A stretch of DNA of 64,000 nt from Tetracentron sinense (Eukaryota > Streptophyta > Magnoliopsida > Trochodendrales > Trochodendraceae), in the NCBI GenBank assembly GCA_015143295.1, contig CM026566.1, positions 7,675,072 through 7,739,071 of the forward strand, written 5' to 3'. Under the pieces are notes generated by a model. That model was given only the letters and a program-made list of their open reading frames with translations, ran no database searches and was not told where the DNA came from. Positions 1 through 64,000 of the stretch are shown here, piece by piece (position 1 is the stretch's first letter; each line of letters starts with the position of its first letter). A program made the translations under genes and the position numbers.

Positions 1-1765
1 AGACCCCTCTTATGCAACTTGTGAGGGAAGGTGGTGTGAAACCCTTTCTTATGCAATGCACGTGTCATGCGTATCATGTCATGTATCATGCTTGCTTGCT
101 TGGAAAATAAACATGTTCTTGCTACTTGTGAGGGAGGGCAGGCCGCTCTCCCTAAATGAGAAACAACTTGTGAGGGAGGGGAGAACCATCTTTAACAAAA
201 TGCATTGAATGTAACATGCATGCTTGGAGCGTTCTTGTTTGTGTCAAAAAGCGAGGCAAAATATATCGTAAGATATGCCCTACCTCAATTTACCAACCCT
301 TCCGTTTGGCCTTGTCATAGTGTTCGTGAATCAGGAATAAAACCTTGATTTTTCTTAAAACAAAAACACGGTGTTTAATGCTTGAAACCCTACTCATGGA
401 CTACATGTCGTGCTCGTGATTTCGTGTACAATTAAGGATGACAATGGCAAATAAAGAACATTTTCATTTGATCAACAACTAAATCAAATAATTAAGCAAT
501 TAATCTAACAACATGCCATTCTATGAAGTAAAGAAATTCACACATGCATTTTCTAAGAATCATTATCATTTTCTTCATTTTGGCATTTCATCAAACACTT
601 GGAATGTTTATTATGATTAACACCTAAACCTTGCATTACTAGGTGGGTTAATGTTCACAACACACATGTATGTTTGTTATTGGTACAATACCCTTCCCAT
701 TTCATTCATCACAACAAACACACGACATCCAATCGCCCATTCACCTTCACACAACCATCCACCTTCATCCATTTATCCCATCTCATTATCTTACTTAGAA
801 ATTAGGGAAAAAAAACAAAATGAAGGAAAGCAAAGAAAAGAGATGAACTATAAGGGTATTATAGGGTACCGACCTTGAATAGGTTGAAGAAAACCCTTGA
901 TGTAGCTCATGGAAGGATTTGCCGAGCTTGGAGGAGAACTCCACATTTTGCTTGAGCTTTGATTAGGAAGATCTTGAGATTGGGGAAGAATTTGGAGCTA
1001 ATCCTTCTCTCCAATCTAAAACCCTCTTGGAAATCCCCCTTTCCTCTCCCTTTTCTTCCTTTCTCTTGGTTTAGGAAAGCCCTCAAATGAGAACCCTTAA
1101 TAGATCAAAGGTTTAAAACCCTCAAATTTGGAATCTGCTACCGCATGCGATCGATCGCACTCTTATCTGCGATCGATCGCAGGTCCTTGCAATCGATCGC
1201 ACATGGATGCGATCTATCGCACATAAACCCAAATGTTTTTTGTCTAATTTTCCCTACATGCGATCGATCGCACATACTTGCGATCGATCATAGAACCCTG
1301 CGATCTATCGCACCTGGGGAATCTATCTATCGCATATGGCCCAGAGAGTTTGGGACCCATTTCGCCTGCATGCGATCGATCGCACCTGACTTGCAATCGA
1401 TCGCACACTCCAGATTTTGTTATTTTCTCCTATTTTTCCCTAGTTTGGTAATTCGGCCATAACTTTTGACTCGGTTGTCTGATTTTGACGATTCAACTTG
1501 CGTTGGATTCATCTTTCAAATGGGAACATTTCTGGCATTAGAATTTCTAATTTCTTCTTTATTTATTGACCAAATTTATCCTAAAGTTGACTAATCCGCA
1601 AATGAGATTCAGTAACTCAGGTTTTCGATATATCCAACTTAGGAATACTACTTCTTAACACTTAGATTTCTTTAAATTTTCTCATTTCATAGAAATAGGA
1701 GGATTACAAAGGCATAATGCCTTGGCACGGATCCCAATACATGGCAAAAGTTTCGAGGTGCTACA
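1..1765 (-). mobile_element. Ty3/gypsy LTR, reverse strand, runs off the left edge
   Basis: On the reverse strand this LTR begins at 1765 (TGTAGCACC) and its 3' end lies outside the window. In transcription order it has the shared pre-promoter module (about 1510-1440), a palindrome array (1405-1146), a splice-donor-like site near 874 and G-rich tandem repeats (190-1). The first 60 bases nearly match 51649-51710 in the solo LTR at 50912-53413, so the two belong to one subfamily. It interrupts the RNase H frame of a copia element that resumes at 1766; the right target-duplication half would be 1766-1770 (TAGAA). The short open frames inside (651-878, 1145-1462) look like chance readings. Confidence 0.8.
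1146..1405. promoter_or_regulatory. Palindrome array TGCGATCGATCGCA, ten copies
   Basis: Ten 14-bp sites start at 1146, 1168, 1188, 1208, 1259, 1279, 1299, about 1320, 1371 and 1392. Five are perfect palindromes and the rest carry one to a few changes, mostly transitions. Steps are 20-22 bp inside groups and 51 bp between groups. The array lies between the pre-promoter module and the transcribed part of the reverse-strand LTR, where an enhancer would be expected. Function is inferred. Confidence 0.75.
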
Positions 1766-1766
1766 T

Positions 1767-1898
1767 AGAAAGGCAAGAATTATTGTTACAAAGATTAGGT
1801 CTCAACTTAATGTTGCTGACCCGATGACTAAGGCTTTATAAGTTAAAGTATTTGTAACACACTTAGATAGTATGGGATTGAAATCTATGACACAGTGA
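1767..1898 (+). pseudogene. Copia RNase H C-terminal fragment
   Basis: The frame starting at 1767 reads the end of a Ty1/copia polyprotein, with the family hallmark NVADPMTKAL followed by a premature TAA and then VKVFVTHLDSMGLKSM, ending at a TGA at 1896-1898. The upstream part of the pol gene is cut off by the gypsy LTR ending at 1765. A purine-rich tract (about 1908-1919, AAGTGGGAGA) follows, which primes plus-strand DNA synthesis in this family, and then the 3' LTR starts. The order RNase H, polypurine tract, LTR makes the assignment firm although only about 43 codons are present. Confidence 0.85.
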
Positions 1899-1919
1899 CT
1901 TTTAGGGCAAGTGGGAGAT

Positions 1920-4107
1920 TGTTATACATGATGCCCAGAAAAGTCATTTAGATTCTATGATTCTTATTAATTTGATTAATATAGACTTCTTCTTTATCTA
2001 CTGTGTATTTATTATGTGTAATTGACCATGATCATGAGATGATCTATATGATATGAGATATCGATAAAGGTCCTTAGGATATATTGTATGTTATGTGATT
2101 GGATTATCACAGGTAGATATAACTTTCCAGTTCCTTATACCTTATATAGTCATAGCTATGGGTGAAGCTGGGCACTTCACTTATATGGTTGCCACTATGC
2201 TGAGATGTTCTCAATAGTTGAGATGTAGTTCTATCTCGAACTATTGTAGTGGAGACTACACATCAACATATGGGTGCTTAAATGTACACTGACTGATTGC
2301 ATGCAATGAGAGACCTCTTGCATAAACATACTATCAGATAGTTGGTTTCATTCACATTGAACAGTTTCGATGATCCTTAGATCTAATGAGTTCATCTATG
2401 ATTGAACAGTAATCTGACTGTTTTGATTCCACCAAAGTATTTTCTACCTCAAGGAATACAATACAGTGACAGTTGGATAGTCAAAAAGCTATTCGAGTCA
2501 TAATGAAGTTCAAAAAAGAAATCCATACTCATTAGTTTGAGAGATTATCCAAGTTCCAGGTAAGACAGTCGATTAAGCTTAAATCCTGCACAGGTGATTT
2601 TGAATCAAAACAAATTTAAAATATATTTTATTTAAAATATATTATACTTATAAAAATGTTTTTCTCAAAATGTTTTACAAGAGAAAATTTCTCATGGCTT
2701 AATTAGAAGTCTTGGAAACCCGAGTGATGTGCAATGGGCTATGAGTTAGATAGTATGAATAATCTCGAAGGCCCATTTGGTATAATGTAATTGAAAGGAT
2801 CAATTGAATTAAAAAGTTCGGGCGGGGATCTGTATTGGTTAATGTTCTTACACTGGGATTCAATTGCAACATGGATATCTCACATCACTTGCAATTCCGA
2901 TGAAATTCCTATTTAGGGTCAATGAGATAACATTGGGTATGCCAGGGTTTGAATGTCCCAGAGCAATCTGTGGAGATGCTCACATAAGAAATACAAGCTC
3001 AAACAATTGATTAAATGTTGATCAATTATTTTAAAAAATGATTAAATATTAATCATTGATTAAATAGATTAAAAGTTAATCTATGGTTTAAATTAATTGT
3101 TAATTTAAATCAATGGATTATATTAGTAATTATTTCATTAACCTAATTAAAGGGGAAATGGGTTTGACCCATATCCATAAACCCATAAAGTATGGACCTT
3201 TAATATGGGCCCAAACCCATGGATTAAAACCCTAGGGTGGGGCGCCCACTTTAGTAATCCTAATTGGATTAGGATTAGGTTACTTGAATAATTATTGAAT
3301 AATAACTCTATTAATTATGGAATTAAAATCCAATGGTTGGAATGCAAGTAGAAAATAGATGAGTTGTAATTGGATTAAAACCCTATAGCTCACGCCCCCC
3401 TTGGAGGTTTCCTATTTGGATTAGGATTTTTCTTTTTGGTTGGTTATTGGTTAATCCCTTTTAATTAAGGAAACCTCTTTTGAGAAGGAATCCTAAATTA
3501 GTAGGATTTCTATAACTAGAGTAGTTATAGTTATATTAGGATTTTATTTTAATTAACAATAAGAGTTATTATTATTAAATAAATCCTAGGGGATATGTTG
3601 TAATTGGATTAGGATTGGGATACTATCCAAATCCTATAAATACAACACACCCCCCCTTGACCGTACAACCCTTTCTTTCTCACAATTTTCTCTCTCCCTC
3701 TCCTCCTCTCCAAAACTGTGAGCCCCTAGGGAGAGTCCCTAGGGATTTTCATGAGCTACAAGGGTACTTCAAGTTGGGTTTTTATTCTTAAGGGTTTTGA
3801 ACCCTAAGGCTTTGGGTGATAGAAAGTCTACACCATTACTCCATCTTCTTGCTTCTTGCTTCTTCAATTCCAAGTAGAGATTCTAAAGCTTCACGGGGAT
3901 AGCAAAGAATAAGGATCGAGCTTCGAATATTTCTTCGAGAAATCTCTACAAAGAGTTCTGATGGTTCGAGTGGAATTTAGCTTCACTAGTAAACATCATT
4001 CACCGAGGTAATATGACTAAAACTCTTAAATAATTTTAGTTTCTCTCTATGGTGTAAAGATCATCGGGATCCAGTTTCCACATAAATTTTTATCCGGACC
4101 CCCTTCA
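1920..4107 (+). mobile_element. Copia 3' LTR, family C type 1
   Basis: This LTR begins TGTTATACATGATGCCC directly after the polypurine tract and ends ATCCGGACCCCCTTCA. It contains a TATA-like CTATAAATACA at about 3645 followed by pyrimidine-rich leader. The same family recurs at 15507-16120, 20513-22308, 22309-22435, 45778-46175 and 53605-53867. Downstream is a second copia LTR (4108 onward) into which this element appears to have inserted; its right target duplication would be 4108-4112 (ACTTG), with the left half outside the window. No open frame of interest. Confidence 0.82.
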
Positions 4108-5890
4108 ACTTGTTAAACTGAACTGTTAAATCCAATACTGGTGCTTTTCAGTAAAATGGTCTTTATCGAAGTTGATATTTTCAATATGAAAATGTATATA
4201 TAAATATATATATATATATGTCAGTTCTTTTCTAATGTTTCTTCAAAAGTGTTTTGGAAGTTCAGTTCAATGAAAAAGTATTCATGAGAAATAGTTCTAT
4301 TCATAAGCTGGGGACTAGACAGTGGACTTATTCCAATCCCGGAAGCTTACATGTGATATTGGATTGTGGAATGATTTATTTGTAAATATATTGTGAGATA
4401 GTACTTACAAGCAATTGTGTAATTTCTGGAGGTTGATCACATTGTGTTAATTGACATTATTGTGATTAGTGGAAATCCAAGGACTTAGATAACATTCTAT
4501 GATCCTAATGGAATTATAAGTGTTTCCTAGCAACAAAGCTACGCCTTAAAAGGTGATGAAGCACTTGGTCCCACAACCAGAACTAGGAGATCCCTTTAGA
4601 TCCCACACACTAGGACCTTCTCAAGGCTTTTAATTTAATTCAGAATTAAATTAATTAATTTCTCCATGTAATTCACTATATGGTATAGTGAAGCTCTTAT
4701 AGGTGAAATCATATAAGATGTGATTAACCAAATGGGTAGGACCCATATGAGATTTTGATAAAGATCAAAAGGTGACCAACAAGGAGTGTAATACTTCCAA
4801 AGGGGCGTGAGAGAAATGTGGGGCCCACCTAGGGTAGGACGCCCCACATTAATGTTAACTCTCTATTATCTTTAATTAAGTTACTAATGGTTAGTTTCTA
4901 ATTAAATATTTGATTCCTAATTGGATTAGGAATAGATAAGGTAATTAAAAGGGGACTTCTAATTAGATTAGAAGAGATTCTATTTTGATTCAATTTGAAT
5001 TTCGATTTGATTTGATTTGTGCATTTTTGGATTTGTATTTGATTATGAGAATCGATACATTTTCAGTGTTCAAGTCATAACTCTATGACCGTAACTCCGA
5101 TTTTTTTCCATAAGTACATTGTTTCGAAGCCATCGAAAAGATCTACAACTTTCGTGAAGAAATTTTTTCCAGAATCAATCGTTTTGAAGGTCAAAACCTC
5201 AGTCAAAAATTCAAAACGGGATAATCATAATAGAATTAGAAAGTGGAGTTTATCTCTAACTTAATATACAAGAAAGAGGATTCTAATTGGATTAGAATTT
5301 AGAAAGAGGATTTTGACTTGATCTACAAATTAGCAATCAAGGGGTCTATAAATAGACTTCATAGGGTGGAAATTCCACCATAAGAGATCTCCTCTCTTTC
5401 TCCCACATTTTTCTCTGTCTTGAGTTATACGGCCACTTCTCCCATGGTGATTCTTTGGTTGGTTTTTGATCTTGAAGAAGATCGAGAACAAATTCTTAAT
5501 AATCAAGAATTGTTCAAACCACATTTTCCCTTTTTCTTTCTTCTCTTGATTTTTGTTTTTTTTATCTTGGATAGGATTAGAACCAATCTTGAATAATATT
5601 AAAACCAATCTTTATGAAAGGATCTTGCATTCAAGAAAAGAATAAAAGATAATAGAGTTTGAATGGAAGGGATTAATCAAGAAAGATTCTTGGATCAAAG
5701 AAAAGAAGAAAAGATTAAAGAGCGTTGATCGGAAGGGCCATTAGCTTCCATTGGAGTAAAGCTTTGGAGATTTAAAGAAGGTTCGTGTGAATCGACAGAA
5801 GACTTTACACTTGAGAAGTTTTGTAAGTATGTTTGCTCACACCATGATTTAATATGTTTGCTCACATCATAAGGGAGAAGAACTTATATT
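4108..5890 (+). mobile_element. Copia LTR fragment, family C type 2
   Basis: Homologous over its length to the complete solo LTR at 8996-11087, from that copy's position near 9640 onward: shared blocks include the CCCGTAAGCTTA region, the repeated 'doesn't-change' segment around TGTGTTAATGGACATTATTGTGATTAG, split here by substitutions, and a TATA-like TCTATAAATAGAC near 5345. The 5' part is missing because the type 1 element inserted at 4108. The 3' end past about 5885 is diverged or truncated. The small reverse-strand frames at 4635-4847 and 5330-5608 are not supported as genes. Confidence 0.7.
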
Positions 5891-7440
5891 TAGCTCTTTG
5901 ACCTGAGGGTCATACGGTGCTCTAATTCTTCTTTCTGGTTCCGCATTTGTTCGACCTCAGAATTGGTTGACATCTCTGGACGGAGGCCGTTGATGACGAA
6001 TAGTTGTCATCATTACTGCGAAGGTCACTGGATTAACACCTCTGAATGCATTTGGACCTAACCTGAACAACAAGTTCCTGTCTGCTAGTGCTGAGTCCAG
6101 GTTTGTATTTGTATTAACAGCCGAGTGACTTTGATCACGACTGTTAATGCCCCTTGTGTAGTTTGAAGAAACTTGCAAGTTCGCACTTTTACTTCTTGAT
6201 CTAATAACATCATTGATAATATCATGAGGTATTGAGTGCTGTCCCAGGGGGACTCTGTTCCTGTTGGCCTTTAACTGCCAACTTTTCTCTTTCTTGGAAG
6301 AAGAACTGTCTGTAGATGATGTTGAATCTATCCACAGGTCCCTTCTTCTCTTAAGAGGGACTTATCCGTGGATGCTTCTATCCGTGGACTCAGGTCTGCT
6401 TCTAGACCTGTCTACGGAGTTGTTTGCAACTCTGCCCACGGGATAAGCCTGGGCTGGACCCTTGGGTTTGGCTGGGCTTTAGGTCTGTGGAGCCTGATTA
6501 GTGTCTGCGGATACCCCTTGCTCACGGAGTGGCCTTGACCACTTCCTCTTCTGTCCGCAAGATTATCTTGCAGACTAGTTTTCTGATCCGGGAATCAAGT
6601 CTGCGGATTAGTTCCCTGCAATTTTATTGGGGAAGTTTTTGTAAAGTCCTTTAGGCCAGTGACCTTGTTCTTTTGTCCTAAGATAATTTGGGCAGTGTCT
6701 CCCTTCTGTTGATAAACTTTTGAAGGGTGAGTCCTACCAACCAACTTGGGCTGGGGGATCTCAACAGTCTGTCTTAAGATCGACCCGTAGGGCTTTTCCT
6801 CTTTAGACCTTTACTGGCTTATGGTTTGGGCTCGAAACGAGCTTGCTCCATTAGTTAACCCCAAAGGGTTAACAGATTTGGAATCCCCTTTCAGGGTTTC
6901 CGGTGACATAGGTTTGCCTTTTAGGCTGACCTGTCACGAAGTGACTGAGCCACTTTGCCTTGTGTGCACCCGGTTAGGTGCACCCTCCTTGGTATCTATG
7001 GAAAGATATGTCTTCGAATGGCCACTTCTTTTCTAAGGTGCTCACGGGTTGGCTAGCATCCTCTGGGATGCCCGCCGGCTAGTGACCTGCTCTTAGTGGG
7101 CAGCCTGATGTGGGCGGGCTACCTGCCTTTGATTTAGGCAGGCAAACTGCCTTTCCACCCCTGAGTTGATAGGGTGGGTTCTACTTCTGCTGTGGACTGG
7201 GGCGTCTTCAACAGAAGCCTGGTCTAGTGACCGCGGCCTTTTTGTAGAGGTCTGGCCAGTTGGCCGGACCTGCGTGGCTAGAGCTGCTACTACCTTGGAC
7301 CTGGTGAGTGGATGAGTCACCAGGATCCGGATCGGGGGTACATACACCCGCCGGTTAATGGTCAGGATGTAAACCCAACAAATGCAGAAGGTCTCGATGA
7401 TCCTGGTTAGCAATAATAAGAAAAGAGAGGAAATGATCAC
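5891..7440 (-). pseudogene. Unrecognised decayed frame, perhaps Tat-like gag
   Basis: The reverse strand has two longer open segments, 7093-7440 (basic, Arg/Ser/Thr-rich) and 5957-6178 (with a polar stretch rich in Asn, Asp and Arg), joined by sequence with several stops. The region is more GC-rich than its AT-rich neighbours. Composition and position beside the CCCACCGGGCGTGCCA motif at about 7507 suggest the 5' coding part of a Ty3 Tat/Ogre-like retrotransposon, but I see no conserved gag, protease or polymerase motif. Words such as TCCGTGGA, TCTGCGGA and TGTCCGCA recur between 6300 and 6620. It could also be another element type. Confidence 0.3.
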
Positions 7441-8895
7441 TTATCTTTTCTTTTTTTTGTTCTTCTGATTTTTTATCCTTCTTCAAAGATGAGAGGAGAA
7501 GAAAGTCCCACCGGGCGTGCCATTAATTTGTAAGCGTAAAATTTTGTCTTTGCTTATCAAATTTCCTCCATTGTTGTATGGAGTTTATTATTTTTTGTGG
7601 GGGACTATCCTTCCAATCTGAGTAAACTCAAACTGTTAATTACCTTCCTTATTTGGGGAAAAACCTCTGATTAAGAAGAAAAATAATAAGAAGAGCAAAG
7701 ATTGAATAAAATATATTTATTTATTCAATGGGGTTGCCCAAATCCCATGTAGGCGTTACAAGATACCTCATAGAGGTTTTAACATCAAAAAGAAAGAATA
7801 AGAAAGAGAAGTGGCCATATTGAGGGTTCACCTGGTATTCTCCATTTGGTGGAGATCCTTCTTCTTCCTCCTTGGTTGCTATTGTTTTTCTACTTTTCCT
7901 CTTCTTGTACGTACGTGGGTGTATTTTTTACCTTAGCAGTTTCTTTCACAAGAAACTCCCTCTTTTATATCTTTTGGAGAGTCCTCTTTGGACTCCCCTT
8001 TGACTTCCTATTTTTTTAAGAAATCAAAAGAGGTCAACTCTCCATAGAGAGGGCCATCTGTCCAAGACTGCTGGTTTCTCTTATCTTAGAGAAACCATAC
8101 GGAAGGGAGTCCTTTTTGAAGGACTCCAAATTGGTCTCCTTTTCTAAGAAACTTGGAAGGATCCAACTTTTCCCCCCAAAAAAGGAGAAAGATTCTTATC
8201 TTTCCAGAAATGGGAAGAGATAACTTCCCCTTTCAGATAGGGTGCCATATGGCACTCTCTTATTAGAGAAAGAGAGGGGATCTCTATCTTGGGATCCCCC
8301 AAAGCTGGCAGAGATTCTTTTTTGTTAAGGATTCCCTGTCACATGGCGGTTAGATACTGGCTACCATCTGGGAAAGGACTGTCCTTGGTCAGTCCACAAA
8401 TTAAAGAAGTGAGACCATGGGTCTCACCCACGGTTTAAATTATGTCAAAAGCCTATTTGGGCCGCGGACTAGGGTCTAACCTTAGTCAGTCCGCAGACCA
8501 ATACAGGGTGGGACCATGGGTCCAACCCTTGGTCTGGGTTAAGTCTATGGCCTTTTAAGGTCACGAACTGGGCTAGTCATTGACTGGCCATCGGATGGAC
8601 TCATGGAGTCTGTCCGCAAGCTTGAATAAGGGTCTGTCCGTGAGGGCAAACCCTATACACATCTCAATCCTCTAATAATTGACACACATGGGTGTCCGCG
8701 GGGCATTATTGCCCTGCTACTAGCATTTAATGCTAGGCAAGCTGGCGGTAAGCCAACCCTTGGCCAGCTGAGCGCGTGTCTTTGGCATGTGCGGAGCTTA
8801 ACCGCCTATTCAATAGGTGGTGATCATGTATAGGCAGGTACACCATGCACCCATCTTGCGGGCGGTGAGATTTCACTACCCACAGGGTTGAGAAC
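7441..8895 (-). mobile_element. Probable LTR or leader of the Tat-like element, reverse strand
   Basis: Mostly non-coding. A CCCACCGGGCGTGCCA motif at about 7507 resembles a sequence I associate with the LTR/leader junction of plant Tat-type elements (from memory). From 8400 to 8720 the words CCGCGGAC, GTCCGC and GTCCGTG recur. I could not find TG/CA ends or a target duplication, so the borders are only where neighbouring elements become recognisable. No gene is visible. Confidence 0.3.
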
Positions 8896-8995
8896 CGCTA
8901 ACAACTGCTATGGTTTAATCCCAAGTGAGGGTTCCTCAAAAACATGCAATAGGGCTAAAGTTGAGGAAGTTGATTTATGGCACAAGAGGCTAGGT
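8896..8995 (+). pseudogene. SIRE-like copia pol, left fragment before integrase
   Basis: An open frame here reads the end of the protease/GAG-pre-integrase region and finishes in VDLWHKRLG. The reading resumes at 11093 with HMNFKDLNKLS after the solo LTR 8996-11087 and one copy of the target duplication, so this and the segment from 11088 are one disrupted gene. LWHKRLGHMNF is the hallmark that opens copia integrases of the SIRE/Tork type. The upstream gag and protease are not visible; the GC-rich element to the left presumably separated or replaced them. Confidence 0.75.
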
Positions 8996-11092
8996 TGTTA
9001 GACATTATGCCCACAAAAGCCATTTTTGGATTGTATTAATCTACTTTATTAATAAAAGCATATTTACATTCACACATTGTCTTCTACATTGGGTAATATA
9101 TATTATAAAGTGTCTCATATGATGAGACTACTTTGTCCCTTAGGTAGCATTGTAGGAAAACCATCCAATTGGTTTTGAATCAATTGCTAAGGAGATATGG
9201 TTTTTTGGTTCCTTGTAAATCTAAAATTGTTCTAAGTTATTTAGGATACATCTGGACAATGTATTACTACTAACTTACACATGTTTAGCTCCATTTGATG
9301 GAAGGATGAATCTCAATCACTGAGAGAAGGGTCTCTTGACTAAGATGTGGATATAAGTAAGAAGTACTTATATTGAAACAGAATCGCTTAGTGGATACCT
9401 TTAGAAATATGATGTCTGTATATTTAAGGTAGTCCATTTGACAAAATGTCCTTAACCTAAAAGGTCGATATCTTCTATAGTATTTGCCTATATAGCTTTG
9501 ATGTAGCCGATCGTCAATGTCCAATACACCGAACTAAGTTCGGGCTTGTTGGGTTATGTACGCTATACTAGAAGAAGTGTGTGTACGCTCAACAAGGAAT
9601 CCACCACTCCTCTCTTAGAGTAATTTATATTGAGTGATAATTGTCAAATCAGACTTGGAAAACCAGAGCTGGTATTTATCGATGAAATGGTTTTATCGAG
9701 AATGTTATTTTATATATAAAAGAAAGTAATAATTATTATTATTTCTTTTAAAAGGATTTCAAATAGTTTTGAAAGTCCAAGTTTGACTAAAAGTATCATA
9801 GAGAAAGAGTTCTCAATATAAGCTAGGGATTACCAGATAGTATATGATATTGTCCCGTAAGCTTATAACAATATTGGAGGTGGAATGACATATCTGTAAA
9901 CAAACCTTGTAATCGATAATACCTGCAAGTAATTCTCCTTTTTCTGGGGGTTAATCACACTGTGTTAATGGACATTATTGTGATTAGTGGAAGTCCAGGG
10001 ACCTAGATAAAATTCTAAGATCCTAATGGAATTGTAGGAAAGTGTTTCCTAGCAACAGGGCTCAACCAAAAGGTTAAACACTTGGTCCCACTACCAGAAA
10101 TGAGAGAGCCCTTTAGATCCCACACACTAAGACCTTTTTAAAGCTTTAATTGAATTAATTAAATTCTCCATGTAATTCACTATATGGTATAGTGAAGCTC
10201 TAATAGATCAAATCACATAAGATGTGATTAATTAAATGGGTAGGACCCATATGCGAATTTTGATAAAGATCAAAACATTGACCAACATGAGTTTGGAACT
10301 CATAGAGGGGCGTGAGATAGTGGGGCCCACCTAGGGTGGGATGCCCACTTTATTAGTTGCTAATTGATTGGTTACTAAATTGGTTAGTTACTAATTGGTT
10401 AGTTACTAAATAGATTAGTTACTAAATTGGTTAGTTGCTAAAATGTTTAGTTGCTAATTAATGATTTCCTACTAAATAGGAATAAGATTAGTTACTAATT
10501 ATTGGTTTCTATTTTTGATAAAGCCTAATTGGATTAGGAAAGTATCATTAAGGAATCAAGTAAGGGGATTCTAATTAGATTAGAATAAGAGATAATAGAA
10601 GGCCAATTGCCTATATAAAGGGTGGGACACCCACCCCTTTGAGTTACACACACTCCCATACAGTTTTCTCTCCCTCCCTTGTATCTCACGCACCCCCCCC
10701 CCCCCCCCTTTCTCTTCTCTTGTGGTTTTTGTTTGATCTTGGATAATATCATAACCAATCTTGTAAAAGAAAGGATCTTGAATTCAAGAGAGAAATAAAA
10801 TATCATAGAGCTTGGATTGGAAGGGCCATTAGCTTCCATTGGAGAAAAGCTTTAAATAAAAAGAAGGTTCGTGTGATTCACGAATGAGACTTTTCGCTTG
10901 CGAATTTTTGCGGGTATCGTTCTATCATTTAAATAGTGGAAACGACTTTTCTATATCAAAGTCGTGAAGGTAATTTTTTTTTTATCATTCATTGAATAAA
11001 ATCAATTAGAACTATAGTCAGATCTTGGGATTCGATGTATGCCCCCCAAGAACTGTTTTTCTAAAATTAAAAAGAGTCATACTTTCATAGGT
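8991..11092 (+). mobile_element. Complete solo copia LTR (family C type 2) with perfect TAGGT duplications
   Basis: The LTR proper is 8996-11087 (2,092 bp). It starts TGTTAGACATTATGCCC, ends CATACTTTCA and is flanked by TAGGT at 8991-8995 and 11088-11092. It splits a SIRE-like integrase between Gly and His of RLGH. A TATA-like CTATATAAAG lies near 10611, followed by a pyrimidine-rich leader with a long C run at about 10690-10709. No internal retrotransposon sequence is present, so it is a solo LTR left by LTR-LTR recombination. Related fragments lie at 4108-5890 and 44345-45777. Confidence 0.92.
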
Positions 11093-11757
11093 CACATGAA
11101 TTTCAAAGACCTCAACAAACTCTCGAGACATGTGAGAGGTGTGCCTAAACTAGGGAAGTCTTCTACTGCTTTATGTGGGCCATGTCAAATTGGCAAACAA
11201 ATTAAAAACCCACACAAGAAGACTTTAAATATCACTACCTCACATCCACTAGAATTTATTCACATGGATCCCATAGGTCCTACCAGAACTGAAAGTCTAG
11301 GTGGTAAGCGATATATCCTAGTGATGGTTGATGATTTCTCAAGGATGTCATAGGTTGCATTCATAAAAGAGAAGTTGGATGCCTTCGAGAACTTCAAGAG
11401 TATTTACAAGGAAGTGCAGAATGAAAAAGGATGCTCAATCACTCGAATTCGAAGTGATCATGGAAAGGAGTTCAAAAACTCCAAGTACAATGATTTTTGT
11501 GAAGAGTCTGGCATCAAACATGAATTCTTAGCTCCGATAACACCTCAACAAAATGGTGTTGTGGAAAGAAAGAATAGAGTGCTCCAAGAGATGGCTAGAG
11601 TTATGCTTCACAACAACAACCTAGCTACTCATTTCTGGGCTGAAGTAGTTAGCACTGCATGCTATATTGTAAACATAGTTTATACTAGGCCCGGAACAAG
11701 GAAGACCCCATATGAGTTGTGGAATGACAAGAAACCCAATGTGAAATACTTTTGAGT
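11088..11757 (+). pseudogene. SIRE-like copia integrase (broken)
   Basis: Continues from 8995. It carries the zinc-binding end (LGHMNF, then CGPCQIGK), the first catalytic Asp region (EFIHMDPIGP), GGKRYILVMVDDFSR, the second Asp region (RSDHGKEF) and the catalytic Glu block PQQNGVVERKNR, so the DDE triad is present. It is interrupted by TAG at 11351-11353 where the family has Trp (TGG to TAG), and by TGA after KYF near 11755 where the family has Arg (CGA to TGA). Both are changes expected of cytosine deamination. Integrase would insert the element's cDNA into host DNA; this copy cannot be translated through. Confidence 0.88.
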
Positions 11758-13669
11758 ATTCGGAAGTAAATGTTATATCCTTAGGGATATAGAGCAATGG
11801 GGTAAGTTTGAATCCCCGTAGTGATGAAGGGATCTTTCTTGGGTATTCTACCAATAGTAGGGCTTATCGAGTGTACAACTTGAGAACCTCTACAGTCATG
11901 GAGTCAGTAAATGTGGTTGTTGATGACTCCGGAATTGAGACTGTGCAACTAGAGGATGGCAATACTGAAGAAGATGTGATTATTCCAAAATCTAAATTTG
12001 ATCATGAATCACCTTCAATGTCACCTCCTAAAAAATCTACACATCTTAGGGTTATGAGACCTCACTCCTCATCTGAAATTATTGGAAATCTTGAAAGTGG
12101 AGTGAGAACACAAAATTAAATCGAAAATGAAGTTAATTACCTTTGTTACACCTCTACATTTGAACCCAAAAATGTAACTGAAGCTCTTACTGATGAAAAT
12201 TGATAATTTCCATGCAAGAAGAGTTGAATCAGTTTATGAGAAATGATGTATGATTTTTAGTACCTAAGCCAAACGACACCAATGTAATCAATACCAAATG
12301 GATCTTCAAGAACAAATCTGATGAAAATGGTACCATTGTCAAAAAAAAGGTCAGGTTAGTTGCACAGGGATATACTTAGATTGAAGGCATTGACTTTGAT
12401 GAAACCTTCACTCCTGTTGCTAGGCTAGAGTCAATTAGAATTTTGCTAGCTGTTGCATGTCATCTAAAATTCAAGCTTTTTGATGGATGTCAAGAGTGCC
12501 TTTCTAAATGACATTCTTCAGGAGGAAGTCTATGTAGAACAACCGAAAGGGTTTGAAGACCCAAATCATCTTGATCAGGTTTATAGGTTAAAAAGGGCTC
12601 TCTATGGTTTAAAACAAGCTCCCAGAGCTTGGTATGAGAGACAGACTACCTACCTCTTAGAAAAGGGATTTCGAGAGGGGGAGTAGATAGAACCCTATTC
12701 TTTAAAAATGTTAAAGATGATATGGTTATTGCCCAGATTTATATTGATGATATTGTATTTGGTTTCACATCAGACTCTTATGCTCACTCATTTGCTGAAC
12801 AAATGAAGATGAAGTTGAAAGGAGTATGGTTGGTGAACTGAATTTCTTTCTTGGTCTTCAGGTCAAACAAATGAGGAATGAGATTTCTATATCTCAAACC
12901 AAATATGTCAAAGACCTTGTAAAGAAATTTGGTATGAGCTCAGCTAAGCATGCTCACACTCCCATGAGCACCACGACAAAGCTTAGCATAGATGCTTCCA
13001 GCAAAAGTGTCAACCAAACCACATACCGAAGTATGATTGGAAGTTTACTCTACTTGATTACCAATCGTACAGTGTCGGAGCGTGTGCCCGCTATCAAGCA
13101 AGCCACAAAGAGTCACACTTACTAGTTGTCAAACATATCATTCGATATGTAAGTGGAACTCTATCTTTTGGCTTCTGGTATCTGTTTGATACTAATACCT
13201 TGGTTGTTGGATATTCCGATACCAATTGGACCGGAAATGCTGATGATAGGAAAAGCACCTCTGGTGAGTGTTTCTATGTTGGAAACTACTTAATTGCTTG
13301 GCTTAGCAAACAGCAGAATTCCATTTCCTAGTCTACTACCATGGCTGAGTACATTGCAGTTAGCAGCTGTTGCACCCAACTTCTGTGGATGAAATAGATG
13401 TTGCAGGATTACGGGATAGATCAGGGCACCATGATTGTGTATTGTGATAACACAAGTTCCATTAACATTTCGAAAAATCTCGTTCAACACTCTCACACTA
13501 AACACATAGACATTAGGCACCATATCATTCAGGAGCTCGTCAAGCAAAATGTTGTGTCCTTGGAATATGTCAAAACTGAAAATCAACTTGTGGACATTCT
13601 TACCAAAACTCTAAACTCTCTTAGGTTTGAGTTCCTTAGGAAGTCCATTGGTTTGTGCGGTGTTGAGTG
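11758..13669 (+). pseudogene. SIRE-like copia reverse transcriptase and RNase H (broken)
   Basis: After a frameshift near 11800 the integrase tail continues (SDEGIFLGYSTNSRAYRVYN, 11808-12119). Reverse transcriptase follows with [10 protein letters not shown] (12480 on), [12 protein letters not shown] and the catalytic YIDD at 12740-12751. A frameshift near 12680 separates the fingers/palm from the rest. The connection domain continues at 12826-13125 (FFLGLQVKQ). RNase H ends the gene at 13398-13669 with DNTSSINISKNLVQHSHTKH and VDILTKTL. Several stops sit at Gln or Trp codons. All catalytic blocks are recognisable, so it is an old but nearly full-length pol remnant. Antisense frames at 11621-11854 and 13290-13586 are shadows. 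Confidence 0.88.
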
Positions 13670-14947
13670 ATTGAGTGCTTCTTGATAGCCTAGGTGTCTT
13701 CTTTACCACATCTCCTCCTAGTGCTCTTCCTCCGGTGTATATTACTAGTTTTTGCATGTTCTTTGATTTTGGTTTGTTTCTTGTCTGAGTTGATAAAAGA
13801 AAAACCCAAAAATATTTTTTGTTTCCTTTTAGTTAGACTTATTAAAAAAAATTCCAAAAACATTGAAAAATCAAAAATACCAAAAAGATTTTTTGTTTCT
13901 TTTTAGTTAGGCATATTGCAAAATCCAAAAACATTGAAAAATCAAAAATACCAAAAAGAGTTGTGATTGAGATGATTCTCCTATCTTATTATGCATGCTT
14001 CAATTTCCTTGTGCTCATAATGCTTATCCAAAATATATATATATATTGCATAGGATTAATTTCATGAGGATATCATACCTATCAAGTCTTTTGTGTGATT
14101 GAAAAAAGACTATCTTGCTAATTACAGTTAGAAGTTGGCTCACAATGGTGCACAGTGTCATGCACATGCACTCTGACTGGCCCTTGAAGATGGTCCAGAT
14201 TCCTATGTATAGTTGATGCTATTATTCATGATGGCCCACTAGGTTGACCAAATTTGGTTTGACCGTGATGTTAATATCCCATTGAAATGTGTCACTTCCA
14301 AAAGAAATATTCAATGGCAAGGGCTACCTATGGGAAAGTGTGAAAGTCACTATTGGATGCAAACAGTATGAAATGGCTACCTATGCGGATAGTAGGTATC
14401 TATTTGGGTCGCTAGTGTGAAAGCCCCTACTACTAATAGCTAGGGCTACCTACCCAATCAGTGTGAAAGCCGCCATTGGACTAAATATTTGCATGAGATT
14501 CAGTCAAGAAAAGAAGTTCCAAAATTGGCTTTGTTTGTCAAGGAAAGCAAGGGTGAAAATAGCAATAAATACTTTTCAAATTTTGGATTTCACTCAGTGG
14601 GTCTTCTAGAATTGGTGAAATCTAGTGTCCCTGAAATGCAATAATGTCAGAATCTTTCTAAGGGTGATAACCTCCGAAAGAGTTTAGTCAGAACTCTCAC
14701 TACACACACAATGCATCCATGTGCAGCTTTTTGCTAAATGTATCTTAGCTTGCGCGCCTGTATTTGATCTCTCATGTGACTAGCATAGATGGATATATCC
14801 TCATTTATTCAAAATTTCTTTATACTATCTCTTGGGTAAACCACTATTCATATCTTGGAAATTGATTCCTGCATTCATGTGCTTTATCTGAAATTTAGCA
14901 TTTTTTATGAGATTTTGTGTGAGAGAGGTTGTCAGTGTCAGGTGGAG
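13670..14947 (+). mobile_element. Non-coding 3' region of the SIRE-like element
   Basis: Downstream of the pol stop, with no supported gene. It has A-rich duplicated segments (AAAAATCAAAAATACCAAAA at 13868 and 13944) and a sequence also found inverted at 20132-20510. The segment 14330-14480 repeats GTGTGAAAG(C/T) and GGCTACCTA words about four times. SIRE-type elements have a long 3' region between pol and LTR. No 3' LTR of this element follows; a gypsy LTR begins at 14948 instead. Confidence 0.6.
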
Positions 14948-15506
14948 TGTAAGACCCCAAAACTTTGGGTCATAGCCTGTGAATAGTGTTAGTGAATAGT
15001 GTTCGAAGGCTTGAAGCCTTTTGTATGGTCATTACCTTGGTTATTGAGAATGAAGGCTGAGGCTTCAATTGTGTTAATGTGTATCGCGTATGTTCTAAGG
15101 TCCTAAGGACCATTAAAGTACTTAAAGAAAGAAAAAGCCTAAGCCAATGAGAAAGAAAATGAGAAAATTAGAAAAAAAAAAAAACAAGGGTGACCATTCG
15201 AACGGTTCCCATAACCGTTCGAACGATCCCAGTGGATGATGAATAAAACATCAGCATTTGAAGACAATAAGCTAAACCGTTCGAACGGTTCATGACCGTT
15301 CGAATGATCCCAGTAAAAGTTGAATCAGAATTTCATAAACGAAAAACAGTAGGCATCACCGTTTGAACGATCATACCACCGTTTGTATGATCAAAAGACC
15401 ATTCGAATGTTCATGCACAGTAAAGTCGCAAAACAACCCCAAATGCGAGATTTTTAGGATTTTATCCCTTTGGGCTATAAATAGAAGCCATTTTCATGGG
15501 ATTAAG
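14948..15506 (+). mobile_element. Gypsy-type LTR, 5' portion only
   Basis: Begins TGTAAGACCCCAAAACTTTGGG and shows the gypsy-LTR trait GTGAATAGTGTTAGTGAATAGTG. It holds a palindrome array (15193-15411) and the TATA box TATAAATAG at 15476-15484. It is cut at 15507 by a copia LTR, and I do not find its 3' part. The five bases before it (TGGAG, 14943-14947) would be its left target duplication. Confidence 0.72.
15193..15411. promoter_or_regulatory. Palindrome array ACCGTTCGAACGGT, seven copies
   Basis: Sites start at 15193, 15214, 15276, 15295, 15358, 15378 and 15398. The copy at 15276 extends to a perfect 16-bp palindrome, AACCGTTCGAACGGTT; others have one to four changes. Steps are 19-21 bp within groups and 62-63 bp between groups. 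The TATA box follows 65 bp downstream. Confidence 0.75.
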
Positions 15507-16155
15507 TATTGGACATTATGCCTTGAAAAGTCATTTAGATTGTAAGATTCATATTGATTGGACTAATAAAGACATCTTCTTTATCTATTGTGAATACATT
15601 ATGGGTAATTGACCAAGATCATGAGATGATCTATACGATATGAGATATCAAAAAAGGTCCCAAGGATATATTATAAGAAAGCTATGTGATTCGTTATGGA
15701 CTGACACAGGTAGATATAGCTTTCCAATTCCTTATACCTTATATGTCACAGCTATAAGTGAAGCTGGGCACTTCACTTATATGGCTGCTTCAATGCTTAG
15801 ATGTTCTCAATGGTTAAGATGTAGTTTTTTCTCGAACTATTGTAGTGAAGACTACACATCGGCATATGGGTGCTTAAATGTACATTGACTGATTGCATTC
15901 AATAAGAGACCTCTTGCATAAACATACTATCAGATAGTTGGCCTCTCATTCACATTGAACAATTTTGATGATCCTTAGATCTGATGAGGACTCAAAGCTT
16001 CGCAAGGCAGGCAACAACTGTCACCATTCCCAGGCGAACGAAGGCTGGTGAATAGTGCTCTGAGGAGATCTGATTTGGACAACTCCGATTCGAGTTCATT
16101 TATAACTGAGCAGTGATCTAACTGCCCTTTTAACTCATATGATGGTGCATGAGTG
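15507..16155 (+). mobile_element. Copia LTR fragment, family C type 1, with a local insertion
   Basis: Begins TATTGGACATTATGCC, that is, the family start with TG changed to TA, and follows the family to about 16120. Between about 15989 and 16083 it carries some 95 bases (GCTTCGCAAGGCAGGCAAC onward) absent from the copy at 1920. The 3' three-quarters of the LTR is missing, and gypsy pol sequence takes over from about 16165. Open frames at 15640-15888 and 15975-16175 are chance readings. Confidence 0.72.
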
Positions 16156-16164
16156 GAGATTGTT

Positions 16165-17192
16165 AGAGGATGCATCCAACCTCGGCATCAGTCTTAGTCT
16201 ACCTACTTTTGGACCGATAATGGCTAACATCGCCTTTAAGCCTTGCATCTTGGGACCGGATCCAAGAATTGCAAGAATCAAATACCCAGTTACTTGCTTA
16301 CCGAGACAAGATGATTAGCAGGGATAGCGAGGATTTCGCCACAAGTGGAGATGGAACTCTCACATTCAAGGGAAGAACATGTGTTCCTGACGACGAAGAG
16401 CTTAAAAGAGAGATCTTGGATGAAGCTCACCGGTCCAAGTATACCATTCATCCCGGGGCTGCCAAAATGTATAAAAACTTGAAGGGGTACTTTTGGTGGC
16501 GGAACATAAAGAGATAAGTGGCCGAGTACGTGTCCCGATGCTTGGTGTGTCAGCAAGTCAAGGCTGAGCACATAAGACCGGCGAGTCGATTACAGTCACT
16601 CCCTATTCCTGAGTAGAAGTGGGAGTACATCTCCATGGACTTCATACTTGGCTTGCCACGGACGGCAAGGAACTCGGATGCAATATGGGTTGTGGTTGAC
16701 CAACTAACTAAGTCTGCTCATATCTTTCCATACCAGACTACATTCAACTCGAATCAGTTTGCGGCATTGTATGTCAAAGAAATAGTTCGGTTGTATGGAG
16801 TCCTAGTGAGTATCGTGTCAGACAGGGATCCAAGATTCACCTCCAGGTTCTGGAAGAGCTTCCATATCACAATGGGTTCCCGTTTGGACTTTAGCATGGC
16901 CTTTCATCCTCTAACCAATGGGCAAACTAAGAGGGTGAATCAAATTATCGAAGACATGCTTCGAGCCTGCATGCTAGATTTCAAAGGTAGTTGGGAAGAC
17001 CACTTACCATTGGTTGAATTCGCTTACAATAACAGTTATCAAGCGAGCATCCAAATGGGGCCTTTTGAGGCTTTGTACAGGAGAAGTTGTAGATTCCCTT
17101 TGTATTGGGATAAAGTCGGAGAAAGAAAAGTTTTGGGCCCCGAATTGATTGAGCAGACTACTGATAGGTCAAGCTTATCCGGGAGAGGTTGA
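16165..17192 (+). pseudogene. Chromovirus (Tekay/Del-like) integrase, catalytic Glu replaced by Lys
   Basis: From about 16269 the frame reads the gypsy RNase H/integrase linker (DGTLTFKGRTCVPDDEELK), then the zinc-binding domain with His residues in AHRSKYTIHPG and Cys residues in CLVCQQVK. A TAA at 16515 and a TAG at 16614 interrupt it. The core from 16635 has MDFILGLP (first Asp), VSDRDPRF (second Asp) and, exactly 35 residues after that Asp, Lys in NGQTKRVNQ where the family has Glu. One G-to-A change explains it and destroys the DDE triad. The frame is lost near 17185. The 5' part of the element is absent; a copia LTR fragment abuts it. Confidence 0.88.
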
Positions 17193-17578
17193 AGACCGCA
17201 TAAGATCGACAGAAGAGTTATGCCGACAACCGAATGAGAGATCTTGAATTTCGAGTTGGCAACTTGGTCTTTGTTAAAATTTCACCGACCAAGGGCATTA
17301 TGAGATTTGGGAAGAGAGGCAAGCTCAGTCTGAGATATGTGGGGCCATTCGAGATCATCACTAGAGTTGATCACGTGGCTTACCATGCTGCCTTACCCGC
17401 TCATATGGCAACGGTCCACAATGTATTCCATGTTTCTATGCTTCGGGAGGACCTCACCTTAGTTGAGCAACCAGTTCAAATTTTGGACAGGCGAGATCAA
17501 ATCCTGCACAACAAGATCATTCCATTGGTCCTAGTGAGATGGCAACACCATTTAGTAGAAGAGGCTACGTGGGAATGA
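17193..17578 (+). pseudogene. Chromovirus integrase C-terminus with chromodomain-like tail
   Basis: In a different frame from the core, this segment gives the GPY/F region (LSLRYVGPFEIITRV, YHAALPAHMATVHNVFHVSML) and ends in a chromodomain-like tail, ILDRRDQILHNKIIPLVLV, then RWQHHLVEEATWE, stopping at 17576-17578. In chromoviruses this domain targets integration to heterochromatin. The polypurine tract AAGGGGGGGAGA and then the 3' LTR follow within 30 bases, the normal end of this element type. Separation from the core by a frameshift near 17185 marks it as a pseudogene. Confidence 0.85.
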
Positions 17579-17816
17579 GGACGAAATTTTTGTAAGGGGG
17601 GGAGAATGTAGCGCCCCGGAACTTTCCGTACCTAATGAACAGTGTTTTCATAGCCAATTGACCTTTCACTTAGTCCAATTAATAATTTATGAAGAATTGG
17701 ATGTCGATAACCCATGGGCAGCGTGAAGAAGGGAGTTTAAGACCCTAAAAAGCATGGGAGCAAGGTTGCAAATACCCCATGGGGTCTGCAGGTGAAAAGG
17801 ATGAAAAACTGGGATT

Positions 17817-17994
17817 GACGATCGATCGTCACATGGCGACGATCGATCGTCATGAGCCCAAAAATCTGGGCAACTCACTGGATCATGAACAATTGATCCT
17901 CACAAACTAATAATCGATCGTCTGGAGACAAAAATCTGGGCAAGCTTACTAGAGTGTGGACAATCGATCGTCCCAAGATCGACGATTGATCATT
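17817..17994. promoter_or_regulatory. Palindrome array GACGATCGATCGTC, three pairs in a 71-bp repeat
   Basis: Six 14-bp sites start at 17817, 17838, 17888, 17909, 17959 and 17981, giving steps of 21, 50, 21, 50 and 22. The first two are perfect and extend to TGACGATCGATCGTCA at the first site. AAAAATCTGGGCAA lies in both 50-bp gaps, so the array is a 71-bp tandem repeat with two palindromes per unit. The TATA box follows 58 bp downstream. Confidence 0.8.
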
Positions 17995-19019
17995 ATCGCA
18001 GAACTTTGTTTTTTTTTTTAAGACCCGAAATCAAGGGTTAAAACCCTTGGCTTATAAATAGAAATGCATTTGGGGGTTTTTGGCTTACCCTAAACCTAGA
18101 GAGAGTGAAAGAGGAGATTGAGAGAGGAAGAGAAAGAAGATTGAGGGTTGTGGAGTAAAGAAGGAGAAGATCAAGGGAAGATCCCTCTCACCATTTCAAG
18201 GTTGGATCCTCTTCCAAATCAAGGTGGATCTTCCCCTATTTCAAGCTTGGAGCATTTTTCTCAAGTGGGACCTCCCTCTACCAAAGATTGGGGGGTTTTT
18301 TACCCAAGAGTTCTCAAGATCAAGCATTTTTCAAGTGTGCTTCCTCCTCAAGCTTGAACTCCAAATTAAAGGGATTTTCTTCCAAACCAAGGAGTGATCA
18401 TCAAGGTTAGTACACCCTTACTAACTAGCTTAGTAATAACTAGGGTTTTCTTTAGAAAATGATGATTGATTCTTGTGTTCCTCCCTTTCTTGAAATATAT
18501 ACTATTTTTCCCTAAATATAAACAAGATAATTGTGAATAGTATGGGATGTATAAACGGAGGAGGGGTTGAGGCGATTGGATGCCGTATGTGATGGATGTT
18601 GTGTGATAGAAAAAATTTTGGAAGGGCATTGTACTCATAATAAATACACCCTTTGTGTTTGTTGAAATATATGAACTAAGAAACTTGAATCAAAGGACTA
18701 TAAGTGTGATGCTTACCAAGTGTTCGATAATGTTCCTAAATGAGAATTATATGAGTTTAATGAAGAATATGAAAGTAGGACTTATGTGGTTTTCCCTAAA
18801 ATGATAAATTGATTCAATGCCTTATATGCTTGCCTATTTCCTCATGTTAGATTTAATTGAAACACCATATGCCATTTCTTTAAATTGTACATGTCACCAT
18901 GATCACCACAAGTGCTACACACACACACGTGCATGCATCCATGAACCGATGTTTTTAATAGTATAAGTATTTGAAAGAAACAACAAGGACAACAAATGTG
19001 ATTCATGAAACGAATGATA

Positions 19020-19330
19020 AAGCCAAACATCGAGCTGGTCAAGGGTAGGGCATATCCCCCGGATATGTCACACCTGACTCGCAAGTAAACAAGTTGATAA
19101 AGCCGGACATCGGGCTGGTCAAGGGTAGGGCATATCACAAGATGTCATACCTAGCTCACAAGAAAACAAGTTGATCATGCCAGACATCGGGCCGGTCAAG
19201 GAAATTGGTGTACTCTTTTCTATATATATATATATATCGCTAAAAGGAATTTACATTCCTGGCTCGCAAGTCGCTACAAGGGCACTAACCTTTGGCTCAC
19301 AAGAAAACAAGCAAGTCAAGTCAAGAACAT
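19020..19330 (+). repeat. Tandem repeats inside the gypsy LTR
   Basis: Three units with AAGCC(A/G)(A/G)ACATCG(A/G)GC(T/C)GGTCAAGG, about 75-80 bp apart, then two short units with GGCTCGCAAG or GGCTCACAAG. The later part (19300-19450) is rich in CAAGACAAG words. They lie in the interval that would be intronic if the donor and acceptor sites are used. Confidence 0.6.
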
Positions 19331-20131
19331 GTCAAGTCATGACAAGAACAAGCAAGACAAGTGATTCCAACAAGAACAAGACAAGCATGTGGGATTCTTA
19401 CGAACGAGACCAAGACAAGAACAAGTTTTTAAATATGACAAGTAAGTTTTGAACGACACGAAAGACTGTTTTCAAAAATAAGACATGACTTTCACAGTAT
19501 GAGTTTTATCGGAGTTTTTCACATTCATTCAAGCGTGCCAAGACTATTACCTTGCTTTACTTTCAATGCTAGGAGTTTCATATGTTGCTAGTATTGCTTT
19601 AAATTGATGTAATGAATTACATTTCATTTATTATTGTTGTGTTATTATCGTTGTATTTTGTTATTACTATTGTTAGCTAGTAGCTTGTACTCGCTGAGTA
19701 TTCCATACTCAGCCGTACATTTATGTCGGTAGGTACGATGTATGCCCTCGACCCTGAGCCTTGGGTTGAGGAAGTATGTCAAGGAGAGAGAGCCACTTAT
19801 CCCGATGCAGTCGCAGTCGGATAGAGATTTGGACATGTGGCCGTATTTAGATTATTGTTGAGCATAGTGGACTTGATGTTTCTTTTGTATTTTGATAGGT
19901 GGGCATGTCTACCTTTACTATTTACATCTTGTATATAAACTTGGAATACCGACCACGGTTATAAAAAGAAAAAGTTGGTTTACACTTCTGCACTATCATG
20001 AGCTTCCTCACTCTGATTATTGTCATTATTGTATTATGTTTCACCTTGTTCATTACAGGATGGTTTGACAGGTACAAATAGTCACGACTAAAGTATCCCT
20101 TAACTCATAGGGGGTATTTTGGGGCGCGACA

Positions 20132-20512
20132 CTAACTATGATTTAGAAGCTTTGTTTATTTTTTAATTTTCTAAAAGACTTTGAAACGTATAATATCCTC
20201 ATGAACTCAATCCTATTCAATATTTTTACCTTGGCATGAAATAAGATTTATAAATGCAAGGAAATTAAAACATGCACAATATGATAGGAGAGTAAGCTCA
20301 AGCAACATCTTTTTGAATTTTTGATTTTTCAATGTTTTTGGATTTTTCAATATATGAAGGAAAAATAGCCTATTAAAAAGAAATGCAAAATTTTTGGAGT
20401 TTTTCTTTTAATCAATCAAAAACAAAATCAAAAAGTGAAACACATAAGAAAGTGCAAAAACAACTAATATACATCACATGGATAGCACTAGGAACTAATA
20501 GGCATGAAGAAT
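20132..20512 (-). mobile_element. SIRE-like 3' non-coding fragment, inverted
   Basis: The reverse complement of about 20170-20450 aligns with 13896-14080 of the SIRE-like 3' region, including AAAACATTGAAAAATC and the CATGAGGATAT(C/T)AT block. It has no gene. It lies between the gypsy 3' LTR and an inverted copia LTR, so it is a relic of a second SIRE-like element in the opposite orientation. Confidence 0.6.
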
Positions 20513-22308
20513 TGAAGGGACTCCACATAAAAAATATGCGGAAAACTGGATCCCGAAGATCTTTACACCATAGAAAAATATTTAATATTATCTATATTAA
20601 AGAAGAAGAATACCTCGGTGAATGATGTTCACCGGTGACTGACAAAAATGATAGAACTTCAAAACTCTTTGTAGAGATTTCTAGAAGAAATAATCCCAAC
20701 TCGATCCTCGCTCTTCGCTATCTCTGCGAAGCTTTCAAATCTTTCATTAGCTTTATGAAGAACAAAGTTATCATCGGATCAATCCTTAGAAGAAGATCAT
20801 TGGATGAAGAAGAGAATAAGGAGTTCTAACAATTTAGAAACCCACAAGAAGTGCACGAAAATCCCTTGGGTGTTCTCCTATATCCCATGAAAATCCTAGA
20901 ATGTTGAATCATCCCCACACGGTTTGGCTTGGGATATATATAGATATGGATCTAATCCATATCTTGATCATTATCTTATAGAGTTGATAATTATCTTTTA
21001 GAGTTTCTAATAATGATGACAATTGTCATTAATAGACTCCTAGTTTATCCACAATAAGTTTGTTATCACAAAACTTCTAAATTAAGTTTCATTTTCTTAA
21101 AAGGACTCCTTAATTAAATGGATATAACCAACTCCCTAAAATATAGGGATCATAGAATTTAGACAATCTAGATTCTCCACAAGGAGAGGCGTGAGCTATA
21201 AAGTAGGGATTAGTGATTATCTCTTTTGTTTCTTCACTACCAAGTAATTATCTAATCTCATTAGATCAGAGATAATTAATTAATTAATAATTATCTACTA
21301 ACCAAAATCCCTAAAAAAAATAGGGAAGATAAAAGTAGGCACCACCTAAGGGTGTTTATCCCATGGGTGTGGGCCCACCTATAAGGTCCATTTTATTTGG
21401 GTTTTATGAATATGGGTCAAACCCATATTCCCTTATATTGGTTGTTTAAATAATTATTATTTTATCTATTTAAATTAGATTAACATTTAATCTAAAACAT
21501 AGATTAACATTTAATCTATTTGTACGAGCTTGTATTTCTTTATAAGCACCTCCACAGATTGCTCTGAGACATTCTAACCTTGGCTTACCTGGTGTTATCC
21601 CATTGACCCTTTAATAGGAAGGACACCGGAATTACAAGTGATGTGAGATATCCATGTTGCAATTAAATCCCAGTGAAAGAACATAAACCATTAAGGATCC
21701 CACCACATGAACTAATGTATTCGAATGATCCTTCCATTAACATTATCCCTAATAGGCCTTCGAGATTAAGATACTATCTAACCCATAGCCTATTGTATAT
21801 CATCCAGGGTTTCAAAACATTTGATTGAGCCATGAGAAACTATTTCTCATGTTAAAAAATTTTGAAAAAATATTTTATTTAATATAATATATTTTATTAA
21901 AAAATATATTTCAAACATTTTTTATTTCAAAATCACTTGCGTAGGCTATTAGCTTAATGGACTGTCTTACCCTAGAACTTGGATAATCTCTTAATTTAAT
22001 GAGCATGGATTTCTTGTTTGATATTTATCATGACTCGAATAGCTTTCTAATTATCCAACTGTCACCTTATCATAGTCCATTAGGTAGAGAGTACTTAGGT
22101 GCAATCAAAACAACCAGATCATTGCTCAGTTATAAATGAACTCATCAGATCTTATGATCATCAAAACTGTTCAATGTGAATGAGAGACCAACTATCTGAT
22201 AGTATGTTTATGTAAGAGGTCTCTCATTGTATGCAATCAGTCAATGTACATTTAACCACCCATATGCCGATGTGTAGTCTTCACTACAATAGTTTGAGAT
22301 AAAACTAC
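20513..22308 (-). mobile_element. Copia LTR, family C type 1, reverse strand, 5' part missing
   Basis: The LTR 3' end is at 20513 (reverse of CCCTTCA). The body aligns to the copy at 1920-4107, including GGATCCAGTTT and the GATCATAAGATCTGATGAG block. About 400 bases of the 5' end are lacking because another copy of the same family begins at 22309. Forward frames at 20383-20625 and 20635-20829 are chance readings. Confidence 0.75.
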
Positions 22309-22435
22309 TGAAGGGAATCCAGATAAAAATTTATGCGGAAAACTGGATCCCGAAAAACCTTAAACTATAGAAAGTATTTAACATTAACTATATTAAAGAA
22401 AATATTACCTCGGTGAATGATGTTCACTAGTGACG
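22309..22435 (-). mobile_element. Copia LTR 3' end fragment, reverse strand
   Basis: Repeats the 3' terminus of the copy to its left (TGAAGGGAATCCAG, AAAACTGGATCCCG, ACCTCGGTGAATGATGTTCAC) and is cut at 22436 by a gypsy 5' LTR. The five bases before it (ACTAC, 22304-22308) would be its target duplication. The rest of this LTR was not found. Confidence 0.72.
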
Positions 22436-23044
22436 TGTAGAACCCCGGATTTTCATGGCATGGCATGGTGAATAGTGTTGTGAATAGTGTCTAAAGCTTA
22501 AAGCCTATTGTAATGCCTTGAATGATTATCAATGATAATGAAAACATGGTTTTGATATATTTCAAGTGTATGATGTGTTATGGCATGTATTAAAGCCTTA
22601 AGAATATTTTCTTAAGTTTATGGGTGTTTGGGATGAAGGAGTAAGAGTATAAAATACTCATTACCCTCAACTTTAAGAAGCTCTAGTTTTGTCACCGTTG
22701 ATCGGAATCGAATGATTCTTAAACCATTAGAAAGGTATTGAAACCCTCTTCGAGGTTCATGTTGATCATTTTTTCAGATTTTTAGTCAAAGATAGGTTAA
22801 ATGTTAGATTTCCGAAATCGGGTCTGCTGAAAATGTGGACTGCTGAAATCCATTCCAAACCAATCAGCTTTAGATCCCATTTAGTTAATTTAGAACTTAG
22901 AATTAGGATTTTTCTATTAGACACAAAATTGTTCCCCTTTGAACGAAGATTCCAACTCAATTTGAATCGTCAAAATCCAATAATCGAGTCAAAATTTATG
23001 GTTGAAATATCAAAGTGGGAAAAACTCACGACAGTCAGAGTTCT

Positions 23045-23143
23045 CAGACGTCGACGTCTGCAACCAGACGTCAATGTTTGTGCACAAACAGAAGCAAAAA
23101 ACATCTCAAACGTCGACGTTTGAGACCCAGATGTCAACGCCTA
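23045..23143. promoter_or_regulatory. Palindrome array CAGACGTCGACGTCTG, four copies
   Basis: Dyad centres fall at about 23052.5, 23072.5, 23114.5 and 23135.5, that is, steps of 20, 42 and 21 bp. The first is a perfect 16-bp palindrome and the third a perfect 18-bp palindrome (TCAAACGTCGACGTTTGA). The other two are degenerate. The TATA box follows at 23226. Confidence 0.75.
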
Positions 23144-23889
23144 GCCCAATCATTGACATGGACTTGACTGGATGCTAAAAATGGATTTTTTTAGGGGTTT
23201 AAGCTTGATTTTTCAACCCTAACTCTATAAATACCCAATTTCGTGGGATTAAAGGTTCTAACACTTTGATAAACATATTTTGAGAGAAAAAGGGAGAGAA
23301 CCTAGGGTTTCAAAGAGGGTTTTCTTGTGAAATCAAGGAGGGGCTCAAATTCTCACTTCCCAAGCTTCCACAAGCTTGGATCTTCATCCTCGAGCGTGGA
23401 TCTCCATTTTTAAGCTCAAGCTCGTGTCAAATCATCCTTCCAAGCTAAGATTTAGTCTTTGCAAGGTAAGTACACCCTTCTAGTTAACCTAGAGATAACC
23501 TAGATCTCAAACCTAGGTTTTCAAGTATTTGATGTTGAAATTTCTCATATGTGTTTCTAAATTCCTAATCTACCAAGATTTCCCAAAATTTTATGAACTA
23601 TGAAGTATGATATGGATGTAATAGGCTAAGTAACCATGATCTATGCAATGTATGTCAATTTTATGATACCTATTGTCATGATCTCTAAGTCTTAAGTTTT
23701 GCCATGAATACAAAGATGCTTTTAAGCTTTCCCATGACTATATAAATGTTTCAAATGTCATATGTGATTTCCTTAAAGTATTCCATGCTACTATGATGTT
23801 CACTAAGCACTATGCACAAATATGTATGCATGACCAAGTTCTCTAAGTATAAGTATATGAAAAACAACCAAGGAACAAGACAAGTAATT

Positions 23890-24340
23890 CATGAAACAAA
23901 TGATAAAGTTGAACTTTAGGTCAGTCAAGGATATGGCATATCCAAGGATATGGCATATTCAAGGATATGTCATATCTGGCTTCAAGAAAACAAGACAATC
24001 AAGAATGATAAATCCAAACTTTGGGTCGGTCTTGGATAGGGCATATCCAAGGATATGTCAAATCTGGCTTCAAGAAAACAAGACAAGCAAGAATGATGAT
24101 GCCGAACCTTGGGTAGGTTAAGGATGTTGGTGTGCTTTTTCTATTTCGTTGAAGAGTATTTACATACTCAACTCACAAGTTGTTTTCAAGAATATTTCGA
24201 TGAAGGGTATTTACATACTCAACTCACAAGTCGCTACAAGGGCGCTAATATCTGGCTCACAAGACAAACATGACAAGAGAAATGTGATTCAAACAAGAAC
24301 AAGACAAGACAAGCATGATTCTCACAAGACAAGAAAAAGA
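23890..24340 (+). repeat. Tandem repeats inside the gypsy LTR
   Basis: Units built on GGATATG(G/T)CATAT and GGCTTCAAGAAAACAAGACAA recur two to three times between 23899 and 24100. Then come two units with GAAG(A/G)GTATTTACATACTCAACTC (24150-24235) and CAAGACAAG-rich sequence. Same position in the LTR as the repeats at 19020-19330 but mostly different units. Confidence 0.55.
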
Positions 24341-24943
24341 TTTTAAGCATGATAAGCAAGTTTTGAAAATACGAAAAGATAATTTTAAGTACAAGCTATG
24401 AATTTTGTGCACATGATTTACAGGAGATTTTGCACTTGGGTTTTCATGCATGCTCATGAATGCATTGTTTAAATTTCCTGTATGTTGTTATTTATATTAT
24501 ATCACTGTTAGCTAGTAGCTTGTACTCGTTGAGTGTTTCAATACTCAGTCGTACATTTTGATCTTGGCAGGTACACACTTTTTTAATTATGCTCTTAGTC
24601 CTTGGGTCGATGACGACTATGGTGAGGAGGAGCCATATGTAGAGCCAGCAAGAGTACCTCAAATGGAGGCTAGAGACTTAGATAGTTGGCCTTATCAGGA
24701 TGACTACTGAGAGAGAGAGATTTTTGTATTTTGGTATTTTGATAGGTGGGCATGTCCACCTTTACTTTGGTTATGTTTTGTATATGAACTTGGAATACTT
24801 TTAATGTATAGAAAAGAAAATTTTTGTTCACACTTCCACTATGATTTTACCTTGTATATTTTACAGGATGGTTTGCCAGGTTAGTATAGTCGCGTCTAAA
24901 GTTTCTCCTAACTCATAGGGGGGATTTTGGGGCGTTACAGAGT

Positions 24944-24955
24944 TTGTATCAAAGC
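24944..24955 (+). other. Primer binding site, initiator methionine tRNA type
   Basis: TTGTATCAAAGC matches the canonical TGGTATCAGAGC at ten of twelve positions and starts four bases after the LTR end. It is the site where the host tRNA primes minus-strand synthesis. The two mismatches (G to T and G to A) fit decay. Confidence 0.75.
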
Positions 24956-25377
24956 CTAGGCATTAGATTTCCTTAGGGTCACTTAGAAATTGATCATGAT
25001 TAAAACAAGGCATTAGGTTTAAGAAAAGAGTCGTATTCCAAGTATAGACTAATTAATTAGTCTTAGTCCATGACCGGTTGGAACCCAACCGAATTTAGTA
25101 TCCTACGCTAGAAACATAAATTGTATGCTTACACAATTGCAATGTATACCTCGATATATTACTATTCGATGCCTTATAAATATTGAATGATCTTGAAGTT
25201 ATGATCGAAATAAAGTTGGTTTCCAAGTTAGACTCATGGTTGCTATTGTTCTCAGGACTAAGTCATAAGACGTGGCATACGGGGTCGCAGACACCATACG
25301 AGGAGCAATGGATCACCTCCTCTAACCGAGGATGCACCGCCTGACATGGCTCAGGCTTTTGCTTTGATCGTTGAGAC
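24956..25377 (+). pseudogene. Gypsy leader and start of gag, interrupted
   Basis: About 300 bases of leader precede a region from about 25263 that reads like a gypsy gag N-terminus, with a PPLTEDAPPDMAQAFALI segment and then Val-Glu-Thr. The frame stops being gag at 25378, where a solo LTR starts, and the matching continuation is at 36792 after an 11.4-kb insertion. The GAGAC at 25373-25377 is repeated at 36792-36796. Gag would form the virus-like particle. I could not settle the true start codon. Confidence 0.65.
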
Positions 25378-25622
25378 TGTAGCATCCTGGAACTTTTCGT
25401 ACCAATGAATAGCATTCTCATAGCCAATTGGATTTTCACGTAGTTCAATTAATAAATGAGGAAGAATTGGAAGATTCTAAAACACCAGAAATGCTCCTCT
25501 TCGAATGACGAGTCCAACGCAAGTTGAATCGTCAAAATTTGACAAACGAGTCAAAAGTTATAGCCGAAATACCAAAGTGGGAAAAATGAGAGAAAACAGC
25601 AAAATGGGCAAAACACAAGGAA

Positions 25623-25777
25623 TCGGTCGATCGAATTTGCTACCGGTCGACCGAACAGCCACCGGTCGACCGATACCCATTACCGGTTGATCGAACATCA
25701 TACTTTTCGTATGGGCTTTTATTCCAAAGAGGTCATTTTTGACCGGTCGATCGAAGGTCACCACCGGTCGACTGGTC
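25623..25777. promoter_or_regulatory. Palindrome array CGGTCGACCG, six copies
   Basis: Dyad centres lie at about 25628.5, 25648.5, 25667.5, 25688.5, 25748.5 and 25769.5, giving steps of 20, 19, 21, 60 and 21 bp. The second and third copies are perfect. Each is preceded by AC or TC in the same context. The TATA box follows at 25854. Confidence 0.75.
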
Positions 25778-27279
25778 ATGCCGAAATTTGCCCAGTTCGA
25801 TCTTTTAAGCCAAATCATTAAGGGTAAATGGGTCTTTTGACCCCACTTTTTTCTATATAAGCCCAAATTCTTGGGTGAGGGTTTCATAAACTCTCAAAGC
25901 TCATACTTGGGGATTTTTGGAGGTAGAAGAAGGGAAGAACTAGGGTTTGTGGTTGGAGGACCCATTGGAGCTTGGATTCCTCAAATCCAAGGCTCAAGCA
26001 CGCGTGGAGTTCCTTCTCCAAGCTCGGTAGCGTCTTCCACGACATTTCTCAAGGGTTTTCTTCCCTTTTTCAAGGTCAGTACCCTATGCTACCCTTCTAG
26101 TTCATCTTCTTCTCCTTTTCTTTATTTTTGTGGTTTTTCCCCAAATTTCAAGCATGAGAATGTGATGGAATGGATGGATGGAGAATGTGATGGGTGATGG
26201 ATGCCATATGGATGTTGTAATGAATGAAATGGGAAGGGTATTTCACCAATAATGAACACACATGGATGATGGATGGATTGGATGAAACATTGATCAAGAA
26301 AAGCATGATTTAAGGCATATGAAATTTATAGGGTTTTATGATAGTGTTACTCATTTTTTTATAATGGCATGAATATTCTTATGTGTTTAAATAATGTTAT
26401 TTCATGTATTATTATCTTCAATGTCACATTTAATTCCAAGATAAAGTATGTACACGGCTTCACGAGCACGGCATGCATGACATGGTTTATCGGGTTTGTC
26501 AAGAACAAGGGTTTTATTCTCGATTCACGAACACCATGATAAGGCCAAACGTAAGGGTTGGTAAATAGAGGTATGGCATACCCTAAGATATGTTTTGCCT
26601 CACTTTTGACAAGAACAAGAACAAGTCAAGCAGGATGTTAGTGCGCCTCCAAGTATGCATGTTACTTTATTGTATTTTCACAAAAGAGGGGGTTTACACA
26701 TCCCTTCCTTTGTCACGACCCAAAATACCCCCTAGGAGTTTGGGATACTTTAGTTTATGACCGCCATGTCATACCATCCGGTTATGACACATAAGGCGTA
26801 CATATCATCCTGCAAGAGCATACAAGGCACGCTAAGAGGGGAACCTAAAAATTTCTTAATATCTTAACTGTATTGCATACAAGGGAGACAAATCAAAGTG
26901 GACATACCCACTTAGTTCAATATACATATCTCTCCCTCTCATCACTCAAAGCAGTAATACTAGGGTCGCCTGTCAAGACCCTCATCTTCACATGATGACC
27001 CCAAGAAGGATCCTCTTCCACTAATTCCTTTTCAACCTGTAGCTCTGGGTTGCGAATGCCAAATAGACCTGCCGACATAAATGTACAGCTGAGCATGGAA
27101 TACTCAACGTATACAAACTACTAACTAACAATGCTATAAAACATTTACGTATCATATAGTGTACAGTTCATCATGTAACATGCTAAATCAGAGTGTGGAA
27201 ACCTAAATGAATTAATAATTGTATACATTGAATCTTGACGTATCTCGATATCTTATGAGTTCCTTATAGTTCTTAGAGT

Positions 27280-27990
27280 ACTTACGCATTCTTAGAGTTC
27301 TTGTGAGTTCTTAGAGTACTTATGCATTCTTAGAGTTCTTGTGAGTTCTTAGAGTACTTATGCATTCTTAGAGTTCTTGTGAGTTCTTAGAGTACTTATG
27401 AGTTCTTACACTTGATTTACACATGGCTTTTCATTTGGAAACAGATGACAATGCTTATCCTGCTTGTGGTAAGAACTCACTGTCATCCTTTCAATACATA
27501 TACTTTTTACTTTGAATCAGATGATAATGCCCACCCTGCTTGTGGTGAGAGCCCACTATCATCCTTCCAATACAATTACTTTTACTTGGAATCAGAAGAT
27601 AATGCTCACCCTGCTTATGATGAGAGCCCACTATCCTCCTTCCAATACAGTTACCTTTACTTGGAATCAGAGAATAATGCTCACCCTGCTTGTGGTGAGA
27701 GCCCACTATTCTCCTTCCAATACTTGTGAACTTGTGAGCTTGTGAGCTTGTAAACTTGTAAACTTGTGAGCGTGTGAGCTTGTACACTTGTGAGCTTGTG
27801 AACCTCCTTTTAACCAAAACCTTTCTTATGAACGTTATAAAATCCTGTCCTTGGGAGAATCATCGAATCATGCGAGACTTGTGAACATCGTGCGGGACTT
27901 GTGAACATCGTGTGAGACTTGTAACCATCATGCGAGACTTGTGAACATCGTGTGAGACTTGTGATCATCATGCGAGACTTGTAAACATGG
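27280..27990 (-). repeat. Three blocks of tandem repeats inside the nested LTR
   Basis: Block one (about 27280-27410) repeats TTCTTAGAGTTCTTGTGAG with TTAGAGTACTTATG. Block two (about 27429-27723) has four units of roughly 75 bp containing GTGAGAGCCCACTAT and ATAATGC(T/C)CACCCTGCTT. Block three (27722-27990) repeats CTTGTGAGC and CATCGTG(C/T)GAGACTTGTGA. Overlapping long frames on both strands (27412-27817) come from the repeats and are not genes. Confidence 0.7.
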
Positions 27991-28912
27991 AATTCATAGA
28001 ATACTTGTATACCTCATGGTGAACTTGGAAATCATATTCATGAGAGTAAGTGTGAGCATCATAGTAATCATGGTGAGTATTTGAAAACATCGAAATAGGT
28101 CATGGGATTTCATTCATGGAGTGATCATAGCATATACATGGGCTACTTAGCCTATTTTGTAAAATCATAATTCTAAGCTTACTTCACGGTAAAACCTTTC
28201 TTTCAATATTTATGCTTAATCCAAAACTCATCATAAAAGTTTGATGATAATATACCTCATTGTGGTTAATAGGGTAAGCAAGGTTGACTCATTATGTATA
28301 GTAAAATTTCTAATTTCATTTCTTTCCTTCAATAGTATACGCATGTAAGACTACATGCCTTAGTCTCCTTAAAAACATGCATCAATGCCTACTATTTCAT
28401 TTCAATCATGCTAATAGTATATACATACAAAGTTAAAGCTTAGCTTTCTACCAATTTGCAGTAAAAAAACATGATTTACTAATACAAAGCGTGAATGAAT
28501 CATAATATAGCTAGTTAGTAGATTGTTCTACCTTTCAACAACCGGATCCCTACGGTTTCTCGCTTTGGAATACTACTTGGAGGCAAGAGAAAGTTTGAGG
28601 AAGCTTTTGAATCAATCCTAAGCTTGAGAAAGCTTGAGGAGAACAAGATTCACGCTTTAGAATGCTTGTGGAGGCAAGCTCCAAGCTTGAGAAGCAAATC
28701 CTAGTTCACCTATTTACTCCTAGCACAAACCCTAGCAAAAACTCACAATTTCCTCTCTTTCTCTATCAAAATTTCTCCCAAAAACTTGCTGAGGGTTGTA
28801 GAAACCCTAACACCCACGAGTTTGTGCTTAAATAGGCCAAGGAATTGAGGCCAATGACCCTTAGACCCTTAAAATATCCCAAAGGGTCGGTTCCAAGCCA
28901 AAATCATGCACC

Positions 28913-29071
28913 AAGGATCTATCCGTCATGAGCACGGATAGATCCTTCAAAAAAACCCTTACTGCCAAAAAAACCCATACAAAATTGGGCTTGGTCGATC
29001 GATCGGTCATGAGGATGGATAGATCCATCAGTGTATGGGATTGAAGGATCTATCCTCCCCAAACTAGATAG
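28913..29071. promoter_or_regulatory. Palindrome array GGATCTATCC/TCGATCGATCGG, degenerate
   Basis: Dyad centres fall near 28919.5, 28940.5, 29000.5, 29021.5, 29050.5 and 29070, steps of 21, 60, 21, 29 and about 20 bp. The first two sites form a larger inverted repeat with 14-bp perfect arms, 28913-28926 (AAGGATCTATCCGT) and 28934-28947, around a 7-bp loop. A clean CGATCGATCG core is at 28996-29005. Confidence 0.65.
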
Positions 29072-31064
29072 ATGAAGGCACTATTCATTCCTTCATTTTT
29101 CCCACTGTGGTATTTTGACCATAACTTTTGACTCGATGATCAAAATTTGACGATTCAACTTGCATTGGATTCTAAATTCAAAAGGGAACAACTTTCATGT
29201 TTTGTACAAAGCCTAATTATTCTATCTTCATATTCCAAAATGGTCTTAAAGGCTACTAGTCAGGAATTTCAGCACACAAATTGCCTAAAACCCACTTTTC
29301 ACCGAGCTTTGACTCAAAATCGGGAAATGTGATAAAAATGAACCTCGAAGAGGATCTTGATATCTTTCTAATGGATCAAGAATCACTCAATTCCAATTTT
29401 GGATGAGAAAACTAGAGTTCTCTCAAGTTGAGGGAATTTTTAAAAATCCCTCTTTGCGACACTTAAGGATATTGCATCCTCTTGTTTCATTTTCATCCCA
29501 ACCAACACCCTAAAACATTTTTCACACATATTTTGTCTCATTTGAAACCCCATTTCATTTTAAAACATGAAGCCATCATCCCATTAAGGTTTTTGGCCTG
29601 GAAAAATACTATTCACAGCACTATTCATAGCACTATTCACAGCCTAGGGAACTCGGTTCCGGGTTCTACACCCTTCAAGTTTCTTCATTGTATTTTTGCA
29701 AAAGAGGGGGTTTTACACTTCCCTCCCTTCAAGTTGCTTTATTCCATGTTTCACAAAAGAGGGGGTTTACACCACCCTCCCTTCAAGTTGTTCAAGGGCA
29801 CTAACATCCCAAGTGCATGAGCATGTAAATTCCAAGCAAGCAAGCATGAGCATTTTAATTTCATGGCATGACATGCATGACATGACATGACATGACACGC
29901 ATAACATGACATGGCAAGCATAACACGACAAGACAAGCAAGACAGAACACGACAAGACAAGTTTTCAAACACGAAAAGAGTATTTCAAGTCAAGTCAAGC
30001 AGACAATGATTTCAAGAGTTTTCTCAACTTTGATGTGATGCAAGCATGAAATATAAACTGTTTATCTTCCTGTTATGATATGAACTTGTAGAACCCTGGA
30101 ATCCGAGTTCACTGTGCTATGAACAGTGTTAGTGAATAGTGCTCTTGTATGGTGTGTGTAAAGGCCTAAAGCCTTCCATTTTGTTCTTGGTAGTAGGGTG
30201 AGTCGAGTGAGGGTTTTAGATGTGTGTGTTGAGTCTCAAAAAGAGAGTATAAATATACTCTAAGTGTGTAGAACCCCGGAACCGAGTTCACTATGCTATG
30301 AATAGTGTTAGTGAATAGTGTCCTTATATGGTGTGTGTAAAGGCCTAAGGCCTCTCATTTTGTTCTTGATATTATGATTAGTCAATTGAGGGTTTTAGGT
30401 ACATGGTTTGAGTCTTAAAAAGAGAGTGTAAAGATACTCTAAGTGGGTAAAATCAAGGGTACAAATACCCTAAGTGTTTCAATGGGTTGCTGGTGAATAG
30501 TGCTAGTGCATGAGGAATAGAGAGGCCGGAGCCTCTCATGCGTGTCGGTGTGAATTTGATGATCATTGAGGTGGGTTAAAGACTTATGAAAAATGATTTA
30601 TGAGTTGTGAGTAGGATGTTGGACACAAGGGGAAAGAGTGTGAAAACACTCGAGGTGTTCTAGGTGTTGAAAAGGTATGTCTTGGCATTGGCTTCAACTT
30701 TAAAGGGCTCTAGTTTAGTCACCATTGTTCAGAATCGAGTGATTACTGAATTTTTGGAAAGGTATTAGAACCCTCTTCAAGGTTCATGTTGATCACTTTC
30801 CATGATTTTAAGTCGGGGTTGAGTCAAAAGTGGGATTTCCAAAATCAGGTCGGCGGCAAATCTGGGCTGTCGCAACCCATTGCAAACCAGTCAGCTTTAG
30901 GGGAATTTTGGTCTATGAATAAAGAAGAATCAAAATTTCTTCAAAAAATGAAAATTGTTCCTCTTCGAAAGACGAATCCAACGCAAGTTGAATCGTCAAA
31001 ATCGGAGAACCGAGTCAAAAGTTATGAGCAAAATACTGAAGTGCGTTTTGCAGCACCAGTCACT

Positions 31065-31160
31065 ACCGAGAGCTCGGTCCACTACCGAGAGATCGGTCAA
31101 AAGCACCGATCGATCGGTCCACTACCAATCGATCGGTCATCTATCGGTCGTCTATCGGTC
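31065..31160. promoter_or_regulatory. Palindrome array ACCGATCGATCGGT, about six copies
   Basis: Dyad centres are at about 31071.5, 31090.5, 31111.5, 31130.5, 31141.5 and 31152.5: steps of 19, 21, 19, 11 and 11 bp, so one or two helical turns. The copy at 31105-31118 is perfect; the one at 31065 has an AGAGCT core. The last two are half-degenerate. Confidence 0.75.
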
Positions 31161-32120
31161 CTACGCGATTTCCAGAATTTTTTAAGGGGTTTTTTGGTCT
31201 TTTGGCCACTCCACCCTTATTTTTAAGGGTTGGCTCGAGCCAAGGGTGTTCATAAACACCCTTAGCCATATTTTGAGAGGGAGTGAGAGAGGAGAGAAGG
31301 GGTTTTCTCCTAGGACATCAAGTGGAGAAAGATCAAGGGTTTTGAAACCCTAGAGCATCCCAAAAGCTTGGATCTCTCAATTTACGGCTCAAGCACATGA
31401 GGAGCACGTTCTCCAAGCTCGGCAGCATCTTCCATGGTATTTTTCAAGGGTTTTCTTCCCCTTATCAAGGTTAGTACACCCTTCCTAGTTAAGCTTAGTG
31501 ATAACCTAGGTTTTCCTTTAAGCATGCTTGTGTGTGATCTTGTATATATTCCCTCTTCTTAATAATGTATAAAATGCCCTAAATGAACAAGATGGATGTA
31601 TGGGATGTGGATGGTAGAGGTGCTTGGATGCCATGTAGAAGTGATGATTATTGTGTGATGAAAAGGGTGGAAGGGCAATGTATCCATAATGCACATACAC
31701 TACATGTTTGATGAAATGCTTGATTTAAACATACAAGTTAAAGGTTAAAACAATTATTGCATATCACATATTTGATGAAATGCATGAATGAGGACTAAAT
31801 TAAGACAATGAAAATATGATTTAGGGATTTCTCCCCAATTGGGAAACTTGAATGAAATGTTATACATGTTCCTCGAAAACTCACATGCTTATTGGGATTA
31901 TAGTAATACTATATGATGTTTATCATTATATCACCATGATATCACCAATTGTTATGCATGCATGAATATGTCACCATGATTTCCACAACTTGCTACACAC
32001 AAGCACGGATATGTGAATGAACTAAGGTTTTTAAATGAGCATTAAGAAGTGAAACGAGTACAGGTAAATGTAAGGAAAGTAAGTAAGACCTCACATGCAT
32101 AAGTTTGATAAATGAAATGT

Positions 32121-32745
32121 CAAGGAGGTTGGTAGCCCCGGTTAAGGGTGCTAACCTCTGGCTCATAAGAAATATATTGTACTGTCAAGGAGGTTGGTAG
32201 CCCAGGATTATGCGGGTGCTAACCTCTGGCTCAAAAGAAAGGTATTGTATTGTCAAGGAGGTTGGTAGCCCAGGATTATGCGGGTGCTAACCTCTGGCTC
32301 ATAAGAAAGGTATTGTATTGTCAAGGAGGTTGGTAGCCCAGGATTATGCGGGTGCTAACCTCTGGCTCATAAGAAAGGTATTGTATTTTCAAGGAGGCTG
32401 GTAGCCCAGGGATGTGCGGGTGCTAGCCTCTAGCTCATAAGAAATATGTTGAACTGTCAAGGAGGTTGGTAGCCCAGGGATATGCGGGTGCTAACCTCTG
32501 GCTCATAAGAAAAGAATTGAATTGTCAAGGAGGTTGATTAACCTCTGGCTCATAAGAAAAGTAATGGAATTGTCAAGGGGGTTGGTAGCCCAGGATTGTG
32601 CGGGTGCTAACCCCTGGCTCATAAGAAAGATATGAAACTATCAAGGAGGTTGGTAGCCCAGGGATGTGCGGGTGCTAACCTCTGGCTCATAAGAAAAGTA
32701 ACGAATTGTCAAGGAGGTCGAGGAACCTCTGGCTCATAAGAAATA
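32121..32745 (+). repeat. About ten tandem repeats of roughly 69 bp with a hairpin
   Basis: Each unit has CAAGGAGGTTGGTAGCCCAG, GTGCGGGTGCTAACCTCTGG (or variants) and CTCATAAGAAA. The arms GAGGTTGGTAGC and GCTAACCTC can pair, so each transcript copy could fold as a stem-loop. Two units (near 32525 and 32710) are shortened to the hairpin base. Differences between units are few, so the array is young. Confidence 0.85.
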
Positions 32746-34002
32746 TGGAAAGGAAAACTCATAAGGACTCACATGATTCATGGACAATGGTTTGGACTTC
32801 ATGAAAATTATGATTTGGTAAATGTTTATGTATTATGTTGCTTTAAATAACTATGATGTGTACTATTCCATCACTTGTATATGTTATTTACTCGTTATTA
32901 CTATGGTTAGCTAGGAGCTTGTACCCGCTGAGTATTCCATGCTCAGCCGTACTTTTATGTCGGCAGGTACAATATATGTTGTATGCATTCTGGGTCCGTG
33001 GATCGAGGTTATCAGAGAGAGTAGGAGCTTGTTTGGAATTGTCACCAGACATTGGGGGCTTGGATATGTGGTACTATGGTGGGGTTGAGTGAGAGAGACA
33101 TGTATTTTGGGATTTACTCTTGGGGGGATTTTCATGTAGGCTTGAATTGGTAATTCAAGCATTTGTACATCTGTATTATTGTATTTTATTCAGTCGTTCG
33201 TTTATGTAAACACTTGGAATTACCTTTTTGTTAAAGAAAATTTTAGTTCACTGTTTAGCTTGCCTTGTATGCTCTTGCAGGTTGGTTGTCGTGGTAGGTA
33301 ACGAGCTCAAATATCGCCTAACTCCTAGGGGGTGTTTTGGGGCGTTACAAAGTGGGTAAAAACAAGGGTATATGAAATACCCTAAGTGCTTAAAGGGTTG
33401 TAAGTGAATAGTGCTGTGAATAGTGCAGTAAACAGTGTTTGTGAGGTCCAAGGTTCCCTAGGTTCTTATGAATGATATGAGGAGTTTATCATAGGTTTTA
33501 TGGTGTGTGAGGGTACTAAAGAACCATCTTTGATGTTTATGGGTGTGAAAATACAAAGGGGAAATGTTCTTAGTGTTAAAAGAAGAGGGATGCCTAAACA
33601 TACTCTCAACTTTGAAGAGGTCTAGAATTTTCACCGATGATTAGAATCGAGTAATTCTTAAATTTTTGGAAAGGTATTGAAACCCTCTTCGAGGTTCATG
33701 TTTTCCACTTTTTCATATTTTGAGTAAACGTTGGGTCAAATGTCAGATTTCCGTAAACTGGTCTGCCTTAAATCTGAAATCCATTTCAGACCAATCAGCT
33801 TTATGGTCACTTTAGTGTATGAATAAAGCAGAATTATGAGTTGTGTAAAACATGAAAGTTGTTTTCCTTTGAAATAAGAATCCAAAGCAAGTTGAATCAT
33901 CAAAATTGGATAACTGAGTCAAAAGTTATGGTCAAAATACTAAAGTGGGAAAACGAGGCCCAAGCAGAGTGCCATTTCGGCAACAAAGTGTGCTGGGGGG
34001 TT

Positions 34003-34020
34003 GATTTCGTCGACGAATTC
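34003..34020. promoter_or_regulatory. Single palindrome GATTTCGTCGACGAATTC
   Basis: Lies between the pre-promoter module and the TATA box at 34124, the slot that holds palindrome arrays in related LTRs. The inner twelve bases are a perfect dyad. A second site about 30 bp upstream (GCCATTTCGGCAAC) is only loosely symmetric. Confidence 0.55.
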
Positions 34021-35210
34021 AACCTGAAAAAGGGCAAAAATGCCCAGAAACAAGCTATAACTCATCACCGACCTTGGGAGATATTTTTCTAAGATATTTT
34101 TGGGTTTTTGGTAACTTTTAGACTATAAATAGAAGGGGATTTCATGGGTTTGATCTACTCAAACCCTAAGCTTGGATTTGTGAGAGATTGAAGAAGAGAA
34201 GAAGAAGAAGAAAGTTGAGAACTGTTTGGATGTTCTGAGTTCATGTTTTGCCATCAAAGGAAGAGTTCTTCTTGCCTTCTTGGTGTTCTAACACCTGGAT
34301 TTTGATTCCAAAGTGAATCATCAAGTTGGGAATTCTCGGAAGTGAGTTCGTGGTTGGTGTTTAGAAGCAAAAGTGAAACTCTGTTCTAGTTTCCAGATTT
34401 CTATAAGCTTCTCAAAGCTCGGATATTAATCCCTCAAGCTTTATAAAAGCTCTTGATTGAAGGAAATCAATCCTTCAAAAGGTAGAACAATCTACTAACA
34501 ACCTTGTTATAATTCATTCATGCTTAGTAATTAGTAAAGCATGGTTTTTTGTAGAAATGGAGGTGTATAGCTTTATTAGTAAGCTTTGTTGCATATTCTT
34601 GAGGAAAGTAAGGTTTGTAGCCTTGTATGTATATACTACTATATACTATTAACATGAATGAAATGAAATAGTTAGTATTGATGTATGTTTTTGAGAAAAC
34701 TAAGGCATATTGCCTTATATGCATATGCTATTGAAGGAATAAAACAAAATTGGGAATTTTACTATACTTGATGATTTCCTTGCTTAACCTATTGATCACA
34801 AATGGTGTATATCATCACCATGCTTTTATGATAAACTTGGTATTAAGCATGAGTATTAAAAGGAGGGTTTTACCGTAAAGTAAGCTTTAAATTATGATTT
34901 TTGCAAAATAGGCTAAGTAGCCATGTATATGCTATGATAATTCCATGAGTGAAATTACATGATCTATTCCAATGTTTTAAATACTCTCTACTATGATGCT
35001 CACAAGTACTCTATGCATATGACTAAATGTTTAAAAGCTTTCCTTGATCTCTAAGATGCTCACATGTATTCGATGACGCTCACAAGCACTCTATGCACAT
35101 GTATGACCGAGATTTCTCATAAGAATAAGAAAGTAAAAGCTCATAAGGAATTCTCATAAGATAAAGCTAATAAGTAAATGCTCATAAGTGCTCATAAGTC
35201 TCATAAGCTC

Positions 35211-35475
35211 ATAAGAACGCTAGTATGTCCGTCCATTCATAGTTCGGCTACTAGTAAAACTCATAAGAACGCTGGTATGTCCGTCCATTCATAGTTCGGG
35301 TACTAGTTAAAATATGTAATGCTAATATGTCCGTCCATTCATAGTTTGGGTATTAGTAGGGTATGTACGAAGCTAGTATGTCTGTCCATTCATAGTTCGG
35401 GTACTAGTTAAGTATATACAATGAAGAAAGCTATGCATGTCCGTCCATTTCATAGTTCGGGTGCTAGCCAAATGA
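35211..35475 (+). repeat. Five tandem repeats of about 55-60 bp with a hairpin
   Basis: Units contain GCTAGTATGTCCGTCCATTC, ATAGTTCGGGTACTAGT and a variable linker of CTCATAAG type. The arms CTAGTA and TACTAG can pair. Same LTR position as the repeats at 32121-32745 in the sister LTR, with unrelated unit sequence. Confidence 0.75.
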
Positions 35476-36791
35476 AATAAGTGAAGCTTGATTCTCATAA
35501 GGAACTCATAAGTCTCACCAGACGAATAAGACTAATAAGGAACTTTCAAGAATTCATAAGGTACTAATAAGCTAAGAATCTCATAAGCCACGCATAAGCT
35601 CTTAAGAACTCATAAGGTGATTCATATGGAACTCACAAGACATACAAGACTCATAAGATATTTGAAATACGTTTTGTGAAAGTACGAACTCAAAGTATGA
35701 TTTAAAGTATGCTTTTTAAGAATATGCAATTGTTATATTATTTTAAACTTCCGCACTTTGATTATGCCTATGGTCTGATGAACTGTACTCTATATGACAT
35801 GTTAATATTTTATAAAATTGTCAGTTAGTAGTTTGTATACGCTGAGTATTCAATGCTCAGCCGAACTGTTATGTCGGTAGGTTCCAGGTTGGACGATCGT
35901 GCTCCGCAACCGAGGGTCGAGCAGGAGTTCGCTTGGAATCATCATGTTGATGATAGGTGCCTAGACACGTGGCCTTATGGTTGAGGGAGAGCGAAATGTA
36001 TTTGGAGCTTCATTTTGGGGGTTTTGGATCGGACTTGAGTTGGTAACTCAAGGGATGGATTTTGTATAAAAGGTTTAGTTTTTCATTTAGTCCTAGTTGA
36101 CTCTTGTACATGGAACCTTATTATATAGAAGAATTTTTGGGTTCACTATTTTCTATGCCTTGTATGCTCTCTCTCACAGGATGGTAAGTAAGCCTTATGT
36201 GTTATACAGGATGGTATGACACGACGGTCATGAGCTAATGTATCCCTAACTCCTAGGGGGTATTTTGGGTCGTGACAAAATTGCTTCCGCTTTATTTTCA
36301 TTATTGTGTTGCTATGACTGTTGATTAGCATTTGGTACCCACTGAGTGTTTCAATACTCAGCCATACATTGGATGTCGACAGGTGTTAGTGAAGCAGCTG
36401 CTCCTTTTAACATATGTGCTCCCGGTCCATGGGAGGAAGAGGAGTACTTTGAGGAGGTCCCTGCGGAGGAGCCTCATGTAGAGGGCCATTATTAGGTAGT
36501 TGATTCTAAGTGTGGGTGAGCACGAGAAATTTTATACCTATGCATTTTGGCGGGCATGTCCGCACCTTCTTTTTATTGATTTCACTTTTGTACAGAACTC
36601 GAATTATATATATACATAGAGGGTTTTGTTAGACTTCTACTGTGCCATGTTAGTGTATGCTTCTGTTATTTTGTCCTCTATTTTATATGCTCCATGTCTT
36701 TTGAAGCATGGTTTGTCAAGCACGTCATGTAGGTCATGATAAGTCGTCCAAGATTCAGTCTAACTCCTAGGGTGGGTTTTGGGTCACGATA

Positions 36792-37770
36792 GAGACACTG
36801 GCTATGCTAGCAGCCAGATAGCCTGCTACTCCTCCTCCTCCTGCGGCACTCATAGCAGCTCCACAAAATAGAGTGCTAGCAGGGATATAGAGGCATTTCG
36901 GAGGATGAGACCTTCGGTATTTTATGGTAGCATTGATCCGTTAGTGACAGAGGCATGGATCAGGCAACTGGAGAAGCTGTTCTCCGTGTTGTTTCCCATT
37001 GAGGCATAGAGGGTCACCTGGGCTGCCTTATGCTAGAAAGTGAGGCCGACCATTGGTGGAGGTTCGCTGTTAGGACTCAGGATTTGAGCCGACTAGGTCA
37101 AGATTAGATTTGGGGAGAATTTCTTGACGTCTTCTACAAGAAGTGTTTCCCGGTAGGAATGAAAAAGCCGAAAGAAGTGGAATTTATTACCTTGGAGCAA
37201 GGTAATTTGACTATGGCCGCGTACGAGGCCAAGTTTTCAGAGTTGTCCAGATTCACTCCATATATGATAGCTATAGAGACTATGAAGGCCCAAAAGTTTG
37301 AGAAGGGGTTGAAGGCCTATATCAAGGATAAAGTCTCAATGTTTAGGCATGAGACCTATGCAAAGGTGGTGGACAAAGCCCAGTTGACTGAGTCGAATTC
37401 AGAGGAATTCTTCAGGAGAAGGGAGAGTGTTAGAGGCTAGTCTAGTAGCTCAGCTCCTCCTGAAAAGAGGGCTAGGACTGCTCCTTACCAGCCGTCAGGG
37501 CCAGCACAGTCGCAAAGGTCATACTCTACACCACAGGCTTATCGCTATCATGCTCCACAGGTTTCACGCCCGTCGATTATGTAGGCTCCTCGCCCCGCGC
37601 CATCTCAAGCCATGGGATATGTGTCTCCCTCAACCTCTACATTCTCTTATGAGGTTTGCGCTCTTTGTGGTAAAAGGCATTTGACCGAAGAGTGTTAGAA
37701 GATTTCTGGTGGATGTTTTCACTGTGGTGACTAGGGCACATGATTAGAGATTGTCCTCACTGACAGTTGC
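36792..37770 (+). pseudogene. Gypsy gag, continuation with zinc knuckle (broken)
   Basis: Continues the gag begun before 25378. The capsid part reads RPSVFYGSIDPLVTEAWIRQ then LEKLFSVLFPIEA, and from 37159 an open stretch contains LEQGNLTMAAYEAKFSELSR and FEKGLKAYIKDKV, typical of plant gypsy gag. A basic Pro/Gln/Ser-rich stretch follows, then a knuckle starting CFHCGD at 37714; a stop and frameshift split it before GHMIRDCP. TAG stops at several codons look like former Gln or Trp codons. The order after the 5' LTR and primer site confirms it. Confidence 0.82.
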
Positions 37771-38049
37771 CATCCCAGTCTCAGGGGAGCAGGCCCCCGA
37801 TTCGACAGCCTTCTCAGTAAGGCTCTTCACAGACATCAAAGCCCTCACAGTCTACACGACTGCCTCGCCAGGTAAAACAGGGCCGAGTCTTTGCCATAGA
37901 CAAATAGGATGCACAGGCATCTGACGATGTTGTGCAAGGTACACTAGGGTGCTAAAATTTTCAAGTTGGTGAATGCTTGCTATTATATGATATAGTTGCT
38001 TACCTATACAACATGTTACTTATACACTATGGATATTTTTGCTTGAAAT

Positions 38050-38432
38050 CTATTGATGTGAATTACTTAATTACACAGGTGTGTTATTAGTAAATGAATG
38101 TCTAGCTAGAGTGTTGATCGACACAGGATCCACTCATTCCTTTGTCTTACCTAGTTTTGTGAAGAGATTTTCATCCAGGTCGACTTCTGTTGGAGCATGA
38201 GTTATCCATTTCAACTCCGTTTGGCAAGTCGGTGGTTGCAGACCGAATATACAAGGATTGTATTATCCAAGTGGGGCAGAATGAGTTATTGGCCAACTTG
38301 ATTATCCTAGATTTCCAGGATTTCGACGTCATCCTAGGAGGGGATTGGCTTGCGGCACACCATGGGCACGTGGCTTGTTTCAAGAAGATGGTGAACTTTA
38401 GGCCGAAGGGTATAAAGTCATTTCATTTTTGA
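38050..38432 (+). pseudogene. Gypsy aspartic protease (broken)
   Basis: The active-site block LIDTGSTHSFV is encoded from about 38114, with Asp at 38120-38122. A frameshift near 38185 moves the reading to 38190-38432, which holds the flap-side and C-terminal part (FGKSVVADRIYKDC, DFDVILGGDWLAAHHGHV). Protease would cleave the Gag-Pol polyprotein. It lies between the zinc knuckle and the reverse transcriptase as expected. Confidence 0.82.
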
Positions 38433-39265
38433 GGGTTACAAAGGAGAGACATCACTCGTTTCGCAGCACTAAGCCTTTCAAACTCAGAGGCACGAGACTC
38501 CTCAACCATTCCGGTTGTGAGCAAGTACTTGGACGTGTTTCCCGAGGAATTGCTTGGATTGCCTCCAGATCGGGAGATCGAGTTCGCAATAGAGCTTGCT
38601 CTGGCACTGCTCCAATTTCTAGGGCTCCATACAGGATGGCCCCAATATAGCTTAAGGAGTTAAAGGAGCAGATTGAAGAGTTGCAACAACTTGGTTTCAT
38701 CCGACCAAGTGTGTCACTTTAGGGAGCTCTGGTACTCTTTGTGAAGAAGAAAGATGGGTCGATGAGGATGCGCATCGACTATAGCCCATTGAACAAGGTC
38801 ACGATCAAGAATCATTATCCTTTACCTTAGATACACGACTTGTTTAACCAATTGAAAGGAGCAAGATTTTTCTCCAAGATTGATCTTTAATCGGGTTATC
38901 ATCAGTTAAAGATCAAGGCCAAAGATGTTCCTAAGACTACTTTCAAGACTCGGTACGGGCACTATGAGTTCCTTGTCATGCCTTTCAGGTTGACGAATAC
39001 ACCTGCGGCATTCATGGATTTAATGAACCGGGTGTTCAGAACTTGTCTAGATCGATGTGTCATTGTGTTCATTGATGACATCTTGGTGTACTCCCAGACA
39101 CGGGAGGATCATGATCGAGACCTTCACCTTACTCTTGAGACACTTCGAGAGCATAGACGGTATACCAAGTTGAATAAGTGCAAATTTTGGTAGGAGAAAG
39201 TGACGCTCCTTGGTCACGTGGTATCAGCCGAAGGTATTTCAGTGGATCAAGCAAAGATAGAAGTT
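38433..39265 (+). pseudogene. Gypsy reverse transcriptase, N-terminal two-thirds (broken, truncated)
   Basis: Blocks in order: EYLDVFPEELLGLPPDREIE (about 38525), PYRMAPI then [22 protein letters not shown] (38730 on), KARFFSKIDL-like segment followed by TAA, and an open piece 38978-39193 with [19 protein letters not shown] and the catalytic FIDD at 39068-39079. It then reads LLGHVVSAEGISVDQAKIE and ends near 39265, where the sequence changes to a copia integrase fragment. RNase H and integrase are missing. At least six in-frame stops are visible. Confidence 0.88.
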
Positions 39266-39454
39266 GCGGAGATCAGCTTGCTTGTTCTTGGCATAGTCCA
39301 AGGATTAGTTATAGCTATATAGCTATTAAATAGGGTACCTTCTAAATCTATTTCCAAAACTCCATTTGAGCTATAAAATGGGCGAAAGTCTAGTTGAAAG
39401 CATGTCAGGATATGGGGTTTATTAGTTTTTAGGTTTCTACCTAAAGCCTCCATC
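39266..39454 (+). pseudogene. Copia integrase fragment fused to gypsy sequence
   Basis: From about 39325 the plus strand reads LLNRVPSKSISKTPFEL then stop, NGRKSS, stop, KHVRIWG, which is the copia integrase C-terminal segment (compare the intact form at 47704-48285). About 60 bases between 39266 and 39325 are unassigned. Both in-frame stops replace Trp or Leu codons. It is only about 100 recognisable bases, and how it came to abut the gypsy reverse transcriptase is not clear. Confidence 0.65.
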
Positions 39455-41213
39455 TTGATTTTGATGATAACACAATAATGAAAGGATATTTGTGTTACTA
39501 ATGTGTCTATGAGTTTAAGTGAACTTCAGTTAACCTAGAGCATTAGCAATTCATTCAAAAGAAAAAGCATGAAAAGACCATCTATGAAGAAGATTCATCA
39601 AGCAAGTCAAAACCAAGCCATTGGATCACTTTGAAGTCAAATTAAAGATCTTCTAGATCTCAAGCCATAGTCCAAGTTGGATTAAAGAAGAAAGAAGATC
39701 ATGAAGCTTAAAGTCAAATCAAGTTCAAGGTCAAGAATGAAGACTCAAGAAGGTTTAATAGTTTATGTTTATTGAGTCTATAGTGACTTTTGTAAGAAGT
39801 CCTCATAGTTGGTCAAGTTGAATGCTCAAAATACTTAGATTGACTAAAGACTCCTTAAGACCCATTATGATATCAATCTAAGGACCTAAACATGATAATT
39901 TTCTGGTGAAATTTGGTCATTTGGACGACTAAAAGGTTCACTCGGTCAACCGAATCAAGAATCCCAAAATCTATCTGGCCATGTGTTCCAAAAAACCAGT
40001 CAACTTCGGGACCCATTTTGACCAAGAATAAAGCCAAATTAGGATTTGATCATTAGAGACAAAACTGTTCCCATTTGCATTTTAAGTAGAATTGGAATTT
40101 GAATCACCTAATTTCATTAAGCCAATGAAAGGTTATGGTCAAAATACAGAAGGAGTCAAAACGGTGCACCATTCAGTCGACTAAATGGACCAGTCGACAT
40201 TGGGACCCACTTAGACTAAAAATAAAGTAGAATTAAGATTTTTATATTAGACATAAAATTGTTCCTCTTTGAATTTTGAGTCTACTGGAAATTGAATCAC
40301 CTAATTTCGATAAGCCAATCAAAAGTTATGATCGAAACACCGAGAGGAAAAAATGGAGCATCCGGATGACCCAAGAAATGGAATCACCATTGGGACGTCC
40401 GAATGAACCATTTGGACGACCGAATGGCTCAGGACAAAGCATTTTTGACTCTATAACGGCTAGTTTTCAACGGCTCCTTTTGTACTAAATGCTACTCCAA
40501 CAGCCATGAAACTTCTTAGGCTATAAAATGAAATAATTTATGAACAAAATAAGAACTCCAATCAATCTAGATCATTCAATCATTCACTTCAAGCTTAGAT
40601 TTCTAAATATATCAAAGTTGAACCAAGAATCCCCAAATCTCAGTTCTTGAGCTATTCAACTCCTATCTTTGGAAGATCTTCAAGTGAGCTAAGAGAGACT
40701 AATCAGCTCGAGTAAGGAGCCTCTAAAGTCTGTAAAACCACTTGTTTAAGTGTGTTCAAATCAAGAGGTCCTAGGGACTCTTGTCCGTGAAGCCGAAGAG
40801 CTTTGTAAAGGCTTGATCTCGCCGGTGAAGAAGATTGTAAAGTTCTGGCCTCTACCCGGAAAGGGGGCTAAGTCTAAGAAGGATTGTTCCTTAGCAAGGT
40901 TAGGACTCGCCTGCAAGAAGTCTATGCAATTTGGGAATAAAATCGTGGGAATCCTTGAAGCAGGAAGCGGAAAGACGGGGATGTAGACAAGTTGTCAAAC
41001 CTCCTGAACAAATCCTTAGTGTCTATGTGTTTGAATCTCTCTAACTCTATCTCTTACTTTATTGCGTTGAATGCTTGAGTAGAATTGCATAGTCTCTTTT
41101 TCTCTTTAACTTACTTAAGTTGAAATTCCTCTTAGGGAAGTAGAATAAATTTTAAATTTGCCATTGACCCTAATCAACCCCCCTCCCCCTCTAGGGTCAA
41201 TACTTGGGCAACA
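39455..41213 (+). mobile_element. SIRE-like copia 5' LTR
   Basis: The 3' end is firm (…GGGCAACA at 41213, followed by the primer site). The 5' end is approximate, near TTGATTTTGATGATAACAC. Two tandem copies of a pre-promoter module lie at about 40030-40160 and 40200-40345, with near-palindromes between and after them. A TATA-like CTATAAAATG is near 40520. The part from 40589 on is repeated as the truncated 3' LTR at 43738-44344. The small frames at 40276-40488 and 40750-40986 are not genes. Confidence 0.8.
39920..40424. promoter_or_regulatory. Three pairs of near-palindromes in the copia LTR
   Basis: Centres near 39926.5 and 39947.5 (21 bp apart, TTTGGACGACTAAA and CTCGGTCAACCGAA), near 40178.5 and 40195.5 (17 bp, both with GTCGAC), and near 40396.5 and 40417.5 (21 bp, TTGGGACGTCCGAA and TTTGGACGACCGAA). 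A weaker site is near 40367. The last pair lies about 100 bp before the TATA-like box. Confidence 0.55.
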
Positions 41214-41215
41214 AT

Positions 41216-41227
41216 TGGTATCAGAGC
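41216..41227 (+). other. Primer binding site, exact initiator methionine tRNA type
   Basis: TGGTATCAGAGC starts two bases after the LTR end. It fixes the 5' LTR border and the plus orientation of this element. Confidence 0.9.
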
Positions 41228-41289
41228 CTAGGTCTCTGTTTTTATAGAAGATTTAACCATCTTAGAGAAAAGATTTTTAATTGGCAAAA

Positions 41290-41718
41290 ATGGAAAATAC
41301 TTATGCTTCTACCATAAGAGAAGGCCAATTCACTCTCAGACCTCTTTTGTTTAAAGGTCAAAATTATAATTATTGGAAAGTAAGAATGATGTATTTCATT
41401 CAAGCTTTAGATTATAAGTGTTGGCAAGTAATTGTTAATGGTCCCCACATCCCTACTAAAAATGTAAATGGTATTGATATACCAAAAGATGAGGATGAAT
41501 GGGCACAAGCCGACATCAAGTTTGTTCAACTTAATGCCAAAGCAATAAGGTATTTATATTGTGCATTAAGCTCACAAGAATTCAATAGAATCTCGGCTTG
41601 TGATTTGGCTAAAGAAATTTGGGATAAAATCCAAATTACTTATGACAGAACCAATGAAGTAAAAGAAGAGAAAATTAATATCTTGGTTCACAAATATGAA
41701 AATTTTAAAATGGTATAA
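41290..41718 (+). pseudogene. SIRE-like copia gag, N-terminal part
   Basis: The first ATG after the primer site is at 41290 and gives MENTYASTIREGQFTLRPLL, the usual SIRE/Maximus gag start. It continues with FKGQNYNYWKVRMMYFIQA, ALSSQEFNRISACDLAKEIW and KEEKINILVHKYENFKMV, the UBN2-type capsid region. A TAA at 41716-41718 ends the frame. The family's sequence goes on (ISIMFSRFTNILNELKSLGK) in the same frame just after it, so the stop is a lesion. Gag would assemble the particle that packages the RNA. Confidence 0.85.
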
Positions 41719-42775
41719 AATGAACCCATTTCAATTATGTTTTCTAGATTCACTAACATTTTAAATGAGCTAAAATCTCTTGGAAAGATTTTCCCTAATA
41801 CAGAAATTGTAAGGAAGATCCTCCTTCAAAGGAATGGGCACCAAAGGTGACAGCCATCCAAGAAGCAAATGATTTGACAAATTACCCATGGATGAGCTAC
41901 TCGGATCTTTAATGACCCATGAGGTAATCATGAGGAATCAAGATATCTAAGAAGAAGAGCCTACACCAAAATGGGGTCATGCTTTGTAGTCTTCACAAAT
42001 AAGCTCAAGTGAAGAGGAAAGTGAAGAAGAGGAGATTGAGAAGATGGCATGGAAATTCCAAAAGTTTTTGAAGCACAAGAAATATCTTAAGAAGAGAGGT
42101 TTCAAAAAGGAATTCACCAAGGAATACATCAATATCAAATCAAGCGAGGAAGAAGACATCATATACTACAAGTGTAAAAAGCCTGGACATATCAAGCTGG
42201 ATTATCCCAAACTCAAGAAGAGTCATAACTACAAAAAGGCAATGAAGGCTACAACATGGGATGATTCCGATTCAAGTGAATCAAATTCTAGCTCAAGTGA
42301 TGAGGAGCGAGCCAACCTTTTCTTAAAGGCTTATGGAGATGAAAATGAGTTAATTTCTTCCGATAATGAATCTTTATCTTTCGAAGGATTACAAGAAGCT
42401 TATGATGAACTATTTTGTGAATTCAAAACATTAGCTTCAAAGAATAAAAAGCTCAAGAAAGAAGTTTATTCTCTCTCAAATCAAAATGAATATTTGAAAA
42501 ATGAAAATAGAATTTTGAAAGAAGAAAATGAAAAAATGAAAGAAAAAGAAGTTATTTCTTTGCCTATAGTATCAACTCTTGCATGCAATGAATATGATAA
42601 ATTAATTGCAAAAGTTGATGACTTAACCAACATTATAACTAAATTTACAAATGGTAAAAAGACGCTAGACACAATGCTTGGTAATCAAAAATGCATATTT
42701 GATAAAGCCGGATTAGGCTACAACTTGAAAATTAAGCAAAAAGATTATAAAAACTTTTTTACCTCTTGTACTTAA
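41719..42775 (+). pseudogene. SIRE-like copia gag, C-terminal part with broken zinc knuckle
   Basis: After stops and frameshifts between 41719 and 42043 a long frame runs to 42773-42775. It has a basic stretch (FLKHKKYLKKRGFKKEF), a knuckle reading YYKCKKPGHIKLDYP, an acidic Ser-rich region (SDSSESNSSSSDEE) and a predicted coiled coil (KKLKKEVYSLSNQNEYLKNE and following). The knuckle has lost the first and last Cys of CX2CX4HX4C, both now Tyr, each one G-to-A change. The frame's apparent start at 42044 is internal. Confidence 0.85.
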
Positions 42776-43737
42776 AGAAATATCTATACTCTTATTGGTA
42801 ATAAAAGAATTAGGCAAGTTTGAGTTCCTAAAGGTACTTCCTCTCCCAAAACTAATGTTGTTGGACCCAAAATGGTTTGGGTGCCAAAGAGTGCTACCTA
42901 AACTTGTGGAGTAGGATACCGAAGTCAAGTTTCTTTAAATTGAAAATCTTGAAAACAAACTTGATTAATGATGCTTAATATGTTTGAAATACGTTTTAAT
43001 GTTTTGGTATGCTATGATGTTATGATATTGGTATTATGAGTCTTGAAACATGTTTTGATGATATGATAAAGGAAATGCTTGAATAATTGGTATGAGCTTA
43101 TACTATGTATTGAATGATGATATGCTTACATGTTGTGGAAACATGAATGTTTTGATTAAATGCTTGAAACATGTATGATGCAATGACATGATTTCATGTT
43201 ATGCTTGATGCTATGACTTGTTTGAAATATATATGATATAATTATTTGAATTTGAATGTGATATGATGAATGCTTGATGCATTGAAAATATTTTGAATGA
43301 TGAATGATTGCTATGAATCACTGCACAATGTTCAACTAAGTGGTACCGTAAGTCTTTGGTATCCGCACTGGCTATTACAGAGCAACTACCTCAAAAGCTC
43401 AGGAATTAGAATATTTTTTTTATCACTATGAAATGATTTTTTATGATTTACAGTGGTATGATTTGTTTGACACTATTATATATGTTTGGTATCATGTAAT
43501 GCTTTGTCTTGCTTTTTGATGATGGCAAAGGGAGAAATGTGATAATGGAATGTTAAATCCCAAACCCTAATGATAAACAATATCATGTATGATTATTAGT
43601 AATTTGGTTCAATTGGTATAAAGAGCTTAAAAGAAAATTTAAAATTGGTTTCAATTGTTAGAATTTTGTATAATGAATGGTTAATCTAAAATATCCAATG
43701 AACTAAAACGTTTATCTCTATGCATATGTTTAGGGGG
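42776..43737 (+). mobile_element. SIRE-like spacer and 3' non-coding region; pol deleted
   Basis: Degenerate coding traces of the gag/pol spacer (VWVPKGTSSPKTNVVGPK, with the beginning in another frame) end near 42900. The rest is AT-rich and ends with TTTAGGGGGAGC, a polypurine tract, at about 43729-43740. No protease, integrase, reverse transcriptase or RNase H motif is present, so about 4 kb of pol is missing. No other gene is visible. Confidence 0.7.
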
Positions 43738-44344
43738 AGCTAAGATTTCTAAATATATCAAAGTTGAACCAAGAATCTCCAAATCCCAGTTCTTAAGCTA
43801 TTCAACTCCAATCATTGGGAGATCTTCAAGTGAGCTAAGAGGGACTAATCAGCTCATGTAAGGAGCCTCTGAAGTCTGTAAAACCACTTGTCTAAGTGTG
43901 TTCAAATCAAGAGGTCCAAGTGACTCTTATCCGTGAAGTCGGAGAGCTTTGTAAAGGCTTGATCTCTCCGATGAAGAAGATTGTAAAGGTCTGGCCTCTA
44001 CCCCGAAAGGAGGCTAAGTCTAAGGAGGATGGTTCCTTAGCAAGGTTAGGACTCGCCTACAAGAAGTCTATGCAATTTGAGAATTAAGTCGTGGGAATCC
44101 TTGAAGCGGGAAGTTGAAAGGCGAGGACGTAGACAAGTTGTCGAACCTCGTGAACAAATCCTTAGTGTCTATGTGTTTGCATCTCTCTTACTTTATTGCT
44201 TTGAATGCTTGAGTAGAAATGCATAGTCTCTATTTCTCTTTAAATTGCTTAAGTTGAAATTCCGCTTAGGGAAGTAGAATAAATTTTAAATTTGCCATAG
44301 ACCCTAATCACCCCCCCCCCTCTAGGGTCAATACTTTGGCAACA
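43738..44344 (+). mobile_element. SIRE-like copia 3' LTR, 5'-truncated
   Basis: Aligns with 40589-41213 of the 5' LTR with scattered substitutions and ends CTTTGGCAACA. The first 1.1 kb of the LTR, including the promoter region, is absent: the polypurine tract is joined directly to GCTAAGATTTCT, matching GCTTAGATTTCT of the 5' LTR, which suggests a deletion at a short shared sequence. The frame at 43896-44087 is the LTR counterpart of 40750-40986. Confidence 0.82.
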
Positions 44345-45777
44345 ATTGTCGAGTTTATGTGTGAAAGCAGAACTTTGACAAGTTTAAAAGTAGGACTGAG
44401 AAGTACCTATTTATAGGTATAAGATATTATCCCGTAAGCTTATAACAATATTAGAAGTGGAAGGACGTATCTGTAAACAAATCTTGTAGAAATACTTGCA
44501 AGTAATTGTCTATTTTCTGGGGGTTAGTCACATTGTGTTAATGGATATTATTGTGATTGGTGGAAGTCCAGAGACATAGATGATAGTCTGTGATCCTAAT
44601 GGTTTTATAGGAAAGTGTTTCCTAGTAACAAGGCTTTAACCAAAAGGGTTAAGCACTTGGTCCCACAACCAAAAATAGGAGATCCCTTTAGATCCCACAC
44701 ACTAGGACCTTCTTAAGGCTTTTAATTTAATTATTAATTAAATTAATTAATTTCTCTAAAAATATCACTATATGGTATAGTGAAGCTCTAATAGGTGAAA
44801 TCACATAGGATGTGATTAAACATATGAGTAGGACCCATAGGGGATTTTAATAAAGATCAAATAATGACCAAAAGAGTTTGGAATTCTTTGATGGGCGTGT
44901 GGAAGTGAGTCCACCTAGGGTGGGATGCCCACTTCATGTGGAACCTTATCTCTTAGTTAGTTAGGTGATCTTATCTCCTAATAGTTAGGGATTAGATTGC
45001 TTTGTTGCTAATTAAAGAATCTCTATTAAATAGGGATTACATTAGTTTGTTACTAATGATTCCCTATTAAGATAAGGATAAGATTAGTTTGTTACTAATT
45101 AATTATCCTAATAGATAAGTATAAGATTAGTTTGTTACTAATGGGTAAGGTTAGTTTCTTGCTAAGATAAATCCTGATTAATTGGGAATTATCATTAAAG
45201 AATCTTTTGAGGGAATTCTAATTGGATTAGGATAAGAGAGGGGAGTCTTGGATTGCAAGTAAGCAATCCAAGAGGTTCTATATAAAGGGTGGAATGTCCA
45301 CCCCTTGGAAAAAATCTTCCCCAACGTTTTTCTCTCTCCCTCCTCAATAACTCACGCCCCCATCTCCCTCTTGTGGTAGTTGTAAGGTCATACTCTCATA
45401 TTCTTCCCTCTTGGTTTTGATTTGGATCTTGAACAAAATCAGAACCAATCTTGTTAATCAAGAAAGGATCTTGCGTTCAAGAGAAGAATAAAAGATCATA
45501 GAGCTTGAATTGGAAGAGCCATTAACTTCCATTAGAGAAAAGATTTAAAGGATTAAAGAAGGTTCATGTGAATCGTGAATGAGACTTTTCACTTACAAAC
45601 TTTTGCAGCCATCGTTCTATAACATGGATTAGACTGATCAATATTAAAGTCGCAAAGGTGATTGTTGTTTTTATCCTTCATTGAATAAAATCAATTAGAA
45701 CTATAGTCAGATCTTGGGATTCGTTGTATGCCCTCCTAAGAACTATTTCTCTAAAATTAAAAAGAGGCATACTTTCA
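44345..45777 (+). mobile_element. Copia LTR fragment, family C type 2
   Basis: Aligns with the solo LTR 8996-11087 from about its position 9765 to its end (CATACTTTCA at 45777). TATA-like CTATATAAAGGG is near 45279. The left end is cut by the SIRE-like element. The segment 44960-45180 repeats (A/G)TTAGTTTGTTACTAAT about four times, a feature also seen near 10360-10500 in the solo copy. Its right side abuts an inverted LTR of another copia element, GTCTC (45778-45782) being its possible target duplication. Confidence 0.78.
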
Positions 45778-46175
45778 GTCTCTCATTGCAAGCAAGCAGT
45801 CAATGTACATTTAAGCACCCATATGTCAATGTGTAGTCTTCACTACAATAGTTTGAGATAAAACTACATCTCAACCATTGAGAACATCTAAGCATTATGG
45901 CAGCCATATAAGTGAAGTGCCCAACTTCACCCATAGTTGTGACTCTATAAGGTATAAGGAACTGGAAAGCTATCTACCTGTGTCAGTCCCAATCACATAG
46001 CTTTTCTACAATATATCCTAGGTACCTTGTTCGATATCTCATATCGTATAGATCATCTCTTGATCTTGGTCTATTACCCATAATGAATTCACAATAGATT
46101 AAGAAGATGTCTTTATTAATCTAATCAATAAAATTCATAGAGTCTAAATGACTTTTTAGGGCATAATGTCCAACA
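45778..46175 (-). mobile_element. 3' LTR fragment of the reverse-strand copia element
   Basis: On the reverse strand it starts TGTTGGACATTATGCCC at 46175 and covers about 400 bases of U3 before being cut at 45778 by the family C LTR. It is family C type 1. The polypurine tract of the element (reverse strand GGGTAAGTGGAAGAT, 46190-46176) directly precedes it. Confidence 0.85.
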
Positions 46176-46191
46176 ATCTTCCACTTACCCT

Positions 46192-47703
46192 TCAAGTCCC
46201 TATGACATAGATTTCAATCACATGCTATCTAAGTGTGTTACAAATACTTTATCTGATAAAGCTTTAGTCATCAGGTCAGCAACATTAAGTTGAGACCTAA
46301 TCTTTGTAACAATGATGTCTTGCATTTCAATAATCTCACGAATGAGATGATACTTCCTCTCCACATATTTCATCTTTTGTGGCTCCTAGGTTCTTTGTTA
46401 TACGCTACTGCACCATTACTATCACAAAAGAGAGTGATAGGTTTAAGTGTTAAATGAACATTTCCTAGCTCTTGCAAAACCTTCTAAACCAAACTGCTTC
46501 TTTTACAGTTTCAGAAGCCACAATATATTCTGCTTCTATGGTGGAGTCTGCAATACTCTTCTTTTTTATGCTGTGCCAACTCACAACAGCACCACCTAGT
46601 GTGAACACATCCATATGTGGAAGCTCTATTGTCCGGATCAGATTGGAAATTGGAATCAGTATAACCCACTTCAATGAGATTGAAAAGTAAGTATATAATC
46701 CATAGTATTTTTCATGTACTTCATGATGTGTTTCACAACAGTCCAATGATTGACTCCTGGATTGCTTTGGAGCCAACTTACAACTTTCACTGCATGACAG
46801 ATATTTGGTCTGGTACATAACATGGCAATATGAGGATCCCAACTGCCGAAGCATATGGGCACCTATTCATCTGCTCAATCTCATCACCTGACATAGGAGT
46901 CATCTTGTTAGACAAAGTAATACCATGTCTAAAAGGAATGAGAGTTGTCTTACAATCACTCATACTGTACTTTGACAAGATCTTATCAATGTAGGAAGTT
47001 TGGCTCAATCCCAACATCCGGCATTTTCTATCTCTCAGGATCTTAATTCCAAGAATATAGGATGTCTCTCCCAAGTCTTTCATCGAGAAATGTTGAGAAA
47101 GCTAAATCTTGACTGATGACAACATCCCTATATCATTCCCAATGAGTAGGATGTCATCTACATAGAGAATAAGGTATACTACCGCTCTCCCACTATCCTT
47201 CTTGTAAATACAAGATTCCTCTAAATTCTTTTAAAATCCAAATTCTTTGATTGAAAGATCAAATCTTTGGTTCCAGCTTCTAGAAGCTTGTTTTAAACCA
47301 TATATTGACTTGTTTAGCTTGCATACCATGTTCTTCTGGTTAGGAGTAATGAAGCCCTCAAGTTGCTTCATATAGATGTCTTCTTCTAACATTTAATTTA
47401 GGAAAACAGTTTTGACATCCATTTATCATATCTCATAATCATGGTGTACAACTATAGCTAGCAATATCCTAATGTATTTGAGCATATCTACTGGTGAAAA
47501 AGTATCCTCATAATCAACTCCTTGAATTTGAGTGTAACCTTTTGCAACAAATCTTGCGTTATAGGTCTCCACTTTGCCATCGGCACCCTTCTTCCTTTTG
47601 TAAACCATTTGCATTCAATGGGCCTTATACCATCTGGTGGATCTACTAAAGTCTAGACGTCATTGTCATACATGGAATCTATTTCAGCATTCATGGCTTT
47701 ATT
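46192..47703 (-). pseudogene. Copia reverse transcriptase and RNase H, reverse strand (broken)
   Basis: The reverse transcriptase starts with the open piece 47614-47426 (KKGADGKVETYNARFVAKGY, SPVDMLKYIRILLAIV). The next block, LYGLKQAS-like, lies near 47300, and the catalytic YVDD is at 47164-47153. The connection region continues at 47083-46787 (MKDLGETSYILGIKILRDRK). RNase H is at 46854-46465 (SWHSIKKKSIADSTIEAEYI) and degenerates toward the polypurine tract. At least four frameshifts or stops separate these pieces, so no full protein can be made. Confidence 0.85.
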
Positions 47704-48425
47704 CTATTGAGATGCATCTACATCTAATGTAGCTTCCTGATAAGTGTTAGGATCTGTATCCTTATCATCAGGGGTAACTAGATAAACCTCACTATTGTAA
47801 TATTGAAGTCTATCTGGTGGTCTAGAAACTCTTTCAGACCTTCTCAGTGGAATTGAATTAGAAGAGTCTACAGTGGAAGAATTAGATTCAGGTGGGATAC
47901 TAGCTGTGTTGCCTTTCATCTCATGAAATTCAACCTTTTTAAGAAGATCCATATCTTCCTTCAAGAAGGTGGCATAATTCCTAACAACAATTGTTTGGTC
48001 TACCTTGGAGTAGAAATAGAAACCCTTAGTTTCCTTTGGATATCCTATAAAATTATATTTTTTTGTTCTAGATTCCAACTTGGTAGGTTCGAGTTTGCGA
48101 ACATGCGCAGGACAACCCCATACCCTTAGATGTTGTAAACTAGGTTTTTGCCCAGTCCACAATTCATTGGGTGTAACCGGTATTGATTTAGAAGGAACCC
48201 GGTTTAGAATATATATGGCCGTTTGTAAAGCATACCCCCAAAGATACAAAGGTACATCGGCATGGCTCATCATAGATCGAACCATATCTAATAAGGTCCG
48301 TTTTCTTCTTTCAGAAAAACACCATTCTGTTCAGGTGAGACAAGGCTTGACCATTGTGAGATAATCCTATTATCCTTTAAGTAATCCATAAAATCGTAAG
48401 TGAGGTATTCTCCATCTCGATCTAA
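47704..48425 (-). pseudogene. Copia integrase core end and C-terminal domain, reverse strand
   Basis: The open piece 48285-47704 reads LYLWGYALQTAIYILNRVPS, TPNELWTGQKPSLQHLRVWG, KKYNFIGYPKETKGFYFYSK and a Ser/Pro-rich tail, the integrase C-terminus of Ty1/copia. Upstream, between 48425 and 48286, are the second catalytic Asp region (RDGEYLTYDF) and PEQNGV; an extra T after this Val shifts the frame just before the catalytic Glu in SERR. The protein would bind LTR ends and insert the cDNA. Confidence 0.85.
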
Positions 48426-49040
48426 TCAAAGTGTCTTTATGGATTTGTCTGTTTGATTCTCAACTTCTAACCTGAATTCTTTGAACTTTTCAAAAGTGTC
48501 AGATTTGTGTTGCATCAAATAGACATATCCATATCTAGAATAGTCAGTGGTAAATGTAACAAAATACCGGTATTGACTTCTTGCAATAATATTAAATGGA
48601 CCACATACATCACTATGCATGAGTCTCAACTTCTCTTCAGTTCTTCCTACCTTTTTAGGGTAAAGTTTCTTGGTCATCTTCCCTTTGAGACATGACTCGA
48701 AAGTAGGGAGTGGTTCTACCTTGAGAAAATCAAGGGGACCATTTTTTACTAACCTCTTGATCCTATCAAGAATAATATGACCAAGTCTCTTATGCCAAAG
48801 ATAAGTTGACTTTATGCAATCTCTCTTCATTCCAGACATTCTAGATGATGAGGCATTGTCACTTAACAGACTTTCATTGTTTACCAAAGGAAATATTAAA
48901 TAAAGACTACCGTTGATAAGATTACCAGTAATTAAGACCATTCCATCTTTCTTAATCTCAACAATTGAATTAAAAAGGATACAGTAACCACAATGTAAAA
49001 GTCTTGAAACTGATATCAAATTCCTGTGTGCAATAGGCAC
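48426..49040 (-). pseudogene. Copia GAG-pre-integrase and integrase N-terminus, reverse strand
   Basis: This open piece holds YLWHKRLGHIILDRIKRLVK (zinc-binding His pair), FESCLKGKMTKKLY (Cys pair with the first Cys replaced by Phe) and MHSDVCGPF with the first catalytic Asp, then YFVTFTTDYSRYGYVYLM. It ends at a stop just before the second Asp region. Upstream, from 49250 to 49041, the protease active-site block LDSGSTVHVCN is visible near 49205 and is followed by a stop near 49130. The two parts are one disrupted pol. Confidence 0.85.
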
Positions 49041-49267
49041 ATAAAAACAATCTTCTAAAATTAAAGTTTTTCTTGAGGTAAATAAAGAATAAAAATGCCT
49101 ATTGCACCCGAGCCAACTCTAAGCTTCTACTCATGTCTTGTCGGTTTTTTGGTTTCCTTGAATCCCTGCAAACAATTGCAAACATGTACAGTGGATCCAG
49201 AATCCAAGCACCATGAATTAGGGGGACCATCCAAAAAATTTGACTCAACAATAATTAGTACTTCAAA

Positions 49268-50128
49268 TCATCTCATATCTTGAGTACCAGCACCACCCTT
49301 CTTAAGAGTTGTGAGGTAAGTCTTACAGTTCCTCTTCCAATGGCCTATCTTACCACAGTGGAAACATTTTCCTTTGCCTTTGATATCCTTGCCAGCATCT
49401 CCTGAAGAACCTTTGGCAACTTTTGCCTTGCCCCTGTAATCTTTAAACGTCTCTTTACCCTTTTTTCTCTTTCTATTCTTTTTGTTTCGCTTGGCGGTAT
49501 CAGGTTTATCGACAATTAATGTTTCACCCTTTGTTGACCTTTTGATCAAATCTTCTGCAACCACCAATGACTTCATAAGCACACTTAGTAACATTTCACT
49601 CTTGTTCATGTTATAATTTAACATAAACGCACTAAAAGATAAAGGGAGTGACTGCAGAACTGTATCAACTTGAGTGATGGCATTCATCTCTCCACCAAGA
49701 ATTTCAAGTTCATTCAATAAGCCCATCATCTTTATGAGGTGCTCTCTAATTGGAGTTCCCTCAGCCATGTTGACAAGAGATTTCAATTTTATTTCTCGAG
49801 CAGACCGATTTTGCTCACCAAACATCTCATGCAGGTTTTGCAAAATGTCATAAGCATTAACCATGTGTTCATGTTGTCTTTGCAAAATGTTAGACATTGA
49901 AGTCAGAATGTAACACTTGGTTATCTGATTGGACCTCTCCCATTGCTCCAACTCAATCTTTTGGGCTGGTGATGCATCATCAAGAATCTCAGGTTTAGTT
50001 GTCTTAAGACACAGGTCAAGGTTGTCTGCAGCAAATACAATTCTTATTTTTCTTTTCCAGTCAACGTAGTTAGTTCCAACTAACTTCTCATCACGTAAAA
50101 TTTCAATCAGAGGGTGTAGGCCTGTCAT
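49268..50128 (-). CDS. Copia gag, intact frame, reverse strand
   Basis: A 286-residue frame from ATG at 50128. It has the copia gag N-terminus (LVGTNYVDWKRKIRIVFAA), the UBN2-type capsid region (EMFGEQNRSAREIKLKSLVN, HLIKMMGLLNELEILGGEMN, VLQSLPLSFSAFMLNYNM), a very basic linker at about residues 212-240 and an intact zinc knuckle CX2CX4HX4C (CFHCGKIGHWKRNC, residues 255-268). The knuckle would bind genomic RNA. It is the only full-length open coding region of an element in the window; pol downstream is broken, so it may be kept open only by chance or recent insertion. Confidence 0.85.
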   Translation of the reverse strand: MTGLHPLIEILRDEKLVGTNYVDWKRKIRIVFAADNLDLCLKTTKPEILDDASPAQKIELEQWERSNQITKCYILTSMSNILQRQHEHMVNAYDILQNLHEMFGEQNRSAREIKLKSLVNMAEGTPIREHLIKMMGLLNELEILGGEMNAITQVDTVLQSLPLSFSAFMLNYNMNKSEMLLSVLMKSLVVAEDLIKRSTKGETLIVDKPDTAKRNKKNRKRKKGKETFKDYRGKAKVAKGSSGDAGKDIKGKGKCFHCGKIGHWKRNCKTYLTTLKKGGAGTQDMR

Positions 50129-50911
50129 GATCTAATCAAATGACAAAATAAAAATAGTATCAGGGATTTATTGAATTCATTTAATACTATTAGATTATGG
50201 GTTTGTTTATAATAATATTGCCAATATGGGAAGAATTAATTGGCATCGAATACCTAGTCATTGGCTTAATGTAATCCCGCCTTTGGGCACAATATTACAT
50301 CGCCTTAAATAGACAGATAGAATCTATCTTCTCCACTTTCACAGATCTTATCTCGTGAATCTTAGAGCATTCGATCTTTTGTTTGATCTATAATGGATGT
50401 TATACTCACGCTTTAGCATTATTGTATGACACATCTTATTCATGTGCCCACCCACCATGAACCTAATAAACACATAGTGAAAGCTCGCGCTTTGGCATTG
50501 TTGCTCCCACTATTTACTTATAAAGTTTTAACCATGTGTTCACATAGGTGTGAGGGATTGGGCCCGGCTTTGGCCTGTCAGCTTACTCACACTCCCCACT
50601 ATAAGAGCACATAGTGTATGGTAGAAGATCATAATACTTAGAGACTTATCCCTAGTCTTATATACACATGATATATAGAGGGCATTTATTTTAACAAAAT
50701 AAAACATGAATAATCAGCAATTAATATCATCTTATGATAAACTAAAAAAGTATCATCTCATGATAATAAACAACAATAATGATTATATGAGCTTAATTGC
50801 TATGGGCCAAATAAAATAAAATGCATGAATTCAAGAGAATCTTGGATGACTCGCGAAACATCTTCGTGATCCCTTCCTTTATCATCTATTCGAGATCCAT
50901 CTCGCAGCATC
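50129..50911 (-). mobile_element. Leader between gag and 5' LTR of the reverse-strand copia element
   Basis: Non-coding. Forward-strand words TCACGCTTTAGCATT and CTCGCGCTTTGGCATT recur about 80-100 bp apart. The region ends at 50911, where a gypsy solo LTR begins. I find no primer binding site, because the end next to the LTR lies beyond that insertion or is deleted. The frame at 50426-50614 is not supported as a gene. Confidence 0.6.
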
Positions 50912-51636
50912 TGTCGCACCCCAAAACCCACCCTAGGAGTTAGAGTGAATTTTGGACAACTTATCATGACTTGCATGACTTGCTTGACAAACCAACCTAC
51001 AAAATGTACCTGGAGCATATACAATAGAGGACATAAAAGCGGAAACATAACTACAAAGCATAGCGGAAGTCTAACTAAAACCTCTATGTGTATATATACA
51101 TGATCCAAGTGATACAAAAGATACACAAAAGAAAGTGCGGACAGGCCTGCCAAAAGACATCAATCTAATCTCTCAAGCTCACACTCACAGCAAATCACTC
51201 AGAATCTACTACCTAGTGGTAGCCCTCTATGGGAGGTTCCTCAACGTACTCCTCTTGCACCCATGGGCCAGGAGCACATATGTCGAATGGAGCAGCAGCT
51301 CCCTCAGTACCTACCGACATAAACGTACGGCTGAGCATGGAATACTCAGCGTGTACCAAATACTAACTAACAGTCATAGCATAGCAATCAATCACAATAT
51401 AAAGCAGGAAGCAGTTAGTATAAATAACAAGAAAGAAAACAATATATATTTCATGCTTGCATCACATAAAAAGCCAGGAAAAACTCTTGAAAATCATCGT
51501 GCACTTGACTCGACTTAAAACACTCTTTTCGTGCTTGAAAACTTGTCTTATCGTGTTTTGTCATGCCTGTCTTATTGTATCATGCGTGTCATGTCGTGTC
51601 ATGTCATGTCATGTCATGCTTGCTTGGAATGAAATG

Positions 51637-51910
51637 CACTTGTGAGGGAGGGGAGACCCCTCTTATGCAACTTGTGAGGGAAGGTGGTGTAAAACTCCTT
51701 CTTATACAATGCACTTGCAAGGGAGGGGAGACCCCTCTTTTTATATGAATGCAATTTGTGAGGGAGGGTGGTATAAAACCCCCTCTTATGCACTTGCGAG
51801 GGAGGGGAGACCCCTCTTTTTATATGAATGCAACTTGTGAGGGAGGGTGGTATAAAACCCCCTCTTATGCACTTGCGAGGGAGGGTGGTGTAAAACCCCC
51901 TCTTATGTCT
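51637..51910 (-). repeat. Tandem repeats with GTGAGGGAGGG words
   Basis: About seven units alternate between ACTTG(T/C)GAGGGAGGGGAGAC and ACTTGTGAGGGAGGGTGGTG types, 40-70 bp each, all followed by CCCCTCTT. Reverse-strand counterparts are in the outer LTR at 26690-26710 and 29671-29800. The overlapping frames at 51563-51961 come from the repeat. Confidence 0.7.
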
Positions 51911-52730
51911 TGTCTTGGCATTCGTGAATCGAGCATTTAAAACCCTTATGCTTGGAAACATCGATAAACCATGTCATGCATGTCGTGCTTATGAATTTGG
52001 GTACATACTATAACTTGGAATTAAACATGACATATGGGATTTCATAGCATACAATTCATTTAAAAGAAACATTCATTTACCACATGCCGTTCTAGAAAGT
52101 AACACACTAACATAAACCCTAGAATTTTCATGCTTTTCTTTATTAATAAATCATCCAATCCATCCATCATACATTGTGTGTTCATTATTTGGTAAAATGC
52201 CCTTCCCATTTGTTTCATCACATCACACACATGGCATCCTTCGCCCAACATCCTCCATTCATTCACCCCATAGCATTAACATATTTAGATAATGAGGAAA
52301 AATCATAGAAATGAAGAAAAATGAGAAAAATATGAACTAGAAGGGTAGAAAAAGGTACCAACCTTCAAATAGGAGAGAATCCCACAAAAATGGTCGTAGA
52401 AGTTGTTATTCGTGCTTGGAGGAGGTGCTCTTTGCTTGCCTTGCCTTGGATTTGAAAAATCCAAGGGTTTGAGGATGATCTAACACGAGCTTGGGCTTGG
52501 AGATGGAGATCCACACTCTAAGAAGAAGATTCAAGCTTGTGGAAGCTTAGAGAAGGGAGGATTTCGAGCTCCTCCTTGGTCTCCCACAAAATCCCTCTTT
52601 GGAAACCTAGGTTTCCTTATTTTCCCTCAAAAAGTCCATTTTTAAGTGTTAGAAACCTTAAAACCCTGAAAATTGGGTATATATATTGTGTGGGTTGTGA
52701 AAAACCCAAAAAATAACATTTATGGGAAAT

Positions 52731-52815
52731 CTCACTCGAGCGGGCTTGGGTCTCGCTCGAGCGAGTTACTCCCGGGACTCAAAAACTCATTTTTGGTTAA
52801 TCTCGCTCGAGCGAG
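52731..52815. promoter_or_regulatory. Palindrome array CTCGCTCGAGCGAG, three copies
   Basis: Sites at 52731-52744 (two changes), 52752-52765 (perfect) and 52802-52815 (perfect), with steps of 21 and 50 bp, the same as in the array at 17817-17994. On the reverse strand the TATA-like run follows about 40 bp downstream. Confidence 0.75.
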
Positions 52816-53413
52816 TTTTTCTGCAGAAAAGTGCTTCGGTATTTTTGAGATAACCTTTGACTCCCTTATTGGATTTTGACAATTCAACTTGCGTTGGATT
52901 CTTATTTCGAAGGGAAACAACTTTCATGTTTTGAACTTTTTCTAATTATTCTTTATTCTTGGACCATTTTGCCCCTAAATCTGACTGACATGTGAAAATG
53001 GGTTTCATAACCCGTTTTTGCAGCAGATCCGATTCCATAAATCGGACGTTTGATTCTACCTCGACTCAAAATCTGGAAAAGTGATCAACATGAACCTTGA
53101 AGAAGATTTCAATACCTTTCTAAAAATTCAAGAATTACTCTATTCCGATCAGATATGAGTGAACTAGAGCTTTTCCACGTTGAGGGTACTGTTAAGAAAT
53201 TTTCCTTTTAACACTTAAAACCCTTTCCATCCTTTGTTTTAACACCCATGAATATTCCTAAGGCCTTTTTAATAGCATAATACATCCTCTTAATAACTTA
53301 TTAAAACTATAAAAGATTTCCGATTTCTCATTTCATAAAGAAAAAGAAGATTACAAAGGCTTAAAGCCTTGGTACAAGTTCCAATACATGGACAAAAGTT
53401 TCGGGGCTCTACC

Positions 53414-53604
53414 GAATCCTTCTCGCAGTAAGGGGAACTGAGAGACTGCTTGTCTTGTCCAAAAAATAGCTCACCCTCGGCCAATGCATGATACAGAAAA
53501 TAAATGGCATTAGGAAAACTAGATTTCCATCCGCCCTTTATCAGGGAAACCGAATAAATTTGCACTTTACAAATTGCCAAAACCTACTACATATTCTTCT
53601 CTAA
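53414..53604 (-). mobile_element. Remainder of the copia leader, uncertain
   Basis: Lies between the gypsy solo LTR and the copia 5' LTR fragment. No primer binding site or gene is visible. The frame 53290-53580 spans the LTR border and is not a gene. Confidence 0.4.
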
Positions 53605-53867
53605 TATGTGCCCAGCTTCACCCATAGTTGTGACTCTATAAGGTATAAGGAACTGGAAAGCTATATCTACCTGTGTCAGTCCATAACCAATCAGATAGCT
53701 TTCCTATAATATATCCTAGGGACATTGTTCGATATCTCATATCGTATAGATCATCTCATGACAATTACCCATACTGATTTCACAATAGATAAAAAAAAAT
53801 GTCTTTATTAATCTAATCAATAAAATTCTTACAATCTAAATGACTTTTTAGGGCATAATGTCCAACA
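53605..53867 (-). mobile_element. 5' LTR fragment of the reverse-strand copia element
   Basis: On the reverse strand it starts TGTTGGACATTATGCCC at 53867 and keeps about 260 bases, nearly identical to the 3' LTR piece ending at 46175. The inner part of the LTR and the primer site are missing. It defines the right end of the element; the right target duplication would be AGAAC (53868-53872), with no left partner because that end is lost. Confidence 0.8.
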
Positions 53868-55240
53868 AGAACAACATAGTCTATCAAGCATCACACTTTC
53901 ACTCTCCCTCACTCATGATGGGATTTGGGAATTTTAAAGAGGTACTAGAGGTAAGGCATCTAAGGTCATCATTTCTCATTTTGTTGACCCTTTGGTCTTT
54001 ATCCGTTTCATAAGAAGATGTGATTGTGACCTTCTTCTTCCCATTATTCCTTCTCCTTTGAGGAGCCCTACCTTTTGGTCTATCTTGTTGCCTTCCTCAT
54101 AATAAGCATAGGAAGTGTCCATACCAAGTCTAGTAACTAGACAGTTACTCATAATAAGTTCTTGGTGGTTGAAAACTTCTAGAAGGCATAACTTTGGGCT
54201 CGGATGTCCGATTGGGACGAATTTTTTTTTCATTTTGGGTAACTTTTCGAGATCTACGCGTTGGCAAACTGCCGAAGGCGGTTTGGTCCATGAATTTGCC
54301 CAAAAAATGAGTTTTAGATCCTCAAAAGTTAATGTTTACATTGTTAGGAAGATGTTTCAAATTATTTGTTCATATTATTTGATAAATTGCACAATATTTT
54401 TTTTCCCTCACATCAAATTGACAATAAGCTCATATAGTTAATGAAAGCACATTAGAGTCAGAATTTGTTATTTCCAAGAATTTAATTCATGTTAACCTAC
54501 AAATAAATTGAATAGTTCTAAATTGCATTCATAAAAGAAATTGCGATGACGGTTTGAAGTTAATGTTCATTGTTGACTCCAGGGTTCAAGTCTTCTAGTT
54601 TTTGCAATTTTATGGCAATTATGGTAATAGTATCTAAGTAACATATATCAAGTGGTGCATACAAAATCTTCATTAATTAGATCCTCATTTTGTATTGGAG
54701 AATCAGTTAGATCTTCAACAACAAAAGGTAATGACATCACGACCAGACCATTCATATAACAATGGTGCCACATTCTGGACGATATGAAAACGAATGAGTT
54801 CAATCTTAACAAAACATAGACCTACAATCTTAACCAATGAAAAGATTGATGGGTTGACGGTTGGGTTGGTTCACATTGAGTAAATTTAACAGCAACCTAC
54901 ACCCAAACCGATTTATAAACAGACTAAAAGAGGCAATCCTAACCCACTGTATAACCCACAAATTAAATACATAATATTATGTATGTAGTATATAAGTGCT
55001 TATTACTAAATAAAACAGATATACGGAATCGGCGGTTTCAATACTGACCCACAACTCGAAAAACTCGCCCTTAATCCATGAAAAGAACGGGTTCATGAGG
55101 TTCACGAGTCAACTCAGAAATACTCATCAATAACATTCACTGCCACGACGCTTGTATCCACCCATTTATTCATGATTATTAATTATAATTTCTTTTCACA
55201 AATAATTTTTATTCAACCAAAGAAAAAAACTCACTTTCAA
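53868..55240. other. Unassigned AT-rich DNA between the copia element and the 5S array
   Basis: I recognise no gene. A reverse-strand frame at 53976-54233 (85 residues, basic C-terminus) has no motif I know. The segment GGCATAACTTTGGGCTCGG near 54186 resembles the pre-promoter module of the LTRs, so part of 54150-54260 may be an old LTR. GGGTTGACGGTTGGGTTGG near 54850 and the GGGTTCATGAGG region near 55090 are low-complexity. The last 40 bases before the array show no repeat or target-site structure. Confidence 0.5.
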
Positions 55241-55290
55241 AGTAGTACTAGGATGGGTGACCTCCTGGGAAGTCCTCGTGTTGCACCCCT
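55241..55290 (+). pseudogene. Truncated 5S gene at the array edge
   Basis: Contains only gene positions 71-120, so box A and nearly all of the intermediate element are missing and only box C remains. It should not be transcribed from its own promoter. It marks the array border; the base before it starts unrelated sequence. Confidence 0.95.
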
Positions 55291-55426
55291 CCTTTTTGTC
55301 CGGGGTCATGCCGTGTGCGGGTAATTTCCTATTTAACCCCTCCCTATGCGTGCGGGGCCCGCCGGGGTGAGGGCCGAGGGTCTTGGGGGAGATGGGGTTA
55401 AGAGAATAAAACGACTGAAACATCTC

Positions 55427-55546
55427 GGGTGCGATCATACCAGCACTAATGCACCGGATCCCATCAGAACTCCGCAGTGAAGCGTGCTTGGGCGAGAGTA
55501 GTACTAGGATGGGTGACCTCCTGGGAAGTCCTCGTGTTGCACCCCT
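55427..55546 (+). rRNA. 5S ribosomal RNA, T53G variant
   Basis: A 120-nt gene with the internal control region in the usual place: box A (about 50-64), intermediate element (67-72), box C (80-97). It encodes the small RNA of the 60S subunit, made by RNA polymerase III with TFIIIA. It matches the canonical plant sequence except for G at position 53 in box A. The following spacer has the A/T/G haplotype (55571 A, then CTCTCTA, then ACGGCTG), unlike its immediate neighbours. Confidence 0.95.
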
Positions 55547-55682
55547 CCTTTTTGTCCGGGGTCATGCCGTATGCGGGTAATTTCCTATTTAACCCCTCTC
55601 TATGCGTGCGGGGCCCGCCGGGGTGAGGGCCGAGGGTCTTGGGGGAGATGGGGTTAAGAGAATAAAACGGCTGAAACATCTC

Positions 55683-55802
55683 GGGTGCGATCATACCAGC
55701 ACTAATGCACCGGATCCCATCAGAACTCCGCAGTGAAGCGTGCTTGGGCGAGAGTAGTACTAGGATGGGTGACCTCCTGGGAAGTCCTCGTGTTGCACCC
55801 CT
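55683..55802 (+). rRNA. 5S ribosomal RNA, T53G variant
   Basis: Carries G53. Following spacer has the G/C/A haplotype (CCGTGTGC, CTCCCTA, ACGACTG). Confidence 0.95.
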
Positions 55803-55938
55803 CCTTTTTGTCCGGGGTCATGCCGTGTGCGGGTAATTTCCTATTTAACCCCTCCCTATGCGTGCGGGGCCCGCCGGGGTGAGGGCCGAGGGTCTTGGGG
55901 GAGATGGGGTTAAGAGAATAAAACGACTGAAACATCTC

Positions 55939-56058
55939 GGGTGCGATCATACCAGCACTAATGCACCGGATCCCATCAGAACTCCGCAGTGAAGCGTGCT
56001 TGGGCGAGAGTAGTACTAGGATGGGTGACCTCCTGGGAAGTCCTCGTGTTGCACCCCT
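55939..56058 (+). rRNA. 5S ribosomal RNA, T53G variant
   Basis: Carries G53. Following spacer G/C/A. Confidence 0.95.
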
Positions 56059-56194
56059 CCTTTTTGTCCGGGGTCATGCCGTGTGCGGGTAATTTCCTAT
56101 TTAACCCCTCCCTATGCGTGCGGGGCCCGCCGGGGTGAGGGCCGAGGGTCTTGGGGGAGATGGGGTTAAGAGAATAAAACGACTGAAACATCTC

Positions 56195-56314
56195 GGGTGC
56201 GATCATACCAGCACTAATGCACCGGATCCCATCAGAACTCCGCAGTGAAGCGTGCTTGGGCGAGAGTAGTACTAGGATGGGTGACCTCCTGGGAAGTCCT
56301 CGTGTTGCACCCCT
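56195..56314 (+). rRNA. 5S ribosomal RNA, T53G variant
   Basis: Carries G53. Following spacer G/C/A with a private C at 56330. Confidence 0.95.
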
Positions 56315-56450
56315 CCTTTTTGTCCGGGGCCATGCCGTGTGCGGGTAATTTCCTATTTAACCCCTCCCTATGCGTGCGGGGCCCGCCGGGGTGAGGGCCG
56401 AGGGTCTTGGGGGAGATGGGGTTAAGAGAATAAAACGACTGAAACATCTC

Positions 56451-56570
56451 GGGTGCGATCATACCAGCACTAATGCACCGGATCCCATCAGAACTCCGCA
56501 GTGAAGCGTGCTTGGGCGAGAGTAGTACTAGGATGGGTGACCTCCTGGGAAGTCCTCGTGTTGCACCCCT
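56451..56570 (+). rRNA. 5S ribosomal RNA, T53G variant
   Basis: Carries G53. Following spacer is recombinant, G/T/A. Confidence 0.95.
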
Positions 56571-56706
56571 CCTTTTTGTCCGGGGTCATGCCGTGTGCGG
56601 GTAATTTCCTATTTAACCCCTCTCTATGCGTGCGGGGCCCGCCGGGGTGAGGGCCGAGGGTCTTGGGGGAGATGGGGTTAAGAGAATAAAACGACTGAAA
56701 CATCTC

Positions 56707-56826
56707 GGGTGCGATCATACCAGCACTAATGCACCGGATCCCATCAGAACTCCGCAGTGAAGCGTGCTTGGGCGAGAGTAGTACTAGGATGGGTGACCTC
56801 CTGGGAAGTCCTCGTGTTGCACCCCT
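56707..56826 (+). rRNA. 5S ribosomal RNA, T53G variant, 258-bp unit
   Basis: Carries G53. Following spacer is two bases longer: AG at 56851-56852 and GA at 56951-56952, each containing both alleles seen in neighbours. Confidence 0.95.
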
Positions 56827-56964
56827 CCTTTTTGTCCGGGGTCATGCCGTAGTGCGGGTAATTTCCTATTTAACCCCTCTCTATGCGTGCGGGGCCCGCC
56901 GGGGTGAGGGCCGAGGGTCTTGGGGGAGATGGGGTTAAGAGAATAAAACGGACTGAAACATCTC

Positions 56965-57084
56965 GGGTGCGATCATACCAGCACTAATGCACCGGATCCC
57001 ATCAGAACTCCGCAGTGAAGCGTGCTTGGGCGAGAGTAGTACTAGGATGGGTGACCTCCTGGGAAGTCCTCGTGTTGCACCCCT
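56965..57084 (+). rRNA. 5S ribosomal RNA, T53G variant
   Basis: Carries G53. Following spacer is recombinant, A/T/A. Confidence 0.95.
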
Positions 57085-57220
57085 CCTTTTTGTCCGGGGT
57101 CATGCCGTATGCGGGTAATTTCCTATTTAACCCCTCTCTATGCGTGCGGGGCCCGCCGGGGTGAGGGCCGAGGGTCTTGGGGGAGATGGGGTTAAGAGAA
57201 TAAAACGACTGAAACATCTC

Positions 57221-57340
57221 GGGTGCGATCATACCAGCACTAATGCACCGGATCCCATCAGAACTCCGCAGTGAAGCGTGCTTGGGCGAGAGTAGTACTA
57301 GGATGGGTGACCTCCTGGGAAGTCCTCGTGTTGCACCCCT
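57221..57340 (+). rRNA. 5S ribosomal RNA, T53G variant
   Basis: Carries G53. First unit whose following spacer has the interior A/T/G haplotype that persists to the right. Confidence 0.95.
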
Positions 57341-57476
57341 CCTTTTTGTCCGGGGTCATGCCGTATGCGGGTAATTTCCTATTTAACCCCTCTCTATGCG
57401 TGCGGGGCCCGCCGGGGTGAGGGCCGAGGGTCTTGGGGGAGATGGGGTTAAGAGAATAAAACGGCTGAAACATCTC

Positions 57477-57596
57477 GGGTGCGATCATACCAGCACTAAT
57501 GCACCGGATCCCATCAGAACTCCGCAGTGAAGCGTGCTTGGGCGAGAGTAGTACTAGGATGGGTGACCTCCTGGGAAGTCCTCGTGTTGCACCCCT
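57477..57596 (+). rRNA. 5S ribosomal RNA, T53G variant
   Basis: Carries G53 with an interior-type spacer. Confidence 0.95.
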
Positions 57597-57732
57597 CCTT
57601 TTTGTCCGGGGTCATGCCGTATGCGGGTAATTTCCTATTTAACCCCTCTCTATGCGTGCGGGGCCCGCCGGGGTGAGGGCCGAGGGTCTTGGGGGAGATG
57701 GGGTTAAGAGAATAAAACGGCTGAAACATCTC

Positions 57733-57852
57733 GGGTGCGATCATACCAGCACTAATGCACCGGATCCCATCAGAACTCCGCAGTGAAGCGTGCTTGGGCG
57801 AGAGTAGTACTAGGATGGGTGACCTCCTGGGAAGTCCTCGTGTTGCACCCCT
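57733..57852 (+). rRNA. 5S ribosomal RNA, last T53G copy
   Basis: Carries G53 with an interior-type spacer; the next gene is canonical. Confidence 0.95.
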
Positions 57853-57988
57853 CCTTTTTGTCCGGGGTCATGCCGTATGCGGGTAATTTCCTATTTAACC
57901 CCTCTCTATGCGTGCGGGGCCCGCCGGGGTGAGGGCCGAGGGTCTTGGGGGAGATGGGGTTAAGAGAATAAAACGGCTGAAACATCTC

Positions 57989-58108
57989 GGGTGCGATCAT
58001 ACCAGCACTAATGCACCGGATCCCATCAGAACTCCGCAGTTAAGCGTGCTTGGGCGAGAGTAGTACTAGGATGGGTGACCTCCTGGGAAGTCCTCGTGTT
58101 GCACCCCT
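57989..58108 (+). rRNA. 5S ribosomal RNA, first canonical copy
   Basis: T53 restored; gene equals the canonical plant sequence as I know it. Confidence 0.97.
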
Positions 58109-58244
58109 CCTTTTTGTCCGGGGTCATGCCGTATGCGGGTAATTTCCTATTTAACCCCTCTCTATGCGTGCGGGGCCCGCCGGGGTGAGGGCCGAGGGTC
58201 TTGGGGGAGATGGGGTTAAGAGAATAAAACGGCTGAAACATCTC

Positions 58245-58364
58245 GGGTGCGATCATACCAGCACTAATGCACCGGATCCCATCAGAACTCCGCAGTTAAG
58301 CGTGCTTGGGCGAGAGTAGTACTAGGATGGGTGACCTCCTGGGAAGTCCTCGTGTTGCACCCCT
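58245..58364 (+). rRNA. 5S ribosomal RNA
   Basis: Canonical; unit identical to its neighbours by eye. Confidence 0.97.
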
Positions 58365-58500
58365 CCTTTTTGTCCGGGGTCATGCCGTATGCGGGTAATT
58401 TCCTATTTAACCCCTCTCTATGCGTGCGGGGCCCGCCGGGGTGAGGGCCGAGGGTCTTGGGGGAGATGGGGTTAAGAGAATAAAACGGCTGAAACATCTC

Positions 58501-58620
58501 GGGTGCGATCATACCAGCACTAATGCACCGGATCCCATCAGAACTCCGCAGTTAAGCGTGCTTGGGCGAGAGTAGTACTAGGATGGGTGACCTCCTGGGA
58601 AGTCCTCGTGTTGCACCCCT
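58501..58620 (+). rRNA. 5S ribosomal RNA
   Basis: Canonical copy. Confidence 0.97.
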
Positions 58621-58756
58621 CCTTTTTGTCCGGGGTCATGCCGTATGCGGGTAATTTCCTATTTAACCCCTCTCTATGCGTGCGGGGCCCGCCGGGGTGA
58701 GGGCCGAGGGTCTTGGGGGAGATGGGGTTAAGAGAATAAAACGGCTGAAACATCTC

Positions 58757-58876
58757 GGGTGCGATCATACCAGCACTAATGCACCGGATCCCATCAGAAC
58801 TCCGCAGTTAAGCGTGCTTGGGCGAGAGTAGTACTAGGATGGGTGACCTCCTGGGAAGTCCTCGTGTTGCACCCCT
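58757..58876 (+). rRNA. 5S ribosomal RNA
   Basis: Canonical copy. Confidence 0.97.
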
Positions 58877-59012
58877 CCTTTTTGTCCGGGGTCATGCCGT
58901 ATGCGGGTAATTTCCTATTTAACCCCTCTCTATGCGTGCGGGGCCCGCCGGGGTGAGGGCCGAGGGTCTTGGGGGAGATGGGGTTAAGAGAATAAAACGG
59001 CTGAAACATCTC

Positions 59013-59132
59013 GGGTGCGATCATACCAGCACTAATGCACCGGATCCCATCAGAACTCCGCAGTTAAGCGTGCTTGGGCGAGAGTAGTACTAGGATGGGT
59101 GACCTCCTGGGAAGTCCTCGTGTTGCACCCCT
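59013..59132 (+). rRNA. 5S ribosomal RNA
   Basis: Canonical copy. Confidence 0.97.
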
Positions 59133-59268
59133 CCTTTTTGTCCGGGGTCATGCCGTATGCGGGTAATTTCCTATTTAACCCCTCTCTATGCGTGCGGGGC
59201 CCGCCGGGGTGAGGGCCGAGGGTCTTGGGGGAGATGGGGTTAAGAGAATAAAACGGCTGAAACATCTC

Positions 59269-59388
59269 GGGTGCGATCATACCAGCACTAATGCACCGGA
59301 TCCCATCAGAACTCCGCAGTTAAGCGTGCTTGGGCGAGAGTAGTACTAGGATGGGTGACCTCCTGGGAAGTCCTCGTGTTGCACCCCT
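59269..59388 (+). rRNA. 5S ribosomal RNA
   Basis: Canonical copy. Confidence 0.97.
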
Positions 59389-59524
59389 CCTTTTTGTCCG
59401 GGGTCATGCCGTATGCGGGTAATTTCCTATTTAACCCCTCTCTATGCGTGCGGGGCCCGCCGGGGTGAGGGCCGAGGGTCTTGGGGGAGATGGGGTTAAG
59501 AGAATAAAACGGCTGAAACATCTC

Positions 59525-59644
59525 GGGTGCGATCATACCAGCACTAATGCACCGGATCCCATCAGAACTCCGCAGTTAAGCGTGCTTGGGCGAGAGTAGT
59601 ACTAGGATGGGTGACCTCCTGGGAAGTCCTCGTGTTGCACCCCT
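59525..59644 (+). rRNA. 5S ribosomal RNA
   Basis: Canonical copy. Confidence 0.97.
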
Positions 59645-59780
59645 CCTTTTTGTCCGGGGTCATGCCGTATGCGGGTAATTTCCTATTTAACCCCTCTCTA
59701 TGCGTGCGGGGCCCGCCGGGGTGAGGGCCGAGGGTCTTGGGGGAGATGGGGTTAAGAGAATAAAACGGCTGAAACATCTC

Positions 59781-59900
59781 GGGTGCGATCATACCAGCAC
59801 TAATGCACCGGATCCCATCAGAACTCCGCAGTTAAGCGTGCTTGGGCGAGAGTAGTACTAGGATGGGTGACCTCCTGGGAAGTCCTCGTGTTGCACCCCT
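59781..59900 (+). rRNA. 5S ribosomal RNA
   Basis: Canonical copy. Confidence 0.97.
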
Positions 59901-60036
59901 CCTTTTTGTCCGGGGTCATGCCGTATGCGGGTAATTTCCTATTTAACCCCTCTCTATGCGTGCGGGGCCCGCCGGGGTGAGGGCCGAGGGTCTTGGGGGA
60001 GATGGGGTTAAGAGAATAAAACGGCTGAAACATCTC

Positions 60037-60156
60037 GGGTGCGATCATACCAGCACTAATGCACCGGATCCCATCAGAACTCCGCAGTTAAGCGTGCTTG
60101 GGCGAGAGTAGTACTAGGATGGGTGACCTCCTGGGAAGTCCTCGTGTTGCACCCCT
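60037..60156 (+). rRNA. 5S ribosomal RNA
   Basis: Canonical copy. Confidence 0.97.
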
Positions 60157-60292
60157 CCTTTTTGTCCGGGGTCATGCCGTATGCGGGTAATTTCCTATTT
60201 AACCCCTCTCTATGCGTGCGGGGCCCGCCGGGGTGAGGGCCGAGGGTCTTGGGGGAGATGGGGTTAAGAGAATAAAACGGCTGAAACATCTC

Positions 60293-60412
60293 GGGTGCGA
60301 TCATACCAGCACTAATGCACCGGATCCCATCAGAACTCCGCAGTTAAGCGTGCTTGGGCGAGAGTAGTACTAGGATGGGTGACCTCCTGGGAAGTCCTCG
60401 TGTTGCACCCCT
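60293..60412 (+). rRNA. 5S ribosomal RNA
   Basis: Canonical copy. Confidence 0.97.
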
Positions 60413-60548
60413 CCTTTTTGTCCGGGGTCATGCCGTATGCGGGTAATTTCCTATTTAACCCCTCTCTATGCGTGCGGGGCCCGCCGGGGTGAGGGCCGAG
60501 GGTCTTGGGGGAGATGGGGTTAAGAGAATAAAACGGCTGAAACATCTC

Positions 60549-60668
60549 GGGTGCGATCATACCAGCACTAATGCACCGGATCCCATCAGAACTCCGCAGT
60601 TAAGCGTGCTTGGGCGAGAGTAGTACTAGGATGGGTGACCTCCTGGGAAGTCCTCGTGTTGCACCCCT
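60549..60668 (+). rRNA. 5S ribosomal RNA
   Basis: Canonical copy. Confidence 0.97.
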
Positions 60669-60804
60669 CCTTTTTGTCCGGGGTCATGCCGTATGCGGGT
60701 AATTTCCTATTTAACCCCTCTCTATGCGTGCGGGGCCCGCCGGGGTGAGGGCCGAGGGTCTTGGGGGAGATGGGGTTAAGAGAATAAAACGGCTGAAACA
60801 TCTC

Positions 60805-60924
60805 GGGTGCGATCATACCAGCACTAATGCACCGGATCCCATCAGAACTCCGCAGTTAAGCGTGCTTGGGCGAGAGTAGTACTAGGATGGGTGACCTCCT
60901 GGGAAGTCCTCGTGTTGCACCCCT
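60805..60924 (+). rRNA. 5S ribosomal RNA
   Basis: Canonical copy. Confidence 0.97.
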
Positions 60925-61060
60925 CCTTTTTGTCCGGGGTCATGCCGTATGCGGGTAATTTCCTATTTAACCCCTCTCTATGCGTGCGGGGCCCGCCGGG
61001 GTGAGGGCCGAGGGTCTTGGGGGAGATGGGGTTAAGAGAATAAAACGGCTGAAACATCTC

Positions 61061-61180
61061 GGGTGCGATCATACCAGCACTAATGCACCGGATCCCATCA
61101 GAACTCCGCAGTTAAGCGTGCTTGGGCGAGAGTAGTACTAGGATGGGTGACCTCCTGGGAAGTCCTCGTGTTGCACCCCT
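61061..61180 (+). rRNA. 5S ribosomal RNA
   Basis: Canonical copy. Confidence 0.97.
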
Positions 61181-61316
61181 CCTTTTTGTCCGGGGTCATG
61201 CCGTATGCGGGTAATTTCCTATTTAACCCCTCTCTATGCGTGCGGGGCCCGCCGGGGTGAGGGCCGAGGGTCTTGGGGGAGATGGGGTTAAGAGAATAAA
61301 ACGGCTGAAACATCTC

Positions 61317-61436
61317 GGGTGCGATCATACCAGCACTAATGCACCGGATCCCATCAGAACTCCGCAGTTAAGCGTGCTTGGGCGAGAGTAGTACTAGGAT
61401 GGGTGACCTCCTGGGAAGTCCTCGTGTTGCACCCCT
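61317..61436 (+). rRNA. 5S ribosomal RNA
   Basis: Canonical copy. Confidence 0.97.
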
Positions 61437-61572
61437 CCTTTTTGTCCGGGGTCATGCCGTATGCGGGTAATTTCCTATTTAACCCCTCTCTATGCGTGCG
61501 GGGCCCGCCGGGGTGAGGGCCGAGGGTCTTGGGGGAGATGGGGTTAAGAGAATAAAACGGCTGAAACATCTC

Positions 61573-61692
61573 GGGTGCGATCATACCAGCACTAATGCAC
61601 CGGATCCCATCAGAACTCCGCAGTTAAGCGTGCTTGGGCGAGAGTAGTACTAGGATGGGTGACCTCCTGGGAAGTCCTCGTGTTGCACCCCT
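61573..61692 (+). rRNA. 5S ribosomal RNA
   Basis: Canonical copy. Confidence 0.97.
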
Positions 61693-61828
61693 CCTTTTTG
61701 TCCGGGGTCATGCCGTATGCGGGTAATTTCCTATTTAACCCCTCTCTATGCGTGCGGGGCCCGCCGGGGTGAGGGCCGAGGGTCTTGGGGGAGATGGGGT
61801 TAAGAGAATAAAACGGCTGAAACATCTC

Positions 61829-61948
61829 GGGTGCGATCATACCAGCACTAATGCACCGGATCCCATCAGAACTCCGCAGTTAAGCGTGCTTGGGCGAGAG
61901 TAGTACTAGGATGGGTGACCTCCTGGGAAGTCCTCGTGTTGCACCCCT
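61829..61948 (+). rRNA. 5S ribosomal RNA
   Basis: Canonical copy. Confidence 0.97.
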
Positions 61949-62084
61949 CCTTTTTGTCCGGGGTCATGCCGTATGCGGGTAATTTCCTATTTAACCCCTC
62001 TCTATGCGTGCGGGGCCCGCCGGGGTGAGGGCCGAGGGTCTTGGGGGAGATGGGGTTAAGAGAATAAAACGGCTGAAACATCTC

Positions 62085-62204
62085 GGGTGCGATCATACCA
62101 GCACTAATGCACCGGATCCCATCAGAACTCCGCAGTTAAGCGTGCTTGGGCGAGAGTAGTACTAGGATGGGTGACCTCCTGGGAAGTCCTCGTGTTGCAC
62201 CCCT
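62085..62204 (+). rRNA. 5S ribosomal RNA
   Basis: Canonical copy. Confidence 0.97.
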
Positions 62205-62340
62205 CCTTTTTGTCCGGGGTCATGCCGTATGCGGGTAATTTCCTATTTAACCCCTCTCTATGCGTGCGGGGCCCGCCGGGGTGAGGGCCGAGGGTCTTGG
62301 GGGAGATGGGGTTAAGAGAATAAAACGGCTGAAACATCTC

Positions 62341-62460
62341 GGGTGCGATCATACCAGCACTAATGCACCGGATCCCATCAGAACTCCGCAGTTAAGCGTG
62401 CTTGGGCGAGAGTAGTACTAGGATGGGTGACCTCCTGGGAAGTCCTCGTGTTGCACCCCT
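62341..62460 (+). rRNA. 5S ribosomal RNA
   Basis: Canonical copy. Confidence 0.97.
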
Positions 62461-62596
62461 CCTTTTTGTCCGGGGTCATGCCGTATGCGGGTAATTTCCT
62501 ATTTAACCCCTCTCTATGCGTGCGGGGCCCGCCGGGGTGAGGGCCGAGGGTCTTGGGGGAGATGGGGTTAAGAGAATAAAACGGCTGAAACATCTC

Positions 62597-62716
62597 GGGT
62601 GCGATCATACCAGCACTAATGCACCGGATCCCATCAGAACTCCGCAGTTAAGCGTGCTTGGGCGAGAGTAGTACTAGGATGGGTGACCTCCTGGGAAGTC
62701 CTCGTGTTGCACCCCT
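62597..62716 (+). rRNA. 5S ribosomal RNA
   Basis: Canonical copy. Confidence 0.97.
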
Positions 62717-62852
62717 CCTTTTTGTCCGGGGTCATGCCGTATGCGGGTAATTTCCTATTTAACCCCTCTCTATGCGTGCGGGGCCCGCCGGGGTGAGGGC
62801 CGAGGGTCTTGGGGGAGATGGGGTTAAGAGAATAAAACGGCTGAAACATCTC

Positions 62853-62972
62853 GGGTGCGATCATACCAGCACTAATGCACCGGATCCCATCAGAACTCCG
62901 CAGTTAAGCGTGCTTGGGCGAGAGTAGTACTAGGATGGGTGACCTCCTGGGAAGTCCTCGTGTTGCACCCCT
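62853..62972 (+). rRNA. 5S ribosomal RNA
   Basis: Canonical copy. Confidence 0.97.
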
Positions 62973-63108
62973 CCTTTTTGTCCGGGGTCATGCCGTATGC
63001 GGGTAATTTCCTATTTAACCCCTCTCTATGCGTGCGGGGCCCGCCGGGGTGAGGGCCGAGGGTCTTGGGGGAGATGGGGTTAAGAGAATAAAACGGCTGA
63101 AACATCTC

Positions 63109-63228
63109 GGGTGCGATCATACCAGCACTAATGCACCGGATCCCATCAGAACTCCGCAGTTAAGCGTGCTTGGGCGAGAGTAGTACTAGGATGGGTGACC
63201 TCCTGGGAAGTCCTCGTGTTGCACCCCT
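63109..63228 (+). rRNA. 5S ribosomal RNA
   Basis: Canonical copy. Confidence 0.97.
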
Positions 63229-63364
63229 CCTTTTTGTCCGGGGTCATGCCGTATGCGGGTAATTTCCTATTTAACCCCTCTCTATGCGTGCGGGGCCCGC
63301 CGGGGTGAGGGCCGAGGGTCTTGGGGGAGATGGGGTTAAGAGAATAAAACGGCTGAAACATCTC

Positions 63365-63484
63365 GGGTGCGATCATACCAGCACTAATGCACCGGATCCC
63401 ATCAGAACTCCGCAGTTAAGCGTGCTTGGGCGAGAGTAGTACTAGGATGGGTGACCTCCTGGGAAGTCCTCGTGTTGCACCCCT
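63365..63484 (+). rRNA. 5S ribosomal RNA
   Basis: Canonical copy. Confidence 0.97.
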
Positions 63485-63620
63485 CCTTTTTGTCCGGGGT
63501 CATGCCGTATGCGGGTAATTTCCTATTTAACCCCTCTCTATGCGTGCGGGGCCCGCCGGGGTGAGGGCCGAGGGTCTTGGGGGAGATGGGGTTAAGAGAA
63601 TAAAACGGCTGAAACATCTC

Positions 63621-63740
63621 GGGTGCGATCATACCAGCACTAATGCACCGGATCCCATCAGAACTCCGCAGTTAAGCGTGCTTGGGCGAGAGTAGTACTA
63701 GGATGGGTGACCTCCTGGGAAGTCCTCGTGTTGCACCCCT
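63621..63740 (+). rRNA. 5S ribosomal RNA
   Basis: Canonical copy. Confidence 0.97.
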
Positions 63741-63876
63741 CCTTTTTGTCCGGGGTCATGCCGTATGCGGGTAATTTCCTATTTAACCCCTCTCTATGCG
63801 TGCGGGGCCCGCCGGGGTGAGGGCCGAGGGTCTTGGGGGAGATGGGGTTAAGAGAATAAAACGGCTGAAACATCTC

Positions 63877-63996
63877 GGGTGCGATCATACCAGCACTAAT
63901 GCACCGGATCCCATCAGAACTCCGCAGTTAAGCGTGCTTGGGCGAGAGTAGTACTAGGATGGGTGACCTCCTGGGAAGTCCTCGTGTTGCACCCCT
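63877..63996 (+). rRNA. 5S ribosomal RNA, last in window
   Basis: Canonical; complete, with four spacer bases before the window ends. Confidence 0.97.
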
Positions 63997-64000
63997 CCTT

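Follow-up and report, generated by a model that had tools for sequence, protein, structure and literature searches.

Introduction

Palindrome arrays in Sirevirus LTRs, the closest described counterpart of the sites studied here, have been known since 2010 (Bousios et al., 2010; PMC2829016). According to the accessible part of that paper, each element carries at least eight copies of a repeated motif (RM), with 3 to 14 copies per 3′ LTR; the RM boxes are palindromic, recur in similar form from several to many times within an LTR, are CpG-rich, lie shortly upstream of the TATA box and differ in sequence from element to element. Most contain CGG-CCG, Tnd-1 being the one of 13 published RMs without it, and a database comparison matched RMs chiefly to sites of stress-related factors, with no common binder named. 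They were reported to be confined to Sireviruses and lacking in the classic Ty1/copia elements used for comparison; the same part of the text contains no comparison with Ty3/gypsy that we could find, and no report of helical phasing, a common TC·GA centre (the dot separates half-sites), change at matching positions or an upstream module. Work from 2016, as cited in the available portions of PMC5311732 and PMC10760457, described cis-regulatory palindrome clusters in the LTRs of Ty1/copia Sireviruses as variable, rapidly evolving and strongly structured by prediction, and read them mainly as small-RNA hotspots.

A second system is that of VANDAL DNA transposons, which encode VANC proteins and carry non-coding arrays of short motifs that differ between related TE families and co-evolve with protein-guided turnover of specificity (PMC5735166, PMC10398659, both in excerpt). 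The short VANC21 motif, YAGTATTAY, is arrayed in a single orientation, the word "palindrome" being absent from the main text as available (PMC5735166), and the VANC6 motifs AGTTGTCC and AGTTGTAC are tandem repeats (PMC5735166, PMC10398659, same excerpts).

In the window, the whole 64,000-nucleotide stretch analysed here, we find RM-type repeated motifs with dyad symmetry in LTR-like sequence, in CpG-rich clusters shortly upstream of TATA. Sites number 3 to 10 per LTR in eight arrays, named below by their first position, and one at 34003, all in elements that are fragments. The core of the 25623 array equals a Vitis RM, CGGTCGACCG, and the Tnd-1 RM, ACAATCGATTGT, has the TC·GA centre found here (both from the accessible part of PMC2829016). 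Unlike in Sirevirus RMs, most arrays here probably belong to LTRs of Ty3/gypsy elements, and all four bases (A, T, G and C) occur at the third half-site position; a CGG-CCG core occurs in 25623 (CGGTC·GACCG) and in a Sirevirus-type LTR at 39.9–40.4 kb and is absent from the other eight. The original prediction had named VANDAL/VANC as the nearest parallel, a place that passes to the Sirevirus RMs, which are closer in symmetry, CpG content, pre-TATA position and one core (PMC2829016, in part). The arrays here are palindromic and lie in LTR-like sequence, and they do not classify with VANDAL/VANC; 17 ORF pieces, part of the window's ORFs, gave no transposase- or VANC-like Pfam match. In literature consulted mostly as titles and abstract openings, we found no recognisable report of phased palindrome arrays in Ty3/gypsy LTRs or of the module common to them. 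Integration-site palindromes were rejected as an explanation, those being weak effects with 5–6 bp stems around insertions (PMC6911290, in excerpt).

Results

Dyad-symmetric sites at nine loci

The original prediction, that LTR promoters carry palindrome arrays, is confirmed as an observation and supported in part as an interpretation. The letters and coordinates of its nine loci agreed on direct checking, and 14-bp dyad sites occur at 9/9 places, eight of them arrays, with LTR-like sequence throughout (Table 1). Positions 1–54900 contain 61 perfect 12-bp dyads compared to 16.5 ± 2.8 in 20 dinucleotide shuffles; for those with at least four G+C, the corresponding numbers were 31 and 8.25 ± 2.7. 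When each interval was shuffled on itself 200 times, a weaker contrast because the intervals consist of motif, arrays 1146, 25623, 28913 and 31065 exceeded the shuffle maximum, 15193, 23045 and 52731 equalled it, and 17817 and the single site at 34003 fell below it. Searching without a consensus for similar dyads paired at 14–70 bp gave 54 pairs, compared to a mean of 2.9 (maximum 6) in 10 Markov controls, and 25 pairs were spaced by 19–22 bp, compared to 0.1 (maximum 1). Sixteen of the 54 pairs lay outside the named intervals, a number that likewise exceeds the control. An ATGACAT-type repeat at 29.86–29.91 kb supplies eight of these 16.

The proposed position just upstream of a TATA box holds for seven of the nine LTRs, in which a TATA-like box lies 52–112 bp past the last dyad; in 1146 and 31065, no such box was detected in the 300 bp past it. 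Inverted repeats between site clusters (CCCA...TGGG and others) were rejected as a further feature, since none of 10 gaps compared with shuffles gave P < 0.05 (lowest 0.054).

Table 1. Palindrome sites, pre-array modules and associated element features in the window.
Feature	Position	Strand	Basis or remark
Palindrome array, 10 sites, TGCGATC·GATCGCA	1146..1405	-	LTR runs on minus strand
Pre-array module of 1146 LTR	1414..1650	-	Module homology
Palindrome array, 7 sites, ACCGTTC·GAACGGT	15193..15411	+	TATAAATAG 71 bp past last dyad
Broken gypsy-type integrase pieces, upstream of 17817 LTR	16221..17575	+	Pfam Integrase_H2C2, weak rve, SH3_Tf2-1, weak Chromo
LTR start TGTAGCGCCCC	17607..17800	+	Directly past purine tract following integrase C-terminus
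Palindrome array, 6 sites, GACGATC·GATCGTC	17817..17994	+	Spacings 21, 50, 21, 50, 22
Pre-array module, long form	22659..23030	+	Module homology
Palindrome array, 4 sites, AGACGTC·GACGTCT	23045..23143	+	Spacings 20, 42, 21
LTR start TGTAGCATCCTGGAAC and pre-array module	25378..25605	+	Sequence homology
Palindrome array, 6 sites, ACCGGTC·GACCGGT	25623..25777	+	Homologous to 28913 array
Palindrome array, 5 sites: four GGATC·TATCC (either strand), one CGATC·GATCG	28913..29071	-	Positions match 25623
Pre-array module, long form	29091..29454	-	Module homology
Pre-array module, long form	30677..31048	+	Module homology
Palindrome array, 4 sites, ACCGATC·GATCGGT	31065..31160	+	Consensus scan
Pre-array module, long form	33583..33960	+	Module homology
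Single palindrome TTCGTC·GACGAA	34003..34020	+	TATAAATAG 112 bp past dyad
Decayed palindrome sites, consensus ATTCGGTC·GACCGAAT	39920..40425	+	Sirevirus-type LTR; absent from the original prediction
Module copy 1, U3 of Sirevirus-type copia LTR	39995..40160	+	Homology
Module copy 2, same Sirevirus-type LTR	40188..40358	+	Homology to 28913 module
Sirevirus 5′ LTR/PBS junction CA/ATTGG/TATCAGAGC	41212..41227	+	Junction match
Poly-C run, ~22 bp before 3′ end of partner LTR of Sirevirus-type element	44311..44344	+	Sequence
Palindrome array, 3 sites, CTCGCTC·GAGCGAG	52731..52815	-	Spacings 21, 50
Pre-array module, long form	52827..53221	-	Module homology

Common centre and variable outer bases

TC·GA forms the centre of eight of the nine consensus cores; in the remaining one (28913), four of the five sites have TC·TA instead. 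The half-site is CGNTC in six of nine. Among perfect dyads of at least 10 bp, 18/20 within the intervals are TCGA-centred compared to 1/116 outside, the two in-interval exceptions being TGCA-centred dyads at 23082 and 52823. The new result here is that the palindromes of separate LTRs are mutually related through the TC·GA centre. Each LTR had been said to have a different palindrome; this is borne out for the outer sequence, but the cores are related through the centre and mostly through the CGNTC half-site, and to call the specificities wholly different between LTRs is too strong. The 28913 core, GGATCTATCC, earlier listed among the palindromes, is not a perfect one, its centre being TC·TA.

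The ratio of observed to expected CpG was 1.4–1.7 in seven of the eight arrays and 0.68 in 28913, compared to 0.46 in the window. This enrichment means that methylation could be central to a host-imposed origin of the sites, in which the palindromes draw in host proteins for silencing or insulation, or CpG methylation, and the elements change in sequence to escape; that every array has its own sequence is also as expected from such escape. Departures from consensus were only slightly commoner at CpG letters (32/240) than at other letters (33/320), and decay of methylated CpG is thus weakly supported. A harmful site should vanish rather than persist as 3–10 similar phased copies before a promoter, and we consider a host-imposed origin quite unlikely.

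The palindromes might instead act in RNA: they would be transcribed from U3 into the 3′ end of the element's RNA and fold into hairpins that help to package or dimerise it, or that incidentally feed host small-RNA silencing. All eight arrays beat 100 dinucleotide shuffles each in RNA folding (z from −4.4 to −7.2), and in maize Sireviruses palindrome clusters, for which strong structure is predicted, are hotspots of small RNAs (PMC5311732, PMC10760457, available portions). Such structure is, however, an automatic result of repeating one palindrome. In the seven arrays other than 28913, the 65 changes from consensus in 560 letters include 23 C>T and 22 G>A in the LTR sense, although only C>T keeps G-U pairs; this equality fits DNA sites rather than RNA pairing with G-U tolerance. 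In the same seven arrays, C>A (7) and G>T (1) were not strand-symmetric. Nor would RNA pairing explain why the arrays have the TC·GA centre in common or why a phase of 10.2 bp is kept for 12 turns (see below), and a function at the RNA level seems unlikely to us.

Spacing and helical phase

Across 121 within-array site pairs, the 14-bp sites themselves were 0.83 identical, the 4 bp flanking them on either side 0.36 and the sequence farther out 0.28. The high within-site value is partly selected for, since sites were called against a symmetric consensus allowing up to 4/14 mismatches (sites 29001 and 29022 of 28913 were added by eye). Spacer identity near chance means that the arrays are not plain tandem duplications, which we reject as the sole cause, although higher-order duplications do occur (113 bp in 1146; ~71 bp in 17817). 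The 14-bp dyad sites and near-chance spacers support the earlier suggestion of dimeric binding.

Adjacent sites, counted without 34003 (one good site and a weak match 30 bp off), were 19–22 bp apart in 26 of 37 cases, as predicted, compared to a null mean of 5.9 and maximum of 15 in 20,000 random placements; the other 11 spacings were 29, 42, 50 (four times), 51, 60 (twice), 62 and 63 bp. The idea that these steps correspond to whole helical turns is upheld, but with a period of 10.16–10.18 bp rather than 10.5 bp. With all 95 pairs taken together, the period was 10.18 bp (10.10–10.22 on bootstrapping the eight arrays) and the mean cosine 0.82, compared to a null maximum of 0.43 in 2,000 trials. 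The sample is small, eight arrays from one window; pairs within an array have sites in common, and arrays 25623 and 28913 do not count as independent. The phase persists to ~122 bp, or over 12 turns. Jittering the gaps alone never reached the observed phase in 5,000 trials, and collapsing gaps that duplicate each other (both 50s of 17817; the 62 and 63 of 15193) left eight gaps with P = 0.001. The consensus-free search, which is independent of the sites added by eye, gave 71 pairs with a period of 10.16 and a mean cosine of 0.77 (null maximum 0.33 in 3,000 trials); the mean cosine was 0.84 for the 62 pairs that remain without 28913, and the cosine was 0.28 for 25 pairs outside the arrays. These results support the proposal that sites lie on one DNA face, with spacing kept while sequence changes.

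Neutral repeat dynamics, in which slippage or template switching during reverse transcription makes functionless repeats that tandem duplication spreads, would be in keeping with the higher-order duplications, and turnover of tandem repeats is known in TE control regions (PMC5735166, in excerpt). Such dynamics do not account for near-identical sites separated by spacers of about chance identity, a phase maintained across unrelated gaps, a centre common to otherwise unalignable arrays, or sites that changed between 25623 and 28913 with no replacement of spacers (see below). We therefore regard a purely neutral origin as highly improbable.

A copia element with decayed sites

An element at ~39.5–44.35 kb has the Sirevirus junction CA/ATTGG/TATCAGAGC, poly-C near the LTR end and a copia gag; its 3′ LTR is without its 5′ part, and a PPT-AT/TG junction was not found in it. 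The LTR contains decayed dyads at 39948, 40179, 40397 and 40418 (2–3/16 mismatches) and at 39927 (5 mismatches), with TATAAAATG 104 bp past the last. The scan is partly circular, as the consensus was built from these sites themselves, and no site with up to 3/16 mismatches occurs elsewhere outside the arrays in 1–54900; the pair 40396/40417 was recovered by the consensus-free search. Of two module copies in this LTR, the second aligns with the module of 28913 over 173 bp at 71% identity (E 2.6e-22), a homology that spans superfamilies. Two module copies and a decayed array in a copia LTR suggest that the cassette crosses superfamilies.

Modules, flanks and a homologous pair of arrays

A homologous pre-array module is common to seven of the nine LTRs. 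Among the 36 LTR pairs, homology extends to the module in 22, to the promoter side in nine and to the arrays in one; by sequence comparison, flanks are homologous while arrays are not.

Arrays 25623 and 28913 are homologous, with dyads 21, 60 and 21 bp apart in each and spacers that align, and by inspection the palindrome differs at four of five matching sites in this one pair. Arm identity is 0.72 between sites of one array compared to 0.53 between matching sites of the two, and spacer identity is reversed, at 0.36 within one array and 0.59 between matching spacers. In counts, 21/40 arm letters and 36/60 spacer letters are identical between the two; the arms diverge about as much as the spacers and thus give no sign of positive selection. 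Across the LTRs, whole-turn spacing and a common centre, with outer letters that differ from one LTR to the next, suggest a layout that is conserved while the putative dimer target changes faster.

A candidate mechanism

We think it probable that the arrays are cis-regulatory and serve dimeric DNA-binding factors whose specificity turns over. They would be platforms in the U3 promoters of plant LTR retrotransposons, mostly gypsy with one Sirevirus-type copia, in which a conserved module (~165 bp or more), the palindrome array and the TATA box follow in that order. Each 14-bp site would be bound by a homodimer in contact with TC·GA, the nearly invariant centre, and with a half-site resembling CGNTC, and dimers would stack cooperatively on one DNA face at steps of two turns (~20.4 bp) or of 4, 5 or 6 turns, presumably activating transcription. 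When the protein changes, or the family member that an element uses, most sites of the array would follow and their positions would stay; such co-evolution is the putative cause of the altered palindromes.

A broader form of this mechanism, which we offer tentatively and hold to be rather doubtful, is that one cassette common to Ty3/gypsy and Ty1/copia is read by a diversified dimer family whose contact with TC·GA is fixed and whose outer contacts vary, with each element lineage tracking its own family member, and that the dimers may dock, pioneer-style, on a promoter nucleosome. The observed phase is 10.16–10.18 bp rather than 10.5, close to the repeat of DNA wrapped on nucleosomes, and for this reason docking may be on a single nucleosome face. 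Docking of this kind would keep the element open in silent chromatin.

It is largely an open question how plant retrotransposons can still be transcribed in the face of silencing, and what causes their control sequences to turn over. With the common TC·GA centre, binding to many elements can be tested under one model, the 10.2-bp phase makes a physical prediction, and 25623/28913 would be a natural experiment in coordinated change of putative binding specificity. If copia and gypsy LTRs have the module in common, promoter parts would move between superfamilies.

Ty3/gypsy sequences near the arrays

Most array-bearing LTRs are probably of chromovirus-type Ty3/gypsy, as judged from neighbouring coding pieces and homology. 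In the integrase pieces before 17817, an SH3_Tf2-1 match (E 1e-21) precedes a Chromo match that is weak (E 0.062), the Chromo and rve matches being under Pfam's cut-off; Tekay/Del is a candidate lineage. The 17817 LTR start is 82.8% identical over 87 bp to that of 25623. Pieces of gypsy-type gag, protease and RT lie at 37108–39190 (+), on the same strand as 34003 and ~3–5 kb beyond it. The remaining array LTRs are tied to gypsy LTRs by chained homology of the module or downstream sequence alone, and the module alone is no proof of a gypsy host because a copia LTR carries it too.

Scanned viral contigs contained no relatives of the array LTRs, and plasmid records gave no match to one LTR piece. 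A scan of genome contigs found eight loci with a gypsy RT relative, probably eukaryotic contamination; the consensus-free dyad search of these loci, which may lack the relevant LTR part, returned four pairs, none at 19–22 bp.

The 15193 array lies ~1.5 kb beyond pieces that look like copia, and its LTR is placed in neither superfamily here.

Palindrome arrays in the LTR-like regions

The original prediction held that palindromes lie in arrays phased at about 21 bp before the TATA box of LTRs, with a different palindrome in each LTR, and the sequence at all nine places bore out this description. In this one window, from which all counts come and in which the LTRs had been picked for their palindromes, an excess over dinucleotide-shuffled sequence was found: perfect 12-bp dyads in positions 1–54900 numbered 61 compared to 16.5 ± 2.8 in shuffles, and those with at least 4 G+C numbered 31 compared to 8.25 ± 2.7. 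Shuffling each interval against itself (table) is a weaker contrast, because the motif makes up the intervals. The decisive test was repetition of similar dyads: 54 pairs 14–70 bp apart occurred in positions 1–54900, compared to 2.9 (maximum 6) across 10 Markov controls; at 19–22 bp the pairs numbered 25, compared to 0.1 in the controls. Sixteen of the 54 pairs fell outside the named intervals, eight of them in one ATGACAT-type repeat and one constituting a new array.

Palindrome arrays, and the single palindrome at 34003, by window position, with the left arm of the consensus core and dyads with at least 5/6 pairs
Position	Half-site	Dyads	Maximum, 200 shuffles of interval
1146	CGATC	10	6
15193	CGTTC	5	5
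17817	CGATC	4	6
23045	ACGTC	3	3
25623	CGGTC	5	4
28913	GGATC	6	5
31065	CGATC	4	3
34003	TCGTC	1	2
52731	CGCTC	4	4

Shared centre and helical phase

Calling 14-bp sites by per-array consensus with up to 4/14 mismatches gave 43 sites in the eight arrays (34003 excluded), and a further two, at 29001 and 29022 in the 28913 array, were added by eye. Within arrays, site identity was 0.83 over 14 bp, a value partly due to the way sites were chosen, and 0.36 and then 0.28 outside (121 pairs). Half-sites read CGNTC in six of nine cases and ended in TC in all nine. The centre was TCGA in 18 of 20 perfect dyads of at least 10 bp inside the intervals compared to 1 of 116 outside, the remaining two inside (23082 and 52823) being TGCA-centred; TC|TA replaced TC|GA (bar, dyad centre) at 4/5 sites of the 28913 array and 3/10 sites of the 1146 array.

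Steps of 19–22 bp, as predicted, made up 26 of 37 adjacent spacings (null mean 5.9, maximum 15). Across all pairs to 130 bp the best period was 10.18 bp (bootstrap 10.10–10.22), with single arrays ranging from 9.90 to 10.40. A consensus-free analysis of 71 pairs, which are non-independent within an array as sites are common to several pairs, gave 10.16 bp; three pairs were off phase, at 17 and 25 bp, and clusters lay at 19–22, 39–42, 50–51, 60–62, 71–72, 81–83, 91–93, 100–103, 110–113 and 120–122 bp. Free B-DNA has a repeat of 10.5 bp, under which the twelfth turn would fall at 126 bp, and nucleosomal DNA has a repeat near 10.2 bp; alternatively, the 10.2-bp repeat could be imposed by bound protein.

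Sharp dyad symmetry, a centre that hardly varies and a phase of DNA type are all indicative of dimeric DNA-binding proteins, which would bind cooperatively on one DNA face. The RNA structure of the arrays, strong at z −4.4 to −7.2, may play a part in small-RNA silencing but leaves the phase and shared centre unexplained. Among 65 departures from consensus, C>T (23) and G>A (22) were equally common, a balance that favours DNA sites over RNA pairing; the C>A and G>T counts differed (7 and 1). Changes were only mildly commoner at CpG letters (32/240) than elsewhere (33/320), and CpG observed/expected was 1.4–1.7 in seven of eight arrays, 0.46 in the window and 0.47–1.08 in seven modules, the conserved segments just before the arrays.

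Arrays are less often homologous than their flanks

Of the 36 pairings of the nine LTR-like regions, 22 were homologous before the array (every pairing among seven LTRs, 21 in all, and also 17817/25623), 9 after it and one in the array itself. This sole pair, 25623/28913 (64.5% over 107 bp, E 6e-8), aligns four sites gap-free, 21, 60 and 21 bp apart; we read a fifth as displaced by 10 bp, one turn, and a sixth 25623 site has no partner. Identity was 36/60 in spacers, 21/40 in arms and 12/16 in centres. Arm letters were identical at 87/120 among array neighbours compared to 21/40 between positional partners, and spacers behaved oppositely (35/96 compared to 19/32). The simplest reading of this one pair, with its small counts, is that the palindrome was swapped in place at several sites, with one 28913 site having kept a CGATC|GATCG form.

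A module probably common to gypsy and copia elements

Gypsy-type integrase pieces precede the 17817 LTR, pieces of gypsy-type gag, protease and RT are found some 3–5 kb past 34003, and the LTR start is alike in 25623 and 17817. Chained homology of the module and downstream parts appears to tie the other LTRs, 15193 excepted, to these three. In the 34003 element, tandem repeats (TCCGTCCATTCATAGTTCGG...) occupy 35220–35500, in the stretch that separates the LTR promoter from gag.

At about 39.5–44.35 kb, a copia element carries copia gag, the Sirevirus junction CA/ATTGG/TATCAGAGC and a poly-C run near the LTR end (criteria from PMC2829016). Its 5′ LTR contains, upstream of a TATAAAATG box, two ~165-bp segments homologous to the module (best E 2.6e-22; 98.3 bits, where 300 shuffles reached no more than 31.1), beside which lie decayed palindromes, ATTCGGTC|GACCGAAT, 21 bp apart in two cases. 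The 3′ LTR (43738–44348) lacks this duplicated module-plus-palindrome unit, so the left LTR border is tentative and the LTR may be chimeric. As a look, within the window, at whether other family copies carry arrays, at least one palindrome followed 7/7 modules outside this LTR, one with just a single good site, in LTRs that had been picked for their palindromes; window self-comparison revealed no module copy beyond these and the Sirevirus-type two. The module, for example at 1434–1592 (−), has two TTTTGAC cores that resemble WRKY W-boxes and may serve as a second input to regulation.

Comparison with known motifs

Palindromic repeated motifs before the TATA box are already described in Sireviruses, and one of 13 published motifs, CGGTCGACCG from Vitis, equals the core of the 25623 array; by our reading of the table, 9/13 contain CGGTC or CGGAC (PMC2829016). 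Later papers describe palindromes of this sort as fast-evolving regions and as hotspots of small RNAs (PMC5311732, PMC10760457). VANC motif arrays, as described in PMC5735166 and PMC10398659, are a looser parallel. In the portions of the literature searched, we found no report of Ty3/gypsy occurrence, a module common to superfamilies, a common centre, a 10.2-bp phase or change at matching positions.

Window content

From its content we infer that the window is plant nuclear DNA; it holds gypsy and copia element fragments and thirty-four nearly identical 5S rRNA genes (55427–63995) spaced at 256 bp, with one step of 258 bp. Positions 6000–8000 have raised G+C (0.45) and four ORF pieces without a Pfam match. 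The 5S rRNA gene array directly adjoins the retrotransposon-rich stretch.
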